Part shown: positions 1-64,000 of the stretch, piece after piece
How positions within the stretch are numbered: position 1 is the stretch's first letter
Layout of the letters: every line of letters begins with the position of its first letter
Source: Verrucomicrobiaceae bacterium
Lineage (GTDB): Bacteria > Verrucomicrobiota > Verrucomicrobiia > Verrucomicrobiales > Akkermansiaceae
Length of the DNA: 64,000 bases
Reading direction: 5' to 3'
Assembly: GCA_027486655.1 (NCBI GenBank)
Contig: JAIXOR010000058.1
Location: 1-64,000 of the forward strand
The notes under the pieces: model-generated
Database searches by the model: none
Seen by the model: only the letters and a program-made list of their open reading frames with translations
What the model was told of the DNA's origin: nothing
Made by a program: the position numbers and the translations under genes

Positions 1-3000
1 ACGTCGATCAGCCTGGGCGATGGTGCGGGCAATACCTTCAACACCGGCACGCTGACCTTCAACTCCACGGGTGCAGTCACGATCTCGGAAAACAGCAGCA
101 TGGACATCGTCGGCACCAACACCGGCGGCACCACCAACCTGACATCCACCTCCAGCATCTCGGATGCGTCGAGCTCCAGCATCAACGTCGGCGCACTCAC
201 GCTCAACGGGACCTCGATCAACTTGGGCGTCGGCGCATCGAATACGTTCAACGCGAGCACGCTGAATTTCAATTCCACGGGCGCGGTCACGATCTCCGAA
301 GACAGTAACATGGACCTCACCGGCGCAAACACCGCCGGCAGTGCCACGCTTTCCTCCACGGGCTCCCTCTCGGACAATGCCACCTCCAGTCTGAATGTCA
401 CCGGCCTCGGCAGCTTCACCGGCACGTCGATCAGCCTGGGCGATGGTGCGGGCAATACCTTCAACACCGGCACACTGACCTTCAACTCAACCGGTGCGGT
501 CACGATCTCGGAAAACAGCAGCATGGACATCGTCGGCACCAACACCGGCGGCACCACCAGCCTGACATCGACTGCGGGCATTTCCGATGCGTCGAACTCC
601 AGCATCAACGTGGGAGCGCTTACGCTCAATGGCACCTCGATCAACTTGGGCGTCGGTGCATCGAACACCTTCAACGCATCAACGTTGAACTTCAATTCCC
701 CCGGTGCGGTCACGATCTCCGAAGACAGTAGCATGGACATCGTCGGTGTGAACACTGCCGGCAGTGCCACGCTCTCTTCCACGGCAGCGCTCTCGGACTC
801 CGGTGCCACCAGCCTCGACATTACCGGTCTCGGCACCTTCAGCGGCACTTCCATCGATCTCGGTGGTGGCCTCTTCAATACGGGCACGCTCAACTTCAAC
901 TCCACGGGCTCTGTCACGATCTCGGAGGACAGCAGCATGAATATCGTCGGCACCAACACCGGCGGCACCACCAGCCTGACTTCGTCCGCCGGCATCTCGG
1001 ATGCAGTGGATTCGAGCATCGAGGTGGGGGATCTCACCTTGAGCGGCACTTCCATCAACCTCGGTATCGGCGCAGGCAATACGTTCAACGCCAGCACTCT
1101 CAACTTCAATTCCGCAGGGGCCGTCACGATCTCGGAGAATAGTGACATGAATCTTGTCGGTTCCAATACCGGCGGCACCACCGGGCTTTCGTCCACGGGC
1201 AGCATCACGGATGCGTCGGATTCGAGCATCGATGTGGGCGCGCTCACCTTGAGCGGCACTTCGATCGAACTCGGAGTGGGTGATGACAACACATTCAATG
1301 CCACCACCCTGACCTTCAACTCCACGGGTGCGGTCACAATCTCGGAAGACAGCAGCATGGACATCGTCGGTATCAATACGGCCGATACTGCCACGCTGTC
1401 CTCCACGGCCTCGATTTCCGATGCCGGAGCTACCAGCCTGGACATCACAGGTCTCGGCACCTTCAGCGGCACGTCCATCGATCTCGGCGGTGGCCTCTTC
1501 AACGCGGGCATGCTCAACTTCAATTCGACGGGGGCAGTCACGATCTCGGAAGACAGCAGCATGGAATTGGTCGGTGCCAATACCGGCGGCACCACCAGCC
1601 TCACTTCCACCGCGGGCATCTCGGATGCGGCGGATTCGAGCATCAACGTGGGTGCCCTCACCCTGGGCGGCACCTCCATTGACCTTGGCGTCGGTGCCGG
1701 AAACGAGTTCAACGCCACCACGCTGACCTTCAACTCGACGGGTGCGGTCACGATCTCGGAAGACAGCAGCTTGGACATCGTCGGTATCAACACCGGTGGC
1801 ACCACCAACCTGACCTCGATTGCAGGCATTTCAGATGTCTCGGACTCCAGCATCCATGTCGGCGCGCTGACTTTGAATGGCACCTCGATCAGTCTCGGCG
1901 ACGGAGCCGGAAACACATTCAACTCCAGCACCCTCAACTTCAATTCGACGGGCGCAGTCACGATTTCGGAAGACAGCAGCATGGATCTCGTCGGCGTGAA
2001 TACCGCAGCCACCGCCACGCTCTCTTCCACCGCTTCGCTTTCCGACGCCGGAGCCACCAGCCTTGACATCACGGGGCTCGGCACCTTCAGCGGCACCTCG
2101 ATCGATCTGGGAGCGGGTCTCTTCAACACGGGCACCCTCAATTTCAACTCAACGGGTGCAGTCACGATCTCGGAAGACAGCAGCATGGACCTCGTCGGTG
2201 CCAATACCGGAGGCACCACCAGCCTCACTTCCACCGCGGGCATCTCGGATGCAGCGGATTCGAGCATCAACGTGGGGGCTCTCACTCTGGGCGGCACTTC
2301 CATTGACCTTGGAGTCGGTGCCGGAAACGAGTTCAACGCCGCCACGCTGACCTTCAACTCGACGGGTGCAGTCACGATCGCGGAAGACAGCAGCATGGAC
2401 CTCGTCGGTTCTAACACCGCGGGCAGCGCCACGCTCTCGTCCACGGATTCGCTTTCCGATGGCGGAGCCACCAGCCTGGACATCACCGGCCTTGGCGACT
2501 TCAGCGGCACCTCCATCGATCTCGGCGCAGGCCTTTTCAACACGGGCACGCTGACCTTCAATTCCACCGGCTCTGTCACGATCTCGGAAGACAGCAGCAT
2601 GGACCTCGTCGGTTCCAATACCGGCGGCACCACCAGTCTTACCTCCACCGGCAGTATCTCGGATTCGGCGGATGCAAACATCAACGTCGGCGCACTCACT
2701 CTCGGAGGCAGCTCGATCGACCTCGGCGTCGGTGCGGCGAATACATTCAATGCCAGCACGCTGAACTTCAATGCAGCTGGAGCTGTCACGATTTCCGAGG
2801 ACAGTGACATGAAACTCGTCGGCGCGAACACCGCCGGCAGCGCCACTCTCACTTCCACCGGCAGGTTGGCGGACCACGCAGCGTCCAGCCTCAACATCGC
2901 GGGCCTTGGAGAATTCACCGGCACTTCCATCGCCCTCGGTCGCGGCATCTTTAATACCGGCACCCTTACCTTCCATGCCGATGGAGCGGTCACGATCGAG

Positions 3001-6000
3001 GAAGACTCGTCCACCCTTCTCACCGGCAATAGCACCGCAGGATCGCTGTCGCTGAAATCAACCGACGGCATCACCAACGAGTCCGGCACCAGCCTCACCG
3101 TCGCGAACAAGGCCAGCTTTGCCGGAGCCAGCATCTCGCTCGGATCGGTAGGCGGAGACACCATGAACTTCGGCTCCCTTTCCTTCGATGCCGCAGGCAA
3201 GGTGACCATCCGTGAAGACTCATCCACACTGCTTACCAGCACCAGCAATGCAGGCACCTTGGAGCTTTTCTCCGCTGGAGACATCAAGGATCGTGCGGAC
3301 CTGAACGTCACCGGCTTGGCCTCGTTCACCGGCACCTCGATCAAGCTCGGGGGCGATTCTCAAACCACCCACTTCGGCTCCCTTACCGTGAATTCATCCG
3401 GCAGGGTGATCGTGCGAGAGGATTCGGACACCGATTTCGTCGGTTCAAACTCGGCCAGTGTGCTCGCCTTGGACTCCAGTGGCATCAGCACCTTCGTCAA
3501 GGGTTCCACCCTCAATGCGGGCACCCTGAGCCTGCTCTCCAGCACGGTGGCTCTAACCGGTGACAACCTGGTGGACAGCATCAAGGTGAAACTTGCCGAA
3601 GGAACCCTGCTCACACTCTCGGGTGATGAAACGGTCCGCATTGTCGTCAGCAACGGTGGCGACATCGGCGGCACCGGAATCCTCACGGCCACGGAAGGAT
3701 TCACCTTCGGCAGCGGGGAAATCTCCGGCAATCTCCTCGGCGACATCCGAAGCACCGGGGACCTGCTGGTCTCCGGCACCATCGGAGGCGGCTCGCTCAA
3801 GGTGAAGGACGGCACGCTCACCCTCACCGGCATCGCGAACAGCAATCCCATCACCATCTTCGCAGATGCCGAAATGGTGAATGCCAGCGGCGGGCTCTCC
3901 TCCGCCACCAATGTGATCAACCACGGCCTCTTCACGGTGAACGCGGCCGATACGATTTCGACCTACGTCCAGAACGGCAATGGAACCCTCGCGGGAAGCG
4001 CGGCACTCACCACCCTCAATGGAGCGACTCTCAACGGAGGGACGGTCTCCGGAAGCCTGCAAGGTGACTCGATCAGCACCGGCGACGTGCTCGTCTCCGG
4101 CACCATCGGCGGTGGCACCCTTCGCGTGAAGGATGGCACCCTCCTCCTCACCGGCACCTCCACCAATGACAAGGTGGTGATCGACGGCAGCCGCACCAAA
4201 GGCGCGGCTGCGGCTGGCACCATGCCGCTTCGCTCCGGTCCCACTCTCATCAACATGAACGGTGGCTTGTCCGCCGCAGCGGAAGTGACCAATTCCGGCT
4301 CGCTCGTGGTGAATGCCGCCGACACGGTGTCCACTTACACCCAGAACGGCCGTGGAAGCTTGTCTGGAAAGGGCTCTCTAACAGCCACCAACGGAGCCAC
4401 CCTCAATGGCGGCACCGTCAAGGGATCGCTGCTCGGAAACACCACCAGCACCGGCAATGTGCTTGTTTCCGGCACCGTCGGCGGTGGCCTGCTTTCCGTG
4501 GCCAGCGGAACGCTCACCCTCAACGGCACCGCCAATGCGGATACCCGCGTCAGTCAGGGAGCCACCCTCAAGGGCAATGGCACCATCAACGGCGATGTCA
4601 CCAACCGCGGCACCACCCTGCTCTCGCTCGACATCACCGGCAGCCTGATCAACAAGGGCACGGTTTCCATCACGCTGAATGGCCCCGACAAGTTCGACCG
4701 CATCACCGCGGATAGCGCCGTGCTCGATGGCCGCCTCCTCGTGAAGAACACCGGCTCCGGCCTCGATGCCGGTGAGACCGCACGCATCATCGTGGCCAAT
4801 TCCTATGCCAATGCCTTCACCGCCTTCAGTGCGGAAGGCTTCAACAACGGCCTGCTCTTCAATGACAAGACCGGCACTCTCATCGGCCTGGGCGGCGGTC
4901 AGTCCTACAAGGGCGGCGGCTATCTCAACCTCAACAAAAACCAGACCAACACCTACCTCGCCCTCTTCGAAGACTCCGTTCAGCTTGGCTCCAAAAACGT
5001 GGTCCGCGCAGGAAACGTGATCAACTTCACGAGCGGTGCCACCAATGGCGATGCACAGCTCGTCGAGGCTCTCAACCAATCCACCTTCGCGCAGCCCGGT
5101 TCGATTGACGTCGATACCGTCAACCGCCTCTCACCCGAAGCCTACGCCGGGCTCGCCGACTACACCGAGCAGGCCCTCCGCGCCCACGTCCGCGAGGCGG
5201 TGGATGCGGCTCCGGTGGCGAAGAAAGATGGCACCCGGATCTTCGCGACCGCCCATAGCAGCTCCGCCGGTGTGGATGATGCCGCGACCGATGCCGGATA
5301 CGACATCGAGATTCAGGGAGCCACCGCCGGCCTCACCCAGGATCTGGATCGCAATGTCCGCGTCGGTGCACTGCTCGGCGTGGATGACGGATCGATCTCA
5401 GGTTCCCTGCTGGATGTGGATGCCCAGGGCGTGGTCTTCGGCGGCTTCGGCACCTATCAGTTCCACGACAAGAACCAGACCACCCTCATCGGCAGCATCA
5501 CCTACGGAAACTATTCCTACGATGCCACCCGCCACAGCTTCGGTGGAGACACCACTGCGGATGGCATCGGATCGGATGCCGTCGAGCTCACCCTCGGTTC
5601 CAGCACCGTTCTCTATGACAAGGATCAATTCCGCATCGCAGGCTCCGGCGCCCTCCGCTACCTGATGGGCAACGTCGAGGACTTCTTCGAAGAGGGTGCG
5701 GGCGTGCCGCTCTCTGTGGAGTCCCAGGACGTCGATTCCTTCCTGCTCGATGTGGGCGTGGACCTTTCCTACCGCGTCACCGAGCAATTCACGATGGCCG
5801 GACGCCTCGGGTTTGTGAACGAAATGTCCGGCTCGGATCAAACGGTTAGCTCCACCTTCGCCGCTTCCGGTTCGGACGCACAGCTCTTCTCGACGACCGC
5901 TCCCGGCGTGGATGGCCAGGCCCTCACTCTCGGTGCCGGACTCTTCTACGACTTCAGCGAGAACACCCGCGTCGGCGCCACCTACCGCGGCGAGTTCGGC

Positions 6001-6054
6001 AGCGACTCGATGCCCACCCAGACCGTCGGCCTCGGTGCCTCCTTCGCTTTCTGA
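1..6054 (+). CDS. autotransporter with long tandem-repeat passenger (5' end outside window)
   Basis: The reading frame is open from the first base, so the N-terminus and signal peptide lie upstream of the window. The visible 2017 residues are a Ser/Thr/Gly/Asn-rich passenger followed by an outer-membrane barrel. The passenger has about 14 near-identical units of 68-71 residues (core GAVTISEDSSMDIVG), starting near bases 100, 310, 523, 733, 937, 1147 and onward to 2809, then decaying to about 4600. The last 270 or so residues have the alternating aromatic/polar pattern of a type V autotransporter beta-barrel and end in Phe (GLGASFAF), as expected for a BAM signal. By family the passenger would be a surface beta-helix exported through its own barrel. 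Adhesion is a guess; no catalytic motif is visible. It converges on the regulator gene with an 18-base gap. Confidence 0.85.
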   Translation, partial: TSISLGDGAGNTFNTGTLTFNSTGAVTISENSSMDIVGTNTGGTTNLTSTSSISDASSSSINVGALTLNGTSINLGVGASNTFNASTLNFNSTGAVTISEDSNMDLTGANTAGSATLSSTGSLSDNATSSLNVTGLGSFTGTSISLGDGAGNTFNTGTLTFNSTGAVTISENSSMDIVGTNTGGTTSLTSTAGISDASNSSINVGALTLNGTSINLGVGASNTFNASTLNFNSPGAVTISEDSSMDIVGVNTAGSATLSSTAALSDSGATSLDITGLGTFSGTSIDLGGGLFNTGTLNFNSTGSVTISEDSSMNIVGTNTGGTTSLTSSAGISDAVDSSIEVGDLTLSGTSINLGIGAGNTFNASTLNFNSAGAVTISENSDMNLVGSNTGGTTGLSSTGSITDASDSSIDVGALTLSGTSIELGVGDDNTFNATTLTFNSTGAVTISEDSSMDIVGINTADTATLSSTASISDAGATSLDITGLGTFSGTSIDLGGGLFNAGMLNFNSTGAVTISEDSSMELVGANTGGTTSLTSTAGISDAADSSINVGALTLGGTSIDLGVGAGNEFNATTLTFNSTGAVTISEDSSLDIVGINTGGTTNLTSIAGISDVSDSSIHVGALTLNGTSISLGDGAGNTFNSSTLNFNSTGAVTISEDSSMDLVGVNTAATATLSSTASLSDAGATSLDITGLGTFSGTSIDLGAGLFNTGTLNFNSTGAVTISEDSSMDLVGANTGGTTSLTSTAGISDAADSSINVGALTLGGTSIDLGVGAGNEFNAATLTFNSTGAVTIAEDSSMDLVGSNTAGSATLSSTDSLSDGGATSLDITGLGDFSGTSIDLGAGLFNTGTLTFNSTGSVTISEDSSMDLVGSNTGGTTSLTSTGSISDSADANINVGALTLGGSSIDLGVGAANTFNASTLNFNAAGAVTISEDSDMKLVGANTAGSATLTSTGRLADHAASSLNIAGLGEFTGTSIALGRGIFNTGTLTFHADGAVTIEEDSSTLLTGNSTAGSLSLKSTDGITNESGTSLTVANKASFAGASISLGSVGGDTMNFGSLSFDAAGKVTIREDSSTLLTSTSNAGTLELFSAGDIKDRADLNVTGLASFTGTSIKLGGDSQTTHFGSLTVNSSGRVIVREDSDTDFVGSNSASVLALDSSGISTFVKGSTLNAGTLSLLSSTVALTGDNLVDSIKVKLAEGTLLTLSGDETVRIVVSNGGDIGGTGILTATEGFTFGSGEISGNLLGDIRSTGDLLVSGTIGGGSLKVKDGTLTLTGIANSNPITIFADAEMVNASGGLSSATNVINHGLFTVNAADTISTYVQNGNGTLAGSAALTTLNGATLNGGTVSGSLQGDSISTGDVLVSGTIGGGTLRVKDGTLLLTGTSTNDKVVIDGSRTKGAAAAGTMPLRSGPTLINMNGGLSAAAEVTNSGSLVVNAADTVSTYTQNGRGSLSGKGSLTATNGATLNGGTVKGSLLGNTTSTGNVLVSGTVGGGLLSVASGTLTLNGTANADTRVSQGATLKGNGTINGDVTNRGTTLLSLDITGSLINKGTVSITLNGPDKFDRITADSAVLDGRLLVKNTGSGLDAGETARIIVANSYANAFTAFSAEGFNNGLLFNDKTGTLIGLGGGQSYKGGGYLNLNKNQTNTYLALFEDSVQLGSKNVVRAGNVINFTSGATNGDAQLVEALNQSTFAQPGSIDVDTVNRLSPEAYAGLADYTEQALRAHVREAVDAAPVAKKDGTRIFATAHSSSAGVDDAATDAGYDIEIQGATAGLTQDLDRNVRVGALLGVDDGSISGSLLDVDAQGVVFGGFGTYQFHDKNQTTLIGSITYGNYSYDATRHSFGGDTTADGIGSDAVELTLGSSTVLYDKDQFRIAGSGALRYLMGNVEDFFEEGAGVPLSVESQDVDSFLLDVGVDLSYRVTEQFTMAGRLGFVNEMSGSDQTVSSTFAASGSDAQLFSTTAPGVDGQALTLGAGLFYDFSENTRVGATYRGEFGSDSMPTQTVGLGASFAF
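100..3000 (+). repeat. about 14 tandem repeats of 204-213 bp inside the autotransporter gene
   Basis: Unit starts, taken at the codon beginning MDIVG/MDLVG, are 100, 310, 523, 733, 937, 1147, 1357, 1561, 1771, 1981, 2185, 2395, 2599 and 2809. Steps are 204, 210 or 213 bases, all multiples of three, so gain or loss of units stays in frame. Two unit types (NTGGTT-type and NTAGSA-type) often alternate, giving a higher-order period near 420 bases; bases 1-130 recur almost exactly from base 424. The array probably also continues upstream of the window. Confidence 0.9.
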
Positions 6055-6072
6055 TCCGCAGAACACCTCGCT

Positions 6073-7287
6073 TCAATCCTGGCGGATGCTGCCCGGAGGC
6101 CGACCGACCTTCGGCTGCTTGGCAAAGTCCGGGTTGAAGATGCTCCGGTATTCTCCCGGAGTCATCCCGGTCACGCGGCTGAAAACCATCACCAACCTCG
6201 AATCACTCCGAAATCCGCACTGCAGTGCGATCTGGTGCTGCTTCTCCGCAGTCTCGGCCAGCAGTCTCTTTGCATGCTCGACGCGCAAGCGCGTGATCTC
6301 ATCCGCCACGCTGCGGCCAATGTGGCGCATGAAAGCATCGTGAAGGCGGCGGCGCGACATCGGCACTTCCGAAATGATCCCCTCCGCCGTCATCGGATCG
6401 CGGAAGTGCTCGCGGATGGCCTTGAGGGCGGATGCCACCTGCGGGTGTTCGACCGCGACGACGTCGGTGCTGCGGCGAGTGACCACACCGAGCGGTTGGA
6501 CCGTGATCGCATCCACGGTGGGGGCGTCTCTGGACATGAGCTTCTCTAACAGAAGGCAGGCCTGCTGTCCGATGCCGTGGGCATTGTCGTTCACACTGGA
6601 AAGCGGCACATGGGCGAAGGGGCAACGCAGTTCATCGTTGCCCACACCCAGAACCGCAAGCTCCTCGGGGATGCGGATGTCCGCTTCGGTGGCGGCGCTG
6701 ATCACCTCGATGGCATAATCATCGATCTCCGCCAGCACGGCCACCGGTTTGGGCAGGGCCTTGAGCTGGCGGATGAGCCATTTCGAACGCTGGGCCAGTG
6801 CCTGGCTGGTGAGCGCCGAGGCGTCGATCACCGTGAGTTCGGCCCCGAATCCGGTGAGCTCCCTCCGGAAAGCCTCCAATCGGCCGCGGTCGCCGGGTTG
6901 ATTGCTCTTGAGGAAATAGGCAAAGCGGCGGAATCCCCGGTTGCGGAAGTGGTTGGCTGCAAGCCGGGCGATTGCCGTCTGGTCGGCGGACACGGAAGGC
7001 GCCGCATCCGGCAGGCTGTAGCCGATGTTGACGAAGGGAATCCTCCCCTCCACCGCGAGACGGTCCACTTCCGGATGGACTCCCAGCACGCCGATGATTC
7101 CATCCCCCCGCCAGCCTGCGGGCACTTCGCCGGTGCGCTCGTAGCTGCTGTCCAGAATCCACCCGGCATCGCGGGCAAATCGGGCAATGCCGCGGAACAC
7201 ATCCGTGGCATACCACGCGAGCAGGACCAGCACCTGTTTCTTCCCCGGGTGGTGGGATCGCTGCGCATCTGGGGTTCTTCTCGCCAT
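6073..7287 (-). CDS. XylR-like AraC-family regulator with periplasmic-binding-protein domain
   Basis: 404 residues. The first 280 or so form a LacI/PBP1-like ligand-binding domain (GKKQVLVLLAWYATDVFRGI, then DGIIGVLG and SADQTAIARLAANHF). The last 110 or so are an AraC-type double helix-turn-helix, with MSRRRLHDAFMRHIGRS and the family signature ending MTPGEYR. This is the E. coli XylR architecture, in which sugar binding controls DNA binding. It is divergent from the symporter gene at 7388, with 100 bases between, so the symporter, GH130, Tat protein and xylanase genes are its obvious targets and the ligand is probably a xylan- or mannan-derived sugar. A recurring operator-like sequence lies in the shared promoter region (7326-7344). 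The sugar identity is inferred. Confidence 0.88.
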   Translation of the reverse strand: MARRTPDAQRSHHPGKKQVLVLLAWYATDVFRGIARFARDAGWILDSSYERTGEVPAGWRGDGIIGVLGVHPEVDRLAVEGRIPFVNIGYSLPDAAPSVSADQTAIARLAANHFRNRGFRRFAYFLKSNQPGDRGRLEAFRRELTGFGAELTVIDASALTSQALAQRSKWLIRQLKALPKPVAVLAEIDDYAIEVISAATEADIRIPEELAVLGVGNDELRCPFAHVPLSSVNDNAHGIGQQACLLLEKLMSRDAPTVDAITVQPLGVVTRRSTDVVAVEHPQVASALKAIREHFRDPMTAEGIISEVPMSRRRLHDAFMRHIGRSVADEITRLRVEHAKRLLAETAEKQHQIALQCGFRSDSRLVMVFSRVTGMTPGEYRSIFNPDFAKQPKVGRPPGSIRQD

Positions 7288-7325
7288 TCAATCGGCAACG
7301 CTAACGACGCGGCGGGGTTTTGACA

Positions 7326-7344
7326 ACGTCTCAAATCCAAAAAA
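7326..7344 (+). promoter_or_regulatory. putative operator, site A (core ACGTCTCAAATCC)
   Basis: It lies between the divergent regulator and symporter genes, about 40 bases from each start. The sense strand reads ACGTCTCAAATCCAAAAAA. The opposite strand contains TTTGA-N7-TCAAA, a partial dyad overlapping a TTGACA-like hexamer. Nearly the same sequence recurs upstream of the pseudopilin gene (28711-28731), with related copies at 27901-27922, 17261-17283 and 14542-14562. Assignment to the XylR-like regulator is inferred. Confidence 0.55.
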
Positions 7345-7387
7345 CCCCGACCCGCCAAGAAGTTTCCCCAAGGAACAGAATCCGGGC

Positions 7388-8992
7388 ATGCTTCCTCCCA
7401 GCAAACCCATGCCGACCATCAACCTTTCCTCCACCGACCTGATTGTGATGGTCGTTTATCTCGTCGGCATCGTTGCCTTCGGGTTGTATAAATCCGCACG
7501 CGGAGGAGCGGACGAATACTTCCTCGGCGGGCGCAACATGACGTGGCCGATCATCGGCCTCTCGATGATGGCGATGTGTGTTTCCAGTTCCTCGCTGGTG
7601 GGCTGGGCGGGCGATGCCTACAGCACCGGCATCGCGGTCTTCAATTATGGCATTGCTGGAGCGATCATTCCGATCCTCTTCTTCGTCGTTTTCTTCCTGC
7701 CGTTTTACCTGAGAAACAAGATCTTCACCCTTCCGGAGTTTCTGGAGGGCCGCTTCGATGCACGCAGCCGCTACTATCTTTCGTCGGTGACGATTCTCGG
7801 CTACACCTTTGCGGATGCCGCAGTCACGTTGTACGCGGGGGCTCTCATGGTCCAGCTGGTGTTTCCCGGTGCGAGCCTGGAGACGGTGATCTGGGGAATC
7901 GCCATCCTCGCCGCCTCCTACACGCTCATTGGCGGCCTCGCCTCGGTGATGTGGGTGGACATGATCCAGTCCGTCGTGCTGATCCTGGGCTCGGTGGTGC
8001 TCACCGTGATCGCCTTTGACAAGGCGGGCGGATGGGAGTCGGTGATGACTGCCGCACCGGCCGGGCATCTTCACCTGATCCGGCCGGTCAACGACCCGTC
8101 GGTGCCTTGGCCCACGCTCTTCATCAGCCTGCCGTTGTTGGGATTCTATTTCTGGGGCTTGAGCCAGGCGATGGTGCAGAGAACCTTGAGCGCGAAGAGC
8201 ATCGAGCATGGCCGCTGGGGCAATCTCTTTGCCGCCGCGCTTCATTTCTCGGTGTTTTTCGTGATGGTCCTCCCCGGGCTGGCCGGGCGCGTGCTGTTTC
8301 CGAACCTGGAATCCCCTAACAAGATCTACCCGACGATGGTGTTCGAACTTCTCCCTCCGGGCGTTACGGGGGTCGTGGTGATCGGTTTTGTCGCCGCGAT
8401 GGTCTCCACCCTGAGCTCGATCCTCAACTCGGCGCAGACCCTGGTGACCATGGATATCGTGGCCAAGCTGCGCCCCGGAATGAGCGGGGCATCCTTGGTC
8501 CGCACAGGAAACGTGGCTGGTCTGGTCATCGTCGTCGCCGCGGCCTTGTGGGCACCGCGCATTCATCAGTTTGATTCGGTGGTGAAGTATTTCCAACAGC
8601 TTCTCTCCTACATGGCTCCGCCGGTGGTCGCGGTGTTCCTCGCCGGGTTGTTCTGGCGCAGGGCCACGGGCACCGGAGCCTTCGCCGCGTTGATCTCAGG
8701 CTTGGGTCTGGCTGTAGGGCTGTTGGTCTTCCGGGATGCCACGCCCCTCGCCGCTTGGAATTTCCTGTATGTGGCCCCTCTGCTTTTTGTCGTCTGTCTC
8801 CTTGTCCTCGTTGCGGCCAGTTATGCATCGGCCGCGCCCTCCGAAGACGTGGTCTCAAGATATGTCTGGAACCCTGCTTTCTTCCGCAACGAAACACGCG
8901 CGCTGGTGGGCACTCCATGGTATCTCAACTACCGTGTCTTGAGCCTGCTGATCCTCGTCGTCACCTCCGTTTTCCTCTGGGTCTGGAAGTGA
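7388..8992 (+). CDS. sodium:solute symporter (SSS family), probably sugar uptake
   Basis: 534 residues from the chosen ATG, preceded by AAGGA 13 bases upstream; an ATG seven codons later has no ribosome-binding site. The protein has about 13-14 hydrophobic segments. It begins SSTDLIVMVVYLVGIVAFGL and carries SSS features such as EYFLGGRNMTWPIIGLSMMA and the FVAAMVSTLSSILNS helix typical of SglT-like members. Family members couple inward sodium to sugars, myo-inositol or organic acids. It heads an operon with a GH130 enzyme (28-base gap), a Tat-exported enzyme and a xylanase, so uptake of the released mono- or disaccharide is the likely role. Site A lies just upstream. Confidence 0.88.
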   Translation: MLPPSKPMPTINLSSTDLIVMVVYLVGIVAFGLYKSARGGADEYFLGGRNMTWPIIGLSMMAMCVSSSSLVGWAGDAYSTGIAVFNYGIAGAIIPILFFVVFFLPFYLRNKIFTLPEFLEGRFDARSRYYLSSVTILGYTFADAAVTLYAGALMVQLVFPGASLETVIWGIAILAASYTLIGGLASVMWVDMIQSVVLILGSVVLTVIAFDKAGGWESVMTAAPAGHLHLIRPVNDPSVPWPTLFISLPLLGFYFWGLSQAMVQRTLSAKSIEHGRWGNLFAAALHFSVFFVMVLPGLAGRVLFPNLESPNKIYPTMVFELLPPGVTGVVVIGFVAAMVSTLSSILNSAQTLVTMDIVAKLRPGMSGASLVRTGNVAGLVIVVAAALWAPRIHQFDSVVKYFQQLLSYMAPPVVAVFLAGLFWRRATGTGAFAALISGLGLAVGLLVFRDATPLAAWNFLYVAPLLFVVCLLVLVAASYASAAPSEDVVSRYVWNPAFFRNETRALVGTPWYLNYRVLSLLILVVTSVFLWVWK

Positions 8993-9020
8993 CCCGCCAA
9001 CCCGCCCTCATCCCACCTTC

Positions 9021-10052
9021 ATGAAACTCAGCAAACACTCCGCCAACCCCATCCTCCTCCCGCATCCGGATCATCCCTGGGAAAACCTTGTCGTATGCAA
9101 TCCGGGCGTGATCCATCATGACGGTGTGTTCCACATGCTGTACCGCGCCGCCGGGGATGATGAGGATCATGTGATCCACTTCGGCCTGGCCACGAGCAAG
9201 GATGGATTCCACTTCGAGCGAGCCGGGACACTGCCGGTGCTCTCGCCCAGCGAGGATGGCCCGGACGCGGGATGCATCGAGGATCCGCGGATCGTGCGTC
9301 TTGATGGCCGGTTTTACATCACTTATGCCTACCGGGCCTACAAACCGCGGCAGTACTGGCTCCAGGAAAACAACTCGGCCTACAGTCCGGAGGATCCTTC
9401 GCTGCCACCGCTGTTCGGCCGGAACATGACGGCGTCCGGTTTGCTGATGTCCGACGATCTCCGGCACTTCCGCCGCCTCGGCAGGATCACCCGATCCGAG
9501 GTGGACGATCGCGATGTGATCCTGTTTCCCGACAAGATCGGCGGACGCTACGTGATGCTGCACCGACCGATGCAGTGGACCGGGCCCCAGTATGGCACGG
9601 CGTATCCGGCGATGTGGATCTGCCATTCGGAGGATCTGCTCACCTGGTCCGAGAGCACCTTGCTGGCGAAGGGTGAGTTTTCATGGGAAAACAAGATCGG
9701 TGGCTCCTGCCCGCCGCTCGCCACACCGCATGGCTGGCTGGTGATCTATCATGCCGTCGATGCCGAGGGGACCTATCGGGTGGGCATCATGATGCTCGAT
9801 GCGGATGATCCCACCCAAGTCATCGCCCGCGTGCCGGAGCCCGTGATGGAGCCCGAGGAGGACTTTGAATGGAACGGCCTCTACCCTCACGGTGTGGTGT
9901 TCCCGACGGCCAATGTGGTGGTGGATGGCACCCTCTTTGTCTATTACGGTTGCGCGGACCAGACGATCGGAGTGGCCACCTGCGACTTCTCCGCCTTGGT
10001 GGATTTTGTCATGCAGTTCGATGCGGGAGGCCGGGTCCACGCGTTGGTGTGA
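9021..10052 (+). CDS. glycoside hydrolase family 130 phosphorylase/hydrolase
   Basis: 343 residues with no signal peptide, so cytoplasmic. The five-bladed propeller pattern of GH130 is recognisable: NPGVIHHDGVFHMLYRAAG, the catalytic-region motif EDPRIVRLDGRFYITYAYR with Asp88 as the expected general acid, RDVILFPDKIGGRYVMLHRP, and a C-terminal VYYGCADQTIGVAT. GH130 enzymes mostly phosphorolyse beta-1,4-, beta-1,2- or beta-1,3-mannosides; some hydrolyse mannosylated N-glycan fragments. The exact linkage cannot be read here. It is the second gene of the symporter operon, which would let it act on an imported disaccharide. Confidence 0.88.
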   Translation: MKLSKHSANPILLPHPDHPWENLVVCNPGVIHHDGVFHMLYRAAGDDEDHVIHFGLATSKDGFHFERAGTLPVLSPSEDGPDAGCIEDPRIVRLDGRFYITYAYRAYKPRQYWLQENNSAYSPEDPSLPPLFGRNMTASGLLMSDDLRHFRRLGRITRSEVDDRDVILFPDKIGGRYVMLHRPMQWTGPQYGTAYPAMWICHSEDLLTWSESTLLAKGEFSWENKIGGSCPPLATPHGWLVIYHAVDAEGTYRVGIMMLDADDPTQVIARVPEPVMEPEEDFEWNGLYPHGVVFPTANVVVDGTLFVYYGCADQTIGVATCDFSALVDFVMQFDAGGRVHALV

Positions 10053-10089
10053 CATTCCCAGACCGCCCTCAATCCACACCAGTACACGC

Positions 10090-11334
10090 ATGGATCGAAG
10101 ATCGTTTCTAACAACCGCCGGGGCGGCGATGATTCTCGCCCCCGGAAGGGGGGGCGCCGCCGCACCGGCGGGGCCCGCGCTCACTCCAGCCGATGAGATC
10201 CGTGCGCGTGTCCGCCGGGCAAGGCCTCTTCATGGCGGTCAGCTGCCTGCGGATCTCCGCGACAAACTCGGGCTCACGCATTATGACGGCCACTATCATC
10301 TCACCAACAAGCCATTTCTGATTGAAGGTGCGGAGGCGATTCACCGGCTTGGCATGAATGTGGCGAAGTTCTGGCTGCGAGAGGACGAGTTGCCCGGTTA
10401 CGCCTATAACAGCCGTCTCAAGGAGGTGCTCCATGGCGGGCGGCTCGTCGATGTGCTCAAGCACGAGGAATACCGCAAGGCTCTCGAACTGCCGTTCCGC
10501 ACGGTGATGCTGGAAGTGTTTCCGTTGGTGGGTAACAAGCAGTCGTTTTTCTCCGGCACCAACGATTTCAAGGATGAGGAAGACCAGTTTCACGAAGTGG
10601 CCTGTTATCTCCTGAAAACGTATCGGGATCGCGGCATCACCTTCATTCTCCAACACTGGGAGGGGGACTGGATGCTGCGCCGCGAGGAGGGCGGCACCTG
10701 GGGCCAGGTGCCCGCTGCGGAGGTGGACCGGCGCTGCGATGCCTTCATCCGCTGGTTGGCAGCCCGCCAACGGGGGGTCGAGCGTGCCCGCCGCGAGATC
10801 AAGGAAACGAAATGCCGCGTATTGCATGCCGCCGAGGTCAACCGCGTGTGGGATGGCATGGCGGGTCTGCCCACCCTCACCAACCGGGTGCTTCCGCATG
10901 TGGCCCTCGATCTGGTTTCCTGGTCGAGCTACGACGGCATGAAGGACGAGGTGGCCACCTGGCAGGGCATTGAAATCATCCGGCATTTCATGAGGCCCAG
11001 TCCGGTGAGCGGTGCCAGGACGGTGTATATCGGCGAGGTGGGAAAACCCGAGAAGGATGTCCCCGCGGCCGAGATCATTGATTGGTGGGATCGTGCCATG
11101 GGGGTGTTTCTTGCGATGGACATTCCCTATATCGTCCACTGGGAGTTGTATTGCAACGAACCCGCGGATGGCACCAAGGAAGACCGCCGGCCGCGCAAGG
11201 CGGAGGAGATGCGGGGGTTCTGGTACTTGCGCCCCGATGGGAGCCTGAGCCATGGAGGCGGCTACCTGGATACCTTGCTCAAGCATGCGGGTTCCAGCCT
11301 CCCCCAGGATGTGATCCGCAAACTGCGACCATGA
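10090..11334 (+). CDS. Tat-exported clan GH-A-like glycosidase candidate (paralogue 1)
   Basis: 414 residues from ATG 10090. The N-terminus MDRRSFLTTAGAAMILAPG is a twin-arginine signal. The body looks like a (beta/alpha)8 barrel with three spaced acidic positions typical of clan GH-A: FILQHWEGDW, a central AAEVNRV and YIGEVGKPEK near the expected nucleophile strand, plus aromatic strand ends (LVSWSSYD and IVHWELYCNEP). I cannot place it in a known GH family. It is followed by the xylanase gene with a 4-base ATGA overlap, so the two are translationally coupled, and it is clearly paralogous to the gene at 13220-14455. The role is inferred as extracytoplasmic glycan cleavage alongside the xylanase. 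Confidence 0.68.
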   Translation: MDRRSFLTTAGAAMILAPGRGGAAAPAGPALTPADEIRARVRRARPLHGGQLPADLRDKLGLTHYDGHYHLTNKPFLIEGAEAIHRLGMNVAKFWLREDELPGYAYNSRLKEVLHGGRLVDVLKHEEYRKALELPFRTVMLEVFPLVGNKQSFFSGTNDFKDEEDQFHEVACYLLKTYRDRGITFILQHWEGDWMLRREEGGTWGQVPAAEVDRRCDAFIRWLAARQRGVERARREIKETKCRVLHAAEVNRVWDGMAGLPTLTNRVLPHVALDLVSWSSYDGMKDEVATWQGIEIIRHFMRPSPVSGARTVYIGEVGKPEKDVPAAEIIDWWDRAMGVFLAMDIPYIVHWELYCNEPADGTKEDRRPRKAEEMRGFWYLRPDGSLSHGGGYLDTLLKHAGSSLPQDVIRKLRP

Positions 11335-13106
11335 AAGCGCTCGCGATCGTCTTTCTAACAGTCCTTCACGCTGCCTACGCCGCCACTCCCGCACCCGATG
11401 GGGGAAGTCCCGTGTTCAAGGTCTCGGCGATCGAGTCCTTCGCGTTGGACAGTCCAAGCCGGGACACGGCACGCGCGGAGCTGATGGACATCTCCTCCGG
11501 CCCGGTGATCCGCGCCTGGCGGATGGAAACGTTGCGCCAACCGGCGGAAACCTGGAAGTTCCAGCTTCGCGGGCGGTCGAGTGGCCCGGTGAAACGCGGT
11601 GACACTCTCTGGGCGCGTTTCTTTCTGCGTTCGTCCGCCAGCCGCAATGAAACAGGCGAGGGACACGCCACCTTCGTTTTCGAAAGCGCGGATGAACGCC
11701 ATGTGAAGTCGATCGATCTCACCTTCAGCGCAGGCAGCGAATGGCGTGAGTTTTGTTTTCCCTTCGAATGCCGCAGCGATCTTGCCGCGGGTGAGGCGCA
11801 GATCAGCATTCGCGCAGGCTTCCGCCCACAGGTGATCGAGGTTGGCGGGATCGAGGTTTTCAACTACGGCCCCTCCGTGCAGCCAGCGGATCTTCCGCGG
11901 ACGCAAGTGGACTATCCGGGCCGGGAGCTGGACGCCGCTTGGAGGATGGAGGCGGAGGCCCGCATCGAGAAGATCCGGAAAAACGACTTCACGCTTTGTG
12001 TCGTGGATGCAGCGGGAAAGCCCGCTCCGGGAGTGAAAATCGATGTCCGACTCCGGCGTCACGCATTCGGCTTCGGTTCTGCCGTGGATGGATCGGTTTT
12101 GTTAGGAAATGGGGCGGACTCGGAGCGGTACCGCGAGGTGATCGACCGTTCGTTTTCCCGCGTTGTGTTTGAGAACGAGCTCAAGTGGCAGTCATGGGAG
12201 TCTGCGTCCGATGGGCGGCGGGCGCTCAGCATGGAAGCCATCGAGTGGTTCCGGAAGCGCGGCATCGCCATGCGCGGCCACGTCCTCTTGTGGCCGAGTT
12301 GGCAGTACTTGCCGGAATCCATGCGCCGGCTTCGTGGCAACCCCGTGGAGCTGCGCCGCCTCGCCCTCGAAAGAGTGCACGGCATGGTCTCGCTCACCCG
12401 GGGACGCTTCCATGACTGGGATGTCGTCAATGAACCGTACGCTCATCATGATCTGATGGATGTGCTGGGAGGGGGTGCCATGGCGGATTGGTTTCAAGCG
12501 GCCCACGAGGCGGATCCCGAGGTGAGATTGTTTCTCAACGACTACGCTGGTCTGGCGGCCGGTGGGATGAACACGCGCCACAAGGACCACTTCGAGAAAA
12601 CCGTGCGCGATCTCCAAGAACGGTACGCGCCCATCCACGGCATCGGCCTGCAATGCCATTTCGGATGGTCTGTCACGCCGCCGGAAGCAGCGCTTGCCGA
12701 ACTCGACCGATGGGGAAAGCTCGGTCTTGAGGTTCAGTTGACCGAGTTTGACATCGACATCACCGACGAGGAACTCCAGGCCGATTACACGCGCGATCTT
12801 CTCACACTTGCCTTCAGCCATCCCTCGGTGACCGCCATCATGACCTGGGGATTTTGGGAAGGCCGTCACTGGAGGCCGGACGCGGCGCTGTGGAGAAAGG
12901 ATTGGTCGCTCAAACCCAACGGGAAGGTGTGGCTGGACCTCACCACCCGGCGCTGGTGGACTCAGGCTGCCGGAGTGACCGACGCGAAGGGCGGATTCCA
13001 TCTAAGGGGTTTTCCCGGCGATTACGAAGTGCGGATCGGCAGCGGCCCGAGCGAATCCGTTCGTCTGGATGCCAACCGCTCATCGATCACGTTCACCCGT
13101 CCGTGA
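11331..13106 (+). CDS. secreted GH10 endo-beta-1,4-xylanase
   Basis: 591 residues. The first 17 are a Sec signal peptide (MKALAIVFLTVLHAAYA). Residues 30-185 or so are a beta-sandwich, probably carbohydrate-binding (FQLRGRSSGPVKRGDTLWAR). Residues 215-530 are a GH10 barrel, with acid/base Glu368 in WDVVNEPY and nucleophile Glu472 in VQLTEFDIDI; HAFGFGSAV and ENELKWQSWE are further family signatures. A short tail resembles a beta-sandwich. GH10 enzymes cleave internal xylan linkages, some also mixed glucans. The start overlaps the preceding stop (ATGA) and closes the plus-strand operon, so extracellular cleavage would feed the symporter and GH130 enzyme. Confidence 0.93.
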   Translation: MKALAIVFLTVLHAAYAATPAPDGGSPVFKVSAIESFALDSPSRDTARAELMDISSGPVIRAWRMETLRQPAETWKFQLRGRSSGPVKRGDTLWARFFLRSSASRNETGEGHATFVFESADERHVKSIDLTFSAGSEWREFCFPFECRSDLAAGEAQISIRAGFRPQVIEVGGIEVFNYGPSVQPADLPRTQVDYPGRELDAAWRMEAEARIEKIRKNDFTLCVVDAAGKPAPGVKIDVRLRRHAFGFGSAVDGSVLLGNGADSERYREVIDRSFSRVVFENELKWQSWESASDGRRALSMEAIEWFRKRGIAMRGHVLLWPSWQYLPESMRRLRGNPVELRRLALERVHGMVSLTRGRFHDWDVVNEPYAHHDLMDVLGGGAMADWFQAAHEADPEVRLFLNDYAGLAAGGMNTRHKDHFEKTVRDLQERYAPIHGIGLQCHFGWSVTPPEAALAELDRWGKLGLEVQLTEFDIDITDEELQADYTRDLLTLAFSHPSVTAIMTWGFWEGRHWRPDAALWRKDWSLKPNGKVWLDLTTRRWWTQAAGVTDAKGGFHLRGFPGDYEVRIGSGPSESVRLDANRSSITFTRP

Positions 13107-13138
13107 AACGCTTGCCTTATACCGGCTTCATGTTTTGA

Positions 13139-13172
13139 GCGGCCTCCTGCTCGTCACGGAACACAAGGCCGC
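13139..13172. terminator. weak hairpin between convergent xylanase and Tat-protein genes
   Basis: GCGGCCT (13139-13145) pairs with AGGCCGC (13166-13172) across a 20-base loop in the 113-base gap between two convergent genes. There is no T tract on either side, so it is at best a weak or factor-dependent terminator. Confidence 0.25.
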
Positions 13173-13219
13173 CCGCATGGGCAATCAAGAGGTGGGGAGG
13201 GAACTGACGGGTTGGAGCT

Positions 13220-14455
13220 TCAGCGTCCGGGCAGCTTTGCGCCGGCGTGCTTGAGCAGGGAGTCGAGGTACCGCGCTCCCCAGCCGAGCGAGCCATCCGG
13301 GCGCACATACCAGAATCCCTTGAGCTCTTCCGCCTTGCGGACACGGCGATCGGACTTCGTGCCATCGAGCGGTTCGTTGCAATTGAGTTCCCAATGGACG
13401 ATCCATGGGACATCAAGCTCGAAGAACACCGCCATCGAACGATCCCAAAGGTCCACGACGCCGGCTTCCGACTTGCCCTTGAGGTTCTCTGGCTCGCCGA
13501 TCTCTCCGATGAAGACGCGTTTGCCTCCCAGGGCCGGGCTGGGCCGCATGTGGTGCCGCAGCATTTCGATGCCTTGCCACAACTTCACCGGATCATCGAT
13601 CGCGTCGTAACAGGACCATGAGACCAGATCGACGGCGACCTGCGGCAGCACCCGCGTCATCACGGTGGCGATGCCCTTGGTGGCGTCGATCACGCGGTTG
13701 ACCTCCGCACAATGCAGCACGCGGCAGGTTGCGGAGGGATGCTCGCGCCGCGCCCGTTCCACACCTCGCTGGCGCGCGGCGAGGAATGCGGCAAAGAGGC
13801 TGGCACGCCGTCCCACTTCCTTGTCCGGGGTTTGCTCCCAGGTGTTGCGGTCGTTGTGGCGGAACAACCAGTCGCCCTCCCAGTTCTGGAGGATGAAAGT
13901 GACGTCGCGTTTCTGATAGATGCTCAGCAGGTGGGAGGCGACGAGATGAAATTGTTCCTCCTCGTTGCGGTAATCGCTTTCGGTATCGAAGAAGTTGGTT
14001 TTGGAACCGGTGAGGGGGAAGATTTCCAGCAGAATGGTTGAGAATGGTTGTGCGAGGGCCTCCTGGAAGTAGCGATGCTTCAGCTTGTCCAAGAGGGTGC
14101 CGTCGAGCGGGATGCCCCAGTCGCTTTGATAGCGGTATCCGGGCAGATCGTCCTCGTGCAGCCAGAACTTGGCCACGCCCATGCCGAGTTCCTTCATTTT
14201 GCGTGCGCCTTCGACCAGGATGGGTTGGTCGGTGAAATGGTATCGTCCGTCGTAGTGTGTGGCTCCGAAACGCTTTGCGAAATCCGCAGGAATCGCTCCA
14301 CCGCGGGATGGACGTGCGGCGAGCACTCGGCGCTGGATTTCCGCAGCGGGCGTAAGCCGCAAGTTGTCCGCCACGGCGGTGGAGGCAAGGGATGAAGGCG
14401 TGAGGGAAGAGGCAAGACCCGCCCCGGTCCGGCGGATGAAATCGCGGCGTTTCAT
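13220..14455 (-). CDS. Tat-exported clan GH-A-like glycosidase candidate (paralogue 2)
   Basis: 411 residues. The start at 14455 gives a twin-arginine signal peptide (MKRRDFIRRTGAGLASS). It matches paralogue 1 (10090-11334) along its whole length: AEIQRRVLAARP, THYDGRYHFTDQPILVEGA, FILQNWEGDW, GFWYVRPDGSL. Candidate catalytic acids are Glu193 (NWEGDW), Glu251 (CAEVNRV) and Glu318 (FIGEIGEPE); the last fits the clan GH-A nucleophile position. The family is not recognised. It converges on the xylanase gene and is the last of the minus-strand series; the 259-base upstream gap carries the weakest copy of the shared operator-like sequence. Two copies flanking one xylanase suggest different specificity or regulation of one enzyme type. 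Confidence 0.68.
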   Translation of the reverse strand: MKRRDFIRRTGAGLASSLTPSSLASTAVADNLRLTPAAEIQRRVLAARPSRGGAIPADFAKRFGATHYDGRYHFTDQPILVEGARKMKELGMGVAKFWLHEDDLPGYRYQSDWGIPLDGTLLDKLKHRYFQEALAQPFSTILLEIFPLTGSKTNFFDTESDYRNEEEQFHLVASHLLSIYQKRDVTFILQNWEGDWLFRHNDRNTWEQTPDKEVGRRASLFAAFLAARQRGVERARREHPSATCRVLHCAEVNRVIDATKGIATVMTRVLPQVAVDLVSWSCYDAIDDPVKLWQGIEMLRHHMRPSPALGGKRVFIGEIGEPENLKGKSEAGVVDLWDRSMAVFFELDVPWIVHWELNCNEPLDGTKSDRRVRKAEELKGFWYVRPDGSLGWGARYLDSLLKHAGAKLPGR

Positions 14456-14541
14456 GAAGGTGTGGGCAATGGGTTGGACAACTGGAATAGCCTTAGATTC
14501 GCCCGATCTCTCCCTGCGGGAAAAGCGCGGGCGGCTGACGA

Positions 14542-14562
14542 CGCATTTCCGATTCGTGACAT
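14542..14562 (-). promoter_or_regulatory. putative operator, site E (weakest copy)
   Basis: The minus strand reads TGTCACGAATCGGAAAT, about 90 bases upstream of the paralogue 2 start. It keeps GTC.C.AATC..AA of the better sites at 7326, 28711, 27901 and 17261, with the same orientation relative to the downstream gene. The match is imperfect. Confidence 0.3.
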
Positions 14563-14649
14563 CATCGCCCCAAGGGCAGCCATGCCCCTGGATCATGGAT
14601 TGAAAATCGGAACATGAGCGAATTGGCCGGTCTGGATGCGGGGGCGGTT

Positions 14650-14676
14650 CGGCTCCCAGGCCTCGCGCCGGAGCCG
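14650..14676 (-). terminator. possible terminator hairpin after PEP-CTERM gene
   Basis: CGGCTCC (14650-14656) and GGAGCCG (14670-14676) form a perfect 7-bp stem with a 13-base loop, just past the stop codon of the minus-strand gene at 14715. No T tract follows, so efficiency is doubtful. Confidence 0.35.
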
Positions 14677-14714
14677 CCCTCTGCATGGTTCCGCAAATTC
14701 ATTGCGGAGAACTC

Positions 14715-17192
14715 TCAGCGGCGGCGGCGCAGAAGTGCGAGCAGACCGATGCCTCCAAGAAGCGCCGCGGCGGGTTCCGGAACGGCGGTGATGGTCACGA
14801 ACCGTGTTCCTGTGCCGCCGTTGGAGCCTGCGGAGAGATCGTCGTAGTTGATGCGCCAGAGGCCGCCTCCAAAGGTGTATTCCGTATCGTCGCTGTAGCC
14901 GGTGAAGGTGCCGGAAAGCGCTCCTGCTCCGTAGCCGAAAAGGGTGAACTTGTCGCCGAGCGTGAAGGTGCCCAGTGCGTTCCAACTGACGGTGGAGCCG
15001 GTGAGGTCGAGGGTGCCGCCGACGTTGACCAGATCGGCGGCAATGGAACCACCACTGAACTCATAGGCAAAGGTGCCTTCGAGATCGAGATTGCCGGTAA
15101 TGGCGAAAGTGCCGGGCGAGTTCCCCGGTGCGAAGGTGCCTGCGGAAGTGATGGTGACGTTTCCACCGAAGGAAGTGACTCCGCCCAGACTGCCGTTGTT
15201 GACGGTGAGGGTGCCGGTGTAGGTGCTTGATGCGCCGTTGATGATCAGCGCTCCAGGTCCCGTCTTCGAGAGGGGCGAGGATCCTGTTAGGGCGGTATTG
15301 CTGCCGAGGGTGACCGAACGCGTGGCATCCGCGTGGATGGTGGAGGAAGCCGTGGTGGAAACGGTGATCCTTCCGCCGGCAGTGGTGTTGACGCCATCGA
15401 TGGTCAGCGAGGTGGAGGCCTTGTTGCGGAGTGTGCCGCCGGCGAGGGCGAGCGTGCGTGCCGAGTCCGCAGTGAATGCACCGGTGCCGGCTAAGATGTC
15501 CGTGGCCATGAGGGTGCCTCCGTTGAGCTGATAGGTGGGCAGCAGCCTGGGGGTGGAGCCGCCCGCGGCGTCCTTGCCGAGGTTGAGGGTGCCCACGGTG
15601 ACCGATCCGCCGCCTTGGGTAAGGATGGAGGTGAGGGTGGGTGAACCCGTTCCGGTTTTCTCTGCCAGCAGGATGGTGGAGGCGGTGAGCGATCCGGACG
15701 GGATGTTGAGGCTGCTGCTGTCCGCGTTGTTCGCGCCGGCGATGTGGCGGCCGATGATCAAGTCGGTGACGAGTGCGTCGAGCGAGCCTCCGGTGAGGTT
15801 CACGACGCCTTGGCCGCTGCGGGTTCCCGAACTGGTTTCACCGATCTTCCAAGTGGTGGCGGCGGAGATTCCATCGGTGCCACGGAGCTTGAGGGATGGA
15901 GTGGTGAGTCCACTCTGATAGGAGATCAATCCGGAGCCATTGAAGCCGCCGATGTTGAAGGTGGCGGTGTTGAAAGTGTTGGTCGTGCCGAGACCGAGGC
16001 GTCCTTCGTGGCCGGTGCCCTGGCTGGTGCCGGAGGCACCACCTACGGTGACGATGGCGGCGGTGACTGTGTTGGAGCCGGCCTTGGCGAGGTTGAGGGT
16101 ATTGATGGATGCGGTGGCCGCGGTGATGGGCTGGATGACGAAGTTCTTCGTGCTCTGGTTGAAGGTGAAGTCCGAGAGTCCGGATAGATCGAGCAACGTG
16201 GCGTTGTTGCCGTTCACCGTGAAGTTCGCGTTGTTGGTGACGGTGAGCGCGCCGCCTGTGCCAGTGATGGTGCTGGTGCCGCCGCTCAGTGGTGTGAGTG
16301 CAGCGACCGATTGGCTGGTGTTGGTGAGATCGAGCGTGCTTGCGCTGACGAACTGGACGGTGGTGGTGGTGGGCAACCGGTTGGAGCCGCCGGAGAGGCG
16401 GAGCGTGCCGCCGTCGAGTTTGGTGGCGAGCGCGTAGGTGTTGGCACCGGTGAGGGTGACGATGCCGGCGTCGTTCTTGCGGAAGTTGGCGGTGCCGGAG
16501 ATGATGCCGGCGAGGGTCATGTTGGCCCCGGATTTGTTTTTCACCCAGAAATCACCGGTTCCGGTGGTGATGAGGTTGCGTCCCGCGTTGAGGGTGAATG
16601 CCCCGGCGGAGGCCTCGTTGTAGAGCCCGGTGGCGGAGGTTGAGGTGGCGATCTCGATGTCGTTGGCGGCGTCGCCGAGGTTGGCGTCCTTGTTGATGAC
16701 AAGAAAGCTGCCGGCAGTGGTGCCGGTGAGCTTGATGTTTCCCGAGAAGGTGTTGGTGCCGTAAATGCGGATATAGCCTGCGCCGGTTTTTTCAAATCCG
16801 TTGCTGCCCTGGAGTTCGGAGTTGATGGTGAGCCAGCGGCTCTCGGTGAAGTTCGCGTTGGTCGAGATGACGGGCTTGGCCGCGCTGTTGTCGAGAACGA
16901 GCACGCCTCCGTTCAGGGTGAGGCCGGCGGGGCTGGCGTCCGTGGTGTCCGTGCCGAGGATCTGGCCAACCGTGAAGGTGCCGTCCACCGTGAGAGTCTG
17001 GCCGGTCCAGTTTTGGTTGAAGGTGGCGATCTGGCCCGCGCCATTGGGAACGGATGCGCCGGACCATTTGGTGGTGTCCGACCAGTTCCCGTCCGTGGCG
17101 GTGGACCAGGAGTCGCTGGCGGCGCGGGCTGTTAGAGAAACGGCGGCGGGCAGGCAGACGAGCGCGAAGATGGAACGGAGTCTGGGTTTCAT
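14715..17192 (-). CDS. PEP-CTERM protein with autotransporter-associated beta-strand repeats
   Basis: 825 residues. A Sec signal (MKPRLRSIFALVCLPAAVSLTARA) is followed by a region starting SDSWSTATDGNWSDTTKWSG, the opening usual for such proteins. About 700 residues of beta-strand repeats follow (FEKTGAGYIRIYGTNTFSG, ILTQGGGSVTVGTLNLG, LSKTGPGALIINGASSTYTG). The C-terminus AVPEPAAALLGGIGLLALLRRRR is a PEP-CTERM sorting signal: PEP motif, hydrophobic segment, basic tail. In this system an exosortase processes the tail and the protein is displayed or released, often linked to exopolysaccharide. No exosortase gene is in the window. The passenger resembles those at 24684-27770 and in the 3' half of the lyase. 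Operator-like site D lies about 80 bases upstream. Confidence 0.85.
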   Translation of the reverse strand: MKPRLRSIFALVCLPAAVSLTARAASDSWSTATDGNWSDTTKWSGASVPNGAGQIATFNQNWTGQTLTVDGTFTVGQILGTDTTDASPAGLTLNGGVLVLDNSAAKPVISTNANFTESRWLTINSELQGSNGFEKTGAGYIRIYGTNTFSGNIKLTGTTAGSFLVINKDANLGDAANDIEIATSTSATGLYNEASAGAFTLNAGRNLITTGTGDFWVKNKSGANMTLAGIISGTANFRKNDAGIVTLTGANTYALATKLDGGTLRLSGGSNRLPTTTTVQFVSASTLDLTNTSQSVAALTPLSGGTSTITGTGGALTVTNNANFTVNGNNATLLDLSGLSDFTFNQSTKNFVIQPITAATASINTLNLAKAGSNTVTAAIVTVGGASGTSQGTGHEGRLGLGTTNTFNTATFNIGGFNGSGLISYQSGLTTPSLKLRGTDGISAATTWKIGETSSGTRSGQGVVNLTGGSLDALVTDLIIGRHIAGANNADSSSLNIPSGSLTASTILLAEKTGTGSPTLTSILTQGGGSVTVGTLNLGKDAAGGSTPRLLPTYQLNGGTLMATDILAGTGAFTADSARTLALAGGTLRNKASTSLTIDGVNTTAGGRITVSTTASSTIHADATRSVTLGSNTALTGSSPLSKTGPGALIINGASSTYTGTLTVNNGSLGGVTSFGGNVTITSAGTFAPGNSPGTFAITGNLDLEGTFAYEFSGGSIAADLVNVGGTLDLTGSTVSWNALGTFTLGDKFTLFGYGAGALSGTFTGYSDDTEYTFGGGLWRINYDDLSAGSNGGTGTRFVTITAVPEPAAALLGGIGLLALLRRRR

Positions 17193-17260
17193 GGACGGAA
17201 GGCGAGGGTTTGATGCAGCGAAAGCGATGGCCCGCCGCGGTGCAATGGATGACGGGCGAC

Positions 17261-17283
17261 GGGATATTCTCGTTTTGGGACAA
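17261..17283 (-). promoter_or_regulatory. putative operator, site D
   Basis: The minus strand reads TTGTCCCAAAACGAGAATAT, between the lyase stop (17293) and the PEP-CTERM gene start (17192). It keeps GTCYCAAA and the A/T-rich 3' flank of sites A-C in the same orientation, which suggests this gene has its own promoter. Confidence 0.42.
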
Positions 17284-17292
17284 GCTGGCCGC

Positions 17293-20200
17293 TCACGGCT
17301 GGCTGGCGGCGAGACGGAGGAAGCGCGCTGCGTGGGATGCCTGCGGCAGGGTCACCGTCACGCGGTCCACGCCTTGGGCGAGGGCATCCGTTTCCTCGCG
17401 GATCGATGTTCCGTCGAGACCGTGGGCAAGCGGCAGCCAGGGGCCGGATGGATCCGTGGCGGCTTCGATCTGAAATGCGAGGGAGCGCGCTGCGGCGCTG
17501 CGGCGGAAGATGAAGCGGAGCGTCCCTGCCTCCGTGGAGAGGGATGGCAGCCATGAGGTGCCGGTGCTGCGTGTGGGATCCGAGCCGAGCAGGAACTCGA
17601 TGCCATTCGGGATGCCATCCGCATCCGGATCCGCCTGGAAGCCGGTGGTGGCCGTGGCGGTGATGCCGGGAAACGCGGCCTCGATCCACGATTGGAACGC
17701 GCTGCCGGGGACTCTCAGCTGACCGCTGCCAAGGATGCGTCCATTGCTGTTAGACTCCTGATAGATTCCGGGAGGCATGGACACTCCTTCCAGGACGAGG
17801 CCGGCGATTTCATCGGTCCCGGAGAAGTCGAGACGAAGCGAGGCACCCGATTGGATGGAAACCATGGCTTTATCCGCCAGGGAGGCGCTTGTGAAACGAA
17901 GCACTCCCGCATGCACCCGGGTATCTCCGGTGTAGCTGCGGCTGCCGGTGACGGAGAGGGTTCCCGGCAGTGTCTTGGTAAGGGAGCCCGGACCGGAAAC
18001 CGGTCCTGTGATTTCGTGATTTCCAACACAGCCGAGGTTTGCTCCGCCAGCGCCGATGCGCAGGCCCCTGCGATGATGGAGGGAGATGGGCACAGTGGTT
18101 CCGGCAGTGGCGCTGAAAACCGTGCCGCTGCCTCCTCCTCCGATCAGCGAGACGGCGGGAGCGGAGCCTTCGGCATCGTGGCCCGGGTTGAGAACGAGGG
18201 CTCCCTGGACGGCCACGGTGAGGCCCAGAACGGGTGGGACGGAGACCTGACTGCCGCCTGTCAGAGTGATGGTGGCGCGGGGGGGCACCGTGTATCCGGA
18301 TCCCGGGTGGGTGAGAGTGACGGAAGTGAGTTTGCCTCCGGTGAGGATACCTGTGGCGGTGGCCTGAATGCCTCCGGGAAGATCCGGGGCGGTGAAGGAA
18401 ATGGTGGCCGCGGTATGGTTGGAGTTTCCCTGCTGGAGGATGGAGAGTGTGGCGATGCCTCCGTGCGTCTGGATGGATTCACCGGAGACGCCTGTTAGAT
18501 CAAGGGTGGGAAATGTCGTGTGGCCGGAACCCGCGGAAACGAGGCCGAACTCACCCTGCCATCCGCGGTTGAGAACCAAGGTTCCTCCATCGATGGTCAG
18601 TGCCTCCGGCATGACCGAGGCGGGTGGTGCTCCCGCTGCGGCGTCCGAAGTGATTTCGAGCGAGCCGGCGAGGATTTCCATGGACCCCGAGAAGGTGGAT
18701 CCAGCGCTGTGTGAGATCAGGCGGCCGGGGCCGGTCTTGCGCAGTGTGCCGGAGCCCGCGAGGCGGGCGGTGGGCTCGATCACCGTGGTCCGATCATGGG
18801 GGACGAGCAAGGTGGCGGAGGCGGCCACATCGAGGATCAGCGTTCCGTTTTGAGGTTTTCCGGCGATCCTTAGGGTGCTTGAGGAAGGATGTGTGGTGAG
18901 CAGGCCTCCGTGGAAGCGGAGAGTTCGCTCCGAAGCGGCCGCCGCCCTGCCTGCGGCTCCGGCCGTGATCGACGCGCACTCCAAGGTGGAGCCCGGCTGC
19001 ATCTGATAGAGGCAGGAGAGTGTGGGTGCGTTCTGGCCGCTGGTGCTGCCGAACACCAGTGCAGGGGTGCGGATGATGCCGCCCTGCTGTTGGATGGTCG
19101 CCTGGATCGCACCGGAGGCGGTGGCTTCCGCCGTGCCGAGAGTGATCTGGTTGGCGTCCAGCACTCCGCCGTCCGGGCCGAGAGTCAGGGTGGCGGTGCT
19201 GGGGCGGGAGTTGGCGGTGGCCCGGCCGATTTCCAGCAGATCGACGAGTGCGTCCACCGAGCCACCGGTGAAATCGGCGGTGGCGGTGTTGTCTCCGCTT
19301 CCGCCCCATTGTTCGCCGAGTTGGAGTTTGGAGATCCGGGACGTGCCGTTGGAGGCTCGGAGGAGGGTGGTGGCGTTGCCTGTGATTCCGCTGCGATGGC
19401 GGAGTATCCCGCTGGTGCGTGCGGAGCGGCCGATGGCGATCTCGTCAGCGCGAATGACATTGCTGAGACCGAGTTCCAGAGTGCCGGAGTGGGCTCCTCC
19501 GCCAGCCATACCGCCGATGTGGAGTCGCTTGGCGGTGAGGCTTGCGGCATCTCCGAGGCGCAGGGTCGAAGAGGCGCTCTGCGTGTTGTAGGTTTTCGGT
19601 TGGATGGAGAGATCGGACGTGGATTGGAAAACGAATGATTCCAGTGTGGAGAGGTCGAGGAGGCATGAGTTGGCTGAAACGGGGCCGATGTTGGAGGTGG
19701 TGGGTCCGAGAGTGATGGCGGAAGGCGCGAGAAGCAGAAGCGAACCATCGCAAATGGTCGCCTGGAGGGCGGACTGGTGGGTGGCATTCACGAGGTCCAG
19801 CCCGGTGATCGACTGCTGGTTTCCGCCGAGGTCCCAGGATGCGGAGCCTGTGAAGTTCACGGTCGAGTTGGTGGGGATGCGGTGGTCGAGTCCGGGTTCG
19901 AAGACCAGGCTGCCGGCTGCGAGCCTCCAGGGGCCGGTAAGGGTGTGAGGTGTGACTCCACCGATGCCGAGGGCGGAGGAGCCGGACTTGGTGAGGGTTC
20001 CTCCGCCACTGAGTGGACCTGCGAAAATGAAGGATGCGTCACCGTTTCCACTGAACTCCGTGTCCGCCGCAAGTTCCACCGGCACACCGATGACGTAGGA
20101 GAAACCCGCGCCGGAAGTGGCGTCCAAGCGCACGCGGGCCGGGCCGCCGGATGGAGGGGCGACCAGCCGCAGGGGAGACCCGGTGAGAGTGAAGGTGCCG

Positions 20201-23200
20201 CCTTCCGTGGTAGGGCCGATGCCGCCGAGGATCCACTCGCTGAGGATGAACGGATGGGAGAGATCCTGATGGGACTGGACCGACATGCCGGGCAGGTTAC
20301 GACCTTCGAAGAAACGCAGCACTGCATCCGGGCCCGACACCGGAACCCGGTCATCGGACCATTGGGAAGGCTGGCTCCAGGCAGGCATGTCATCGCTCTG
20401 GGAGGCGATCCACCCGTTTCCCCATCCGTTGTTCGTGATCTGGAGAGTGACGGTGGTGGAGGCGCTGAGCGATCCGTCGCTGACGGTGAGGACGATGGGC
20501 ACGGATCCGAACGCCCATGCAGGAATCTCCACGTTGAGGAACCTGGAGGTGGTCGAACCGCTGATGGTGACGGCCGTGTCCGGAATGAGATGTGGAAGAC
20601 CGCTGTTAGAGCTGACGATCAGATTGCCGGCCGGGGTTTCGGCATCGCCCACGGTAAGGGCGAGCGGCACGGAGATCTGTCCTGCGCTGCCTTGCCATAA
20701 GGAAGGCGCGCTGATGGATGGAGGGGTGTTTGGAAGGGCCAGATTGATGGCGATGCTTGCCTCGGAGATGAAGGTGCCGTCATCGACGCGGGCGACCGCG
20801 GTGTGCAGGGCCTGGGTGCTGTAGGTTCTCGGAGTTGGAGAAGCCTGGGGGCTCCAGGGTGTGGGTGCGGTGCCGTCTCCCCAGAGAACCGAATGCCGGA
20901 GCCTATCCGATGCATCCGGATCGGTGGCGGAGGTGGTGAGCGTGACAGGTTGGCCGGGCACGGGGGGATCCGGCTGGAGGGAGATGCCTTGGATCACCGG
21001 GGGGCTGCCGGGAGAGGAGGCGAGCCCTGCGATTTCCGCGGCACTGAGGGCCCGTTTGTCGATGCGGACTTCGTCGAAGTTGCCTTGGAGATTCTGGGTG
21101 AATGAGCCGCCGCCCATGGAGCCGAGGAAGAGCGGCATGTTGTCCGGAAGATCCGGGCGAATGGCACCCGATGCGATTTCCGCACCGTTCACATAGAGTC
21201 GCGCGGTGGCAGCCGTGCGCTGGATCACGGCGGCGATGTGGACCCATTCGCCGAAGGGCACCGCGTTGGTGGGCGAGGCGATCGCGGAGGAAAGCGTGCC
21301 ATTGCCGGTATTGAGATGAAGCTTCCGATCGGTGGTGGTCCACGAGTTGGCATAGAGGTGGATGCCGGTGCCGGTGGTGGCTCCCATCGGGCGGGAGAAA
21401 AGCAGCGTCTGCATGCTGGAGCGACCGGACTGGATGCGGACCCAGCCTGAAAACGTGAATGCATCCCCGAGGGCGAGCGCGCCGAGGTTCACCGCGTCGT
21501 CATTGCCATCCACCACGAGCGATTGCAGGCCGCCACGCGTGGTGGAGGAGGAGAGGGAGGCACCCAGCATCAAGGTGGGTATGGGCGCTGCTCCGGTGAC
21601 ATCGCGTGCATCGTTCTGGAAGGTCCAGCGGTGGGCGGGCCCGGGTGCGGCGAGGAGGCGGATCTCGGAAGCGGGCAAGGCGCGAGGGAGATGGCGCACG
21701 TCGTCAAGACTGCCGGAGAAAGGGAAGGCCCCGCCTCCCGGAGCCATGCGTCCGAGATACAACGTGCCGTCCGGTGTGAAGTCCGTGCGCGTCGAGGATT
21801 GCAGCGTGACAAGCACGCCGTTCACAAAAAGCCGGGTGTGGCTGTTGGTCCGGTCGATCACAGCGGCGACATGCGTCCATGTTCCGGCGGGAATCGCACC
21901 TGGGGCGGTGGAGGCTTTGGATTGCTGGCTGCCGTTTGCGGTTTCAAACACGAGGGCACCATCCGAGGTGTTGTAGTTGTTCACGTAGAACTTGAAGCCA
22001 TTGGCCGCGCCCGATGCCGTGTTGGCCGCGATGGTCTGGATGTTGGCCGCGCCGGGAGTCGTCCGGATCCATGCGGCGAGCGTGATGCGGTCGCCGAAGT
22101 CCAGTGGAATCACGGTGCGCAGTTCGTCATCCACGCCATCGAAGAGCGCCGCGCCGCTTCCTTCCGCGGCACCGCTGATCCATTGCGGGGCTGAGGTGCC
22201 GGCGACCAGTGCGGTGCCGCCGTGGGCGTTGTCGAGTGTGCCATTGAGCGGCCACGAACAGGCGACCGAGGCCTGAGCCTCTAACAACCCAAGCTGGATG
22301 AGGGCGGCGCTTTCCGAAAGACCCGTAAGCTGGGGCAGCGGAGTGGCCTTGACCCGGACGTCGATGGAGGTGCCCGAAGTGGTGAAACGAAGTGCGAGTT
22401 TCCTCAGGTTCGTCCGTTGCCAGGTGGCATTGTCGTAGCCCCAGAGCAAGGTGTCCGACGGTCTCGAGGATGGCAGGTTTTCATCGATGCGTCCGTATCT
22501 GAAGCCCCCGTTGGAAAACGCATCCGAGGAGAGAATTTCCAGATTGAGATACACCGGCATCGAATCGCGGACGGCCTGGAGCACCACGCGGTTTTCGGAT
22601 AGATAAACCGGTTTGTGCGAGGTGCCGGGAAGATGCCAGTACCAGAACACCTCGTTGTCCGCCTGGGCGAAATGAAGGGAATCGCGGATTTCCAGCGCAC
22701 CGGTGCCGCGATCCCAGTTGAAGGAGCGGACGGGATCCGCGGGAGCCCCCTGAGCCGCGGTGCGGATGCCATGACGGGCGTATGCGGTGGAGAGGTTGAT
22801 GCGGGCCGTCCAGGTGGAGGCGGCGGCGGAGGTGTTTAGATTTTCCAACGGGGCCCAGTGCGAACTGAGTCCATCGTCCATCGCCTGATCCGGCTGCACC
22901 GCGTCCAGCCAGGCCTTGGGCACGGCGCGGGCGAGGTAGTCGTTGCGAGTGGGGTTCACCACCAGCGTGTTTTGTCCCATGGCCCGCTTGGGATAAGTCT
23001 GATAGGAAGTCGATCCGCTGTCCGGCGATGGAGGACGATAGGAAGGATATCCCACGGGCGGACCGAGATCCGCGTTCCAGCGCACGCCCAGCGAGTCGAA
23101 TAGGAAGTCACCGGTATCGAGGTGCTCGTGGCGGTCCGCGCGTTTGTCTCCGCCTTTGAGGAACACGGCGGTGGAGTTGGTGTCCGTCCAGCTTTGCCGC

Positions 23201-24612
23201 CAGATGGCGATGTGTTCGTTTGATCCCGATCTCGCGGTGGGCGAGGCCTCGATGCGGGCGCTGTGAAAGTAGCGGGCGAGCGGGATCGTGGTGGGATCGA
23301 AACCGGACATGCCCCGGTTGTTAGAAATGGATTGTTGCCAGTCGAACAAGGCATGCCACAGCAGGTGCAGGCCACTCCAGGTGGTGGGCGAACGGTCTCG
23401 TGCCCTCCACGCCGCCGCCCGCCATGCGGAAGACGGATCGGACTGGCGGGCAAAGTCCGCCAGTCGGTAGCAGGCGGCCTGATCGGTATAACTCCAGTTG
23501 CCGTCATTGTGGGTGAACTCCCGGCGTGAAGGGCCGGCGAAGTGGATGCCCATCTGGATCATCGATACCGAAGCCTGGCGCGTGAGCGTGGCGAAGTCGG
23601 TGAGATAGGATGCGGGCAGGTTGGTGGTTTCGCGGCGCGCGGATTCGAGGGAGACGGCGGTGCCGAGCAGTGGATAGATGAAATCATGAGAGTATCCAGG
23701 GCCCTCATCCCACATGCCACCCATGTCCTGTGAGGAGCGCCATGCGGTGGAAAGAAGCGAGAGGACGGCGGGAAGGTAGGCGTCGAAGTGCTCGCGGAAA
23801 CTGCGTGTGACGCGGCTGCCGGCATTGGAAGTGCCCGGCCAGCATGAGAAGGAGCCGTCGTAGTCCTGCTGGCGGATGGCGAGCGAGCCCATGATGCCGC
23901 CGCCGAGGATGATGGTGGACCAGTTGTTGATGCTGGTGTTTTTCGCCCACCATTTGCGGTCGCTCTGGTTCATCGGGGCGAGCATTCCGTTGAACGAGGG
24001 GATGATGCCGTAGAGGATGATGGCGGACGCGATCGATTGTCTTTGGGCGGGGGTGAACTCGTCGTAAAGAAAATCGTAAATGACGGCCAGCGGCTGGATG
24101 TTGGAGCCTTGGCCGACGTGGATGCTGGTGCTGGTGCTGCCAACTCTTTGGAGGGCGTCCACCAGATCCATCTCCACCTGGACGAGTTCGTCGCGGAGCA
24201 GGTTGAGGGTCGTGGAGGATGGGGATCCGGTGCTTGCGTGAACGCCGCGGGCGATGCGGTGGAGCATGGCGGCCTCGGTGAGGATGGAGCGCGCGTCGAA
24301 TCCAAAGCTGGGATTGGCGGAACGATAGCGCGCTTGCAGCGTGTCGATATCGGTGAGGGCCTTGGAGATGGAGGTGTCCAGGCGGGAGCGGTGGGTACTG
24401 TCTCCAGAGGTGAGCGTGGAAACGGCGCGCTGGATTTCCTCCGGAGAGGCCATCAGGCGCGGGGTGGAGGGGGCGTCGGCAAAGCGGAAGGTGTCCGCAA
24501 GCATTTGGGTGGTGGACTGCGATCGGACGCTCCCGGTGCAGAAAGCCAGGACCGCGGCACCGAGGGCGGTGGCGCGGAGTATGAGGCCGGAACGGACGGG
24601 GAGGAAGGACAT
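17293..24612 (-). CDS. giant modular heparinase II/III-like polysaccharide lyase
   Basis: 2439 residues from ATG 24612, which gives a signal peptide (LRATALGAAVLAFCTGSVRS). Visible modules: an alpha/alpha toroid (about 30-440) with SINNWSTIILGGG and WDEGPGYSHDFIYP; a heparinase II/III-type beta domain with DRHEHLDTGDFLFDSLG near 500; two LamG/concanavalin-like domains (about 820-990 and 995-1190); Ig/PKD-like domains (about 1205-1400); some 900 residues of autotransporter-associated beta-strand repeats; and a verrucomicrobial C-terminal domain (DPDADGIPNGIEFLLGSDP). Heparinase II/III-like lyases cleave uronic-acid polysaccharides by beta-elimination; the substrate here is unknown. I first considered PL8, but the HxHxD-type motif fits heparinase II/III better. 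It lies 71 bases downstream of a related exoprotein gene, with a strong hairpin between. Confidence 0.78.
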   Translation of the reverse strand: MSFLPVRSGLILRATALGAAVLAFCTGSVRSQSTTQMLADTFRFADAPSTPRLMASPEEIQRAVSTLTSGDSTHRSRLDTSISKALTDIDTLQARYRSANPSFGFDARSILTEAAMLHRIARGVHASTGSPSSTTLNLLRDELVQVEMDLVDALQRVGSTSTSIHVGQGSNIQPLAVIYDFLYDEFTPAQRQSIASAIILYGIIPSFNGMLAPMNQSDRKWWAKNTSINNWSTIILGGGIMGSLAIRQQDYDGSFSCWPGTSNAGSRVTRSFREHFDAYLPAVLSLLSTAWRSSQDMGGMWDEGPGYSHDFIYPLLGTAVSLESARRETTNLPASYLTDFATLTRQASVSMIQMGIHFAGPSRREFTHNDGNWSYTDQAACYRLADFARQSDPSSAWRAAAWRARDRSPTTWSGLHLLWHALFDWQQSISNNRGMSGFDPTTIPLARYFHSARIEASPTARSGSNEHIAIWRQSWTDTNSTAVFLKGGDKRADRHEHLDTGDFLFDSLGVRWNADLGPPVGYPSYRPPSPDSGSTSYQTYPKRAMGQNTLVVNPTRNDYLARAVPKAWLDAVQPDQAMDDGLSSHWAPLENLNTSAAASTWTARINLSTAYARHGIRTAAQGAPADPVRSFNWDRGTGALEIRDSLHFAQADNEVFWYWHLPGTSHKPVYLSENRVVLQAVRDSMPVYLNLEILSSDAFSNGGFRYGRIDENLPSSRPSDTLLWGYDNATWQRTNLRKLALRFTTSGTSIDVRVKATPLPQLTGLSESAALIQLGLLEAQASVACSWPLNGTLDNAHGGTALVAGTSAPQWISGAAEGSGAALFDGVDDELRTVIPLDFGDRITLAAWIRTTPGAANIQTIAANTASGAANGFKFYVNNYNTSDGALVFETANGSQQSKASTAPGAIPAGTWTHVAAVIDRTNSHTRLFVNGVLVTLQSSTRTDFTPDGTLYLGRMAPGGGAFPFSGSLDDVRHLPRALPASEIRLLAAPGPAHRWTFQNDARDVTGAAPIPTLMLGASLSSSTTRGGLQSLVVDGNDDAVNLGALALGDAFTFSGWVRIQSGRSSMQTLLFSRPMGATTGTGIHLYANSWTTTDRKLHLNTGNGTLSSAIASPTNAVPFGEWVHIAAVIQRTAATARLYVNGAEIASGAIRPDLPDNMPLFLGSMGGGSFTQNLQGNFDEVRIDKRALSAAEIAGLASSPGSPPVIQGISLQPDPPVPGQPVTLTTSATDPDASDRLRHSVLWGDGTAPTPWSPQASPTPRTYSTQALHTAVARVDDGTFISEASIAINLALPNTPPSISAPSLWQGSAGQISVPLALTVGDAETPAGNLIVSSNSGLPHLIPDTAVTISGSTTSRFLNVEIPAWAFGSVPIVLTVSDGSLSASTTVTLQITNNGWGNGWIASQSDDMPAWSQPSQWSDDRVPVSGPDAVLRFFEGRNLPGMSVQSHQDLSHPFILSEWILGGIGPTTEGGTFTLTGSPLRLVAPPSGGPARVRLDATSGAGFSYVIGVPVELAADTEFSGNGDASFIFAGPLSGGGTLTKSGSSALGIGGVTPHTLTGPWRLAAGSLVFEPGLDHRIPTNSTVNFTGSASWDLGGNQQSITGLDLVNATHQSALQATICDGSLLLLAPSAITLGPTTSNIGPVSANSCLLDLSTLESFVFQSTSDLSIQPKTYNTQSASSTLRLGDAASLTAKRLHIGGMAGGGAHSGTLELGLSNVIRADEIAIGRSARTSGILRHRSGITGNATTLLRASNGTSRISKLQLGEQWGGSGDNTATADFTGGSVDALVDLLEIGRATANSRPSTATLTLGPDGGVLDANQITLGTAEATASGAIQATIQQQGGIIRTPALVFGSTSGQNAPTLSCLYQMQPGSTLECASITAGAAGRAAAASERTLRFHGGLLTTHPSSSTLRIAGKPQNGTLILDVAASATLLVPHDRTTVIEPTARLAGSGTLRKTGPGRLISHSAGSTFSGSMEILAGSLEITSDAAAGAPPASVMPEALTIDGGTLVLNRGWQGEFGLVSAGSGHTTFPTLDLTGVSGESIQTHGGIATLSILQQGNSNHTAATISFTAPDLPGGIQATATGILTGGKLTSVTLTHPGSGYTVPPRATITLTGGSQVSVPPVLGLTVAVQGALVLNPGHDAEGSAPAVSLIGGGGSGTVFSATAGTTVPISLHHRRGLRIGAGGANLGCVGNHEITGPVSGPGSLTKTLPGTLSVTGSRSYTGDTRVHAGVLRFTSASLADKAMVSIQSGASLRLDFSGTDEIAGLVLEGVSMPPGIYQESNSNGRILGSGQLRVPGSAFQSWIEAAFPGITATATTGFQADPDADGIPNGIEFLLGSDPTRSTGTSWLPSLSTEAGTLRFIFRRSAAARSLAFQIEAATDPSGPWLPLAHGLDGTSIREETDALAQGVDRVTVTLPQASHAARFLRLAASQP

Positions 24613-24627
24613 GGGGCGGATACGGAA

Positions 24628-24662
24628 CTCCCGGCGGTCCGCAAGTTGCGGTCCGCCGGGAG
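24628..24662 (-). terminator. strong hairpin between exoprotein and lyase genes
   Basis: CTCCCGGCGG (24628-24637) pairs perfectly with CCGCCGGGAG (24653-24662), and the inner CCGC/GCGG extends the stem after one mismatch. It fills the 71-base gap between two co-directional minus-strand genes and ends about 16 bases before the lyase ATG. Without a T tract it may act as a partial terminator, a 3'-end stabiliser or a structure affecting lyase translation. Confidence 0.5.
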
Positions 24663-24683
24663 TGTGGCATGAAGCTGCGGCGA

Positions 24684-27600
24684 TCAGTTCTTCAGCACGC
24701 GGAGTCGTGCGAATTTCCGCTCGGGCGATCCGGGAGTGAAGGTAAACGAGATGGTGGCGGAGGGATTGCCCGCGGCCTGGGTCACCTCGGGAGTCCATGA
24801 CCCGGAAGCCAGTGTGGATGAGGTTTCAATAGCCCATGAGACATCTCCGTTGGTGATCGCGTCACCGCCTTTGGTGAAGGTGACGGTGTTTCCCGAAAAG
24901 ACACCGGCAGGGAGGTCGTGGGTGGTGGGGGACTTGCCGAGGCCGTATTCGACGCCGTTGGAGATTCCGTCTTTATCGAAGTCTCCGGTGAAGGGCTCGC
25001 CCGTGATGCCATTGGTGGTGGCCCATGCATCGTATCCGGCCCCACCGGGGATGGTGAGGGTCACTGCCTTGCCGCCGTAGGCGGGATCGTTGTAATCGAG
25101 CACAAAACTGTTCGTAACAGCTCCCTTTGTGACGTTGACCGTCGCTCCATCCGCGAGGCCGGCGAAGGTGCCGGTGAGCGAGCCGTCCTGATAGTCGATC
25201 AGCACAAGCTTGGTTCCGGGGTTGAGGAGAGCCGGAGTGGCGGCGTCGTCGGCGATGTTGAAGGCCGGCAGGGCGGACAGGTCGATGTCACCGTCCACTT
25301 GCAGGGCACCGCTGGTGGAGCTGGCCGAGTTCATGCGGGCGGAGTAAGTGGCGGAGGCGGCAAGACTCACCTTTTGTCCGGCGGTGGAATCCACGATGGT
25401 GGTGGTGACGCCGGAAACCACTATGGACACACCGCTGAGCGTGAGGTCCGATCCGGTGGCATTGGTGAGAATGCCGCCTCTGAGGATCAGGTTGCGCTGG
25501 GTGTTGCCCGCGGTGATCGGCGTGGCAAGCAGGCCGGGTTTCACCTGTTTGGCAGCGAGGGTGCCGCCGTTGAGATTGTAGTTGGCCTGAAGATTCTGGG
25601 TTGCCGAGGCCACGTTGGGAGAGGCGTTGTCCGCGGTTTCAACCATGACGAGGTTGTCCACGGTCACGGTGCCGCCGCCTTGGGTGAAGTTGGCGACGGT
25701 GAGCGGCGATCCCGCTCCGACCTTGCGCGCAAGGGTCAGGTTGGTGGCTGTCACGGTGCCGTCGGGTATGGTCACCGAGCTGGTGGTGGACGGGCTGGTG
25801 GAGTTGGCGATGTGCCTTCCGATGATCACGTCCGTGGCGGCGATGTCCGCGGAGCCGTTGGTGAGATCCAGCGTTCCCGCACCGCTGCGCACGCCTGAGG
25901 AGGTTTCGCCCACCAGCAGGGTGGTGGCGGGTGAGGTGCCATCTGCTCCCCGGATCTTGAGGACGGGAGTGGTGAGGCCGCTCTGATAGGTGATCACGCC
26001 GGAGCCGTTGAAGCCGCCGACCTGGAAGGTGGGTGTGCGGAACTCGTTGGTGGTGCCGAGACGCAGCTGCCCCTGATGGGCGTTGCCCTGGCTGGTGCCG
26101 GAGGCACCGCCGATCTGGACGAGGCTGGCGGTGACCGTGTTGGTGCCGCTGGAGAGGACGAGTTCGTGGGTCGTTGTGTCGGTGGCGGCGGTGGCGGGAA
26201 GGCAGCGGAAGGCGCGGTTGCTGCGGTTGTAGGTGAATGAGGAAAGACCGCTCATGACGAGCCGCGTGTTTTGGGCTCCGTTCACATCGAAGTTGAAATC
26301 TCCGTTCACCGTGAGTGAGCCGCTGCTTCCTGTTAGAGTCGTTGTGCCGCCTCCAAAGGGAAGCACCCGGCCGAAGGTGGCGGTGGTGGAGGGAAGGGCC
26401 AGAGTGGTGCCGCCCGCCGTGGCGGTGAAGCTGTAGGTGGCGGGCAGGTTGAGCGTGCCGTTGGTGACTGTGGTGGTGCCGCCATTGATGTGCGTCAGCG
26501 CAGAGGCGTCCGTGGTGGTGGTGCCGAGATCGAGGGTGGCGCCGGACTTCAGGAAAACCAGGGCCACGCCGGAGGCCGGAGTGCTGCCGGACGCCAGCGA
26601 GAGCGTGCCGTCATAAAGCGCGATGCGGGTGAATCCGGGGCTGCCGGAAAGCGTGAGCTTGCCCGCGCCGACCTTGGTGAACTGGGCCGCACCGGCCGCC
26701 ACGAGGTCATCGGCAAGGGTGGTGTCCCCGGTGTTTCCCGTGGTGTCGATGCCGAAGGATCCCGTGCCGGAGAAGGTGGTCGAGGCGATCAGGTTGGTGA
26801 TCGCCGTGGCGGACCAGGGAGACGCATCGCCAAATCTCGCGGCAAGCGTGCCTCCGGCATTGGACACATAACTCTGAGTGAAGCCATCGGAGCCCGAGTC
26901 ATAGCCGGGAAGTGCCTGCGGCTTGGTGAGGGACAAAACGCCGCCGTTTACCGTGGTGGTGCCGGTCCAGCTGTTGGTTCCGGACAGGGTGAGGATGCCG
27001 GCATCGGTCTTGGTGATTCCGCTGGGGTCGGTTTCGGTAATGTCGCCCTCGATGTTGAGATTCACCTGCGCCGGGTTTGCCCCGATTTGCTGGGCACCGC
27101 CGAATCCGCCGCTGAGGGTGATCGAGCGGGAGGCGGAAAGGGTGATGGTGCCGCTGTTCGCGCCGGGCTCGGCAAAGAGTCGTGCGCCGCCCACGATTTC
27201 GATGTCGTTTGCGGAGTTTCCGAGGGTCGAGTTCTTTTCGATGCCCAGCGTGCCTGCGGAAATCTTGATGGGACCGGTGTAGGTGTGGTCGATCGAATTG
27301 AAACGAAACGTGAAACGTCCGGCCCCGGTTTTCTCAAATCCCTGGGTGCCGAAGAGCGCGCTGTAGAAGAAGGCATCCCCGGCGCCGATCTGAATCTGGG
27401 GCTGACCGGAACTGGTCTGGAGGGTGAGGCCCTTGGTGGCGTCCATGCTGGTGGGGGACGTCGGGAAAGTGGCGGCCTGCGCGCCGGCGAGCGGCAGCGT
27501 GTTGGTTGTGCGGGTGAGCTTGCCGATCGTGTAGTTGCCATCGATCAGGATATCGAGCGCGCCGGTGGCGGGCAGGGTGGAGGACGGGCCGGTGCCGTTG

Positions 27601-27770
27601 CAAATGGCTTCCGCCCCGATGGCGTTGGGCACGGTGTTGGGGGTCCAGTTGGTGGAGAGACCCCAGGTGCTGCCGTCGCCTGTCGAGTTGTTATAAGTCG
27701 ATTGTGCGTTTCCCTGCGGTGCGGCTGCGAGCGGGAGTGCGATGAAGAGCGGGATGAATCTGGGTTTCAT
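24684..27770 (-). CDS. secreted beta-strand-repeat protein with verrucomicrobial C-terminal domain
   Basis: 1028 residues. The start at 27770 gives a signal peptide (MKPRFIPLFIALPLAAAPQGNA). The passenger is made of autotransporter-associated beta-strand repeats (TGAGRFTFRFNSIDHTYTG, LTKPQALPG, TDVIIGRHIANS, NFTQGGGTVTVDNLVMVE), closely parallel to the protein at 14715-17192. The last 120 or so residues carry DFDKDGISNGVEYGLGKSP and end FARLRVLKN, the module that also ends the lyase; there is neither a PEP-CTERM tail nor a barrel. Such proteins are taken to be extracellular, but the export and anchoring mechanism is not established here. Site C lies about 140 bases upstream. It probably leads a transcript reaching the lyase gene. 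Confidence 0.8.
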   Translation of the reverse strand: MKPRFIPLFIALPLAAAPQGNAQSTYNNSTGDGSTWGLSTNWTPNTVPNAIGAEAICNGTGPSSTLPATGALDILIDGNYTIGKLTRTTNTLPLAGAQAATFPTSPTSMDATKGLTLQTSSGQPQIQIGAGDAFFYSALFGTQGFEKTGAGRFTFRFNSIDHTYTGPIKISAGTLGIEKNSTLGNSANDIEIVGGARLFAEPGANSGTITLSASRSITLSGGFGGAQQIGANPAQVNLNIEGDITETDPSGITKTDAGILTLSGTNSWTGTTTVNGGVLSLTKPQALPGYDSGSDGFTQSYVSNAGGTLAARFGDASPWSATAITNLIASTTFSGTGSFGIDTTGNTGDTTLADDLVAAGAAQFTKVGAGKLTLSGSPGFTRIALYDGTLSLASGSTPASGVALVFLKSGATLDLGTTTTDASALTHINGGTTTVTNGTLNLPATYSFTATAGGTTLALPSTTATFGRVLPFGGGTTTLTGSSGSLTVNGDFNFDVNGAQNTRLVMSGLSSFTYNRSNRAFRCLPATAATDTTTHELVLSSGTNTVTASLVQIGGASGTSQGNAHQGQLRLGTTNEFRTPTFQVGGFNGSGVITYQSGLTTPVLKIRGADGTSPATTLLVGETSSGVRSGAGTLDLTNGSADIAATDVIIGRHIANSTSPSTTSSVTIPDGTVTATNLTLARKVGAGSPLTVANFTQGGGTVTVDNLVMVETADNASPNVASATQNLQANYNLNGGTLAAKQVKPGLLATPITAGNTQRNLILRGGILTNATGSDLTLSGVSIVVSGVTTTIVDSTAGQKVSLAASATYSARMNSASSTSGALQVDGDIDLSALPAFNIADDAATPALLNPGTKLVLIDYQDGSLTGTFAGLADGATVNVTKGAVTNSFVLDYNDPAYGGKAVTLTIPGGAGYDAWATTNGITGEPFTGDFDKDGISNGVEYGLGKSPTTHDLPAGVFSGNTVTFTKGGDAITNGDVSWAIETSSTLASGSWTPEVTQAAGNPSATISFTFTPGSPERKFARLRVLKN

Positions 27771-27900
27771 GGGAATGGGTTGTGCGGTTGCTGTGATGGA
27801 ATGCGGATGTGAAAACGGGATGTACACCGGAAACGTCGCGGAATGGGTTCCGTGGCAGGGTCCGGCGCACCTGCCTCCGGCTCAATCGATGACCGAGGTC

Positions 27901-27922
27901 CGGAAATTGTTGATTTGGGACG
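27901..27922 (-). promoter_or_regulatory. putative operator, site C
   Basis: The minus strand reads CGTCCCAAATCAACAATTT in the 163-base gap between the pseudopilin stop (27934) and the exoprotein start (27770). It shares CGTCYCAAATC and the A-rich flank with sites A and B. A small inverted repeat (GGCAGG 27854-27859, CCTGCC 27870-27875) sits between it and the downstream gene. Confidence 0.48.
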
Positions 27923-27933
27923 ACGTGGCGGGC

Positions 27934-28599
27934 TCAAAGCTGGCTGAGATTCACCGGTCTGACGGAGAAATCCCAGAACATGGCCATGCTCTGCTTGCCA
28001 TGCGCCGGTGCGGACGCGCCGCCGTTCGACCAACCGCCGACGCCGAGCGTGGTGTTCTGCTCGGTGATCATCCGCACCAGTCCCGCGCTTCGCGGGCTGA
28101 TCTGGTCGATGCGTTTGGGCACGCTGCCGGGTGCATAGCCCCAGGGGTAGCTGATGTCATTCGGGGGCACCGCATTGTCGAGGAGCTTGTTCTGGCGGTC
28201 TTCCAGCCGATAGACGACGGGGGGCTTCTCGACGGTGTTTTCCTTGATCTGCTTCATCAGCGACGGGCAGCCGTAGTTGGCGATGAGATAGGGCTCGGAG
28301 TTGTTGTCCCGCGGGTCTTCAAGGTAGGGCCCGATGTAGGTCACGAGGCTGCGCGAGTCCTTGTTGTAGAGAGCGGATTGCCCGGTGTTGAGCGGACCCG
28401 GGAGCCGGCCGTTCTTCTCGGAGAGATACATCTGCAGGGCATTGCCGATACCGCGCAGATTCGACACGCAGACGGCCTTCTGGGCGTTGTTGATCATGCG
28501 CGAGGACACCCCGAGGACCAGGACGGCAAGGACGATGAGGATGGTGATGGTGACCAAGACCTCGGTCAGGGTGAAGCCGCGGGCGGATGTGGGTTTCAT
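27934..28599 (-). CDS. type II secretion pseudopilin-like protein (prepilin N-terminus)
   Basis: 221 residues. The N-terminus MKPTSARG/FTLTEVLVTITILIVLAVLVLG is a class III prepilin signal: peptidase cleavage after Gly8, Phe at mature +1, Glu at +5 and one hydrophobic helix. Helix residues SNLRGIGNALQMYLSE and the tail WDFSVRPVNLSQL are typical of the DUF1559/H-X9-DG-like pseudopilins abundant in Verrucomicrobiota and Planctomycetota. The start at 28599 is set by this signal. No other secretion genes are nearby, so it is a stand-alone member. It heads the minus-strand exoprotein series and has a near-perfect copy of the operator-like sequence about 115 bases upstream. Confidence 0.85.
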   Translation of the reverse strand: MKPTSARGFTLTEVLVTITILIVLAVLVLGVSSRMINNAQKAVCVSNLRGIGNALQMYLSEKNGRLPGPLNTGQSALYNKDSRSLVTYIGPYLEDPRDNNSEPYLIANYGCPSLMKQIKENTVEKPPVVYRLEDRQNKLLDNAVPPNDISYPWGYAPGSVPKRIDQISPRSAGLVRMITEQNTTLGVGGWSNGGASAPAHGKQSMAMFWDFSVRPVNLSQL

Positions 28600-28904
28600 G
28601 GAGAATGGGTTGGTGGTTTCGGCAAATGGTCCGGAGCAGGTTTCCTGCACAGGGCTTGACCCTGAATTCTTCGCACGTGGAACCGGTGGACAAGAAGCGG
28701 GACTAGCCCTGATTTTTCGGATTTGAGACGTCGTGAGGACGTTGGCAGACTTCGATGAAACCCGGTTTGGTGACGACCGTCCGCCTGCCGAGCTGGATCC
28801 GATGAGCCCGTTCATCGTTCACGCGATCGCGTAATCGTCTGATGGATGGATATGAATTATAACCCGACCTTCAACGGATCTTAAGCATCGAACTGGATCG
28901 AGTC
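28600..28904. other. 305-base divergent intergenic region
   Basis: It separates the pseudopilin and kinase-like genes, which diverge. It holds operator-like site B (28711-28731) and, nearer the kinase gene, an AT-rich stretch with a TATAAC hexamer (28858-28863) that could be a -10 element, without a convincing -35. The palindrome GCGATCGC occurs at 28823-28830. I see no RNA gene and no further ORF. Confidence 0.5.
28711..28731 (-). promoter_or_regulatory. putative operator, site B
   Basis: The minus strand reads ACGTCTCAAATCCGAAAAAT, identical to site A (7326-7344) except for one base in the A-run. It lies about 115 bases upstream of the pseudopilin start, with the same orientation relative to that gene as site A has to the symporter gene. 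This is the best evidence that the two loci are co-regulated. Confidence 0.55.
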
Positions 28905-29852
28905 ATGCCACCCTTTTACCCCATGTCATCGCCCGCCGAGCACCATCAGACGCTGGCCATTCTTGCAGAGAGTCTGCCGGCTTACGACTTCGGCACGTGC
29001 ATTGCCGAGGAAGGATCCGGAGTCCGATACGAGGCCCGCCATCGTTCGTTGGAACGCGACGTGGTATTCTGGCTGCTCCCGACACGCCTGGGGACGGATG
29101 CCGGGTTTCGCGAGCGCTTCCAGGAAAAGGCCCGGGCCATGGCGCGGCTCTCCCATCCGAGTCTGATCCGCATTTATGATTCGGGAGACCTCGCCGGCCG
29201 CCTCTACACGGTGACGGAACACGTGCGCGGCGAGTCGTTGCGGGATTGTGCCCGTGGGATGGCGGTCGATCCGCGCCAGGCTGTCGGGATTCTCGTGGCC
29301 GCCGCCCGCGGACTCGCACACGCGCATGAGAACGGCGTGGTGCACGGTGATCTCCGCCCCGCGCATTTGTTGATCACTCCGAAATTCGAACCGAAGATCG
29401 GCCACTTCGGACTGCCCAGGGTCGCCGCCGGAACGCAAAGGGTGACCGAACATCCGGAATACCTGCCGCCCGGGTGGAACGATGGCACTCACGAGGCGAT
29501 TCCCAGTGACGATGTTTTCTCGCTGGGTGTCATCCTTCGCGAGATGCTCACCGGCATCCCCGCCGGATCCGCCGATGCGGGCCGGGTTCATGTATCCGAT
29601 GCCCGCCTCGCGGAAATCTGCCACCGGGCCTGTCATTCCGATCCTGCTTCAAGATATCAAGATGCCGCCTCCTTCGCCGCGGATCTGAACCAATGGCTCA
29701 CCTCCGCCGAATCCACGGTCGAGCCGCCCCGCACGCCATCGATGCCCCGCCGACCCGTGCCGGCCATGGCGGCCCCGCTGCCGGTGAACGCAAAACCATC
29801 CGCAAAACGCCCGACCTCCCGCGGTTTGCTTTCGAGGATCGGTTTGCTGTGA
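28905..29852 (+). CDS. Hanks-type Ser/Thr kinase-like protein, probably a pseudokinase
   Basis: 315 residues (an ATG six codons later, at 28923, is equally possible). The kinase fold is evident: RLSHPSLIRIYDSGD, VTEHVRGESLRD, ARGLAHAHENGVVHGDLRPAHLL, DDVFSLGVILREMLTG and a final SRYQDAASFAADLNQWL. Key residues are degenerate: the beta-3 Lys is replaced (RDVVFWLLP), the HRD loop is HGD with Asp149 kept but its metal-binding Asn changed to His, and the DFG Asp is His167 (GHFG). By family knowledge this argues against normal phosphotransfer and for a scaffold or regulatory role. There is no transmembrane segment; the tail is Pro/basic-rich. It diverges from the pseudopilin gene; partners are unknown. 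Confidence 0.8.
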   Translation: MPPFYPMSSPAEHHQTLAILAESLPAYDFGTCIAEEGSGVRYEARHRSLERDVVFWLLPTRLGTDAGFRERFQEKARAMARLSHPSLIRIYDSGDLAGRLYTVTEHVRGESLRDCARGMAVDPRQAVGILVAAARGLAHAHENGVVHGDLRPAHLLITPKFEPKIGHFGLPRVAAGTQRVTEHPEYLPPGWNDGTHEAIPSDDVFSLGVILREMLTGIPAGSADAGRVHVSDARLAEICHRACHSDPASRYQDAASFAADLNQWLTSAESTVEPPRTPSMPRRPVPAMAAPLPVNAKPSAKRPTSRGLLSRIGLL

Positions 29853-29901
29853 TGTCGTCCATGGATCCTTGCCGACGTTCCTCAAGGGAAAGCGGCTGGA
29901 T

Positions 29902-30693
29902 CTAACAAGAAAGACATCCTCCTGCATCTCCCCGTTTTTCCAGCAACTGGGCGGCGATGCTGATGGCGATCTCGGCGGGGTCGTTGCCGCCGATGGGCAG
30001 GCCGACGGGGCAGGTGATGGAGGAGAGCCGTTCCTTTGGCACTCCGTCTTCGGAGAGTTCGCGGTGGAGGGTGGCGCGTTTGGCGGCGCTGCCGATCACG
30101 CCGATGAAGGCGGGCATCGGGCCGTGGCGCAGCAGCAGTTCGCGGAGCACGGGACGATCCGACGCGTGCCCCTTGGTGATGGAGAGCACGAAACTGCCCT
30201 GGTGGACGAGAGGTACGCCGTCTTCAAAGGCGGGCACGCTGTGACGGCGGACGTTGGCGAGTTCCGGCAGGCGGGCCAGCCAGTCGGGGCGTTCATCGAT
30301 CACCTCGATCTGGCAGCGCATCGTTGCCAGGATCCTGACGAGGGCTTGTGAAACATGCCCGGCCCCGAAGATCACCACGTGCCAGTGGTGGCGGGCGGCG
30401 ACGCGCTCGAAAAGCAGGGTCATTTCCCCGCCGCAGGTCATGCCGATGTCGCGTTGGAGGTTCCAGGTGACGAGGGCCGTGCGCGTGGTGGCCCCGAGCA
30501 TGGCGAGTGCCTGATCGATGGCGCGGGCTTCCACCTTGCCGCCGCCGAGGGTTCCTGCGGCCAGGCCTTCGCGGGTGACCACGGCCTTGGCTCCGGCTTC
30601 GGAGGGCACGCTGCCGCGCTGTGCGGCCACGGTGATGACGATGAAGTCCTCTTCGAGCTTTCTCAAGGTGTCGATGCAATCCCAAACGGCCAT
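29902..30693 (-). CDS. xdhC: XdhC-family xanthine dehydrogenase accessory factor
   Basis: 263 residues. The N-terminal XdhC/CoxI domain has GSVPSEAGAKAVVT, TLGGGKVEA and GMTCGGEM. The C-terminal domain is Rossmann-like (WHVVIFGAGHVSQALVRIL), with FIGVIGSAAKR and GLPIGGNDPAEIAISIAAQLL; it ends in CLSC. XdhC proteins bind and sulfurate the molybdenum cofactor before insertion into xanthine dehydrogenase. The xdhA/B subunits are not in this window. It diverges by 106 bases from the OHCU decarboxylase and PuuD genes, which supports a role in purine-to-urate breakdown. The start at 30693 gives the usual family N-terminus. Confidence 0.85.
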   Translation of the reverse strand: MAVWDCIDTLRKLEEDFIVITVAAQRGSVPSEAGAKAVVTREGLAAGTLGGGKVEARAIDQALAMLGATTRTALVTWNLQRDIGMTCGGEMTLLFERVAARHHWHVVIFGAGHVSQALVRILATMRCQIEVIDERPDWLARLPELANVRRHSVPAFEDGVPLVHQGSFVLSITKGHASDRPVLRELLLRHGPMPAFIGVIGSAAKRATLHRELSEDGVPKERLSSITCPVGLPIGGNDPAEIAISIAAQLLEKRGDAGGCLSC

Positions 30694-30799
30694 CGGGACC
30701 AGGATGGGGGAGGCGGGCCTGGATCTCAATCCCGCATTTCGCCCTGGCGGGTTTTCGGAGATTGGCACGGCGCGGGCTACCGGGCAGCATGTGAACCCC

Positions 30800-31306
30800 A
30801 TGCCATCGATCGACCAGCTGAACTCGCTGCCTGCGGATGCCTTCGTGGAGATGCTCGGCGGGGTGTATGAGCATTCGCCCTGGGTCGCCGAGAGGGCCCT
30901 GCATGCGCGGCCATTTGTGGATCGGGAAAGCCTGGTGGCCGTGTTTCGCGCCACGGTGGAGGCGGCCGGGACGGAAGAAAAACTCGCCTTGATCCGGGCA
31001 CATCCGGATTTGGCCGGAAAACTCGCGCGCGCTGGAGCCCTCACCGCGGAATCCACCCGCGAGCAGGCCGGACTCGGGCTGGACCGCTTGAGCGATGAGG
31101 AATACGAACGCTTTTCCGATCTCAACGCCCGTTACCGCGAGCGCTTCGGGTTTCCCTTCATCATCTGCGCCCGCCGGACCACCCGCGCCGGGGTGCTGGA
31201 GGCCTTCGAGACCCGGCTTGGCCACGATGTGGCCACCGAGGTGGAGGAGGCGCTGGAACAGATCCACCACATCGCCCGGCTCCGCCTTGAGGACAGGATC
31301 GCCTGA
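30800..31306 (+). CDS. uraD: 2-oxo-4-hydroxy-4-carboxy-5-ureidoimidazoline (OHCU) decarboxylase
   Basis: 168 residues from ATG 30800; an in-frame GTG lies three codons upstream and no clear ribosome-binding site decides. Family motifs are complete: FVEMLGGVYEHSPWVAERA, IRAHPDLAGKLA with catalytic His68, STREQAGLG and RFGFPFIICARR. The enzyme converts OHCU to S-allantoin, the last step of uricolysis, in the cytoplasm. It is followed after 33 bases by the urate-oxidising PuuD gene, so the pair forms a uricolytic operon. The intermediate enzyme 5-hydroxyisourate hydrolase is not seen nearby. Confidence 0.92.
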   Translation: MPSIDQLNSLPADAFVEMLGGVYEHSPWVAERALHARPFVDRESLVAVFRATVEAAGTEEKLALIRAHPDLAGKLARAGALTAESTREQAGLGLDRLSDEEYERFSDLNARYRERFGFPFIICARRTTRAGVLEAFETRLGHDVATEVEEALEQIHHIARLRLEDRIA

Positions 31307-31339
31307 ACTTTGCACGCGGACTGCTAACCCCTCCCTCCC

Positions 31340-32557
31340 ATGGACTCCGGCTGGACCGAATGGATCAACGTGCTCTTCCGCTTCACCCACGTGGTGGCGG
31401 GGATCATGTGGATTGGAAACTCGCTGCTCTTCACCTGGATGGAGCTCAATCTGGTGAAACCGGAGAAATCCCGTGACCCGGATCTGTTAGGCGAGCTGGA
31501 CATGCTGCACGGCGGCGGCGTGTTCCATCTGGAAAAGCGGCTCATGCATGCCGATGCGATTCCGGAGCGGCTGCATTGGTTCAAATGGCAGTCCTACACG
31601 ACGTGGATCACCGGCTTCGTGCTTCTGGTGGCGCTCTTCTACACCAACGGCTCCACGCTGGTGGACGCGACGAGATCGACGCTCTCACCCTCGTCCGCGG
31701 TTTGGCTCAGCCTCGCCGGAGTGATCGGCGGATGGATCGTGTATGACCTGATCTGGCGCTCTCCGCTGAAGAAAATGTCGGTCATCGGTCTCGTGGTTTC
31801 GCTCGTGTTTCTCTGCGGTGCGGCGGTCGCTTATGGCACGGTTTTCAACGGCCGCGCGCTCTACCTCCAGATCGGCGCGATGATGGGCACCTGCATGTCC
31901 GCCAATGTGTTTTTCCACATCATTTCCAACCAGCACAGATTCATGCGCTCGCTCAAGGCCGGGCAGCCGCATGATCTGGAACTCGGAAAACGCGCCAAGG
32001 CCCGCTCGCTTCACAATCACTACATGACCTTCCCGGTGATCTTCCTCATGCTCAGCGCGCATTTCCCGAGGTTGCACGCGGCCGAGCGCAACGTGCCGAT
32101 CCTGATCGTGGTGATCCTCACCCTGATGCTCGTGAAGCACCTGATGAACACGCGCTACCATTTCAAGGCGTGGCTCGCCGCGATCATCGGCGCGGTGATC
32201 GCCGCCGCCTTGGGAATCGGACTGCTGCTCCAGCCAAGTGCGTCCGCGGCCGAGAATCCGGACATCGCCGCGGGCAAGGCGCTTTTCGAGACACAAGGCT
32301 GTGCCGCCTGCCACATGCAGGGCTCCGCACAGATCGCTCCCTCCGTGCACGGGCTCTACGGAACGATGCAGGAACTCACCGATGGATCCCGAGTGAAAGT
32401 GGATGACGACTACATCCGTCGCTCGATCCTCGAACCCCAGGCGCAGATCGCCAAGGGTTACGCCGCCGCCATGCCCTCCTATGCCGGACGACTCGACGAA
32501 GCGGCCATCGCCCGCATCACCACCTACCTGAAGTCGCTCTCTCCGCCGTCCCGTTGA
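31340..32557 (+). CDS. puuD: PuuD-type membrane urate oxidase with C-terminal cytochrome c
   Basis: 405 residues. The N-terminal 300 or so form a multi-helix membrane domain of the urate hydroxylase PuuD family (LFRFTHVVAGIMWIGNSLLF, MGTCMSANVFFHIISNQHR, SLHNHYMTFPVIFLMLSAHF). The C-terminal 90 are a class I cytochrome c with the haem site C321-A-A-C-H325 and a likely distal Met in AAMPSYAGR. PuuD-type enzymes oxidise urate to 5-hydroxyisourate and pass electrons through the cytochrome domain instead of making peroxide. The OHCU decarboxylase gene lies just upstream and xdhC is divergent, which together support the pathway. Confidence 0.9.
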   Translation: MDSGWTEWINVLFRFTHVVAGIMWIGNSLLFTWMELNLVKPEKSRDPDLLGELDMLHGGGVFHLEKRLMHADAIPERLHWFKWQSYTTWITGFVLLVALFYTNGSTLVDATRSTLSPSSAVWLSLAGVIGGWIVYDLIWRSPLKKMSVIGLVVSLVFLCGAAVAYGTVFNGRALYLQIGAMMGTCMSANVFFHIISNQHRFMRSLKAGQPHDLELGKRAKARSLHNHYMTFPVIFLMLSAHFPRLHAAERNVPILIVVILTLMLVKHLMNTRYHFKAWLAAIIGAVIAAALGIGLLLQPSASAAENPDIAAGKALFETQGCAACHMQGSAQIAPSVHGLYGTMQELTDGSRVKVDDDYIRRSILEPQAQIAKGYAAAMPSYAGRLDEAAIARITTYLKSLSPPSR

Positions 32558-32597
32558 ATCGGGATCGACAGGGCGCGGACATCGGTTAGTCAGGAGC

Positions 32598-33386
32598 ATG
32601 ACCAAGCCCCTGCTGCGTGTGATCTGCCTGTGTTGGATGATGTTCCATGCCCTCGCCCCCGCGGCGGAGGACGGCTGGATCCCACTCTTCAATGGACGCG
32701 ACCTCAGCGGGTGGACGCCCAAGTTTGCCGGGCATCCCCTCGGGGAAAATGCATTCCACACCTTCCGGGTGGAGGACGGCATTCTCAAGGCGTCCTACGC
32801 CGAGTATCCGGAGTTCGGCGGGCGCTTTGGCCACTTGTTCACCAATCTGTCCTACTCGCGCTACATCCTGCGGATGGAATACCGCTTCGAGGGGCGGATG
32901 ATGAAGGATGCCCCGGGTTACGTGAATCTCAACAGCGGGGTGATGATCCACGCACAACCCCCGCAAAGCATGGAGATGGCTCAGGGATTTCCCGTCAGCA
33001 TGGAATTCCAGTTTCTCGCCGACGAGGGCAAGGGACCTCGATCCACCGGCAATGTCTGCACGCCGGGCACCCATCTGGAAATGGACGGCAACCTGATCAC
33101 CCGTCACATCGTCGAGTCCTCCGCGCCCACGTTTCCCGCCGACGAATGGGTCGCCATCGAGGTGGAGGTCCGCGGCGGCGACGAGATCATCCATCGCGTG
33201 AACGGACGTGAGGTGCTGCGCTACACCAAACCCCGGCTCGATCCGGAGTGCCCGATCGTTTCGGCCGCACCACTCGTCAAGGCGGGGGCTCCGCTTCGCC
33301 TGTCCGGCGGACACATCGCCCTGCAGGCCGAGGGCCAGGGCGTGTGGTTCCGCAAGATCGAGCTCAAGCCGCTGCCGGAACCTTGA
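32598..33386 (+). CDS. secreted DUF1080 (3-keto-disaccharide hydrolase-like) protein
   Basis: 262 residues. A signal peptide (about 22 residues, ending APAAE) precedes one DUF1080 concanavalin-like domain: GWIPLFNGRDLSGWTPK at the start, NSGVMIHAQPP in the middle, EWVAIEVEVRGGDEIIHRVNG later and a final GVWFRKIELKPLP. A CAGGAG ribosome-binding site lies just before the ATG. Some DUF1080 proteins hydrolyse 3-keto-glycosides, but most are uncharacterised; the family is strongly expanded in Verrucomicrobiota and Planctomycetota. It is adjacent to the urate genes but without evident functional connection. Confidence 0.85.
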   Translation: MTKPLLRVICLCWMMFHALAPAAEDGWIPLFNGRDLSGWTPKFAGHPLGENAFHTFRVEDGILKASYAEYPEFGGRFGHLFTNLSYSRYILRMEYRFEGRMMKDAPGYVNLNSGVMIHAQPPQSMEMAQGFPVSMEFQFLADEGKGPRSTGNVCTPGTHLEMDGNLITRHIVESSAPTFPADEWVAIEVEVRGGDEIIHRVNGREVLRYTKPRLDPECPIVSAAPLVKAGAPLRLSGGHIALQAEGQGVWFRKIELKPLPEP

Positions 33387-33392
33387 GGCGTT

Positions 33393-33845
33393 TCACCTGT
33401 CCACCGGTGTCGCGAAGCCCTCGGGTGTCTCGCCCAGGAAATACACGTCGCGATCAGGCCGCGATCCGGGGCAGTGGATGTCCAGCATCACGAGCGCTTC
33501 CTCCCCGGTGATGAAACCATGCGTGGTCCCTGGCGGCAGTCTGAGGAAGTCGCCTGCGGAAAGCGGATACTCGACTCCATCGAGGATCGCGATGCCGCTG
33601 CCCTCGAGCACCTGATAGAACTCCTCGGCGATGCGGTGGTAGCTCACGCTGGTCCGCTGGTGCGCCTCGATGCGGATGCGGTAGGCAGTGGCCGCCCGTT
33701 CTTCCTCCACCGGGATGAGCGATTCGATTTCGTAAGGCCCGAAGCGTGCTTTGCCGCCGCCGCATCCCTTGCGGATGTGCAGGATGCCGGGGCTGGAGGA
33801 CGGGGAAGGGGATGGGTGCATGAGGATGCCGCCAGCCTGAGGCAT
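33393..33845 (-). CDS. small cupin-domain protein
   Basis: 150 residues, or 142 if the second Met (33821) is used. One cupin fold: the first motif is degenerate around SYHRIAEEFYQVLEGSGIAILDG, the second is GDFLRLPPGTTHGFITGEEALVMLDIHCPG. The His/Glu pattern could bind a metal. The N-terminal SPSPSSSPG stretch is low complexity. Reaction and substrate are not deducible. It converges with the DUF1080 gene, only 6 bases apart, and is divergent from the SGNH gene. Confidence 0.75.
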   Translation of the reverse strand: MPQAGGILMHPSPSPSSSPGILHIRKGCGGGKARFGPYEIESLIPVEEERAATAYRIRIEAHQRTSVSYHRIAEEFYQVLEGSGIAILDGVEYPLSAGDFLRLPPGTTHGFITGEEALVMLDIHCPGSRPDRDVYFLGETPEGFATPVDR

Positions 33846-33922
33846 CCGCGCGCCCGCCGCAACCGAAAGCAGGCCGCCAAAGGCGGGCTTGTCACATGGA
33901 GCGGAAGCCGTTTCGATGCGGC

Positions 33923-35218
33923 ATGAAGCTGAAGCTGCCCGTCGTCCTCCTGCTCGCTCTGGCCGGGTTGAATGCCCGAGAAGTCACCGTGCTCCCGCCC
34001 GAGCTCTCCGCATACAAGCTGGAGCCCGCACCGGAGACGAAGGGTCTGTTGCTGCAAAAGGGCGACCGCCTCGCCATCTGCGGCGACTCCATCACCGAGC
34101 AGAAGATGTATTCGGTGATCCTCGAGACCTACCTCACCGCCTGCGTCCCGCAGCTCGAAGTCTCCTGCCGCCAATATGGCTGGAGCGGGGAACAGGCCTC
34201 CGGGTTTCTCAAGCGGATGGAAAACGATGTCCTGCGCTTCCAGCCGACCGTCGCCACCACCTGTTACGGCATGAACGACTTCCGCTACGTGCCGTTTGAT
34301 GAAGCCATCGCCGCCGAATACCGGAAGAATCTAACGGAAATCTCGGCCGTCTTCCGCGAGGCCGGCTGCCGCCTCGTCGTCGGCTCGCCCGGCATCATCG
34401 ACTCGGTGCCCCATTGGGTGAAATCCGCGCGCGGCACCCAGCAGGACCTCAATCTCTCGTTGTCCCGCTTCCGCAACATCGCGCTCGAAGTGGCGCTGGC
34501 CGGGAAGACCGGGTTCGCCGATGTCTATCAGCCGATGTTGTTGGCCGATTTCCGGGCGAAACGGGAGATCGGCCCTGACTTCAAGACCGCCGGCAAGGAT
34601 GGCGTGCACCCCGGATGGGCCGGGCAGGTCATCATGGCCCGCGCGTTCCTCAAGGGCCTCGGACTCGACGGCGATCTCGGATCAGTCACCTGGGATGCCG
34701 CGAGCGGACAGGCCTCCGCTGCCGCCGGGCACGAAGTGCTTGCCAGCGAAGGCGGCCGCATCCGCGTGAAGAGCTCCCGCCTCCCGTTCTGCGCCGGGGA
34801 GGGGGATGTGAAGGATGACAACTCGATGCGTGCGGGCATGGCGCTGGTGCCCTTCGATCAGGAACTCAACCGCTTCATGCTGCGCGTCACTTCTCCGGCA
34901 GCGAAGTTCTATCAGGTCACCTGGGGCGCGGAGTCGAAGCGTTACTCCGCCGAGGACCTGTCCGCCGGAGTCTCGCTTGCCCGCGACTTCATCCAGCATC
35001 CGCTGCGTCCCGCGTTCCAGGCGGTCTGGTCCGCCGTGCTCGACAAGCAAACCTACGAAACCCGCCAGATCAAGATGCTCGTCCACGGCCCGGAAGGCGC
35101 TGCCGATGCCGATGCCACCTTCGCTCTCACCGAGAAGGCCCGCAAGCCATTGGTGGAGCGCGTGAAGTCCTCACTCCGGCCGGTCGAGCATGAAATCGCG
35201 ATCATGCCGGTCGATTGA
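33923..35218 (+). CDS. secreted SGNH/GDSL-family hydrolase
   Basis: 431 residues from ATG 33923, nine codons inside the longest frame, because this start gives a clean signal peptide (MKLKLPVVLLLALAGLNA). SGNH blocks: GDSITEQ with nucleophile Ser56 (block I), YGWSGEQ (block II Gly), CYGMNDF (block III Asn) and DGVHPGWAG (block V Asp/His near 225-228). A C-terminal region of about 190 residues is beta-rich and unrecognised. SGNH enzymes remove acetyl or other ester groups; in this genome a glycan or sugar-ester substrate is plausible but unproven. Confidence 0.85.
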   Translation: MKLKLPVVLLLALAGLNAREVTVLPPELSAYKLEPAPETKGLLLQKGDRLAICGDSITEQKMYSVILETYLTACVPQLEVSCRQYGWSGEQASGFLKRMENDVLRFQPTVATTCYGMNDFRYVPFDEAIAAEYRKNLTEISAVFREAGCRLVVGSPGIIDSVPHWVKSARGTQQDLNLSLSRFRNIALEVALAGKTGFADVYQPMLLADFRAKREIGPDFKTAGKDGVHPGWAGQVIMARAFLKGLGLDGDLGSVTWDAASGQASAAAGHEVLASEGGRIRVKSSRLPFCAGEGDVKDDNSMRAGMALVPFDQELNRFMLRVTSPAAKFYQVTWGAESKRYSAEDLSAGVSLARDFIQHPLRPAFQAVWSAVLDKQTYETRQIKMLVHGPEGAADADATFALTEKARKPLVERVKSSLRPVEHEIAIMPVD

Positions 35219-35221
35219 TCA

Positions 35222-35243
35222 TCGCCCCCTTGCGCGGGGGCGA
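35222..35243 (+). terminator. hairpin after SGNH hydrolase gene
   Basis: TCGCCCCC (35222-35229) pairs perfectly with GGGGGCGA (35236-35243) around TTGCGC, starting three bases after the stop codon. It is stable and well placed, but there is no T tract, so only partly convincing as a Rho-independent terminator. Confidence 0.45.
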
Positions 35244-35278
35244 ATCCGAGGGATAGTCCGGCCTCATCCCCACGTTCC

Positions 35279-35752
35279 ATGAGCCATCAGCCTGCACCCG
35301 GAACCAAAGCCCCGCCATTCACCGCCACTGCGGTCGGTGGTCCCTACGAAACCGCGACGCCCGTCAAGCTCTCCGACTTCAAGGGCGAGACCGTCGTGCT
35401 CTATTTCTATCCGAAGGACGACACGCCCGGATGCACCAAACAGGCCTGTGCCCTGCGCGATGGCTGGAGCGACATCTCGGCCAAGGCGCGTGTTTTCGGC
35501 GTGAGCATCGATTCGGTGAAAAGCCACGAGAAGTTCATCAAGAAACACTCGCTGCCCTTCCCCATCCTCAGCGACGAGGATCAGGCGCTCGTCCATGCCT
35601 ATGGCGTGTGGGTGGAGAAGAGCATGTATGGCAAAACCTACATGGGCACCGAACGCACCACCTTCATCATCGGCCCGGACGGGAGAATCAAGACCGTGCT
35701 TCCAAAGGTGAAGCCGGACGAACACCTGGCGCAGGTGATGGCGCTGATCTAA
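35279..35752 (+). CDS. bcp: PrxQ/BCP-type peroxiredoxin
   Basis: 157 residues, cytoplasmic. Peroxidatic Cys52 in PKDDTPGCTKQAC and resolving Cys57, five residues later, are the arrangement of alpha-helical PrxQ/BCP enzymes. Thioredoxin-fold segments LSDFKGETVVLYFYP and RTTFIIGPDGRIKTVLPKV complete the family pattern, and the length is normal. It reduces hydroperoxides with thioredoxin. The gene stands alone, converging with the dioxygenase gene 10 bases downstream. Confidence 0.92.
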   Translation: MSHQPAPGTKAPPFTATAVGGPYETATPVKLSDFKGETVVLYFYPKDDTPGCTKQACALRDGWSDISAKARVFGVSIDSVKSHEKFIKKHSLPFPILSDEDQALVHAYGVWVEKSMYGKTYMGTERTTFIIGPDGRIKTVLPKVKPDEHLAQVMALI

Positions 35753-35762
35753 CGGATCCGCC

Positions 35763-36443
35763 TCAGTGCCCGGTATCTGTCGGCGTGAAGCCCATCACGA
35801 GGTCGAACTTCGCTGCCAGCTCGCCGGTTTTCGAGGCCTTGATCGGCGCGAAGTCCACCATCACCGACTCGCGCGCCTTCGCGTCTTTGATGCTGCGGAT
35901 CACTCCGTCCTTTTCGTTGGCAGGTTCACCCTTGACGTAACACTGCGTCGTCCACTTCTCGCGGCCCTTCATCTTCACCGCAAAGTGAATGTGCGGCGTG
36001 CGGCCGGGATAGGCGATCGGCTTGATCGTGCGGAAGTAGTATTCCCCGCTCGACCCTGTCAGAAATCTGCCGAAGCCCTGGAAGTTCGCATCCCGCTTCG
36101 CGGCGTCGTTGCTGCCGGTGTGAAGATAGACGCCCCTGCCATCCACCTGCCAGATCTCGATCACCGCGTTGCGGATCGGATCGCCCTTGGCATCGAGCAG
36201 GCGGCCGGAAAGATGCGTCACTTCGCCCACCGCGGGAGTGATGCCGTCGTTGATGATGAGAAGGTCGTTGTCCGTATCCAGCGGCAGCTTGTCCGGATAA
36301 AACGGCCCTTCCGTCTGTTTCGGTGTGAGCGTGAGTTGCTCGGCGAAAGCACCGGGCGCGGCAAAGGCCATCGCCATGGAACCGATGAGCTTGCGGCGCG
36401 TCCAGAGGCGGGGCATGTGGATCAGGTTTTTGGATGGTTCCAT
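35763..36443 (-). CDS. Tat-exported intradiol ring-cleavage dioxygenase-like protein
   Basis: 226 residues from ATG 36443 (alternatives at 36479 and 36416). The Tat-like signal LWTRRKLIGSMAMAFAAPGAFA is followed by one intradiol dioxygenase domain: LTPKQTEGPFYPDKLPL, IRNAVIEIWQVDGRGVYLH and YYFRTIKPIAYPGRTPHIHF. The four Fe(III) ligands of this family appear present as Tyr106, Tyr145, His151 and His153. Classic members open catechol or protocatechuate rings, but secreted single-subunit forms like this are mostly uncharacterised and may act on lignin- or humic-type aromatics. No other aromatic-catabolism genes are nearby. Confidence 0.82.
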   Translation of the reverse strand: MEPSKNLIHMPRLWTRRKLIGSMAMAFAAPGAFAEQLTLTPKQTEGPFYPDKLPLDTDNDLLIINDGITPAVGEVTHLSGRLLDAKGDPIRNAVIEIWQVDGRGVYLHTGSNDAAKRDANFQGFGRFLTGSSGEYYFRTIKPIAYPGRTPHIHFAVKMKGREKWTTQCYVKGEPANEKDGVIRSIKDAKARESVMVDFAPIKASKTGELAAKFDLVMGFTPTDTGH

Positions 36444-36504
36444 CTTTTGAGAATATGCCGGATTGTGGATCGGCATCAAGATGGATTGTTTGAAGAGAAA
36501 CCAT

Positions 36505-36897
36505 TCAGGACGGCTCTGAGGCGAAAGGCTTGTGCCGGCGGATGATGCCCTTGTCGAAAGTGGCGAACGCCTTGGCTCCCATGGTGCGGCAGGTGCGGAT
36601 GATCAACTCGTCCGCGAGATCCGCGCCTTCCCTCAAGGCCTTGAGCGAGGACCGCAGCCGGGCTTCGTTTTCAAAAGTGAGGTTATGAATGGTGGTCAGC
36701 CGCGCGAAGGCATCCGCGACTTCAGCACCCGACCAATCATACAGACTGCGCAAAACCCAGTCCGTCTCCGCCAGCACCAGATCGCACACAAAGAATTCGG
36801 CGCGCTTTCGGTTGAGCAGTTGCAGCACTTTGCGGAACTGCGCGTCATCGTCCTGGATGAGATAGCGGACGAGCACGTTGGTATCCAGCGCCGTCAT
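36505..36897 (-). CDS. VapC-like PIN-domain toxin
   Basis: 130 residues. The PIN-domain acidic positions are visible: Asp5 (ALDTNVLVRYL), Glu44 (LVLAETDWVL), Asp93/Asp96 (GADLADELI) and Asp115 (FATFDKGI). VapC toxins are Mg-dependent ribonucleases that cut tRNA or rRNA and are held inactive by their antitoxin. The start codon overlaps the end of the antitoxin gene by four bases, the usual vapBC layout. Confidence 0.88.
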   Translation of the reverse strand: MTALDTNVLVRYLIQDDDAQFRKVLQLLNRKRAEFFVCDLVLAETDWVLRSLYDWSGAEVADAFARLTTIHNLTFENEARLRSSLKALREGADLADELIIRTCRTMGAKAFATFDKGIIRRHKPFASEPS

Positions 36898-37160
36898 GGC
36901 TTGGAGCGGGACATGCGTTTCCGTGCCATGGCTTTCACTGCGGACTTCATTTCATCCACCGAATGCGCCGGTCTCTTCGACGCCTTGCGGGAGAGGCTGG
37001 CGGCTACGCTGGCAAAGGTGCCTGTCTTCGCCGACAGGATGATCCGCCCGTCCTCCTCGATTTCATAAACCAGTTGGTCGGACGGCCGCAGATTGAGAGC
37101 CTCGATCACCGCCTTGGGAATCGTGGTCTGGTTCTTGCTGGTAAGGGTGGACTGGGGCAT
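36894..37160 (-). CDS. AbrB/MazE-type antitoxin (VapB-like)
   Basis: 88 residues from ATG 37160. The N-terminal half is a swapped-hairpin AbrB DNA-binding domain (QSTLTSKNQTTIPKAVIEAL, then QLVYEIEEDGRIIL). The basic C-terminal tail (MKSAVKAMARKRMSRSKP) should wrap the toxin. The longer in-frame start upstream has no support, and an operator-like inverted repeat sits directly before ATG 37160. The pair is probably autoregulated. Confidence 0.88.
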   Translation of the reverse strand: MPQSTLTSKNQTTIPKAVIEALNLRPSDQLVYEIEEDGRIILSAKTGTFASVAASLSRKASKRPAHSVDEMKSAVKAMARKRMSRSKP

Positions 37161-37161
37161 A

Positions 37162-37185
37162 CAAGGAATCTGGCATGTTTCCTTG
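37162..37185 (-). promoter_or_regulatory. inverted repeat upstream of first VapBC pair
   Basis: CAAGGAA (37162-37168) and TTCCTTG (37179-37185) are perfect 7-base arms spaced by 10 bases, directly upstream of the antitoxin start. This is the position where VapB-VapC complexes normally bind to repress their own operon. Confidence 0.5.
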
Positions 37186-37226
37186 GCTGAATCAACGTGG
37201 AAGAATTCCGTTGCTGAAAATCCCAC

Positions 37227-37748
37227 TCACTTGCCCGGTCCGATCGTCGGGTGATCCTTGATGAGGTAAATCGTGTCTTCCTCATCCCACCCCATGACCA
37301 AGGTTGCGCCGAGGTTTAGCCAGTAGTTTGCTGGATCCACATAGAAGTGCCCGATCGCCTGTCTAGATTGAAGATCGATCCCGATCCGGGAGACGCAGAA
37401 TGTCCAGCATCGATCGGGTTTGCGGTCCTGCCGGGGTTCCACGAAGTCCGCATATTCGAGGAGATGCTCCGTTTTGAATTTCGAAGTTTTGAGTGAATTC
37501 TGGATCATGCGCACCCTCGCCCTGTTCTCCAGTTCGGGGTATTTCAGGAAAGCCTTATGCCACCAATAGATCAGGTTGGAGTCCGCGCCAGCCATTGAAG
37601 GGTTTTCATCCAGATAGACCAACGCGGGCTTCGGGAGGTTGTGGCGTTCTTGATAACGTAGTGCGTAATCCGTCATCCATGAAATTCCGAACCCGATGAA
37701 GGGATACTCCTCAATCGGGATTTCCTCGTATTGTCCTAATGAGAACAT
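37227..37748 (-). CDS. hypothetical protein
   Basis: 173 residues, not recognised. It is a soluble mixed alpha/beta protein rich in aromatic residues (EEYPFIGFGISWMTDYALRYQ, NLIYWWHKAFLKYPE, ANYWLNLGATLVMGWDEED), with no signal peptide. By eye it is less GC-rich than its neighbours, and it sits between mutS and a VapBC pair, so it may belong to a small acquired insert. It could be an immunity or antitoxin-like protein, but nothing in the sequence proves that. Confidence 0.65.
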   Translation of the reverse strand: MFSLGQYEEIPIEEYPFIGFGISWMTDYALRYQERHNLPKPALVYLDENPSMAGADSNLIYWWHKAFLKYPELENRARVRMIQNSLKTSKFKTEHLLEYADFVEPRQDRKPDRCWTFCVSRIGIDLQSRQAIGHFYVDPANYWLNLGATLVMGWDEEDTIYLIKDHPTIGPGK

Positions 37749-37800
37749 GGGAGCTATAGAGAAGCGGAAAGTCTGGCACGATGAGTCTCTTCAATCGGAC

Positions 37801-40296
37801 TCAAAACTCCCCGAACAAATCCAACTGCGGCGTCTGTGGCTTCGGCATGTCGTCCTGCACGGTGTTCTTCGCCTTGGGACCCTGTTTCTTCTGCTCGGGT
37901 TTCACCGAGTGGAGTTCGAGGTGGCTCAGGATGGACTTGGCGCGCTCGACGACGGGTTTCGGCAATCCCGCCAGGCGTGCGACCTGGATGCCGTAGCTCT
38001 TGTCCGCGGCACCGGGGAGGATCTTGTGGAGGAAGATGATCTCTTCGTTCCATTCCCTAACCGCCACGTTGTAGTTGGCGACGGCTTGTTTGGTATTCGC
38101 GAGGTCGGTGAGCTCGTGGTAGTGCGTGGCGAAGAGGGTGCGGCAGCCGATCTGGTCGTGCAGGTGCTCGGCGACGGCCCAGGCGATGGAGAGACCGTCG
38201 AAGGTGGCGGTGCCGCGGCCGATCTCGTCGAGGATGACGAGCGATTTCTCGGTGGCGTGGTTGAGGATGAGGGCGGTCTCGCTCATCTCGACCATGAAGG
38301 TGGACTGGCCGCGCGAGAGGTCGTCCGAAGCGCCGACGCGGCAGAAGATGCGGTCCACGAGGCCGAGCGTGGCGGCTTCCGCCGGGACGTAAGCGCCGAT
38401 CTGCGCCATCACGGCGATGAGGGCGATCTGGCGGATGTAGGTGGATTTTCCCGCCATGTTGGGTCCTGTTAGAATCTGGAGGCGGGCGCTTTCCGGATCG
38501 AGCTCGGTGTCGTTGGGAACAAACTTCGTATCGGTGAGCGTTTGTTCCAGGACGGGATGGCGACCGTTGCTGACAAAGAATCCCCGCTCTTGGTTGAGGA
38601 CGGGGCGGCAGTGGCGGTGGAACTGGGCGACCTCGGCCAGCGCGCAGAGCACGTCGATTTCGGCGACGGCGGCGGCGGTTTCCTGCAAGCGAGGCAGGTG
38701 GGTGATGACTTGCGAGCGGAGCTGGGCAAAGAGTTCGGCTTCCAGTTGCTTCGAGCGTTCCTCCGCGCCGAGCACCTTGTTTTCCATCTCTTTGAGACCC
38801 GGGGTGATGTAGCGCTCGCAATTGGCCATGGTCTGCTTGCGCGTGTAATCGTCCGGCACCTTGGCGAGGTGGGTGTTGGTGATCTCGATGAAGTAGCCGA
38901 AGACGTTGTTGAACTTGATCTTGAGAGAGTCGATGCCGGTGCGCTGGCGTTCGTCCTCCTGGAGGCGTGCGATCCAGTCCTTGCCGCCGCGCGAGGCGTT
39001 TCGAAGTTCGTCGAGTTCCTCCGACCAGCCATCGCGGATGATGCCACCGTCGCGGAGGTTGGCGGGCGGTTCGTCGACAAGAGCGGCCGACAACAGGCTT
39101 GTTAGGTCGGAGAAGTCGTGGAGATGAGTGCCGATTGCCGATTGAGGATTGTTGATTTCAGATTGGAAGAGGGAAGAGGCGTCCTCTTTGAGGGCGGGGA
39201 CGTGGCTCAACGAGGTGGCGAGGGACTGGAGGTCGCGGGCGTTGCCGGAATTCTGGGAGAGGCGAGAGGTGGTGCGCTCGATGTCGCGGATACCTTTGAG
39301 GGATTCACGGCATTTCGAGAGGAGGAAGGGTTCGGCGAGAAACGCGGCGATGATGTCCTGGCGGGTTGTTAGAACGGTGAGGTCGCGCAGCGGGTGGAGG
39401 ATCCAGTCGCGGAGGAGCCGCGCGCCCATCGGAGTGGCGGTGCGGTCAAGCACACCTAACAGCGTATGCTGTTTCCCGGAGCGCGAATCGACGAGGTCGA
39501 GATTGCGCTGGGAGGCGGCGTCGATCAGGACGAACTCCGCGTTTTCCCGAACGCGCGGCGGGCGCAGGTGGCCGCAGGGGCGGCGCAGCGAGTGGATGAG
39601 GTAGTGCAGCACGGCTCCTGCGGCTCCGGAAGCGGAGTGGAGGTGGGCGCAGCCAAAGCCATCCAGTGAGTGGACGCTGAACTGCTCCTTGAGGAGGGAG
39701 GCGGCGTGCTCGGGGAGGAAGGTGTAGCCGTCGTAGGCGAGGCAGTTGGTGAGCGCGCCGAACTCGGCCGTCTGGTTGTCCGGAATGAGCAGCTCGGAAG
39801 GCGAAATGCGGGCGAGTTCGTCGAGGAGCTGACCGTGATCGGCGAATTCGGCGATGGTGAACTCCCCGGTGGTGTGGTCCACACAGGCGAGGCCGGCGGT
39901 TTTCCCGTGGCGGAACACGGCGGCGAGGTAGTTCGGCCGCTGGTCGTCGAGCAAGGTGAGGTCGTCGATGGAGCCGGGTGAAAGGATGCGGGCGATCTCG
40001 CGCTCGACGAGTTTGCCCGGCTTCGGATCGGACGTTTGCTCGGCGATGGCGACGCGTTTGCCTGCCTTGAGGAGGCGGGCGATGTAGCCTTGCGCCGCGT
40101 GGTAGGGGACGCCGCACATGGGGGTACCGCCGCGTTTGGTGAGGGCGACGTTGAGGATGGGGGCGGCGGCCTTCGCATCCTCGAAGAACATCTCGTAGAA
40201 ATCGCCGAGGCGGTAAAACAGGATGACGTCCGCAGGCAGGGATTTCCGCATGGCCATGTATTGGGCCATCATCGGGGTGGCGGCGGGAGCGGACAT
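37801..40296 (-). CDS. mutS: DNA mismatch repair protein MutS
   Basis: 831 residues from ATG 40296, the normal length. Mismatch-binding motif GDFYEMFFEDA near residues 31-41, connector and core domains, then the ATPase: Walker A LTGPNMAGKSTYIRQ near 614 and Walker B LVILDEIGRGTATFDGLS near 690. It ends PQLDLFGEF, a beta-clamp-binding-like QLDLF motif. MutS recognises mispairs and recruits MutL; mutL is not in the window. A roughly 13-residue insertion near residue 382 is encoded by a repeat-like sequence (see 39129-39166). The gene was kept from running further upstream because the region before 40296 is not MutS-like. Confidence 0.95.
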   Translation of the reverse strand: MSAPAATPMMAQYMAMRKSLPADVILFYRLGDFYEMFFEDAKAAAPILNVALTKRGGTPMCGVPYHAAQGYIARLLKAGKRVAIAEQTSDPKPGKLVEREIARILSPGSIDDLTLLDDQRPNYLAAVFRHGKTAGLACVDHTTGEFTIAEFADHGQLLDELARISPSELLIPDNQTAEFGALTNCLAYDGYTFLPEHAASLLKEQFSVHSLDGFGCAHLHSASGAAGAVLHYLIHSLRRPCGHLRPPRVRENAEFVLIDAASQRNLDLVDSRSGKQHTLLGVLDRTATPMGARLLRDWILHPLRDLTVLTTRQDIIAAFLAEPFLLSKCRESLKGIRDIERTTSRLSQNSGNARDLQSLATSLSHVPALKEDASSLFQSEINNPQSAIGTHLHDFSDLTSLLSAALVDEPPANLRDGGIIRDGWSEELDELRNASRGGKDWIARLQEDERQRTGIDSLKIKFNNVFGYFIEITNTHLAKVPDDYTRKQTMANCERYITPGLKEMENKVLGAEERSKQLEAELFAQLRSQVITHLPRLQETAAAVAEIDVLCALAEVAQFHRHCRPVLNQERGFFVSNGRHPVLEQTLTDTKFVPNDTELDPESARLQILTGPNMAGKSTYIRQIALIAVMAQIGAYVPAEAATLGLVDRIFCRVGASDDLSRGQSTFMVEMSETALILNHATEKSLVILDEIGRGTATFDGLSIAWAVAEHLHDQIGCRTLFATHYHELTDLANTKQAVANYNVAVREWNEEIIFLHKILPGAADKSYGIQVARLAGLPKPVVERAKSILSHLELHSVKPEQKKQGPKAKNTVQDDMPKPQTPQLDLFGEF
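39129..39166 (-). repeat. AATC-type simple repeat inserted in frame within mutS
   Basis: On the mutS sense strand this stretch reads as successive 7-8 base units built on AATC (CAATCTGAAATCAACAATCC, then TCAATCGGCAATC), encoding SEINNPQSAIG. It is AT-richer than the surrounding gene and resembles the short AATC-type dispersed repeats I know from intergenic regions of related bacteria. The open reading frame is kept. Confidence 0.5.
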
Positions 40297-40416
40297 GCGG
40301 CGGAGCTTGGGGGGCGGACGGCGTGGAATCAAGCGGGCAGGGGAACTTTCAGGCGCTGTGGATCCAGACCATCTCTTGGGCTTGATCCCGGCGTGGCGAA
40401 TTGCAGCCTTCCGCGG

Positions 40417-41268
40417 ATGGCGATGGTGCACCCCTATGCTGGCAGATTGGCGGTCCTGACGACTCTCCATGGCAAACTGGAGTGGATCGCTCCGGCGATG
40501 CTGGCGGCGACGGGAATGAGGATCGAACTCGCCGAATTGGATACGGACCGACTGGGAACCTTCAGTGGCGAAATCGAGCGGCAGGGAACGGCGATGGAGA
40601 CGGTCGTGAAAAAGGCGAGGATGGGGATGGAGGCGATGGGCATGTCCTTGGGATTGGCATCCGAGGGAAGCATCGGGCCGGACCCGGCTTTTCCGTTTTT
40701 CGGTGTGGACCGGGAGTGGGTGGTGCTGGTGGATGACCTGCACGGCATGGTGGTGGCCGAGCAAGCCGTGTCGCTCGGGGTGCCGGCCGTCCGGGGCGTC
40801 TTCGGTCCAGGCGAGCTGGATGCCGAATGGCTGGAGAAGGCGGGTTTTCCGGAGCACGGATTGATCGTGAGGCCGGAAGGGCGATTCGGGGCCGGGGTCT
40901 TCAAGGGGCTGTGCGATCGGGCTGGTCTTGCGCAAGCGATGGAAGCCGCCGCCGCGGTGTCTCCAAGCGGGCGAGTGCTTGTGGAGAGCGACCTTCGAGC
41001 CCATGTGTCTCCCTCGCGGCAGCGGGTGATTGCGGAAGCGGCCGAGAGATTGGGGGCCCGGCTGAAGAGGTTTTGTCCTGTTTGTGGTTCGCCGGGATGG
41101 GGCGTGGTTTCCTTGCTGACCGGGCTGCCGTGTGCCGCCTGCGGTGTGTGGATACCGCAGGCGAGGAGGGGGGTGATGGAGGGATGTTGTGCTTGTTTCC
41201 ATCAGAGGGAAATCCCGGAAGCCCGTGATGCCGCGGATCCGGGGCGCTGCCCGGAATGCAATCCCTAG
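40417..41268 (+). CDS. DUF6671 family protein
   Basis: 283 residues from ATG 40417. The pattern is characteristic of DUF6671: YAGRLAVLTTLHGKLEWIAP, LAELDTDRLGTFSGEIER, KARMGMEAMG, LASEGSIGPDP and a closing zinc-ribbon-like region with CPVCGSPGW and CAACGVW. Function is unknown; the conserved Thr/His/Lys and Glu residues suggest an enzyme, and the C-terminal Cys pairs could bind zinc. It is divergent from mutS with 120 bases between them and has no evident partner. Confidence 0.75.
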   Translation: MAMVHPYAGRLAVLTTLHGKLEWIAPAMLAATGMRIELAELDTDRLGTFSGEIERQGTAMETVVKKARMGMEAMGMSLGLASEGSIGPDPAFPFFGVDREWVVLVDDLHGMVVAEQAVSLGVPAVRGVFGPGELDAEWLEKAGFPEHGLIVRPEGRFGAGVFKGLCDRAGLAQAMEAAAAVSPSGRVLVESDLRAHVSPSRQRVIAEAAERLGARLKRFCPVCGSPGWGVVSLLTGLPCAACGVWIPQARRGVMEGCCACFHQREIPEARDAADPGRCPECNP

Positions 41269-41370
41269 CCGCTGACACCGGTCGGACCGGGCTTTTCTGC
41301 AATCCGGCCGCTTCCGCGGAAAATATACGAAAAGAATATCACGAATTGCTTGACGTAAATCAGTGGGCGT

Positions 41371-41391
41371 GAAAAACACGAAAAGTTTTTC
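41371..41391 (+). promoter_or_regulatory. AT-rich inverted repeat upstream of sbtA
   Basis: GAAAAAC (41371-41377) and GTTTTTC (41385-41391) are perfect arms around ACGAAAA, inside an unusually AT-rich stretch (about 41320-41410) of the 186-base region before the bicarbonate transporter gene. A TTGACG hexamer lies at 41350-41355. It could be an operator or promoter element for the sbtA and carbonic anhydrase pair. Confidence 0.4.
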
Positions 41392-41454
41392 GCGCATCAA
41401 GATTCGCAAATCCATGTCGCCCCCGGATCACCCACAACCCACCACTGCACCTCC

Positions 41455-42432
41455 ATGAACATGCTTGAGCCCCTGATTGCCAGTTTGCTGTCCCCGATGG
41501 TCCTCGCCTTTTTGCTGGGCATTACGGCGAGTCTGATCCGCAGCGATCTGAGGATACCGCCGGAGGCGTATGCGATGATGACGGTGTATCTTTTGTTTGC
41601 GATCGGCCTCAAGGGGGGAGCGAAGCTGGAGGGGGTGACCTTGGCCGATTTCTGGAAGCCGCTGGCAGCCGCCCTGTTCTTGAGTCTGGCGATTCCGGTC
41701 TGGAGTTTCGGGTTGTTGAAGAGGTTCTGCGGTCTGGATCATGTCAATGCGGCTGCGGTATCGGCGCATTATGGATCGGTATCGGCGGTGACCTTTGGTG
41801 AGGCGCTGGCGTTTCTGGGGCTGATCGGAGTCGTGGTGGAGCCGTATATGGCGGCGTTGCTGGCGGTGATGGAGGTTCCGGCGATCATTCTCGCGATCTT
41901 CCTTGTGGGCAGGGCCGGGTTGAAGGCTGCGGGTGGAGGATCGCTTGGCCAGGTGGTGCGCGAGTTGCTGACCAGCAAATCGATTGTCCTGCTGGTAGGC
42001 GGGATGGTGATCGGGATGCTGGCGGGCAAGAAGGGAGCGGAGCAGGTGGGTGCCTTGTTCGAGGCGCCGTTCCGGGGAGTGCTGACCCTGTTTCTGCTGG
42101 AGATCGGGCTGGTGACGGGGCGTTGCCTGGGGGATTTGAGAAAGGCGGGTTGGAGGTTGATCGTGTTTGCGACGGCGATGCCGCTGGCTCACGGGCTCCT
42201 CGGGGTGTGGTTGGGGGATCTGTGTCAAATGAGTGTGGGTGGAGCGGCGGTGCTCGGAACGCTGGCTGCCAGTGCGAGTTACATCGCGGCTCCGGCGGCG
42301 GTGAGAGTGGCGCTGCCTGCTGCGAGTCCGGCGATTTATCTCACAGCTTCACTGGCTTTGACCTTTCCCTTCAACGTCATCATCGGGATCCCCACCTACT
42401 ATGCATTCGCGGTTTATCTGGCCCTGCCATGA
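41455..42432 (+). CDS. sbtA: SbtA-type sodium-dependent bicarbonate transporter
   Basis: 325 residues, about 10 transmembrane helices. SbtA family features: an N-terminal SPMVLAFLLGITASLIRSDLRIP, the helix-break GLKGGAKLEG, AHYGSVSAVTFGEALAFL with the conserved Ser/Thr cluster near the ion-binding site, MEVPAIILA, and the second inverted repeat ASASYIAAPAAVR. In cyanobacteria SbtA imports bicarbonate with sodium. The regulatory SbtB gene is absent, but a secreted carbonic anhydrase gene follows after 58 bases. In a heterotroph, supply of bicarbonate for carboxylases or pH control is plausible. Confidence 0.87.
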   Translation: MNMLEPLIASLLSPMVLAFLLGITASLIRSDLRIPPEAYAMMTVYLLFAIGLKGGAKLEGVTLADFWKPLAAALFLSLAIPVWSFGLLKRFCGLDHVNAAAVSAHYGSVSAVTFGEALAFLGLIGVVVEPYMAALLAVMEVPAIILAIFLVGRAGLKAAGGGSLGQVVRELLTSKSIVLLVGGMVIGMLAGKKGAEQVGALFEAPFRGVLTLFLLEIGLVTGRCLGDLRKAGWRLIVFATAMPLAHGLLGVWLGDLCQMSVGGAAVLGTLAASASYIAAPAAVRVALPAASPAIYLTASLALTFPFNVIIGIPTYYAFAVYLALP

Positions 42433-42490
42433 CCGCGGGATCCCGGATGCGCCGAGTGCACGTCCCTCCCTATTCAAGCCCTGAAAACCA

Positions 42491-43234
42491 ATGAAAAACA
42501 CAATGAATCAAGTCCATCGAATCCACCTCCATGTCATCGCCGCCCTCATGTTTGCCGGAACGGGTGTGGCCGTCTGCCAGAGCGCGCCGGATGCGGCTCC
42601 GGCGAGCCGTGAGGAACAAGAGACCCGATCGCCTGCGGAAGTGCTGGCGGAATTGATGGCTGGCAATGCGCGGTTTGTTGCCAACAAGCTGCAGCAAAAG
42701 GACTGGCAGGCCCAGGTGCGGGCATCCACGCAAGCGCAGTATCCCAAAGCGGTGATCCTTTCCTGCCTCGATTCCAGAGTGCCTGTGGAGGTGGTGTTTG
42801 ATCAGGGCATCGGCGACGTGTTTGTCGCGCGTGTGGCGGGGAACGTCGAGGGCGAGCAGACACTCGGCTCGATCGAGTTTGCCACGAAGGTCGCGGGAGC
42901 ACGTCTGGTGATGGTCCTCGGCCATGAGGCGTGTGGTGCGGTGAAGGGGGCGATTGACGGTGCCAGGCTGGGTCATCTCACGGGTTTGTTAGATGAGATC
43001 AAGCCCGCGGTGGAATGCACGGCATGTGATGGCGAGAGAGTCTCGAAAAACAGCGGCTTTGTGGATGAGGTGGTGCGCAACAACGTGTTGCGTACCGTGG
43101 CGGATATCAGGAAGCGGAGTGAAGTGATCCGAGGGCTGGAGAAGGCCGGGAGGATCCGTCTGGTGGGTGCCTATTACAGTTTGCATGACGGCAAGGTGAC
43201 CGTGCTGGACGGAGCCGGTGAATCCGGATCCTGA
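42491..43234 (+). CDS. secreted beta-class carbonic anhydrase
   Basis: 247 residues. The first 30 or so look like a signal peptide (HLHVIAALMFAGTGVAVCQSA). Zinc-site residues of beta carbonic anhydrases are in place: Cys92 with the Asp94/Arg96 dyad (LSCLDSRVP), then His145 and Cys148 (GHEACGAV). The GDVFVARVAGNV and LGSIEFA segments are also conserved. It interconverts CO2 and bicarbonate, here probably in the periplasm. Placed directly after sbtA, it would provide bicarbonate at the membrane for uptake. Confidence 0.9.
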   Translation: MKNTMNQVHRIHLHVIAALMFAGTGVAVCQSAPDAAPASREEQETRSPAEVLAELMAGNARFVANKLQQKDWQAQVRASTQAQYPKAVILSCLDSRVPVEVVFDQGIGDVFVARVAGNVEGEQTLGSIEFATKVAGARLVMVLGHEACGAVKGAIDGARLGHLTGLLDEIKPAVECTACDGERVSKNSGFVDEVVRNNVLRTVADIRKRSEVIRGLEKAGRIRLVGAYYSLHDGKVTVLDGAGESGS

Positions 43235-43317
43235 AGGCGACGGAGAGGGGCTTTCCGGGAGGGTCCGTGAAGTCCCTTATGATAGAGAACGCGCTTGCGA
43301 TGCGTAAACTCCATTCA

Positions 43318-44085
43318 ATGGCTGCGTATTTCGTTTCCCGCAATGGACAGGAGCTTGGATCGTTTGAAGCGCCCCAACTTCTTGAAGGGCTCCAGTCCGG
43401 TGCATTCCAGCCCACGGACTGGCTGTGGCAGGATGGGATGTCCGATTGGAAAACGCTGGCGGATGTGTTTCCGCAAGCGGTGAAGCCGTCGCCAGCTCCG
43501 GTGCGGGGAGGGGCCCCGGTAAGGGCGGTGGTGCCGCGCGGGGGAGCCCCGGCACCGGCGGCGGCGCAGCGCGGAGCGAGTCGCCCGAATCCCTATGAGA
43601 CTCCGGCGGCCACCGCGACGGCGGCTCCTGCGAAGTCCGGTGGGATGGTGCCACAGACCACGCTCGCGGAGCTGGCCGGGACCCGTCCCTGGGTGTTGCT
43701 GGTCGCGGTGGTGATGTGGATCGGCGCGGGCTTGAGTCTGGTGGGAGTGGGGCTGGTGTTTTTCGGCGGCATGGCGGCAGCCAACGCGGCGGCGGTTTCT
43801 GGAAGTGGCGGTGCCACTGGCGGGGTGATTCTTTCCACGCTGATGATGCTCGTGGCGACCGGTCTCATCGTCTATCCGACGCTCAAGCTCACCCAGTATG
43901 GCATGGGCATCACGAAGCTGCTCAAGACGCGTTCCGTGGCGGATCTGGATGCGGTGCTCAGCGAGCAACGGCGCTTCTGGAAGTTCTACGGCATCATGAT
44001 TCTTGGATACATCGTCATGACGCTGATCGCAGTGGCCCTGGCAGTGACGGGCGCGATGATGTTGATGCCATCGATGGCCAAGTGA
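43318..44085 (+). CDS. GYF-2/DUF4339 domain membrane protein
   Basis: 255 residues from ATG 43318. The first 50 residues or so are a GYF_2 (DUF4339) module: YFVSRNGQELGSFEAPQLLEGL and PTDWLWQDGMSDWKTLADVF, thought to bind proline-rich peptides. A Pro/Ala-rich linker follows (about 55-115), then three or four membrane helices (WVLLVAVVMWIGAGLSLVGV, ILSTLMMLVATGLIVYPTL, IMILGYIVMTLIAVALAV). Role unknown; the domain is common in Verrucomicrobiota and Planctomycetota. It converges with the TIGR03943 gene. Confidence 0.75.
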   Translation: MAAYFVSRNGQELGSFEAPQLLEGLQSGAFQPTDWLWQDGMSDWKTLADVFPQAVKPSPAPVRGGAPVRAVVPRGGAPAPAAAQRGASRPNPYETPAATATAAPAKSGGMVPQTTLAELAGTRPWVLLVAVVMWIGAGLSLVGVGLVFFGGMAAANAAAVSGSGGATGGVILSTLMMLVATGLIVYPTLKLTQYGMGITKLLKTRSVADLDAVLSEQRRFWKFYGIMILGYIVMTLIAVALAVTGAMMLMPSMAK

Positions 44086-44113
44086 GGAGCCCGGGCGGCG
44101 ATGGGCGCCCGCC

Positions 44114-44932
44114 CTACTGGCGCATGAAGCTTTCCTCGAACGGAGGCTCGGCAGCAAGCGTGCGGTCCACGACGAGGACCGGCTGGATCACGCCTTCCTC
44201 GAGGGGGAAACGCATGGTTCCGGCCACCTTGACCCAGCCGTTTTCCGGAAACTCGGGCGGCGTTTTGCCATACTCGAGCACGATGGGAATGGCGCGGCTG
44301 TCGGCGGCGCAGCAGGTGATGAAGAGACGGTAGAGACGCTTGCGGGTGCCCTGGGGGTTGCGGGTTTTCTCCTCGACCCAGCGGCCCTCGGTTTCGACGC
44401 GCATGCCATCGATGGCGCCTTGGAGCTCCCGGTCACCGGTGGCGAAGAAGAGTTCCATGAGGCTGAACTCGTGATAGCCGTCCGGGGTTTTGCGGTGGGT
44501 TTTCTCGATCTCCTCGCGGGTGAGCGGGGGCATGGCGGAGGCGAGGAAGGGAGTGGTGATATTGGAGGGAGCATCATACAGCCCCTTTCTGGCCAGTGCG
44601 GAGGCGGAGTATTCATCCTTGGTCCAGGCCACGGAGCAAAGGACGGGCATCACCATGATGAGCAGCGCGCCGATGGGGTGGATATCGCTGGTTTCGTGAT
44701 CGTGGTGGCCTTCTTCGCCGCCATGGTCGTGCCCGCAATCGGCCGATTGGCCGGCGGTGAACAGATTGAAGAGCCCGAGCACGGCGAGTCCTAGCCCGCC
44801 GACGAAGGCGATGGGACGGAAGTCCGGGGCGAGGTATTTGTTGATGCGCCCGGTGGCGTGGAAATAGAGGAGGGTGGCGCTCCAAACGAGCACGGCCAGG
44901 GAGAAGAGGATGCGGCGGAGCTCGGGTTTCAT
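44114..44932 (-). CDS. TIGR03943 family membrane protein (YcgQ-like)
   Basis: 272 residues. Two or three N-terminal membrane helices (ILFSLAVLVWSATLLYFHA, FVGGLGLAVLGLFNLFTA) flank a His/Asp-rich loop (DCGHDHGGEEGHHDHE). The soluble C-terminal half contains LFITCCAADSRAIPIVLE and GWVKVAGTMRF. In other bacteria this family is encoded next to an UPF0718-type permease and is often zinc-regulated. Here the start overlaps the end of that permease gene by four bases (ATGA). A part in metal handling is inferred from the partner and the His clusters. Confidence 0.82.
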   Translation of the reverse strand: MKPELRRILFSLAVLVWSATLLYFHATGRINKYLAPDFRPIAFVGGLGLAVLGLFNLFTAGQSADCGHDHGGEEGHHDHETSDIHPIGALLIMVMPVLCSVAWTKDEYSASALARKGLYDAPSNITTPFLASAMPPLTREEIEKTHRKTPDGYHEFSLMELFFATGDRELQGAIDGMRVETEGRWVEEKTRNPQGTRKRLYRLFITCCAADSRAIPIVLEYGKTPPEFPENGWVKVAGTMRFPLEEGVIQPVLVVDRTLAAEPPFEESFMRQ

Positions 44933-45939
44933 TTGGCCGAGAAAATGAGGTTCTGCCAGAAGATGGTGATGCCGCCGATGGACAGGAAAAGTCCGAGGGC
45001 GAGGAAGAGGATGAAGCGTTTCCGCATGACGGTCTGATAGAGGAAGATGAGCTTCACATCCATCATGGGGCCGAAGGTGAGGAAGGCGAGCTTCGCGCCC
45101 CAGGAAAACTTGTCCAAAGTGGCGGCGATGAAGGCGTCCGAGGTGCTGCAAAGGCTGAGGACGAAAGCGAGGGCCATGAGGGCCATGGGGGCGCCGACGG
45201 TGTTTCCGGCGAGGCCGTCCAACCAGTCCGCTCCGGGAGCGATGCCGGTATTGAAGAGAGCCGTGATGGAGACACCGATGGCGAAGTAAACGCCGACATC
45301 GACGAAGTCCTTCATGGCGGAGCGGAAGGCGGCGACGAGGCGGTTGTCTCCGTGGGCGTGCGGATGGGCATGATCGTGGCCGCAGCAGCCCTCATGGTCG
45401 TGGGAGTGATCGTGCCCGCAAGCCTCGTGGTGCTTGTGGGATGCGGATGCGGCGGGACCGGGCTCCGGTTCACGGAGGGAGTCCACGAGTTTCGCCTTGA
45501 GCACGGCGGCGAGCGGAAGGCGTGAGACGATGAGTCCGACGCCGACGGCGATGAGGAAGCCGAGCATCATGCGCGAGCTTGTCATCATCGCGGCGTTCTG
45601 CCCTTGGAAGGCTTTCCAGGTGCTCAGGGCGGTGATCGGGTTTACGATGGGTGCCGCGAGCATGTAGGTGATGGCGCAGGAAACGGGGAGGCCTTTCTTC
45701 ACCAAGCGGCGGATCACCGGGACGACGGCGCATTCACAAACCGGGAAGACCGCGCCGAGCAGGCCCGCAGCGAGCACGGCGAGGTTCCTGTTGCGAGGCA
45801 GGAAGCGGTCCATGGTGCCGGCGGGCAGGTAGATGTCGATGAATCCGCTGATGAGCGTGCCGAGCAAAATGAAGGGCGCCCCTTCGAAAAGGATGCTCAG
45901 AAAGGCGAGCGCGAAGTCCTGCTGGGAGTCGGGCGACAT
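44929..45939 (-). CDS. UPF0718/DUF318-type permease with His-rich loop
   Basis: 336 residues, about eight membrane helices in two halves. The N-terminal half contains GAPFILLGTLISGFIDIYLP and the family motif FPVCECAVVPVIRRLVKKGLP; the C-terminal half has LSLCSTSDAFIAATL and FGPMMDVKLIFLYQ. A central loop is full of His (HKHHEACGHDHSHDHEGCCG, then HDHAHPHAHGD), strongly suggesting metal binding. Related proteins include ArsP-like and YcgR-like permeases. It forms a two-gene operon with the TIGR03943 gene; zinc or another divalent metal is the likeliest cargo or signal. Confidence 0.83.
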   Translation of the reverse strand: MSPDSQQDFALAFLSILFEGAPFILLGTLISGFIDIYLPAGTMDRFLPRNRNLAVLAAGLLGAVFPVCECAVVPVIRRLVKKGLPVSCAITYMLAAPIVNPITALSTWKAFQGQNAAMMTSSRMMLGFLIAVGVGLIVSRLPLAAVLKAKLVDSLREPEPGPAASASHKHHEACGHDHSHDHEGCCGHDHAHPHAHGDNRLVAAFRSAMKDFVDVGVYFAIGVSITALFNTGIAPGADWLDGLAGNTVGAPMALMALAFVLSLCSTSDAFIAATLDKFSWGAKLAFLTFGPMMDVKLIFLYQTVMRKRFILFLALGLFLSIGGITIFWQNLIFSAK

Positions 45940-46100
45940 CGGCGCTGAGGAAAGCCCGCTGGAGCGGTGGTGTCAATGGGGGGGATGCCGGGGCATCGTG
46001 CGGACTGGACAGCGGGCGGGTTCGCGGATGAGAAAGACCAGGCATGGCGGTTCCCGAATCCGGAAGCCTTCAGCAACGGCCTTCATTGAGCAATCATCCC

Positions 46101-46781
46101 ATGAATTTCGACCGTCTGGCACGCTGGTATCCGTGGATGGAAAGAGGGGCCGCGGGTGGATTGATGCAGCGTTGCAGGATCGCGTTTCTCGATCGCATTT
46201 CGCCCCCACGGCGGGTTCTGTTGGCCGGGGAGGGACCGGGGAGATTCCTTGCGGAACTGACGCGGCGTTTTCCGGAAGCGAGCGTGACGGTGGTGGATTC
46301 GAGCGAGCGGATGCTGGATCTGGCGAAAAGGAATTTGGGACGGAAGCGGGTGGGGAGAGTGGAGTTCGTGCATGCCGATGTGCTGGAGTGGGAGGTGCCG
46401 AAGGGTGAGTTTGATTTGATCGTGACGCACTTCTTCCTCGATGGCTTCCGGCCGGAGTCGCTGGGCGCGTGTGTGACCCGGCTCGCGACGACGGCCGCAC
46501 CGGAGGCGGACTGGTTGATGGCGGATTTCCAGATCGCGGAGCAGGGGCTGGCGCGGATTCGTGGCCGCGCGATTGTCTGGTTGTTGTACCGGTTTTTCCG
46601 GATCACGTGTCGGCTGGATGCCGATCGGCTGACGGATCCTTCGCAGTTCTTGAATGCGGCGGGTTTTGAATTGCGGGAACGTAGGGACTTTGATGGCAGG
46701 TTGCTCAAGAGTGAGTGGTGGCGGAGCACGAAGCGGCGACACCCCGACGATCCGGCTTGGCAAGCGGGCTGGCGAAAGTGA
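46101..46781 (+). CDS. class I SAM-dependent methyltransferase
   Basis: 226 residues from ATG 46101, which starts the natural NFDRLARWYPWMER segment. Motif I is VLLAGEGPGRFLAEL near residue 40, followed by VTVVDSSERMLDLAKRN and HADVLEW for cofactor binding and a post-motif FDLIVTHFFLDGF. The substrate is unknown; the overall form is close to ubiquinone/menaquinone-like small-molecule methyltransferases. The ATP-grasp-like gene follows after 13 bases, so the two are probably co-transcribed. Confidence 0.82.
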   Translation: MNFDRLARWYPWMERGAAGGLMQRCRIAFLDRISPPRRVLLAGEGPGRFLAELTRRFPEASVTVVDSSERMLDLAKRNLGRKRVGRVEFVHADVLEWEVPKGEFDLIVTHFFLDGFRPESLGACVTRLATTAAPEADWLMADFQIAEQGLARIRGRAIVWLLYRFFRITCRLDADRLTDPSQFLNAAGFELRERRDFDGRLLKSEWWRSTKRRHPDDPAWQAGWRK

Positions 46782-46794
46782 AGTTGGGCGCGCG

Positions 46795-48075
46795 ATGGGA
46801 CTGAGTCTTTCGGATTTGCGAGGCAGGCTGCCCGAGGGTGGCTTGTTCGGAGGAGGTGCGTGGAGGTGGTCGCCGGAGCCCTTCCCTCTCAGCAAGGCCG
46901 AGGCCCGGAAAATGATGTCGCTGGGGCATCCTCTTGCGAAGTTCCAGCAGGCCTGCGACACGCTTTACCGGCGCAGTGCCGCAGGAAAACTCCCGGGTTG
47001 GTTGGCGGAACTGCTCGACGAGGGCAAACCGGAGTGGCTGGCGCGGATGCAGCGGGATCCTGCGACCGCGGATCAGTTTCCGCGAGTGATCCGGCCGGAT
47101 CTGATCCTGACGGAGGATGGATTCGCGATGAGCGAGCTGGACAGCGTGCCGGGCGGCATCGGTGTGGCGGCGTGGCTGGCGACGGTCTATTCCGAGGCGG
47201 GCTACGAGGTGCTGGGAGGGCCGGATGGGATGGTCGAGGGCTTTCGGTCCCTGCTCCCGGAGGGTGGGGCGATTCTGGTTTCCGAGGAATCCGCGGACTA
47301 CCGCCCGGAAATGGAGTGGCTGGTGTCCCGGCTCGGCGAAGCGTGGCAGGTGGAATCCGCCGAGGAATACGAACCGGACGGGCGGGCGATTTACCGGTTT
47401 TTCGAGCTATTCGATTGGGAGTCGATCCCTACGGCGAGGAAACTGGCGGAGCTTTCCGCAGCCGGTGCCGCCGGGGTGACGCCGCCTTTCAAACCGCATC
47501 TGGAGGACAAGCTTTGGCTGGCCTTGTTGTGGTCTCCAGCCTTGCGCCGGGTCTGGGAAGGTTCCCTGCGCGGCAGTCATTTGGAGCGTCTTCGCGAGCT
47601 GGTGCCCTTTGGCTGGGTGTTGGATCCCGAGCCATTGCCGCCGCATGCCTCGCTGCCGCGCTTGGACGCTCATTCGTGGGAGGATGTTGCGGGTTTCTCC
47701 CAAAAGGAGCGCAAACTGGTGCTCAAGGTGAGTGGATTCCATGAGACGGCCTGGGGCTCCCGCGGTGTCTTCATCGGTCACGACCTGCCGGGCAGCGAGT
47801 GGGCGGAGCGGCTGCGCCACGCACTGGAGCAATCCTCCGAGCAACCCTGGATCCTCCAGGAATTCCGCGAAGGCCGGCTGGTCGAGCACCCGGTGTTCCG
47901 CGAGGACGGCTCGGTGGAAATGCTGCGCGGCCGGGTGCGTCTCTGCCCGTATTTCTTCACGGATCCGGCCGGGGAGACCCGCTTTGCCGGTTGCCTGGCC
48001 ACGCTGGTGCCGGCGGACAAGAAAAAGATCCACGGCATGAGCGACGGGGTGCTTGTGCCCTGCGTGGTGGCGTGA
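46795..48075 (+). CDS. uncharacterised protein with ATP-grasp-like features
   Basis: 426 residues from ATG 46795, no signal peptide. The segment RPDLILTEDGFAMSELDSVPGGIGVAAWL resembles the R-D...E-N/D-x-x-P-G-G pattern of circularly permuted ATP-grasp proteins (glutathionylspermidine synthase-like), and HETAWGSRGVFIGHDLP with WILQEFREGRLVEHPV could supply further ligase elements. This is a weak structural impression, not an assignment. Its only firm neighbour is the co-directional methyltransferase 13 bases upstream, so the two may modify one small molecule or peptide. Confidence 0.6.
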   Translation: MGLSLSDLRGRLPEGGLFGGGAWRWSPEPFPLSKAEARKMMSLGHPLAKFQQACDTLYRRSAAGKLPGWLAELLDEGKPEWLARMQRDPATADQFPRVIRPDLILTEDGFAMSELDSVPGGIGVAAWLATVYSEAGYEVLGGPDGMVEGFRSLLPEGGAILVSEESADYRPEMEWLVSRLGEAWQVESAEEYEPDGRAIYRFFELFDWESIPTARKLAELSAAGAAGVTPPFKPHLEDKLWLALLWSPALRRVWEGSLRGSHLERLRELVPFGWVLDPEPLPPHASLPRLDAHSWEDVAGFSQKERKLVLKVSGFHETAWGSRGVFIGHDLPGSEWAERLRHALEQSSEQPWILQEFREGRLVEHPVFREDGSVEMLRGRVRLCPYFFTDPAGETRFAGCLATLVPADKKKIHGMSDGVLVPCVVA

Positions 48076-48089
48076 TGCCACTGGAAATG

Positions 48090-48115
48090 AAAAGGCCCGG
48101 TGTCTCCACCGGGCC
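48090..48115 (-). terminator. Rho-independent terminator of rpmB
   Basis: GGCCCGGTG (48094-48102) pairs with the complementary arm ending at 48115 to give a 9-bp GC-rich stem with a TCTC loop. On the minus strand it is followed by TTTTC (48093 downwards), about 40 bases after the rpmB stop. The same hairpin may weakly end the plus-strand gene upstream. Confidence 0.85.
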
Positions 48116-48152
48116 CGACGTCATGAAACCTCGACGTTGAAAAGGGATTGGA

Positions 48153-48416
48153 TCAGACCAGACCGGCCTTCTTGAGCGTCTGGTAAGCGCCGTTCTTGTT
48201 CATGGTCTTGAGAGCGCGGCAGCTCAGCTTCATGCGGATGAACTGGCCGAACTCCGGGACCCAGATGCGCTTGGTCTGAAGATTGGGCGAGATGGTGCGC
48301 TTCACGACTTTGGTCACGTGGCGACCGATACCGCCCTTTTTCTTGGCCAAACCGGAACGGTGGATTCTGCCGCCGGAGCGGACGCGGGTTCCTCGAATAG
48401 TGCAGATACGGGCCAT
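48153..48416 (-). CDS. rpmB: 50S ribosomal protein L28
   Basis: 87 residues. It starts MARICTIRGTRVRSGGRIHRS and has the L28 pattern ISPNLQTKRIWVPEFGQFIRMKLSCRALKTMNKNGAYQTL. It is a basic component of the large ribosomal subunit. The usual rpmG neighbour is absent. A clear Rho-independent terminator follows. Confidence 0.95.
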   Translation of the reverse strand: MARICTIRGTRVRSGGRIHRSGLAKKKGGIGRHVTKVVKRTISPNLQTKRIWVPEFGQFIRMKLSCRALKTMNKNGAYQTLKKAGLV

Positions 48417-48497
48417 GGTGAAAATTTCTGGGGTTGCGGGGCGCGAAGAATGGCCACGTGGGCCGACCCGTCAAGACGAATCCTGCCCGATTCCGGA

Positions 48498-49472
48498 TTA
48501 ATTTTCCAGCCGACCCCGGCGCAGGCGATCCACCCAGCGGCAGACGTCGCGGAAAATGGCCTCCCGTTTCTCGTCATACATCAGCAGGTGGTAGGCGCTG
48601 GGATAGTTCCGATAGGTCACCGGAGTGGTCGCCGGGATGCGGGCTACGAAGCCGCGAAGGTCCGAGTCGTTGTTGAAATAATCCCGACCTCCGTGAAGGA
48701 CGAGCACCGGTTTCTGGAAACGGGCCGCGCAGTCGTTCATCCCGTCGATCAGGCGGGTGAGCGCTCCGATCAGCCGCAGCGTGTGCTGCTCGACGTGGTA
48801 CGGGTTTTTCTTCACCTGCTCGCTGTGGACCGAGGTCTGGGTCATCTGCACGTTCTGGCCGCCGGAAAGGGCATCGAGGGAAATCCGGGCGAGCGGCAGG
48901 GTGGTGGCAGCCACTTGGACAAGTCCCGGAGTCCAGGCCGGGATGTCGTCCCGGAAGCGGACGATCGGCGAGGACAGGACGAGCGCATCGCAAGGAGCCT
49001 CGCCTTGCGGGGCCTCGCACCAGGCATGGGTCGCGATCAAGGCTCCCATGCTCTCGCCGAACCAGACGACCTTGGCGTCCGGATGGCGCTCCCGCACAAG
49101 CAGCGTGAAGGCGAAGAGATCGCGGTACCAATCGCCGGGGCTGCCGATGTCTCCGCGGCGCTCGTGGATGGGATCACTGCCCTGGCCGCGGACCTCGTAA
49201 GCGTAAAGGCCGGTGCGGGGTTGGTGCTTGAGCAGGTGGTTGCCGAGGTTGGTGTAGTCGATCGAGGCACCACAGAACCCGTGGATGCCGATCAGCACGA
49301 CGTCCGGCTCGACGGTCTCGGAGATCCACTTGCGGTAGCCGAAGGTTTCGCCTTTGGCTCCGGCGGCGGACGGGTTGAGCACCATCGTGTATTCCGGAGC
49401 GCAGGAAACCGCCAGCGCCGCGAGCGAGGCGGAGAGGGCGGTTAGAAATTCGCGCTTGGAACGGCGTATCAC
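48498..49472 (-). CDS. lipoprotein alpha/beta hydrolase (serine lipase/esterase type)
   Basis: 324 residues from a GTG start at 49472. No ATG gives a sensible N-terminus, whereas the GTG yields a lipoprotein signal (FLTALSASLAALAVSC, lipobox AVSC24). The fold is alpha/beta hydrolase, monoacylglycerol-lipase-like: oxyanion HGFCGAS, VRGQGSDPIHERRGDIGS, nucleophile elbow WFGESMGALIA, acid in LHGGRDYFNND, and His in SAYHLLM. It probably cleaves lipid esters at the envelope. It diverges from the protease-like gene at 49563, with 90 bases between them. Confidence 0.8.
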   Translation of the reverse strand: MIRRSKREFLTALSASLAALAVSCAPEYTMVLNPSAAGAKGETFGYRKWISETVEPDVVLIGIHGFCGASIDYTNLGNHLLKHQPRTGLYAYEVRGQGSDPIHERRGDIGSPGDWYRDLFAFTLLVRERHPDAKVVWFGESMGALIATHAWCEAPQGEAPCDALVLSSPIVRFRDDIPAWTPGLVQVAATTLPLARISLDALSGGQNVQMTQTSVHSEQVKKNPYHVEQHTLRLIGALTRLIDGMNDCAARFQKPVLVLHGGRDYFNNDSDLRGFVARIPATTPVTYRNYPSAYHLLMYDEKREAIFRDVCRWVDRLRRGRLEN

Positions 49473-49562
49473 CCGGGCAGCTTCGCAAATTACGGCGAAA
49501 GCGCAACGCTTTAGGCCGCTTTCACGCTGGCGTCGCCCGGGCCGCCGTGGAAACTGTCCGCC

Positions 49563-50303
49563 ATGAGACATCCGTTCGTTGCACCGGCCTGTGGAGTCAT
49601 TCTCGCGCTCGTCACATCCTGCGCCAGCGGGCCTCCTGCATCGGTATCGAGGACGCCGGACCTCGCCTTCCTCCCTGCAAAGGCGGAAAAAGGCCGCGTT
49701 TTCTCGATGTACAACCACCACGGCACCTCGATCCGCAGTGGCAACTGGACCTCCCGTTTCGATCTAACAGGGGTTTCCTGGAATGATCCGCGGACTGCCA
49801 CGGCCATCACCCGGCGGCATGTGGTCATGGCCGCTCATTTCATCCGGCCCACGGAGATTCCAGTGGTCTTCCAGGACGCCGCGGGCCAGAGGCATGTCCG
49901 CCACCTCACCCAGGTGAAGACGCTCACCCACGTGGGGGACATCGCCGTCGGCCGCCTGGATCAACCCCTGCCGGCGGGTGTGCGCCATTACCGGCTGGCC
50001 GGACCCCTGGACGCAGTGCCGATGCGGCTTGCCTTGGTCACCGATCAAAAGATGACGCTTTCCCTGCACCGCATCGACCGTGCGGCAGCCGGGCGTGTGA
50101 TTCTGGGATACGATCCTTCGATTGAGCGGATCTTCTGGCGCAACCTCGTCCCCGGAGACAGCGGACACCCGGCTTTTGTGATCGATGGTGGCGAGCTCAA
50201 ACTGCTCACCACATTCACCACGGGCGGCCCCGGAAGCGGGCCCTTTTACGGCGAGCCTGCCGTTTCCAGCGCGATCGCGGCAGCGATTGCCGCCATGCCC
50301 TGA
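49563..50303 (+). CDS. lipoprotein with trypsin-like serine protease fold
   Basis: 246 residues. The lipobox VTSC places lipidation at Cys20. A chymotrypsin-type triad can be read: His92 in HVVMAAHF, Asp126 in VGDIAVGRL and Ser200 in VPGDSGHPAFVI, with the GDSG motif intact. The length is about that of a single protease domain. A secreted, membrane-anchored protease or an inactive relative binding peptides is likely; the substrate is unknown. The gene stands between the divergent hydrolase and the alpha-2-macroglobulin gene. Confidence 0.75.
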   Translation: MRHPFVAPACGVILALVTSCASGPPASVSRTPDLAFLPAKAEKGRVFSMYNHHGTSIRSGNWTSRFDLTGVSWNDPRTATAITRRHVVMAAHFIRPTEIPVVFQDAAGQRHVRHLTQVKTLTHVGDIAVGRLDQPLPAGVRHYRLAGPLDAVPMRLALVTDQKMTLSLHRIDRAAAGRVILGYDPSIERIFWRNLVPGDSGHPAFVIDGGELKLLTTFTTGGPGSGPFYGEPAVSSAIAAAIAAMP

Positions 50304-50422
50304 ACGGGGAACCGGCGCGCTTTCCCGGTGCCTGGGAAACTTTTCATCGGCCGCGAAAGGATTTGAATGTCTTTTTGCGCGGATTCGTATATCCAGCCGG
50401 AACGGCCTCGTGCCGCATTTGT

Positions 50423-53400
50423 ATGAACTCAACCTCCCTCGCCTTCACGGCGTTTCTGGCCATCACCGTGGCCTCTTCCGCAGCCCCCAGACTTGTGGTC
50501 TCCACTCCCTCCCTGGTGCCTGAATCCAAGGTCGACCTCGTGCTCGACCTCCCCGTCATCGAAACTTCCGAGATCGGCAAAACCGTCGAAAACTCGTGGT
50601 TGGAGATCAGTCCCGCCCTGCCCGGCAAGCTGCGCTGGAAGGCACAGAACATCGCCGAATTCCTGCCCGAGAAGGCCCCGGCGATGGGCATGGAATACAG
50701 CTTCTCCATCCCCAGGAACCGCAAGCATCTCGACGGCAGCACGATTCCCGCGGGCAAGTTCACCACCGTCCGTTCGGAAGACTTCCGCATGGTGAACTGC
50801 AACCCCACCGAAAACCGCTGGTCCTCCGATTTTTCCCCATCCACCACCGGTTGGATGATGGTTTTCAACGATGAGGTGGACCCCGCCGCCGCCGCGGCCT
50901 TTGTGTCCTTTTCCTCCAAGTCCGGAAAACGGGTCGCCGCGAGACTTGAGCGCACGACCCGCGCGCAGTCCGGCTACTATGGCGGACAATACAAACCCTG
51001 GGCCGCCCGCTGGCCATCCACCCCGGAAGCTCCGGTCGATGCCAACGCCCCCGCGCCCCACGTGCTGACCGCCTATCCGGTCTCTCCCCTGCCACCGGAT
51101 GCCGGCTGGCAGATCTCCGTGCTCAAGGGCCTGCCCAACCTCTCCGCCAGCGCCCGCATCGTCGCCGACTCCCAGGTCGAGGTTGGCAAGATCGACCCCT
51201 TCGTGGTCGGAGACATCCGCGCCGTCACGGAAGTGAACGAGCCACGCAAGATCGTCATTTCCTTCAACCATCCGCTGCCCAAGACCTTGCCGGAAAACCT
51301 GCTTTCCGAGTGCCTCCTGATCTCACCCCGCCCGGAAAACCTCAAAGCCTCCGCCGATGGCCGCGAATTGGAAATCACCGGATCCCTCGCCGGGATCGAC
51401 AAGTATTCCGTCACCCTCAAGCCGCCCTTCACCTCGGCAGGCGGCCTCACCCTGGCCGATGGCAGGCAGAAGGACGTCACTTTCGAGCATCTCGAACCCG
51501 GCCTCGCCCTGCCTTCTGACAACCAGGCCCAACTCGCCAACGGCGGCCGCATCTATCAGATCGATACGGTCAACCTCACCCGAATCCACCTCCGCATCAA
51601 GAAACTCGGCGGCAACGACCTCATCCGCGCCTATCAGGGATACCGCAACTACACCGGATCCGGCCCCGACGGCAAATCCGTCTCGCCCACCGCTCCCTTG
51701 CCATGGCCACTCGTCGTCGGTGAGACCCTCGTCGAGAAGGTGATCGAGCTCGGCAATGGGGTGGACACCTCGAAGAAAATCACCCTTTCCTGGGATGAAC
51801 TGCTGCCCAAGGATCTCCGCAACGCCGCTCTGTTCGTCGATGTCACGGGCGATCCCCACCCGGACGCGGGCTCGGAACAACGCCGCAACGCCCAGGCTCT
51901 CGTCCAGCTCACCGACCTGGGACTCGCCTGGAAAATCACTGCGAAGGAGACCCTCGTTTACGCATTTTCCTGCACCACCGGATCCCCGATGCCCGGTGTG
52001 AAGGTCCAGATCTTCGGCGAGGACGCATCCGCTCTCGAATCCGCCACCACTGATGCCGCCGGCCTCGCACGCGTCCCGAAATCCGCCGCCGCCCGCCACC
52101 TGCTCGCCAGCTCGGGTCCGGACTCCTTCCTCACCGCATATGACAACTCCCTGCCCACCGTCGGCCTATGGCATTTCCCGGTGCGCCAGTCCTGGGGTAC
52201 TCCGCCCGAGTCCACACGCCAGGCCTTCCTGTTCACCGATCGCTCGCTTTACCGGCCCGGCGAGACCGTCCGCCTCAAAGGCATCCTGCGCTCGCTGCGC
52301 GGAAATGAAGTCGCCGCGGAAACCGCCACCTCCGCCCGCATCGTCATCCTCGATCCGACCGAGAAGGAAATCCTCAGCGAGCCGGTGACCCTCTCCGCCA
52401 ATGGTTCCTTCGATTTCACCCACAAGCTCGCCCCGAACACGGTTGGCACCCACTCGATCCGCCTCGAGTTCCCGGACGAGCTTGCGAAAATCAAACCCGA
52501 GGATGACCCGGATCAGGACTGGGAGGAACGCGAGCGCATCGAAATGAACGCCCGCTTCACCACCGAGCTGCGCGTCGAGGAATTCCGCCGCAATGCCTTC
52601 GAGATCGTCCAAAAGGTCGAGGAACCCGCCGCCGGCGCCGCCAAGGTCTCCGCCAGCCTCAGCGCGAAATACTATCAAGGCCAACCCGTCGCCGCCGGCG
52701 CGGTGAAATACTACGCCCGGATCTCCACCCGCAACCTCTACCCGGAACGCTTCCGCGATTTCCTCTTCGGCAACCACCGCTCCTACGATTGGGGATATTG
52801 GTATCACTACTTCGGCTATCAGGACAGCGACGGGGATTCCGATGGCCATTCGTCCAACCTCGAAGGCGAGATCCAGCTCGCCGCCGACGGCTCCGCCAAC
52901 ATCGCCATCGATGTCCCGCAATCGGATTTCCCCTCCCTGCGCGAGATCTCCGTGTCCTCGGAAGTCACCGATTCCAACCTCCAGACACTCACCGCCAGCT
53001 CATCCGCGCTGCTCCATCCATCGTCGGTTTACCTCGGGGTTTCGAGAATCGACCAGCTCGTCCGCGCCGGAAATGACCTGCCGCTCAAGATCGTGGCCAT
53101 CGATGCGGCGGAGAAACCATTCAACGCCGCCCTCAAGATCACCGCCACCCTCAGCCGCGAGGTGAACACCGCGGTCAAGACCCAGACCGATTCCGGCGCC
53201 ACCACCACCCGCAACGAGGTGACCGAGGAAACCGTGAGCACCTCCGAGTTCACGCTCGATCCGGCCGCATCCGCCAAGGACGGACAGACCTTCGTGGTCT
53301 CGCCGAAGGCCACCGGACTGCATTTCCTCACCCTGCGCGGCACCGATCCCCAAGGCAGGCCCTTCGCCACCGTCACGCGCTTCCACGCCTACGGCACCAA

Positions 53401-56158
53401 CGAATACCCATGGCTCTACGAGGACGGCATGCGCGTCAAACTCGTGGGCGAGAAGAAATCCTGGCAGCCCGGGGAAACCGCGCGCGTGCTCGTGCTTTCA
53501 CCCATCGAAGGCACCGCCCTCGTCACCGTGGAGCGCGAGAAGGTGCTCCGCTCCTTCCAGGTGGAACTCAAGGCGGACAACCCGGTGATCGAAGTCCCGC
53601 TCACCGACGAAGACGCGCCGAACGCCTACGTCTCGATCCTCATCGTCAAAGGAGCCAAGGACTCCGCCCGCACCCACAAGGAACCCCAGCTGCGCCTCGG
53701 ATACTGCGAGTTGCTCGTCGAAAACCGCAGGGACCGTCTCGCCGTCGCCCTGGGCACCCCGGCCGAAAGCTACCGGCCCGGTGATGAGGTCGTGGTCACC
53801 GGCACCGTCACCCAGGCCGATGGCAAACCCGCTGCCGGTGCCGAGGTCACGTTGTATGCCGAAGACGAGGGCACCCTCGCGGTCATGGGCTACGAAACGC
53901 CGAAGCCGATGGAGTTTTTCTATCAGCCACGCCTGCTGGCCGTGGACTCCGGCACCTCCTTCGAGTCCTTCATCCCCGAGGATCCGGAATCGCAGGACTT
54001 CCACAACAAAGGCTTCTTCGTCGGTGGTGGCGGCGATCTCAGCAAGCTCGCCGACCTGCTGCGCAAAAACTTCGACCCCTGCGCCACCTGGGCCCCGGTT
54101 CTCGTCACCGACGCCGCCGGCAAGTTCAGCCACGGTTTCAAACTCCCCGACACGCTCACCCGCTACCGCGTCATCGCCATCGCCCACCAGGGCGCCGCCC
54201 GCTTCGGGCATGCCGAGTCCGCCGTGGTCGCGAAAAAGGACCTGATGCTGGAACCCAAGGCCCCGCGCTTCGCCCACCAGACGGATACCATCCAGCCACA
54301 AGTGCTGGTCCAGAACGCCTCACGCTTCGCCGGCACTTGGAAAATCGAATACACCGCCCATGCCGCCACCGGCACACCGGTCTGCCGTGCACTCGGCGCG
54401 CCTTCGGAAACCATCAGCCTCGCCCCCGGAGCCTCCGCCAGCCTCACCTTCCCCAGCATCGCCGAGACCACCGGCGAGGCCGTCCTCGCCTGGACCGCCA
54501 CCCCGGTGTCCCTGCAGAACGGCACCCTCAACCCGGACCTCACCCGCCGCCTCTCGGATGCGGTCGAGTCCCGCTTCCAGGTGCAATACCCGATGCCCCT
54601 GCTCCGTCAGGTGAAGTTCGTGAAACTCGACTCTCCCGGCGTCGCCAGGGACCTGCTCAAGGACCTCGATGCCCGTCTGCTCGATGGCACCGGCTCGCTC
54701 GATCTCGAGTTTTCACGCACCCCGCTCACCGATGCCGCGGGTGCCGTGGACTACCTGCTGCAATACCCCTACGGCTGCGTCGAGCAGACCACCTCCTCGC
54801 TCATCCCCTGGTGCGCCGTGGGCGAGCTCAAGGACGTCATCCCCGCCTTCGCCAAACTCGATGAAAACAAGGTGCGCGACGCCATCCAGGCCGGGGCGAA
54901 CCGCCTCCTCAGCATGCAACTCGCCGACGGCTCCTTCGCCTACTGGCCGGGTGGCGGCGAGTCCGTGGACTGGGCCACCCCCTACGCCGGCATGGGCCTC
55001 GTCCTCGCCGAGTCCAAGGGCGCCAGCGTCCCGGAAACCGCCATCGACGCGCTCACCAACCACCTCATCGAGAGCCTTCGCGGCCTGGCCGAAACCAAGT
55101 CCGCCTACGCCTTGGAAACCCACGCCCGCACGCTGCTCGTCCTGGCCCTCGCGGAGAAAGCCCAGCCGGCCTATCAGAACGCCCTGATCGACCGCATCGG
55201 CGAACTCACACCCGCCGCCCGCTCGATGCTCGCCGCCGCCATCGCCATCGCCGATCCGGCCGCCAAGGTCACCGCCACCAAGGTGATGACCTCGAAAGCG
55301 CCCCTCCAACTCAAGGACGACGACTGGATGCCCTACTCCCCGGACCTCGCCCTCGAACTCATCGCCTGGACCGCCATCAACCCCGCAGGCCCCGAGGCCC
55401 TCAAGGCGCTCGACCGCATGCTCAACGATCGCAATCCCTACGGCCACTGGCGCACCACCTGGGTGAATGGCTGGTCGCTCGTCGCCATGGCCATGTTTGC
55501 CGAGCACGACAAGGACCGCAGCCTCTCCATCGCCCTTCAATTGGACACCCCGGACGGCACCCAGACCATCCCGCTCAACGAGACCGCTCCCACCGCCTCT
55601 CGCCATCTGGAACTCGGTCCCAACCTGAAACTGAACGTCACCAGCGACCACGCCGCCTTCGTCCGCGCCCGCCTCGCCTCCAAACCTCCGGTCGCCCCCA
55701 TGCAGCCGGTTGCCAAAAACGGATTGTCCATCGACCGCATCCACCACCTCGTCAAACCCGACGGCTCCACCGAACCGCTCAGCGAACCGAAACTCGGCGA
55801 CCTGATCCGCGTCACCCTGCGCGTCACCCTGCCCAAGGACGATACCCGCTACCTCGTCATCGAGGACCCGCTGCCCGCGGTGTTCGAGACCGTGAACAAC
55901 GACTTCGCCTCGCAGAAAAGCGCCCTCGGCATCCAGACCAGCGAGAACGACTGGAACGTAAGCCACAGCGAACTCCGCGGGGATCGCGCCGTGTTCTTCC
56001 TCGACCACGTCTGGCGCAAGGGCACCTACACCGTGTCCTACCTCGCCCGCTGCACCCTCGCCGGCCAGGCCACCGCCCCGCCCGCCAAGGTGGAATCGAT
56101 GTACGATCCGGAAAACTTCGCCCTCTCCGCCTCCCGCATCTTCACCGCCAAACCGTAA
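50423..56158 (+). CDS. bacterial alpha-2-macroglobulin (YfhM-type)
   Basis: 1911 residues from ATG 50423 with a Sec signal (MNSTSLAFTAFLAITVASSA) but no lipobox. Serial MG beta-sandwich domains fill the first 1100 residues or so (FLFTDRSLYRPGETVRLKG is the MG3/MG4-type signature; a second RPGD lies near 1110). The thioester motif CVEQ begins at Cys1452 inside YPYGCVEQTTSSLIPW, followed by the helical thioester domain and a C-terminal receptor-like domain (YTVSYLARCTLAGQ). In family members the thioester covalently traps attacking proteases in the periplasm. The frequent partner, penicillin-binding protein 1C, is not adjacent; a serine-protease-like lipoprotein gene lies upstream and glyS downstream. 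Confidence 0.93.
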   Translation: MNSTSLAFTAFLAITVASSAAPRLVVSTPSLVPESKVDLVLDLPVIETSEIGKTVENSWLEISPALPGKLRWKAQNIAEFLPEKAPAMGMEYSFSIPRNRKHLDGSTIPAGKFTTVRSEDFRMVNCNPTENRWSSDFSPSTTGWMMVFNDEVDPAAAAAFVSFSSKSGKRVAARLERTTRAQSGYYGGQYKPWAARWPSTPEAPVDANAPAPHVLTAYPVSPLPPDAGWQISVLKGLPNLSASARIVADSQVEVGKIDPFVVGDIRAVTEVNEPRKIVISFNHPLPKTLPENLLSECLLISPRPENLKASADGRELEITGSLAGIDKYSVTLKPPFTSAGGLTLADGRQKDVTFEHLEPGLALPSDNQAQLANGGRIYQIDTVNLTRIHLRIKKLGGNDLIRAYQGYRNYTGSGPDGKSVSPTAPLPWPLVVGETLVEKVIELGNGVDTSKKITLSWDELLPKDLRNAALFVDVTGDPHPDAGSEQRRNAQALVQLTDLGLAWKITAKETLVYAFSCTTGSPMPGVKVQIFGEDASALESATTDAAGLARVPKSAAARHLLASSGPDSFLTAYDNSLPTVGLWHFPVRQSWGTPPESTRQAFLFTDRSLYRPGETVRLKGILRSLRGNEVAAETATSARIVILDPTEKEILSEPVTLSANGSFDFTHKLAPNTVGTHSIRLEFPDELAKIKPEDDPDQDWEERERIEMNARFTTELRVEEFRRNAFEIVQKVEEPAAGAAKVSASLSAKYYQGQPVAAGAVKYYARISTRNLYPERFRDFLFGNHRSYDWGYWYHYFGYQDSDGDSDGHSSNLEGEIQLAADGSANIAIDVPQSDFPSLREISVSSEVTDSNLQTLTASSSALLHPSSVYLGVSRIDQLVRAGNDLPLKIVAIDAAEKPFNAALKITATLSREVNTAVKTQTDSGATTTRNEVTEETVSTSEFTLDPAASAKDGQTFVVSPKATGLHFLTLRGTDPQGRPFATVTRFHAYGTNEYPWLYEDGMRVKLVGEKKSWQPGETARVLVLSPIEGTALVTVEREKVLRSFQVELKADNPVIEVPLTDEDAPNAYVSILIVKGAKDSARTHKEPQLRLGYCELLVENRRDRLAVALGTPAESYRPGDEVVVTGTVTQADGKPAAGAEVTLYAEDEGTLAVMGYETPKPMEFFYQPRLLAVDSGTSFESFIPEDPESQDFHNKGFFVGGGGDLSKLADLLRKNFDPCATWAPVLVTDAAGKFSHGFKLPDTLTRYRVIAIAHQGAARFGHAESAVVAKKDLMLEPKAPRFAHQTDTIQPQVLVQNASRFAGTWKIEYTAHAATGTPVCRALGAPSETISLAPGASASLTFPSIAETTGEAVLAWTATPVSLQNGTLNPDLTRRLSDAVESRFQVQYPMPLLRQVKFVKLDSPGVARDLLKDLDARLLDGTGSLDLEFSRTPLTDAAGAVDYLLQYPYGCVEQTTSSLIPWCAVGELKDVIPAFAKLDENKVRDAIQAGANRLLSMQLADGSFAYWPGGGESVDWATPYAGMGLVLAESKGASVPETAIDALTNHLIESLRGLAETKSAYALETHARTLLVLALAEKAQPAYQNALIDRIGELTPAARSMLAAAIAIADPAAKVTATKVMTSKAPLQLKDDDWMPYSPDLALELIAWTAINPAGPEALKALDRMLNDRNPYGHWRTTWVNGWSLVAMAMFAEHDKDRSLSIALQLDTPDGTQTIPLNETAPTASRHLELGPNLKLNVTSDHAAFVRARLASKPPVAPMQPVAKNGLSIDRIHHLVKPDGSTEPLSEPKLGDLIRVTLRVTLPKDDTRYLVIEDPLPAVFETVNNDFASQKSALGIQTSENDWNVSHSELRGDRAVFFLDHVWRKGTYTVSYLARCTLAGQATAPPAKVESMYDPENFALSASRIFTAKP

Positions 56159-56448
56159 GCCCCGCGCACAAGCCCTCTCCCCATCCACGCAAAAAACCGG
56201 AGGAAACCGGAGCACTTGGGGGGAGAGGCTTCGGGTTCCGCCGGCTTTGCAAATCGGGGGGAGGATTTGTGAGGTCGAGGGGGGTGTTTCCGCAAACTCC
56301 CTCGGGGGGCAGGCAGCTCGCGGCGACGGAGAAAGGTGTATCCCATTTCCGGCCACTCGGAAACCCCGTGATCGCGTAGGACCGGCACAATCCTGTCTTG
56401 CCCCGCGCCGCAGTGCCTGCTTCCATCCGCGCCCCAACCCACCATCCC
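56159..56448. other. 290-base leader of glyS with four G6 tracts
   Basis: It contains no supported gene. Runs of six G occur at 56218-56223, 56256-56261, 56279-56284 and 56304-56309 on the plus strand, i.e. in the 5' region of the glycyl-tRNA synthetase transcript. The arms AAATC/GATTT flank the second run. No T-box stem or specifier loop could be built with confidence. The glyS promoter must lie here or inside the upstream gene. Confidence 0.4.
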
Positions 56449-58014
56449 ATGGCCAACAAAGACGTCACCGATCCCGCCCGCATGGAGAAAATCGTCTCCC
56501 TTTGCAAACGCCGCGGCTTCATCTTCCAAGCGGGCGAACTCTACGGCGGCCTCAACGGCGTCTGGGACTACGGCCCGCTCGGCGCCGAGCTGAAACGCAA
56601 CCTCAAGGACTACTGGTGGCGCAAGACCGTCCAGGAACGCGACGACGTGCTCGGCATGGACGGCTCCATCCTCACCATGGAACAGGTCCTCGTCTCCTCC
56701 GGCCACGTCGGCGGATTCAGCGATCCGATGTGCGATTGCCTGCTCTCGAAATCCCGCCTCCGCGCCGATCAGATTCCCGCGCAGGATGGCATCGCCGTGT
56801 GGTTCTCCGGGGCGAAACACGAAGCATCCGGCTGGAGCGTTGAGCGGGAGTTCGCCGTGCTCGCCGCCTCCGAGGACAAGATCGGCGAGGCTCACAAGAC
56901 CGCGAAGAAATACTACTCCGAGTTTCTCTCTAACAAACAGATCTCTCCGAAGGAACTGGAGGTCACCGAGACCCGCCGCGAGGCCGTGACCGGCACCACG
57001 CGCTTCAATCCGGAAAACGGATCGCTGCTCACCGAGCCCCGCCAGTTCAACCTGATGCTCCAGACAAACTTCGGCGCGACCGGCGAGCAGATCGCCTACC
57101 TCCGCCCGGAGACCGCGCAATCGATCTTCGTGCAATACAAGAACGTGCTCGATTCCAACCGCATCAAGCTGCCCTTCGGCATCGCGCAGATCGGCAAGTC
57201 CTTCCGCAACGAGATCAACCCGCGCAACTTCACCTTCCGCTCCCGCGAGTTCGAGCAAATGGAGATCGAATACTTCTGCCACCCGGACGACGGCCTGCGC
57301 CTCACCGATGAGTGGTTGGAAACCCGCCTCTCGTTCTACGACGAGATCGGCATCCCGCGCACCAAGCTCCACATCAACGATATCCCGGACGGCGAACGCG
57401 CGTTCTACTCGAAGAAGACCTACGACATCGAATACGAATTCCCCTTCGGCGTGCAGGAACTCGAAGGCGTGGCCTACCGCACCGACTACGACCTCGGCGT
57501 CCACCAGAAGGGCGCGAACAAGCCGCTCGAATACTTCGACGAGGAAACCAAACAACGCTTCCTCCCCCACGTCGTGGAGCCCTCCGCCGGTTGCGACCGC
57601 ACCGTGCTCGCACTCATCTGCGAGGCTTACGACGAGGAAACCCTCACCGATGAAAAGGGCAAGGCCGACGTCCGCGAGGTGCTGCGCTTCAAACCCGCCC
57701 TCGCCCCGGTCAAAGCCGGTATCTTCCCGCTGCTGAAGAAGAACGAAGAGCAGGTGAAAATCGCCCGCGATATCCAGAAGCAACTCCAGAAATGGATGAC
57801 CGTCTTCTACGACGACGGCGGCTCGGTCGGCAAACGCTACCGCCGCCAGGACGAGGCCGGCACGCCGTTCTGCATCACCATCGACTTCGACACCCTCGGC
57901 GAAAGCGGCGATGACCTCAAGGACACCGTCACCATCCGCCACCGCGATTCGATGGAGCAGGAACGCGTCAAAATCGACTCCCTCCTCGCCTGGCTGCTGG
58001 AGCGCGTGAGGTGA
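56449..58014 (+). CDS. glyS: glycyl-tRNA synthetase (alpha2 type, class II)
   Basis: 521 residues from ATG 56449. Single-chain dimeric glycyl-tRNA synthetase: CKRRGFIFQAGELYGGLNGVWDYGPLG at the N-terminus, class II motif 2 FRNEINPRNFTFRSREFEQMEIE, and motif 3 AGCDRTVLALICEAY before the anticodon-binding domain (LAPVKAGIFPLLKK onward). It charges tRNA-Gly. The leader upstream is unusually G-rich. The gene closes the core-genome part of the window; accessory genes begin about 140 bases later. Confidence 0.95.
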   Translation: MANKDVTDPARMEKIVSLCKRRGFIFQAGELYGGLNGVWDYGPLGAELKRNLKDYWWRKTVQERDDVLGMDGSILTMEQVLVSSGHVGGFSDPMCDCLLSKSRLRADQIPAQDGIAVWFSGAKHEASGWSVEREFAVLAASEDKIGEAHKTAKKYYSEFLSNKQISPKELEVTETRREAVTGTTRFNPENGSLLTEPRQFNLMLQTNFGATGEQIAYLRPETAQSIFVQYKNVLDSNRIKLPFGIAQIGKSFRNEINPRNFTFRSREFEQMEIEYFCHPDDGLRLTDEWLETRLSFYDEIGIPRTKLHINDIPDGERAFYSKKTYDIEYEFPFGVQELEGVAYRTDYDLGVHQKGANKPLEYFDEETKQRFLPHVVEPSAGCDRTVLALICEAYDEETLTDEKGKADVREVLRFKPALAPVKAGIFPLLKKNEEQVKIARDIQKQLQKWMTVFYDDGGSVGKRYRRQDEAGTPFCITIDFDTLGESGDDLKDTVTIRHRDSMEQERVKIDSLLAWLLERVR

Positions 58015-58155
58015 GACTTCACCCATTTCCATCACAGATGGCTTTCCAAATCCCGCCGAAACTCCAGAGGCGCGGGTTTGGGGTTGATGCACACGGGTGG
58101 AATCCCAAGCATGTTCAGCGAAGTCTTGAATACACCCAGGCTCCCACTGATCGCC

Positions 58156-58500
58156 ATGCCAGCCAGGAAATCCGCCAAAAAGAAAAAGCCCGCCGCGATG
58201 CCCGTCCCCACCACGGACTGGCGCACCACCGACGAGCAGGAAATCCTCCGTCGCGTTGAAAGGGCACGCCAGGAAAAGCACTTTATTGCCCCGCTCGGCG
58301 ACACGCTGCGCATCGAGCGGAATCTCAGGAAGATCCCCTCCAAGCTCCGCCCGCTCTTCGACATCGATGGCATCCTTTGGCCGCACACGGATCTGGACGA
58401 GGTCCATCAGAAAGCCGCAGAAAAAGCGCTGGAGGAAGTGGAGGGGATTGAATCTGGGAGATTCCACCAGCACGACTTGGTTCCAACTCATGCCAAATGA
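58156..58500 (+). CDS. small hypothetical protein upstream of STAND NTPase
   Basis: 114 residues from ATG 58156. A Lys/Ala/Pro-rich head (MPARKSAKKKKPAAMP) precedes a charged helical body (TTDEQEILRRVERARQEK, KLRPLFDIDGILW, EVHQKAAEKALEEVEGIE). No domain is recognised and there is no signal peptide or membrane segment. It ends 42 bases before the NTPase start in the same frame and direction, so co-transcription is likely. It could be a small partner or the remnant of another gene; which is not decidable here. Confidence 0.5.
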   Translation: MPARKSAKKKKPAAMPVPTTDWRTTDEQEILRRVERARQEKHFIAPLGDTLRIERNLRKIPSKLRPLFDIDGILWPHTDLDEVHQKAAEKALEEVEGIESGRFHQHDLVPTHAK

Positions 58501-58542
58501 TGATGGAGATCCGCTCTTGGATGGCTCATTCTTCAGCGCGAG

Positions 58543-61500
58543 ATGCCTCTCCACCCACATTCGGCGGTTCGATTTCCTTGGATTCGCTTCTGGTCTCCGC
58601 GTAAAACGCGAGATCACGGCACCTCAAGCGAGTTCCTCGAAGATCCGCTGGGTGAATTTGGAAAGCACGTTCATCCACATGCCGCTGTACTCGCAGACAT
58701 CACACCGGATACCGGACTTCTGGTGCTCTGTGGGGAACCTGGTTTGGGCAAAACCACAGAATTGGAACTGTTGCGTGAGCGGCACGCGGCGTGTGCGAGC
58801 GGGAAAGAAAGGTTAATCCACCTCAAGGCCCGCGAGTTCGAATCCTTCCCGGACCTGCAAAGCTATTTCGAAGACCATCCTGATTGGAAGGCTTGGCTAG
58901 CAGATGCATGCAGCCTTTCAGTTCTTCTCGACGGCTTGGATGAAGGCCTCATCCGGATGCCGACATTGGTGGCCAGACTCAGGAGTTTTCTGGAAACCAA
59001 ACCCGTGGAACGGTTGCAGCTTGTCCTTTCCTGCCGCTCTTTCGAATGGCCGGAGGCTGAGGGAGAGCAGCTCGCGTCATTGTGGGCGAAAAGGGAAAAC
59101 GCCGGGTTCATCTTCGAGCTTGAGCCTCTTCGCCGTGAGGATGCGCGGCTCGCGGCGGAACAAAGGGGGCACGTAGGGGACAAATTCCTCGAAGCGGTGC
59201 ACCGGGCGGATGTCGCTTCGCTCGCATCCCGACCCATCACTCTCTTTTTCCTGCTTGACGAGTTTCGCGGCGAGGAGTTTCAAGCAACCTCGCGGTCGCA
59301 GCTTTACAAGAATGGCTGTCGGCGACTGTGCGAGGAGAACAACCCGGAACGAGCCCGCCTTCTGCGCCGCTTTTCCCGCGAGGAATGTTCTACCGATGAA
59401 AAGGTCGATGCCGCAGGCAAGGTCGCGTGCGGCCTTCTAATCGGCGGCAAGAATTCCATTTGGTTTCCCACTTCGTCCCAATCACCAGCCGCTAGTGGCA
59501 ACGTTTGCCATTCCACGGATTTGATCGACAGCGGCATGTTGCGCGAAAACGCGGTTGAGCAAGCGCTGGGAACCGGAGTCTTCACGGCCTTTGGCAGGGA
59601 TTGCTTCGGATTCACCCACCAGACCTTCGCCGAATGTCTGGCAGGGCAAACGCTCTCTCAACTACCGCTGCCCCAGCTACGCAGCTTGTTGTGCGCCACC
59701 GATCCGGCAAGTGGTGCTGAGTATGTGATCCCTCAGCTTGTCGAACTCGCCGCATGGGTGGCGGGGGGGCATTCCGGCTTTTTCGCGCACCTGATCGATA
59801 TCGATCCGGGAGCGTTGCTACGCAGCGGGGTGGCGTTCGCCGAACCGGATCACAAGGCCAGACTTGTTCAACGAATTCTCGATCTCGCCGGGAAGAATCA
59901 GTTCTTCGACCAGTCGGAATACTGGCGTTTCTGGCGAGACCTCGATCACCCCGGACTTCCCCGCCAGTTGATCGACGCGCTGATAGCCCCCCAACCTCAC
60001 TTGATGCTCCGAAGGGTCGCCATTGAAATCGCCGAAGCATGTCGGCTGCAGGAACTCGTTCCGACGTTGTTTGACATCCTCAAATCGGAGCATGGCGAAC
60101 GCTATTTAAGGGATTCCGTCGCCCGTGCATTGTGTGCATCCATGCCGGACGACCGGTTGGTTGAACTTGAGCCTTTGGCTCGCGGAGAAGTCGGTCCCGA
60201 CCCGGATCAGTCGATCCTTGGCCACGCACTTCAACGACTCGTTCCCGAGCACTGGTCGGTTGCCGATGCCTTGCCATTCATCGGGCGGACAAGAAACCCC
60301 AATTACTTCGGCAGTTATTGGCGGGCCTTGGAGGAACTTCCCAAGCATCTGAATGATCGCGACATCCTCCCCGGACTCCGGGCGATCCAAGAATGGGAGG
60401 GCGGCTTTTCCGATACAAGTTATCGGAGGAAACTCTGCGTCGCCCTTCTGTTGCGAGGATTGGAGCAGATCGACAATCCCGCAGTTTGCGCCGAATTGGT
60501 GAAACTCTGGACTACGAAGTCCAGGAATTATCACACGTTCTTCAGGAAGGGCGACCGGAACGATTCGGACTTTGAAATGATCAACGACGAGCCGCGGCGC
60601 AAATGGATCGCTGCAATCATCAATTCATCCACCTCCGAACCGGATGAGCGAATTGATCTTCTCTCATGGGACACTTACCGCCTCATCAAGCCTGAAGATT
60701 TCGGCTGGATCCTCGAGAGCTTGTTTAGAGCGGAGGAAAAGGCAGCTCCCGCTTGGGCAAACGCAGTCCAGCGATTGCTCTGGAACGAGGAGATAAGAAT
60801 CACTTGGTGGGATGATTTCATTGCAGCCTACCGCCGATCCCCCGCACTTCAGGCTCACATGGTGTGGTTTGAGGAGGCTTCCGTCGATACGCCTGCCCGG
60901 AGAAAAGCCAAGGCGCACTGGCTCTGGCACGAGAGGCGTTACGAACGTGCGATGAAACGCCGCCGTAAGAAACAAGAGTTGCCCGACCCAAAGTCCGAGA
61001 TTGATGCGGCCATAGCCCTGATCTCCGGAGGTGAATCATGGGTATTCATCAATCTCTGCTGGGCGCTTTCATTAAATGAGGAGGGTTATCGCTACGGTTA
61101 TCTCAAGCACGACATAACCAGCTATCCTGAATGGGAAAACATCACCGCCGAGCAAAAGATGTTTTTTTACAATGCCGCGCGTCGGTTTCTCTTGGAACGC
61201 TCGGACGGGTGGGCCGAAATCGGTAAAGAAACAAACTATTTCAGGCCGGGGATTGTCGCCATCTGGTTGCTTCGTGAAGAGATCGAATCCGATGAGGAGT
61301 TGCGAAGCGCCGTTGCCGGAAAGTGGATCCAGGCGATTCTCGGGACATGGGACTCATCCTCCGATCATGCGAAAGACCTTTTCGCCTTGGCCTACAGGAT
61401 CAACCCCTCGCAGACCATCCACGGTTGGATCCGGGAGATTTGGCGGGACAGCGAGCGGCATGGACACCCTTTTGCGATTCGAAGGGCGGAAACTTGCTTC

Positions 61501-62757
61501 GACGACACGCTCGCGGGGGAACTCATCGAACTCATCAAGACACTCAAAGATCCCAAGTCCGTGAGGATGGCGATTTATGAGTTGAAGGGCTTCGACAAAC
61601 GTTTAGCCGGAGAGCTGGCGGCATACCTTTTGCAACGTGAAACCCGCGCCCGAATTACTAACGGGAGAATGGTGGAGGCATTGGTTATCGCCGGACTTGG
61701 GACCGGGTTTCGACAGGTCTGGAGGTTGGCCTTTCCGATTCTCAGCTCGCAACCTGAGCTGACCAAACGGGTCATGCTGTCGACGGCAAGGGATGGGGAC
61801 TCTCGGAACACGGATCTTTGCGAGGATTTGACCGAGGACGAAGTCGCTGATTTTTACCTGCTGCTCTGCCGGGTCTTCCCCCACTCGGAAGACCCTGAAG
61901 AAGAATCAGGATGGGTAAGCCCTCGGCAATCCATAACCCATTTCCGCAGCGCAGTCCTGGGAACACTCGGCAGCCGAAGCACTTTGGCCGCAGTCGCCCA
62001 ATTCAATCGACTCGCGAAGGCCCTCCCTGATCAAGCCACATGGCTGCTCTACCGTTCCCAACAAACCTTGAGTGTAGTGCGTCGCAACGAATGGCGACCC
62101 TTCCCCTTGCACGACCTAGCGACGGTTCTCTCGAATGATCGCAAACGGCTCATCCGCGACAACGGCGATCTCTTGAATCTGGTCATGGAGTCATTGGAAA
62201 AGCTGCAGTGGCACCTGAAGGAAACCACTCTTCCGGCTGTGGAAGATCTTTGGCAATGGGAGGGAGCGGGATTGAAAAGGAAGAACTTCCGCCACAAGGA
62301 CGAAGAGGCAGTTTCAGACTACGTGGCCCGATGGTTGCGCGACCGGATTGGGCCCGATTCGAAAGTGGTGGTAAACCGGGAGGTGCAACCACGCCGCGGA
62401 CAAAGGACGGACATCCTCGTGGAAGCTTGGAGCGATTCACCCGGCGGCCGAGGCCGGCAAGAGGTTCCGCTGAGTGTCACCATCGAAGTGAAAGGCTGTT
62501 GGAACAGGGAAATCAGGACGGGAGCCGAAAACCAGTTGCTCGAAGTTTACTTGCGGCCATTTGGTCGAACACACGGGATCTTTCTCGTGGCGTGGTTTCA
62601 CTGCCCCGGCCATGCGAAACTCGATTCGAATCAAACGACTGAGTTGAAGCACGAGGCTATCACTGATGCAAAGGAGGCTGTTGCCGCTTATGTGAAGCCT
62701 GCTCAGATCTCTGGATTCACGATCACACCTTTCGTCCTCGATTGCAGGCTGTCATAG
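58543..62757 (+). CDS. NACHT/STAND-like NTPase with C-terminal PD-(D/E)XK nuclease-like domain
   Basis: 1404 residues, no membrane segment. An N-terminal strand typical before NACHT modules (WSPRKTRD, then SSEFLEDPLG) leads into the NTPase: Walker A GEPGLGKTT (64-72), Walker B VLLDGLDEG with Asp130/Asp133/Glu134, and a sensor LVLSCRSFEWP with Arg165. The motif FTHQTFAECLAGQTL (near 355-370) matches the F-H-Q-F-E-Y-L-A-A helix of NACHT-associated winged-helix regions. About 850 residues of helical, probably HEAT-like repeats follow. The C-terminal 140 residues form a nuclease-like core: EEAVSDYVARWL, then Asp1290 (RTDILVEAW) and Glu1315-V-Lys1317 (IEVKG), the D...ExK order of PD-(D/E)XK enzymes. 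Bacterial STAND proteins commonly sense phage and activate an effector; here the nuclease would be the effector. Subtype not assignable. Confidence 0.82.
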   Translation: MPLHPHSAVRFPWIRFWSPRKTRDHGTSSEFLEDPLGEFGKHVHPHAAVLADITPDTGLLVLCGEPGLGKTTELELLRERHAACASGKERLIHLKAREFESFPDLQSYFEDHPDWKAWLADACSLSVLLDGLDEGLIRMPTLVARLRSFLETKPVERLQLVLSCRSFEWPEAEGEQLASLWAKRENAGFIFELEPLRREDARLAAEQRGHVGDKFLEAVHRADVASLASRPITLFFLLDEFRGEEFQATSRSQLYKNGCRRLCEENNPERARLLRRFSREECSTDEKVDAAGKVACGLLIGGKNSIWFPTSSQSPAASGNVCHSTDLIDSGMLRENAVEQALGTGVFTAFGRDCFGFTHQTFAECLAGQTLSQLPLPQLRSLLCATDPASGAEYVIPQLVELAAWVAGGHSGFFAHLIDIDPGALLRSGVAFAEPDHKARLVQRILDLAGKNQFFDQSEYWRFWRDLDHPGLPRQLIDALIAPQPHLMLRRVAIEIAEACRLQELVPTLFDILKSEHGERYLRDSVARALCASMPDDRLVELEPLARGEVGPDPDQSILGHALQRLVPEHWSVADALPFIGRTRNPNYFGSYWRALEELPKHLNDRDILPGLRAIQEWEGGFSDTSYRRKLCVALLLRGLEQIDNPAVCAELVKLWTTKSRNYHTFFRKGDRNDSDFEMINDEPRRKWIAAIINSSTSEPDERIDLLSWDTYRLIKPEDFGWILESLFRAEEKAAPAWANAVQRLLWNEEIRITWWDDFIAAYRRSPALQAHMVWFEEASVDTPARRKAKAHWLWHERRYERAMKRRRKKQELPDPKSEIDAAIALISGGESWVFINLCWALSLNEEGYRYGYLKHDITSYPEWENITAEQKMFFYNAARRFLLERSDGWAEIGKETNYFRPGIVAIWLLREEIESDEELRSAVAGKWIQAILGTWDSSSDHAKDLFALAYRINPSQTIHGWIREIWRDSERHGHPFAIRRAETCFDDTLAGELIELIKTLKDPKSVRMAIYELKGFDKRLAGELAAYLLQRETRARITNGRMVEALVIAGLGTGFRQVWRLAFPILSSQPELTKRVMLSTARDGDSRNTDLCEDLTEDEVADFYLLLCRVFPHSEDPEEESGWVSPRQSITHFRSAVLGTLGSRSTLAAVAQFNRLAKALPDQATWLLYRSQQTLSVVRRNEWRPFPLHDLATVLSNDRKRLIRDNGDLLNLVMESLEKLQWHLKETTLPAVEDLWQWEGAGLKRKNFRHKDEEAVSDYVARWLRDRIGPDSKVVVNREVQPRRGQRTDILVEAWSDSPGGRGRQEVPLSVTIEVKGCWNREIRTGAENQLLEVYLRPFGRTHGIFLVAWFHCPGHAKLDSNQTTELKHEAITDAKEAVAAYVKPAQISGFTITPFVLDCRLS

Positions 62758-63082
62758 AAAATTTCCAGCGTGGGCGTGCAAAAATGTTTTTGTGCAATGG
62801 ATTCGTTGCGCAATCGCCCGAGCGAAATTGCTTTTCCATAGGATCAACTCACCCCTTCACCAACTCATCCGCGTTGATGATCAAGTCGAAGTAATCCGAG
62901 CCTTCCACGGTGGGGGCGAGGTCGCTGGAGTGGATGAGGACGGTGCGGAACGAATGGCCAGGGGGGAGCTTGCGGCGGGCGACTTTATGTTTCACTTCAC
63001 CTCCAACCTCCCTGAAGCTTCCCAACCTCACCATAGCTGAGATTTTTATTGCTCGAACCCATAAATATGGGATTCTCTTTCC
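62758..63082. other. 325-base region between STAND NTPase and second VapBC pair
   Basis: The only ORF of note is on the minus strand (62849-63034, 61 residues, ending IINADELVKG). It contains HKVARRKLPPGHSFRTVLIH, which looks protein-like but is not recognised, and has no clear ribosome-binding site; it may be a decayed gene end. The VapBC operator palindrome (63058-63071) lies at the right edge. I see no RNA gene. Confidence 0.3.
63058..63071 (+). promoter_or_regulatory. palindromic operator of second VapBC pair
   Basis: CCCATA and TATGGG are perfect arms with a 2-base AA spacer (CCCATAAATATGGG), 11 bases upstream of the antitoxin ATG and within an AT-rich promoter-like patch. Ribbon-helix-helix antitoxins bind such short dyads to autoregulate their operon. 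Confidence 0.6.
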
Positions 63083-63346
63083 ATGAAAACCACTCTGGAC
63101 CTTCCCGATGAAACCTTCCGTCAGGCGAAGGCGAGGGCGGCGTTGCGCGGGATTCCGATGAGGCAGTTTGTGACTGAGGCATTGGAAGAGAAAATCCGGG
63201 GCGAATCGGCACCCGGCTCGCCCGCCCAGTCGCCGCCGTGGATGCGCGGCTTCGGGGCCTTGGCGGATCTGAGGGAGGAAAACCGTCGGCTCGAAGGCAT
63301 CATGGCGGTGGAATTCGGAAGAATCGAAGCGGAGGATGAGGCATGA
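63083..63346 (+). CDS. ribbon-helix-helix VapB-like antitoxin
   Basis: 87 residues. The N-terminus MKTTLDLPDETFRQAKARAA is a ribbon-helix-helix DNA-binding domain followed by RQFVTEALEEKI. The C-terminal part (WMRGFGALADLREENRRLEG) should bind the PIN toxin. It differs in type from the AbrB-like antitoxin of the first pair. Its last codons overlap the start of the toxin gene by four bases, and a perfect short palindrome lies directly upstream. Confidence 0.88.
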   Translation: MKTTLDLPDETFRQAKARAALRGIPMRQFVTEALEEKIRGESAPGSPAQSPPWMRGFGALADLREENRRLEGIMAVEFGRIEAEDEA

Positions 63347-63720
63347 TCCTAGACACGAACGCCCTCTCGGCCTGGGCGGATGGGAATCCCTCGTGTCGTC
63401 CCTTTTTCGAAGAAGCCCGGCGGATCGTGGTGCCCGTCATCGTCATCGGAGAATACCTCTACGGCATCCGGCAATCTCGTTTCCGCGACCGCTACGAATC
63501 CTGGCTCAGCTCCGTCATGCCTCATGTGGAAATGGCATCTGTCACACCCACGACCGCCGATCACTACGCATCACTCCGCCTATTGTTGAAATCCCAAGGC
63601 GCACCCATCCCCGCCAACGATCTCTGGATCGCCGCTGTTGTCCGGGAATACCGGCTGCCTTTGTTGAGCAACGACGCGCATTTTGATCTCTGCCCGGATT
63701 TGCAGCGTTTGTCGTTCTGA
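63343..63720 (+). CDS. VapC-like PIN-domain toxin
   Basis: 125 residues. PIN-domain acids are complete: Asp4 (MILDTNALSAW), Glu37 (VIVIGEYLYGI), Asp93 (IPANDLWIAAVV) and Asp111 (LLSNDAHFD). The sequence is close to the FitB/VapC type rather than to the toxin at 36505-36897. It should be an Mg-dependent RNase neutralised by the antitoxin directly upstream. With the STAND NTPase it makes this end of the window rich in defence- or maintenance-type genes. Confidence 0.9.
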   Translation: MILDTNALSAWADGNPSCRPFFEEARRIVVPVIVIGEYLYGIRQSRFRDRYESWLSSVMPHVEMASVTPTTADHYASLRLLLKSQGAPIPANDLWIAAVVREYRLPLLSNDAHFDLCPDLQRLSF

Positions 63721-63763
63721 ATGGATTTCGTGTCGCCTTGGCCACCACTACCTTCCGAGCCCT

Positions 63764-64000
63764 CTACTCTGGTTCCGCTTCTGGTGCTGCGAAGGGATTG
63801 CGATTTCCGACCACGACAATATGGGTGGCGTACGCTTCCTCTATCTTCGGGATGCCGCCGAGAGAGAAGCGGAGGCGGTGGCCTTTGTGCTGATAGACGG
63901 TGAGGGATGGCTTGAGGTTGAGGTCGAGAGCGTGGAAACGGAGCAATCGCAGGATCCGCCCTGCTTTGGTGAGATTGCAGCGGAAGAGGCGCTCAAGGAT
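63764..64000 (-). CDS. unrecognised protein, 5' end outside window
   Basis: The minus-strand frame is open from the right edge to a stop at 63764, giving the last 78 residues of a larger protein (CNLTKAGRILRLLRFHALDL, then SLTVYQHKGHRLRFSLGGIP, ending APEAEPE). There is no in-frame ATG inside the window. No domain is recognised. It converges on the VapC gene with a 43-base gap. Confidence 0.5.
   Translation of the reverse strand: MLERLFRCNLTKAGRILRLLRFHALDLNLKPSLTVYQHKGHRLRFSLGGIPKIEEAYATHIVVVGNRNPFAAPEAEPE

Follow-up and report, generated by a model that had tools for sequence, protein, structure and literature searches.

A conserved motif points to a sugar regulon of an XylR-like protein that may include a pseudopilin and giant exoproteins in an Akkermansiaceae bacterium

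In the polysaccharide utilization loci of Bacteroidetes, a local sugar-sensing regulator coordinates a transporter, glycosidases and surface proteins. The locus described here is similar in that it combines a sugar regulator, a transporter, glycosidases and surface proteins, but a SusC/SusD-type pair is not among the genes examined, and the surface components are PATR/LamG exoproteins and a pseudopilin. Its regulator resembles E. coli XylR (4fe4/4fe7), which likewise joins an AraC-type domain to a LacI-type sensor and is encoded beside sugar-use genes, whereas the target genes and the site sequence differ, and the apparent control here extends to extracellular giant proteins and a pseudopilin. 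The nearest precedent found for the latter is Verruconatronum alginivorum (Verrucomicrobiota), where one of the few genes with raised expression on alginate, besides the alginate clusters, encodes a pseudopilin (PMC13274419). A pseudopilin is in both cases tied to polysaccharide-degradation genes in Verrucomicrobiota, but the regulator named for V. alginivorum is of the KdgR/GntR type and the polysaccharide is a different one, and the text describing it does not mention XylR, AraC or an operator (PMC13274419). No XylR operator for Verrucomicrobia was described in the literature searched. The present locus appears to belong to a known kind of local sugar regulon, with the unusual reach that a pseudopilin and giant PATR exoproteins would be placed under a sugar sensor.

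The window, i.e. the whole stretch of DNA analysed (64 kb), contains the features collected in Table 1. The XylR-like protein consists of 404 residues, with an N-terminal periplasmic-binding-protein-like sensor (Peripla_BP_3, 1.4e-27) and a C-terminal AraC-type double helix-turn-helix (HTH_18, 9.1e-20; HTH_AraC, 3.5e-7; both Pfam), and it matches E. coli XylR over residues 46-383 (phmmer, E 5e-35). None of the 25 NCBIfam models listed reached its cut-off, leaving the protein without a named subfamily. The symporter, GH130, GH-A1 and GH10 genes are closely consecutive and are therefore taken as one operon. GH-A2 gave no Pfam, NCBIfam or PDB sequence match; its structure model is moderate (pLDDT 69) and matches only TIM-barrel folds. 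GH-A1 is probably also a TIM barrel, by analogy with this paralogue, and the two Tat-type proteins are candidates for an unclassified family of glycoside hydrolases. Together, the mannoside phosphorylase, the xylanase and the heparinase-like lyase suggest a fibre from plants or algae, mixed or acidic in composition, rather than a single named sugar.

Table 1. Genes, candidate promoter and motif sites in the window, in order of position.
Feature	Coordinates	Strand	Sequence	Remarks
XylR-like regulator (xylR)	6073..7287	-		LacI-type sensor (Peripla_BP_3) and AraC-type DNA-binding domain (HTH_18); Pfam
Possible xylR promoter	7298..7326	-		TTGTCA 7321-7326, 17-base spacer, TAGCGT 7298-7303; by eye
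Site 1	7322..7346	+	GACAACGTCTCAAATCCAAAAAACC	xylR/symporter gap; conserved in G020 and G073
Sodium:solute symporter (SSF)	7409..8992	+		Pfam 1.8e-67; alternative start 7388
GH130-type mannoside phosphorylase	9021..10052	+		Pfam 3.8e-43
GH-A1	10090..11334	+		Tat-type secreted; 57% identical to GH-A2; no Pfam match
GH10 xylanase	11331..13106	+		Pfam 1.7e-45
GH-A2	13220..14455	-		GH-A1 paralogue; weak TIM-barrel/GH5-like fold matches
Site 5	14542..14566	-	GATGATGTCACGAATCGGAAATGCG	Before GH-A2; other-species matrix rank 3 in window
PATR2 exoprotein	14715..17192	-		PATR 3e-7; autotrns_rpt; PEP-CTERM-like C terminus, from sequence
Site 4	17263..17287	-	CAGCTTGTCCCAAAACGAGAATATC	Before PATR2; other-species matrix rank 4, held-out test
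Giant exoprotein (lyase)	17293..24612	-		Heparinase II/III-like lyase region (PDB matches 8khv, 8khw, 9o3q), LamG domains (Laminin_G_3 5.7e-47), PATR repeat
PATR1 exoprotein	24684..27770	-		PATR 2.2e-13; orthologue in G073
Site 3	27903..27927	-	CACGTCGTCCCAAATCAACAATTTC	Before PATR1; held-out tests
GspG-like pseudopilin	27934..28599	-		N_methyl; GspG model below cut-off; orthologue only in G073
Site 2	28711..28735	-	CACGACGTCTCAAATCCGAAAAATC	Before pseudopilin; conserved before G073 orthologue

An earlier note had described five copies of a motif, and all were recovered at the positions reported, 7326-7344 (+), 28711-28731 (-), 27901-27922 (-), 17261-17283 (-) and 14542-14562 (-). The near-identity claimed for the first two holds, with ACGTCTCAAATCC exact in both and an A-run in addition; the A-run at 7339-7344 doubles as the right arm of an inverted repeat, GGGGTTTT...AAAACCCC, found in this genome only, and this part of the likeness consequently weighs less. 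When starts are set to signal-peptide or Tat methionines (28599, 27770, 17192, 14455 and 7409), all five copies lie between genes, and each is directed at its downstream gene as had been stated, the one for 7326 being the symporter, with xylR divergent. Of the 73 genus genomes compared, only G020 (79%) and G073 (66%; the Akkermansiaceae MAG Prado247) carry a close XylR orthologue besides the present one. They bring the sites to nine, since the five in the window are joined by three in G073 and one in G020, a third species. The consensus is about CRACGTCNCAAATCCRAAAAAWY. Without exception, the nine share a GTC, a C at the second base after it, an A within the run that follows and another A further on. 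The motif block, ~20-25 bp in length, contains two conserved boxes spaced by about one turn of the helix. There is one 25-bp block per promoter, and no clear second direct-repeat half-site was recognised in the flanks, which counts against an XylR-type operator. The window is without any match in Rfam.

The bare repeat proves little: the 13-mer within two mismatches occurs three times in the 64-kb window against 1.4 expected, which is not significant on its own. The extended pattern GATTTGRGACGWCGTG was also rejected, being exact at two sites only and giving about as many looser matches as a reversed-pattern control. The motif is nevertheless real and far beyond chance, by held-out matrices and by the two relatives. 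Both G020 and G073 keep the divergent xylR/symporter pair, and the best 20-base window shared by all three gaps is the motif, 29-31 bases from xylR (46/60 pairwise identities versus a maximum of 41 in 500 dinucleotide shuffles); the remainder of the gap has diverged among the three genomes. In a scan of 1.26 Mb from the own genome with a matrix built from these three gap sites, only 7322, itself a training site, outscored 28711; the latter reached 26.4 bits and the position ranked next 17.3. With this matrix, the strictest of those used, the expectations of the held-out sites in their own gaps, computed against intergenic background, were <0.001 (28711), 0.01 (27903), 0.018 (17263) and 0.055 (14542), falling to ≤0.003 for the last three as other sites were added, and each of the four is the top match on either strand of its gap. 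These held-out values are somewhat favourable, because the 25-base frame was set by eye from the copies in the earlier note. The cross-species matrix results do not hang on this frame alone: a matrix from G020 and G073 only ranked 7322 (+), 28711 (-), 14542 (-) and 17263 (-) as first to fourth in the 64 kb, and none of 5000 column-permuted versions of this matrix reached the observed sum over the gaps. Site 27903, scoring 4.2 bits with the other-species matrix, fails this test, and its assignment rests on its likeness to 28711. Leave-one-out analysis with all nine sites left 0-2 equally good background positions per site, background rates being taken from stretches of the own genome (a 1.2-Mb sample). 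Gene-level ranks from crude whole-sample gene calling were not used as evidence, since the pseudopilin and PATR1 frames were mis-called.

Repeated 13-mers are expected in 64 kb, and sites 27903 and 28711 precede neighbouring genes, as they might if the likeness were due to chance or left over from a local duplication of upstream DNA. Such an origin is contradicted by the G073 sites, by the cross-species conservation and held-out tests as a whole, and by the lack of alignable identity outside the 25-bp block (mean information 0.43 bits in the flanks versus 1.15 within), and we regard it as improbable in the extreme.

The tie between the sugar genes and the exoprotein cluster can be followed in G073. 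Only one of the 72 other genus genomes, G073, has an orthologue of the pseudopilin (51%), and it is also a carrier of a close XylR orthologue; if the pseudopilin were distributed at random over 73 genomes, the chance that the two with it would both have xylR, as three genomes do, is ~0.001, ignoring relatedness. The pseudopilin was not found in G020, a genome that is 59% complete. G073 keeps the order pseudopilin-PATR-PATR, with orthologues of PATR1 (55%) and PATR2 (47%) following the pseudopilin. Its pseudopilin is preceded by a LamG giant gene that is partly like the lyase-LamG protein of the window, and the gap upstream of the pseudopilin holds GAGCACGTCACAAAAACGAAAAAAC. This site scored 21.9 with a matrix trained on the five sites of the window, a level reached by 0 of 2.4 million background positions, and a second site before the LamG giant gene scored 14.3, with 13 background positions as good. 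No clear site was seen in the pseudopilin/PATR1 gap or upstream of PATR2 in G073, and xylR and the exoprotein cluster are on different contigs there; both observations weigh against the regulon. A difference in gene arrangement fits the regulon: in G020, GH-A2 lies directly behind GH10 without an operator, where a site of its own would not be needed, and in the window the gene is turned round and preceded by site 5.

The earlier note had raised the possibility that the motif is equally frequent upstream of unrelated genes, and the proposed link survives this check. A model built on the seven sites then known returned only those sites from the whole genome at E ≤ 10, the search tool applying a first-look filter. 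The nine known sites score 25-36 bits, versus 18.4 bits for the best match elsewhere in the 1.2-Mb sample. The core GTCYCAAATCNRNAAW occurs exactly three times in the 5.33-Mb genome, all within the window, and nine times with one mismatch, 17266 included; several of the other one-mismatch sites lie inside long open frames, for example in a MurJ-like gene (open-frame contexts were inspected roughly). These frequencies bear on a reading of the motif as a promoter element, such as an alternative sigma-factor box of extracytoplasmic or exoprotein genes, which would account for the single orientation of all nine sites and their position about 50-130 bases 5' of the next start codon. We consider it very unlikely, since there are no further genomic copies at E ≤ 10 despite dozens of PATR giants, the distances to the starts vary by more than 80 bases, and a second conserved box at fixed spacing was not recognised.

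Given the conservation of the motif in the xylR/symporter gap of both other carrier genomes and before the orthologous pseudopilin of one of them, the adjacent XylR-like protein, already named as the simplest candidate binder, is the best candidate on sequence grounds. The genome contains at least 18 XylR-like matches, and proximity of an operator to xylR is not binding; one of these paralogues or a different factor could instead use the motif to control the xylR/symporter pair and the exoprotein cluster. Against another regulator, the recognition-helix regions (SRRRLHDAF and RLV.VF) are identical in the three orthologues and different in the paralogues, the paralogue promoters and neighbourhoods examined held no site that comes close to the nine, and the motif was found at such a level only in genomes with an orthologue of this xylR. 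This last argument is in part circular, as the model had been trained on those sites. Control by another factor is, on balance, unlikely. The edge of site 1 overlaps the -35 box of the possible xylR promoter, with a similar layout in G020 and G073 (read by eye), which suggests that xylR may regulate itself; a promoter and terminator consensus scan of 6000-7600 found no promoter.

Our preferred reading, to which we assign a probability of roughly 0.78, is that the 25-bp motif is the operator through which the XylR-like regulator controls both the symporter operon and the exoprotein side of the locus (pseudopilin, PATR proteins, lyase and GH-A2). One AraC-type subunit is expected to cover a block of 20-25 bp containing two boxes about one turn apart, and a single subunit could contact the two-box site with both of its helix-turn-helices. 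The regulator would bind its own promoter region and four exoprotein-side promoters, and its ligand would be an oligosaccharide set free from a fibre such as xylan, mannan or a relative of these. In response it would switch on the four genes of the symporter operon (symporter, GH130, GH-A1, GH10), and with them GH-A2, the PATR exoproteins, the lyase downstream of PATR1 and the pseudopilin. Going by the example of E. coli XylR, it more probably acts as an activator than as a repressor. Of the regulon that had been proposed, the exoprotein link is confirmed by the motif before the orthologous pseudopilin of G073, GH130, GH-A1 and GH10 belong to it by operon assignment, and the lyase by its position behind PATR1. 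A gap of 71 bases separates PATR1 from the start of the lyase gene, and the two are assumed to be co-transcribed despite the strong hairpin between them. Since the motif lies beside a sugar regulator and before pilin-like and giant-protein genes, and is kept in a relative, the plant-fibre enzymes and the giant surface proteins of this bacterium are probably switched on together.

Verrucomicrobiota genomes can hold many giant PATR-repeat exoproteins and lone pseudopilins, mostly without known roles. Here, the conserved putative operator ties such a cluster to a transporter-xylanase-mannoside phosphorylase operon, and so gives it a testable job, polysaccharide capture, and offers a route to a testable inducer. 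More speculatively, and with the odds somewhat against it, the pseudopilin, the PATR/PEP-CTERM exoproteins and the LamG/lyase giant might form the surface half of an Akkermansiaceae polysaccharide-foraging machine, a sugar-induced, pilus- or matrix-like and fibre-binding scaffold that works with the symporter and glycosidases and replaces the SusC/SusD-type complex of Bacteroidetes. The 25-bp operator can be used for scanning other genomes.

Several further features of the window and its genome were recorded. The hairpin between PATR1 and the lyase gene, CTCCCGGCGGACCGCAACTTGCGGACCGCCGGGAG (24613-24683, minus strand; z -4.15), is possibly a terminator, an attenuator or an mRNA-processing element of the exoprotein operon. 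A protein-kinase-like gene (28905-29852, plus strand; PF00069, 4.6e-23) runs divergently from the pseudopilin gene, and the gap with site 28711 is common to both; in G073, the LamG giant gene takes its place as the upstream neighbour of the pseudopilin. The PATR repeat has at least 150 matches in the own genome, spread over many giant open frames, so that exoproteins of this type are very abundant in it. Further along the window, at 30518-32557 (plus strand), an OHCU decarboxylase beside a urate oxidase with a cytochrome c domain makes up a purine-breakdown pair.

Follow-up and report, generated by a model that had tools for sequence, protein, structure and literature searches.

A single long gene at positions 58543-62757 (+) of the 64,000-nucleotide stretch of DNA analysed here (the window) raises the question of whether a NACHT protein that carries a nuclease at its C-terminus can act as an antiphage system, and whether such a protein already has a name. 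AVAST proteins such as Avs4 and Avs5 have an N-terminal effector and a C-terminal sensor, and animal NLRs combine an N-terminal signalling domain with a C-terminal LRR sensor. The same order, effector first and sensor last, is given for bNACHT and other STAND proteins in the part of PMC12169576 used here. An earlier note on this DNA had proposed a NACHT-type STAND NTPase with a very long helical-repeat region and a C-terminal PD-(D/E)XK nuclease, located in an accessory stretch.

Results

The gene and its neighbours

The gene is one uninterrupted frame with an ATG start and encodes 1404 amino acids. Its GC content is 56.3% in comparison to 62.9% in window positions 1-58014, and its GC3 is 63.6%, compared with 86.1% in the upstream aminoacyl-tRNA synthetase gene (presumably glyS; Pfam: class II core) and 83.9% in the alpha-2-macroglobulin gene. 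Due to these low values the stretch holding the gene looks acquired. In ten stretches from the same genus, DNA similarity broke off where glyS ends or close to it, and no clean empty site was seen. An Rfam search of positions 50000-64000 and a repeat search around the gene gave nothing telling. The ORF of 140 amino acids upstream of the gene (58078-58500) was rejected as a partner. It probably lies outside the acquired stretch, because among the loci examined it matched, beyond the window DNA, nothing but an ORF of 434 amino acids lying downstream of glyS in a congener (L153, 1.7e-21).

Immediately downstream lies a VapBC-like toxin-antitoxin pair (63083-63720, +). Of the VapBC pair named in the earlier note, the toxin stands (VapC, 63343-63720, PIN match 1.7e-14), whereas the antitoxin gave sub-cutoff ribbon-helix-helix matches only. 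Such a pair is a recurrent neighbour, directly downstream also in L067, L068, L076, L091 and L109 and directly upstream in L035. VapBC was rejected as an obligate partner, since just 6 of the 97 genes immediately downstream have a PIN domain. No neighbouring Pfam family is frequent (at most 6/97 downstream and 4/94 upstream), and the 25 commonest ones listed include ordinary genes. In the neighbourhood of 20 homologues (out to about 5.5 kb), the 149 proteins gave matches to 371 PADLOC models compared with 28 for 129 proteins in control stretches of the same genomes, a comparison that counts models, not proteins, and in which 8 of the 25 near rows listed are GajA models. The control stretches had defence matches as well, e.g. 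ShosA, PDC-S03 and RTasPolA.

The NACHT module

The N-terminus is as short as had been described, with Walker A beginning at residue 64. The roughly 60 residues before it contain no recognised effector domain, and they carry a short motif, W.RFW ... L.DP (aa 12-35; 58576-58647, +), that is conserved across homologues. Walker A (GEPGLGKTT, aa 64-72; 58732-58758, +) is followed by Walker B (SVLLDGLDE, aa 126-134; 58918-58944, +), by SCRSFEW at aa 163-169 and by the winged-helix motif FGFTHQTFAECLAG (aa 355-368; 59605-59646, +), which includes the helix FTHQTFAECLA (aa 357-367) with H359. The FxH...E.LA motif of the winged helix is typical of NACHT proteins, and the protein also has the Walker A and the extended, DxxDE-type Walker B expected of the NACHT clade of STAND NTPases. 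In an aligned set of 92 near-full-length homologues, from which partial and duplicate loci were left out, the seven core residues G67, G69, K70, D130, D133, R165 and H359 are each kept in 92/92, and E134 in 88/92. Walker A (64-72), Walker B (130-134) and the FTHQTFAECLA helix of the earlier note were thus all located.

An AlphaFold model of aa 1-700 (pLDDT 86.3) shows the NBD-HD1-WHD-HD2 fold of NLRs and bears out the NACHT assignment. Foldseek returned NLRP2 (1.8e-10) and NOD2 (5.9e-9), and VIA-align returned NLRC4 (Z 18.1, 368 residues at 8.1 A), NLRP7 (Z 16.9, 374 residues at 6.0 A), NLRP3 (Z 15.5) and NOD2 (Z 15.4). NLRC4, NLRP3 and NOD2 are among the closest solved folds, at identities of about 9-16% in the aligned parts. 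AVAST proteins share the STAND fold and appear in the Foldseek list as Avs4 (rank 16, 1.5e-6) and AVAST5 (rank 20, 2.0e-4), but the best-ranked fold matches are the animal NLRs.

The helical middle region

Between the NACHT module and the nuclease extends a long helical region (aa 397-1190; 59731-62112, +). Its HEAT-like nature, and with it the repeat region seen earlier, is indicated by a Pfam HEAT_2 match at aa 476-545 that is below the Pfam cut-off, by matches of the family profile to designed alphaRep proteins, which are HEAT-like repeat proteins (down to 1.3e-8), and by modelled helices up to aa 700. Family conservation is lowest at aa 601-1140. The 73 nuclease-bearing rows show high conservation in NACHT and nuclease and the lowest values between them, but a comparison of the window protein with L035, the relative nearest to it, gives no evident dip in the middle. 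We propose this helical array as a candidate sensor of phage.

The C-terminal nuclease domain

Residues 1195-1404 (62125-62754, +) were modelled with AlphaFold2 as a separate domain (pLDDT 88.1, pTM 0.87). The putative active site spans 62380-62535 (+), with E1280 (62380), D1290 (62410), E1315-V-K1317 (62485-62493) and Q1331 (62533). All five residues, E1280, D1290, E1315, K1317 and Q1331, occur together in 73/92 homologues. In the model, D1290 lies in strand 93-101 and E1315-V-K1317 in strand 116-124 (model numbering), and the alpha-beta-beta-beta-alpha-beta order of elements is present. Since the NACHT residues are kept in all and the nuclease set in most of the 92 aligned homologues, the motifs are not chance matches. 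VIA-align places four BamHI entries at the top of its list, the best with Z 9.1 (156 residues aligned at 4.6 A), followed mostly by other PD-(D/E)XK enzymes, among them EcoT38I, McrBC and Can2, with FokI and NucC lower; a Z of 8 was reached by just 6 of 995 chains. The fold is clear only with this second aligner, as Foldseek found no match at E <= 0.001 (best 1.5e-2). Searches of the PDB with the whole protein (phmmer) and with a nuclease profile gave nothing useful. Motifs, conservation and model together support a PD-(D/E)XK fold with its active-site set, as the earlier note had suggested from D1290 and E1315-V-K1317, and the tail may cut DNA.

Exchange of the C-terminal tail

The core is also joined to tails other than the nuclease: a GT4-conflict glycosyltransferase, CHAT, an alpha/beta-hydrolase-like domain, a membrane helix or a domain of unknown type, in proportions that are biased because genome contigs were scanned by a Walker-A pattern plus a nuclease pattern and the best 80 of 199 relatives were taken. 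Pfam matches on tails of the shared core reach 4.9e-114 for GT4-conflict and 5.7e-12 and 5.0e-9 for CHAT. The L093 tail was called CHAT from its 83.3% tail identity to L077, and L107 is below Pfam cut-offs. Tails of the membrane-helix and helical types were assigned by eye, and Pfam searches of four of them (L076, L098, L082, L092) gave nothing reliable. The best evidence for an exchangeable effector slot at the C-terminus is the cyanobacterial pair L077 and L089, whose cores are 82.9% identical over 1190 aligned positions and whose tails, at 19.1% over 115, are unrelated. A core tree of the 92 homologues, calculated quickly, without bootstraps and with long branches flagged, requires at least nine changes of tail type among the 88 rows with a tail label, four rows having none. 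In an archaeal example (L095) the frame has 925 aa and lacks the tail, and L035, a full-length relative (57% identity) from another family of the same order, has a PIN domain in frame at its N-terminus. Neighbouring ORFs at 15 loci with other tails were searched for a motif in common with the tail, and a single marginal match was obtained (E 0.048).

Distribution

Homologues were found in 11/387 genomes of the phylum and 7/285 of the class, the window's own genome counted in both. Same-genus genomes in these samples gave no further match, and an EruA-model search of 36 additional same-genus genomes gave distant or partial matches in four. Sixteen plasmid records, 11 of them predicted to be conjugative, carry homologues, annotated as hypothetical protein (10), glycosyltransferase (5) or not at all (1). 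None of 50,697 phage records matched; in IMG/VR five contigs did, at least two nearly full length (L126, L130). A phage-borne origin of the gene is unsupported. The distribution is patchy and sometimes plasmid-borne, not mainly that of a core-genome gene, and together with the low GC3 it fits an acquired defence gene.

Discussion

Relationship to known systems

Two distant relatives have NCBIfam names, EruA (NF058535, "NACHT domain-containing antiphage protein") and HyoA (NF058534), and both are labelled antiphage. The label is that of NCBIfam; the origin of the names was not found in a literature search and may exist in print. The window protein scores 241.9 bits against the EruA model (1.6e-71; cut-off 1000) and 143.4 bits against the HyoA model (6.3e-42; cut-off 1200). 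As both scores are far below the cut-offs, we regard it as a separate branch. The EruA match covers model positions 19-765 and 1047-1272, i.e. the EruA domain order including the nuclease tail, and with HyoA both core and nuclease region are matched. EruA shares the short N-terminus, NACHT, long helical region and C-terminal E..D..ExK..Q nuclease, and two above-cutoff EruA members carry the same nuclease tail motif. One above-cutoff member (L195) aligns with the window protein in BLASTP at 22% over 429 columns around NACHT and 31% over 131 in the nuclease. A PDB search with an above-cutoff EruA sequence and a search of E. coli genomes with the DNA of two such members gave nothing useful. The sequence comparison makes the protein a distant relative of EruA and HyoA, and the caution in the earlier note that the protein might belong to a named subtype was apt.

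PADLOC, which includes AVAST models, gave no match to the window protein (0 of 5027 models at E <= 1), hence none to Avs1-5. The bNACHT25 and bNACHT32 proteins (clade 6) also unite NACHT and a PD-(D/E)XK DNase in a single antiphage protein, but as described in the part of PMC12169576 used here their nuclease is N-terminal and their C-terminus senses. In the window protein Walker A already begins at residue 64 and the nuclease is last, which would leave the middle as sensor. Kaur et al. 2021 (PMC8195603) describe fusions of GT4, often at the C-terminus, with STAND modules, NACHT among them, in which GT4 is a predicted effector, and one of our homologues (L019) is such a protein. The sections of that paper drawn on here describe no NACHT family whose members exchange GT4, nuclease, CHAT and other domains on one conserved core.

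Proposed function

We propose, with a probability of roughly 0.7, that the gene encodes a single-gene NLR-like immune protein of reversed layout that stops phages through a PD-(D/E)XK DNase effector at its C-terminus. The NACHT fold, the nuclease fold with its active-site set, the exchangeable tail and a lateral, partly plasmid-borne distribution are supported by sequences and models. Phage sensing, oligomerisation, DNA cutting and defence we infer. Protection of bacteria against phages is the most likely role by analogy, given the NCBIfam label of EruA and HyoA. The resting protein would be nucleotide-bound and inactive. Binding of a phage product or an infection-induced host change to the helical array would let NACHT swap its nucleotide and oligomerise, and the clustered tail nucleases would become active and cut phage DNA, host DNA or both, which would halt phage production.

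The same defence protein could instead use its nuclease-like tail as a sensor that recognises DNA or RNA, and kill via oligomerisation or a partner such as VapC. The C-terminal sensor of bNACHT and other STAND proteins (in the part of PMC12169576 used here), the VapBC-like pair adjoining the gene in the window and at six further loci, and the in-frame PIN domain of L035 speak for this. We consider it unlikely, since a sensor tail does not account for five active-site residues kept together in most homologues, nor for other enzyme-type domains replacing the tail while the core stays alike, and the scarcity of PIN genes downstream argues against VapC; the C-terminal domain as sensor was rejected or not supported on the grounds of active-site conservation and tail exchange. 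Slightly less probable still is a regulated nuclease for genome maintenance or for competition with plasmids and mobile elements. The plasmid records, the lack of matches in the 50,697 phage records and commonest listed neighbour families that are largely not defence-specific would suit such a role, but patchy lateral spread and tail exchange are ill-suited to housekeeping, and the named relatives are labelled antiphage. Low GC3 and the near absence of the gene from the sampled genomes of its own genus could also point to a degenerate or non-expressed acquired gene with no present function; this is very improbable in view of the full-length open frame, the intact core and nuclease residues and the 57% identical full-length relative in another family.

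Implications

Beyond the NLR-like immune protein itself, we tentatively suggest, at somewhat less than even odds, a widespread class of reversed NLR-like proteins with NACHT at the front, a central sensor and, at the C-terminus, a slot in which unrelated effectors (DNase, conflict-type glycosyltransferase, CHAT protease, hydrolase, membrane helix) have repeatedly been swapped. If so, the activation signal must travel through a long solenoid to reach the opposite end, which would set these proteins apart from inflammasomes, resistosomes and AVAST complexes. L077 and L089 provide a natural close pair with different tails for separating sensor and effector. EruA and HyoA become tied to a far larger group of proteins, which goes unrecognised by PADLOC 2023. 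Bacterial NACHT proteins are relatives of animal inflammasome receptors, and the rule given in the part of PMC12169576 used here places the effector at the front and the sensor at the back. A broad family whose effectors are exchanged at the rear end would mean that the NACHT switch has no fixed polarity.

Conserved core and exchanged C-terminal domains

In an alignment of 92 near-full-length homologues that includes the window protein, the order of NACHT domain, helical region and C-terminal domain (hereafter tail) is conserved, and the seven NACHT residues are kept in 92 of 92. The five nuclease residues (E1280, D1290, E1315, K1317 and Q1331 in the window protein) are kept jointly in 73. The remaining 19 tails comprise three CHAT, one GT4, one alpha/beta-hydrolase-like, five membrane-helix and five short helical domains, together with four without class, of which those of loci L075 and L097 are short and those of L119 and L120 are cut by the contig end; L118 was scored as a membrane-helix row, though it is cut at a contig edge too. 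In Pfam, the L019 tail matched GT4-conflict (4.9e-114) and the CHAT assignment was obtained for L077 (5.7e-12) and L099 (5.0e-9), the hydrolase tail of L107 stayed under the cut-off (3.6e-5), and nothing reliable was matched by four further non-nuclease tails.

Tails of different kinds have been exchanged on this one core. A quick tree of the core requires at least nine changes of tail type, or six when tails are scored as nuclease versus other. The CHAT protein of L077 and the helical-tailed protein of L089 are 82.9% identical in the core while their tails are unrelated; L077 and L093 share 75.0% identity in the core and 83.3% in the tail. Information content among the 73 nuclease rows was ~2.0–2.2 bits at positions 121–300 (NACHT), 1.1–1.6 at 601–1140 and 2.1–2.3 at 1201–1380, and the low conservation at 601–1140 is what would be expected of a variable sensor flanked by two conserved modules. 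No such clear mid-protein dip was seen in the pairwise identity of the window protein and its L035 homologue.

Several homologues depart in architecture. That of L045 (451–1494, + strand) has ~343 additional N-terminal residues, counted from the first start codon, ahead of a full core and nuclease tail, and this extension matched only Cdc6_C in Pfam (0.044). At L114 (9117–13380, + strand) the homologue occupies two overlapping frames of 1045 and 461 amino acids, reflecting either a frameshift or a sequencing error. The C-termini of L076, L082, L097, L098 and L109 carry short N/G-rich stretches, e.g. INSTINGDQIQHNY, located at the tail domain or ahead of it. These are reminiscent of bacterial amyloid signalling motifs; no matching counterpart was found in the neighbouring ORFs of these five loci.

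Structure models and family assignment

Residues 1–700 and 1195–1404 of the window protein were modelled. All motif positions listed for it in the earlier note were found there on checking, and the C-terminal model (pLDDT 88.1, pTM 0.87) places D1290 and E1315-V-K1317 on consecutive strands. Its proposed PD-(D/E)XK fold was borne out, weakly by Foldseek, where nothing reached E ≤ 0.001 (best PfoI, 1.5e-2), and by a second structure aligner (VIA), which ranked BamHI first (Z 9.1, 4.6 Å over 156 residues), then EcoT38I (7.7), McrBC (7.6), Can2 (7.5) and OkrAI (7.4), and lower FokI (6.7) and NucC (6.1); plainly unrelated entries (Rep15-Rab3, Rho) scored 5.4–5.8. The model of residues 1–700 (pLDDT 86.3, pTM 0.78) matched NLRP2, NOD2, NLRP7, NLRC4 and NLRP3 in Foldseek (1.8e-10 to 7.3e-8), as well as the defence proteins Avs4 (1.5e-6) and AVAST5 (2.0e-4), with Z as high as 18.1 in VIA. 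The family profile matched alphaRep proteins, in support of HEAT-type repeats from about residue 415.

Pfam gave only sub-cutoff matches for the window protein (HEAT_2, AAA_22, AAA_16, nSTAND3), and no PADLOC model matched it. In NCBIfam it matched antiphage_EruA (1.6e-71, 241.9 bits; cut-off 1000) and antiphage_HyoA (6.3e-42, 143.4 bits; cut-off 1200). In a genome search each model gave two separate matches on the window gene, EruA at model positions 19–765 for the core and 1047–1272 for the nuclease, HyoA likewise at 197–837 and 1138–1379. A first alignment of the family (n = 18) was matched by EruA in 18 of 18 and by HyoA in 17 of 18 proteins. The EruA model matched 11 of 59 relatives of the window genome, none above its cut-off, and 42 of 369 genomes in the class around a Coxiellaceae genome, two of them over it. 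Both above-cutoff proteins terminate in an E..D..ExK..Q tail, as the window protein does.

Distribution and genomic neighbourhood

The family has spread laterally. A search with the window protein gave matches in 11 genomes out of 387 for the phylum and in 7 out of 285 for the class, both counts including the window's own genome. Matches were also present in 16 of 72,556 plasmid records and five IMG/VR contigs, and none among 50,697 phage records. Of the plasmid matches, five cover 80% or more of the protein, and 11 of the plasmids are predicted to be conjugative. The best 80 of 199 relatives from a species-genome scan were retained, and phyla named among these and the tree labels are Bacteroidota, Nitrospirota, Cyanobacteriota, Bacillota, Acidobacteriota, Planctomycetota, Actinomycetota, Pseudomonadota, Myxococcota, Chloroflexota, Thermodesulfobacteriota, Campylobacterota and others. 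A single ANME-2 archaeal contig encodes a 925-aa frame without the tail. Each of 20 genomes checked held one match.

In the 5.3-Mb assembly (87 contigs), the window gene is a single uninterrupted ORF of 1404 amino acids (58543–62757). Ahead of it lie genes for alpha-2-macroglobulin and for a class II aminoacyl-tRNA synthetase, the latter of which we take to be glyS, and directly 3′ of it lies a VapBC-like pair (63083–63720). GC3 is 63.6% in the NACHT ORF versus 86.1% in glyS and 83.9% in the macroglobulin gene. The product of glyS (56398–58014) aligned in two pieces, about 1–127 and 211–538, in at least 10 congeners; since these pieces lie only ~50–60 nt apart there, the window's glyS product seems to have a variable extra stretch.

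A VapBC-like pair also directly follows the NACHT gene at five cyanobacterial loci (L067, L068, L076, L091, L109), whose tails are nuclease or membrane-helix; at L046 an AbrB-like/Doc-like pair, recognized by eye, takes its place. PIN was the commonest Pfam family in immediate downstream genes (6 of 97, two of the 97 being the window's), and AAA_22 in upstream genes (4 of 94); one of the 94 matches a Tc toxin TcA domain in Pfam. At L035 (7805–12619, − strand), the closest relative (57%), the VapBC-like pair lies directly upstream and the VapC frame (PIN, 1.2e-12) runs without a stop into the NACHT frame: either PIN is genuinely fused to the N-terminus of a protein that ends in a nuclease, or a stop has been lost. 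Five annotated plasmid regions each have, within 12 kb, at least one gene for TIR, NACHT, helicase, AbiEi, VapC, integrase or transposase.

Around 20 homologue loci (~5.5 kb), 371 PADLOC models were matched by 149 proteins versus 28 by 129 proteins in control stretches from the same 20 genomes, an excess that is suggestive only because models, not proteins, were counted. Among the near matches listed were Gabija GajA, MkoA, AbiLi and PtuA, and among the control matches listed ShosA, PDC-S03 and RTasPolA.

Proposed function

We propose that the NACHT domain would act as a switch activated via the central helical array, and that the C-terminal DNase would be the effector, whose destruction of DNA would end phage infection. 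Trigger, oligomerisation, DNA cutting and defence are what we infer for the family, defence mainly because EruA and HyoA carry the NCBIfam antiphage label; the source of these names was not found in word searches of an open-access library. As a general rule, according to PMC12169576, STAND proteins have an N-terminal effector and sense C-terminally, and PMC8195603 already describes STAND proteins, including NACHT proteins, with a C-terminal GT4. EruA and HyoA already imply the layout of the window protein. Judging from word searches of that library, one NACHT core over many phyla on which several kinds of C-terminal domain are interchanged seems to be unreported.
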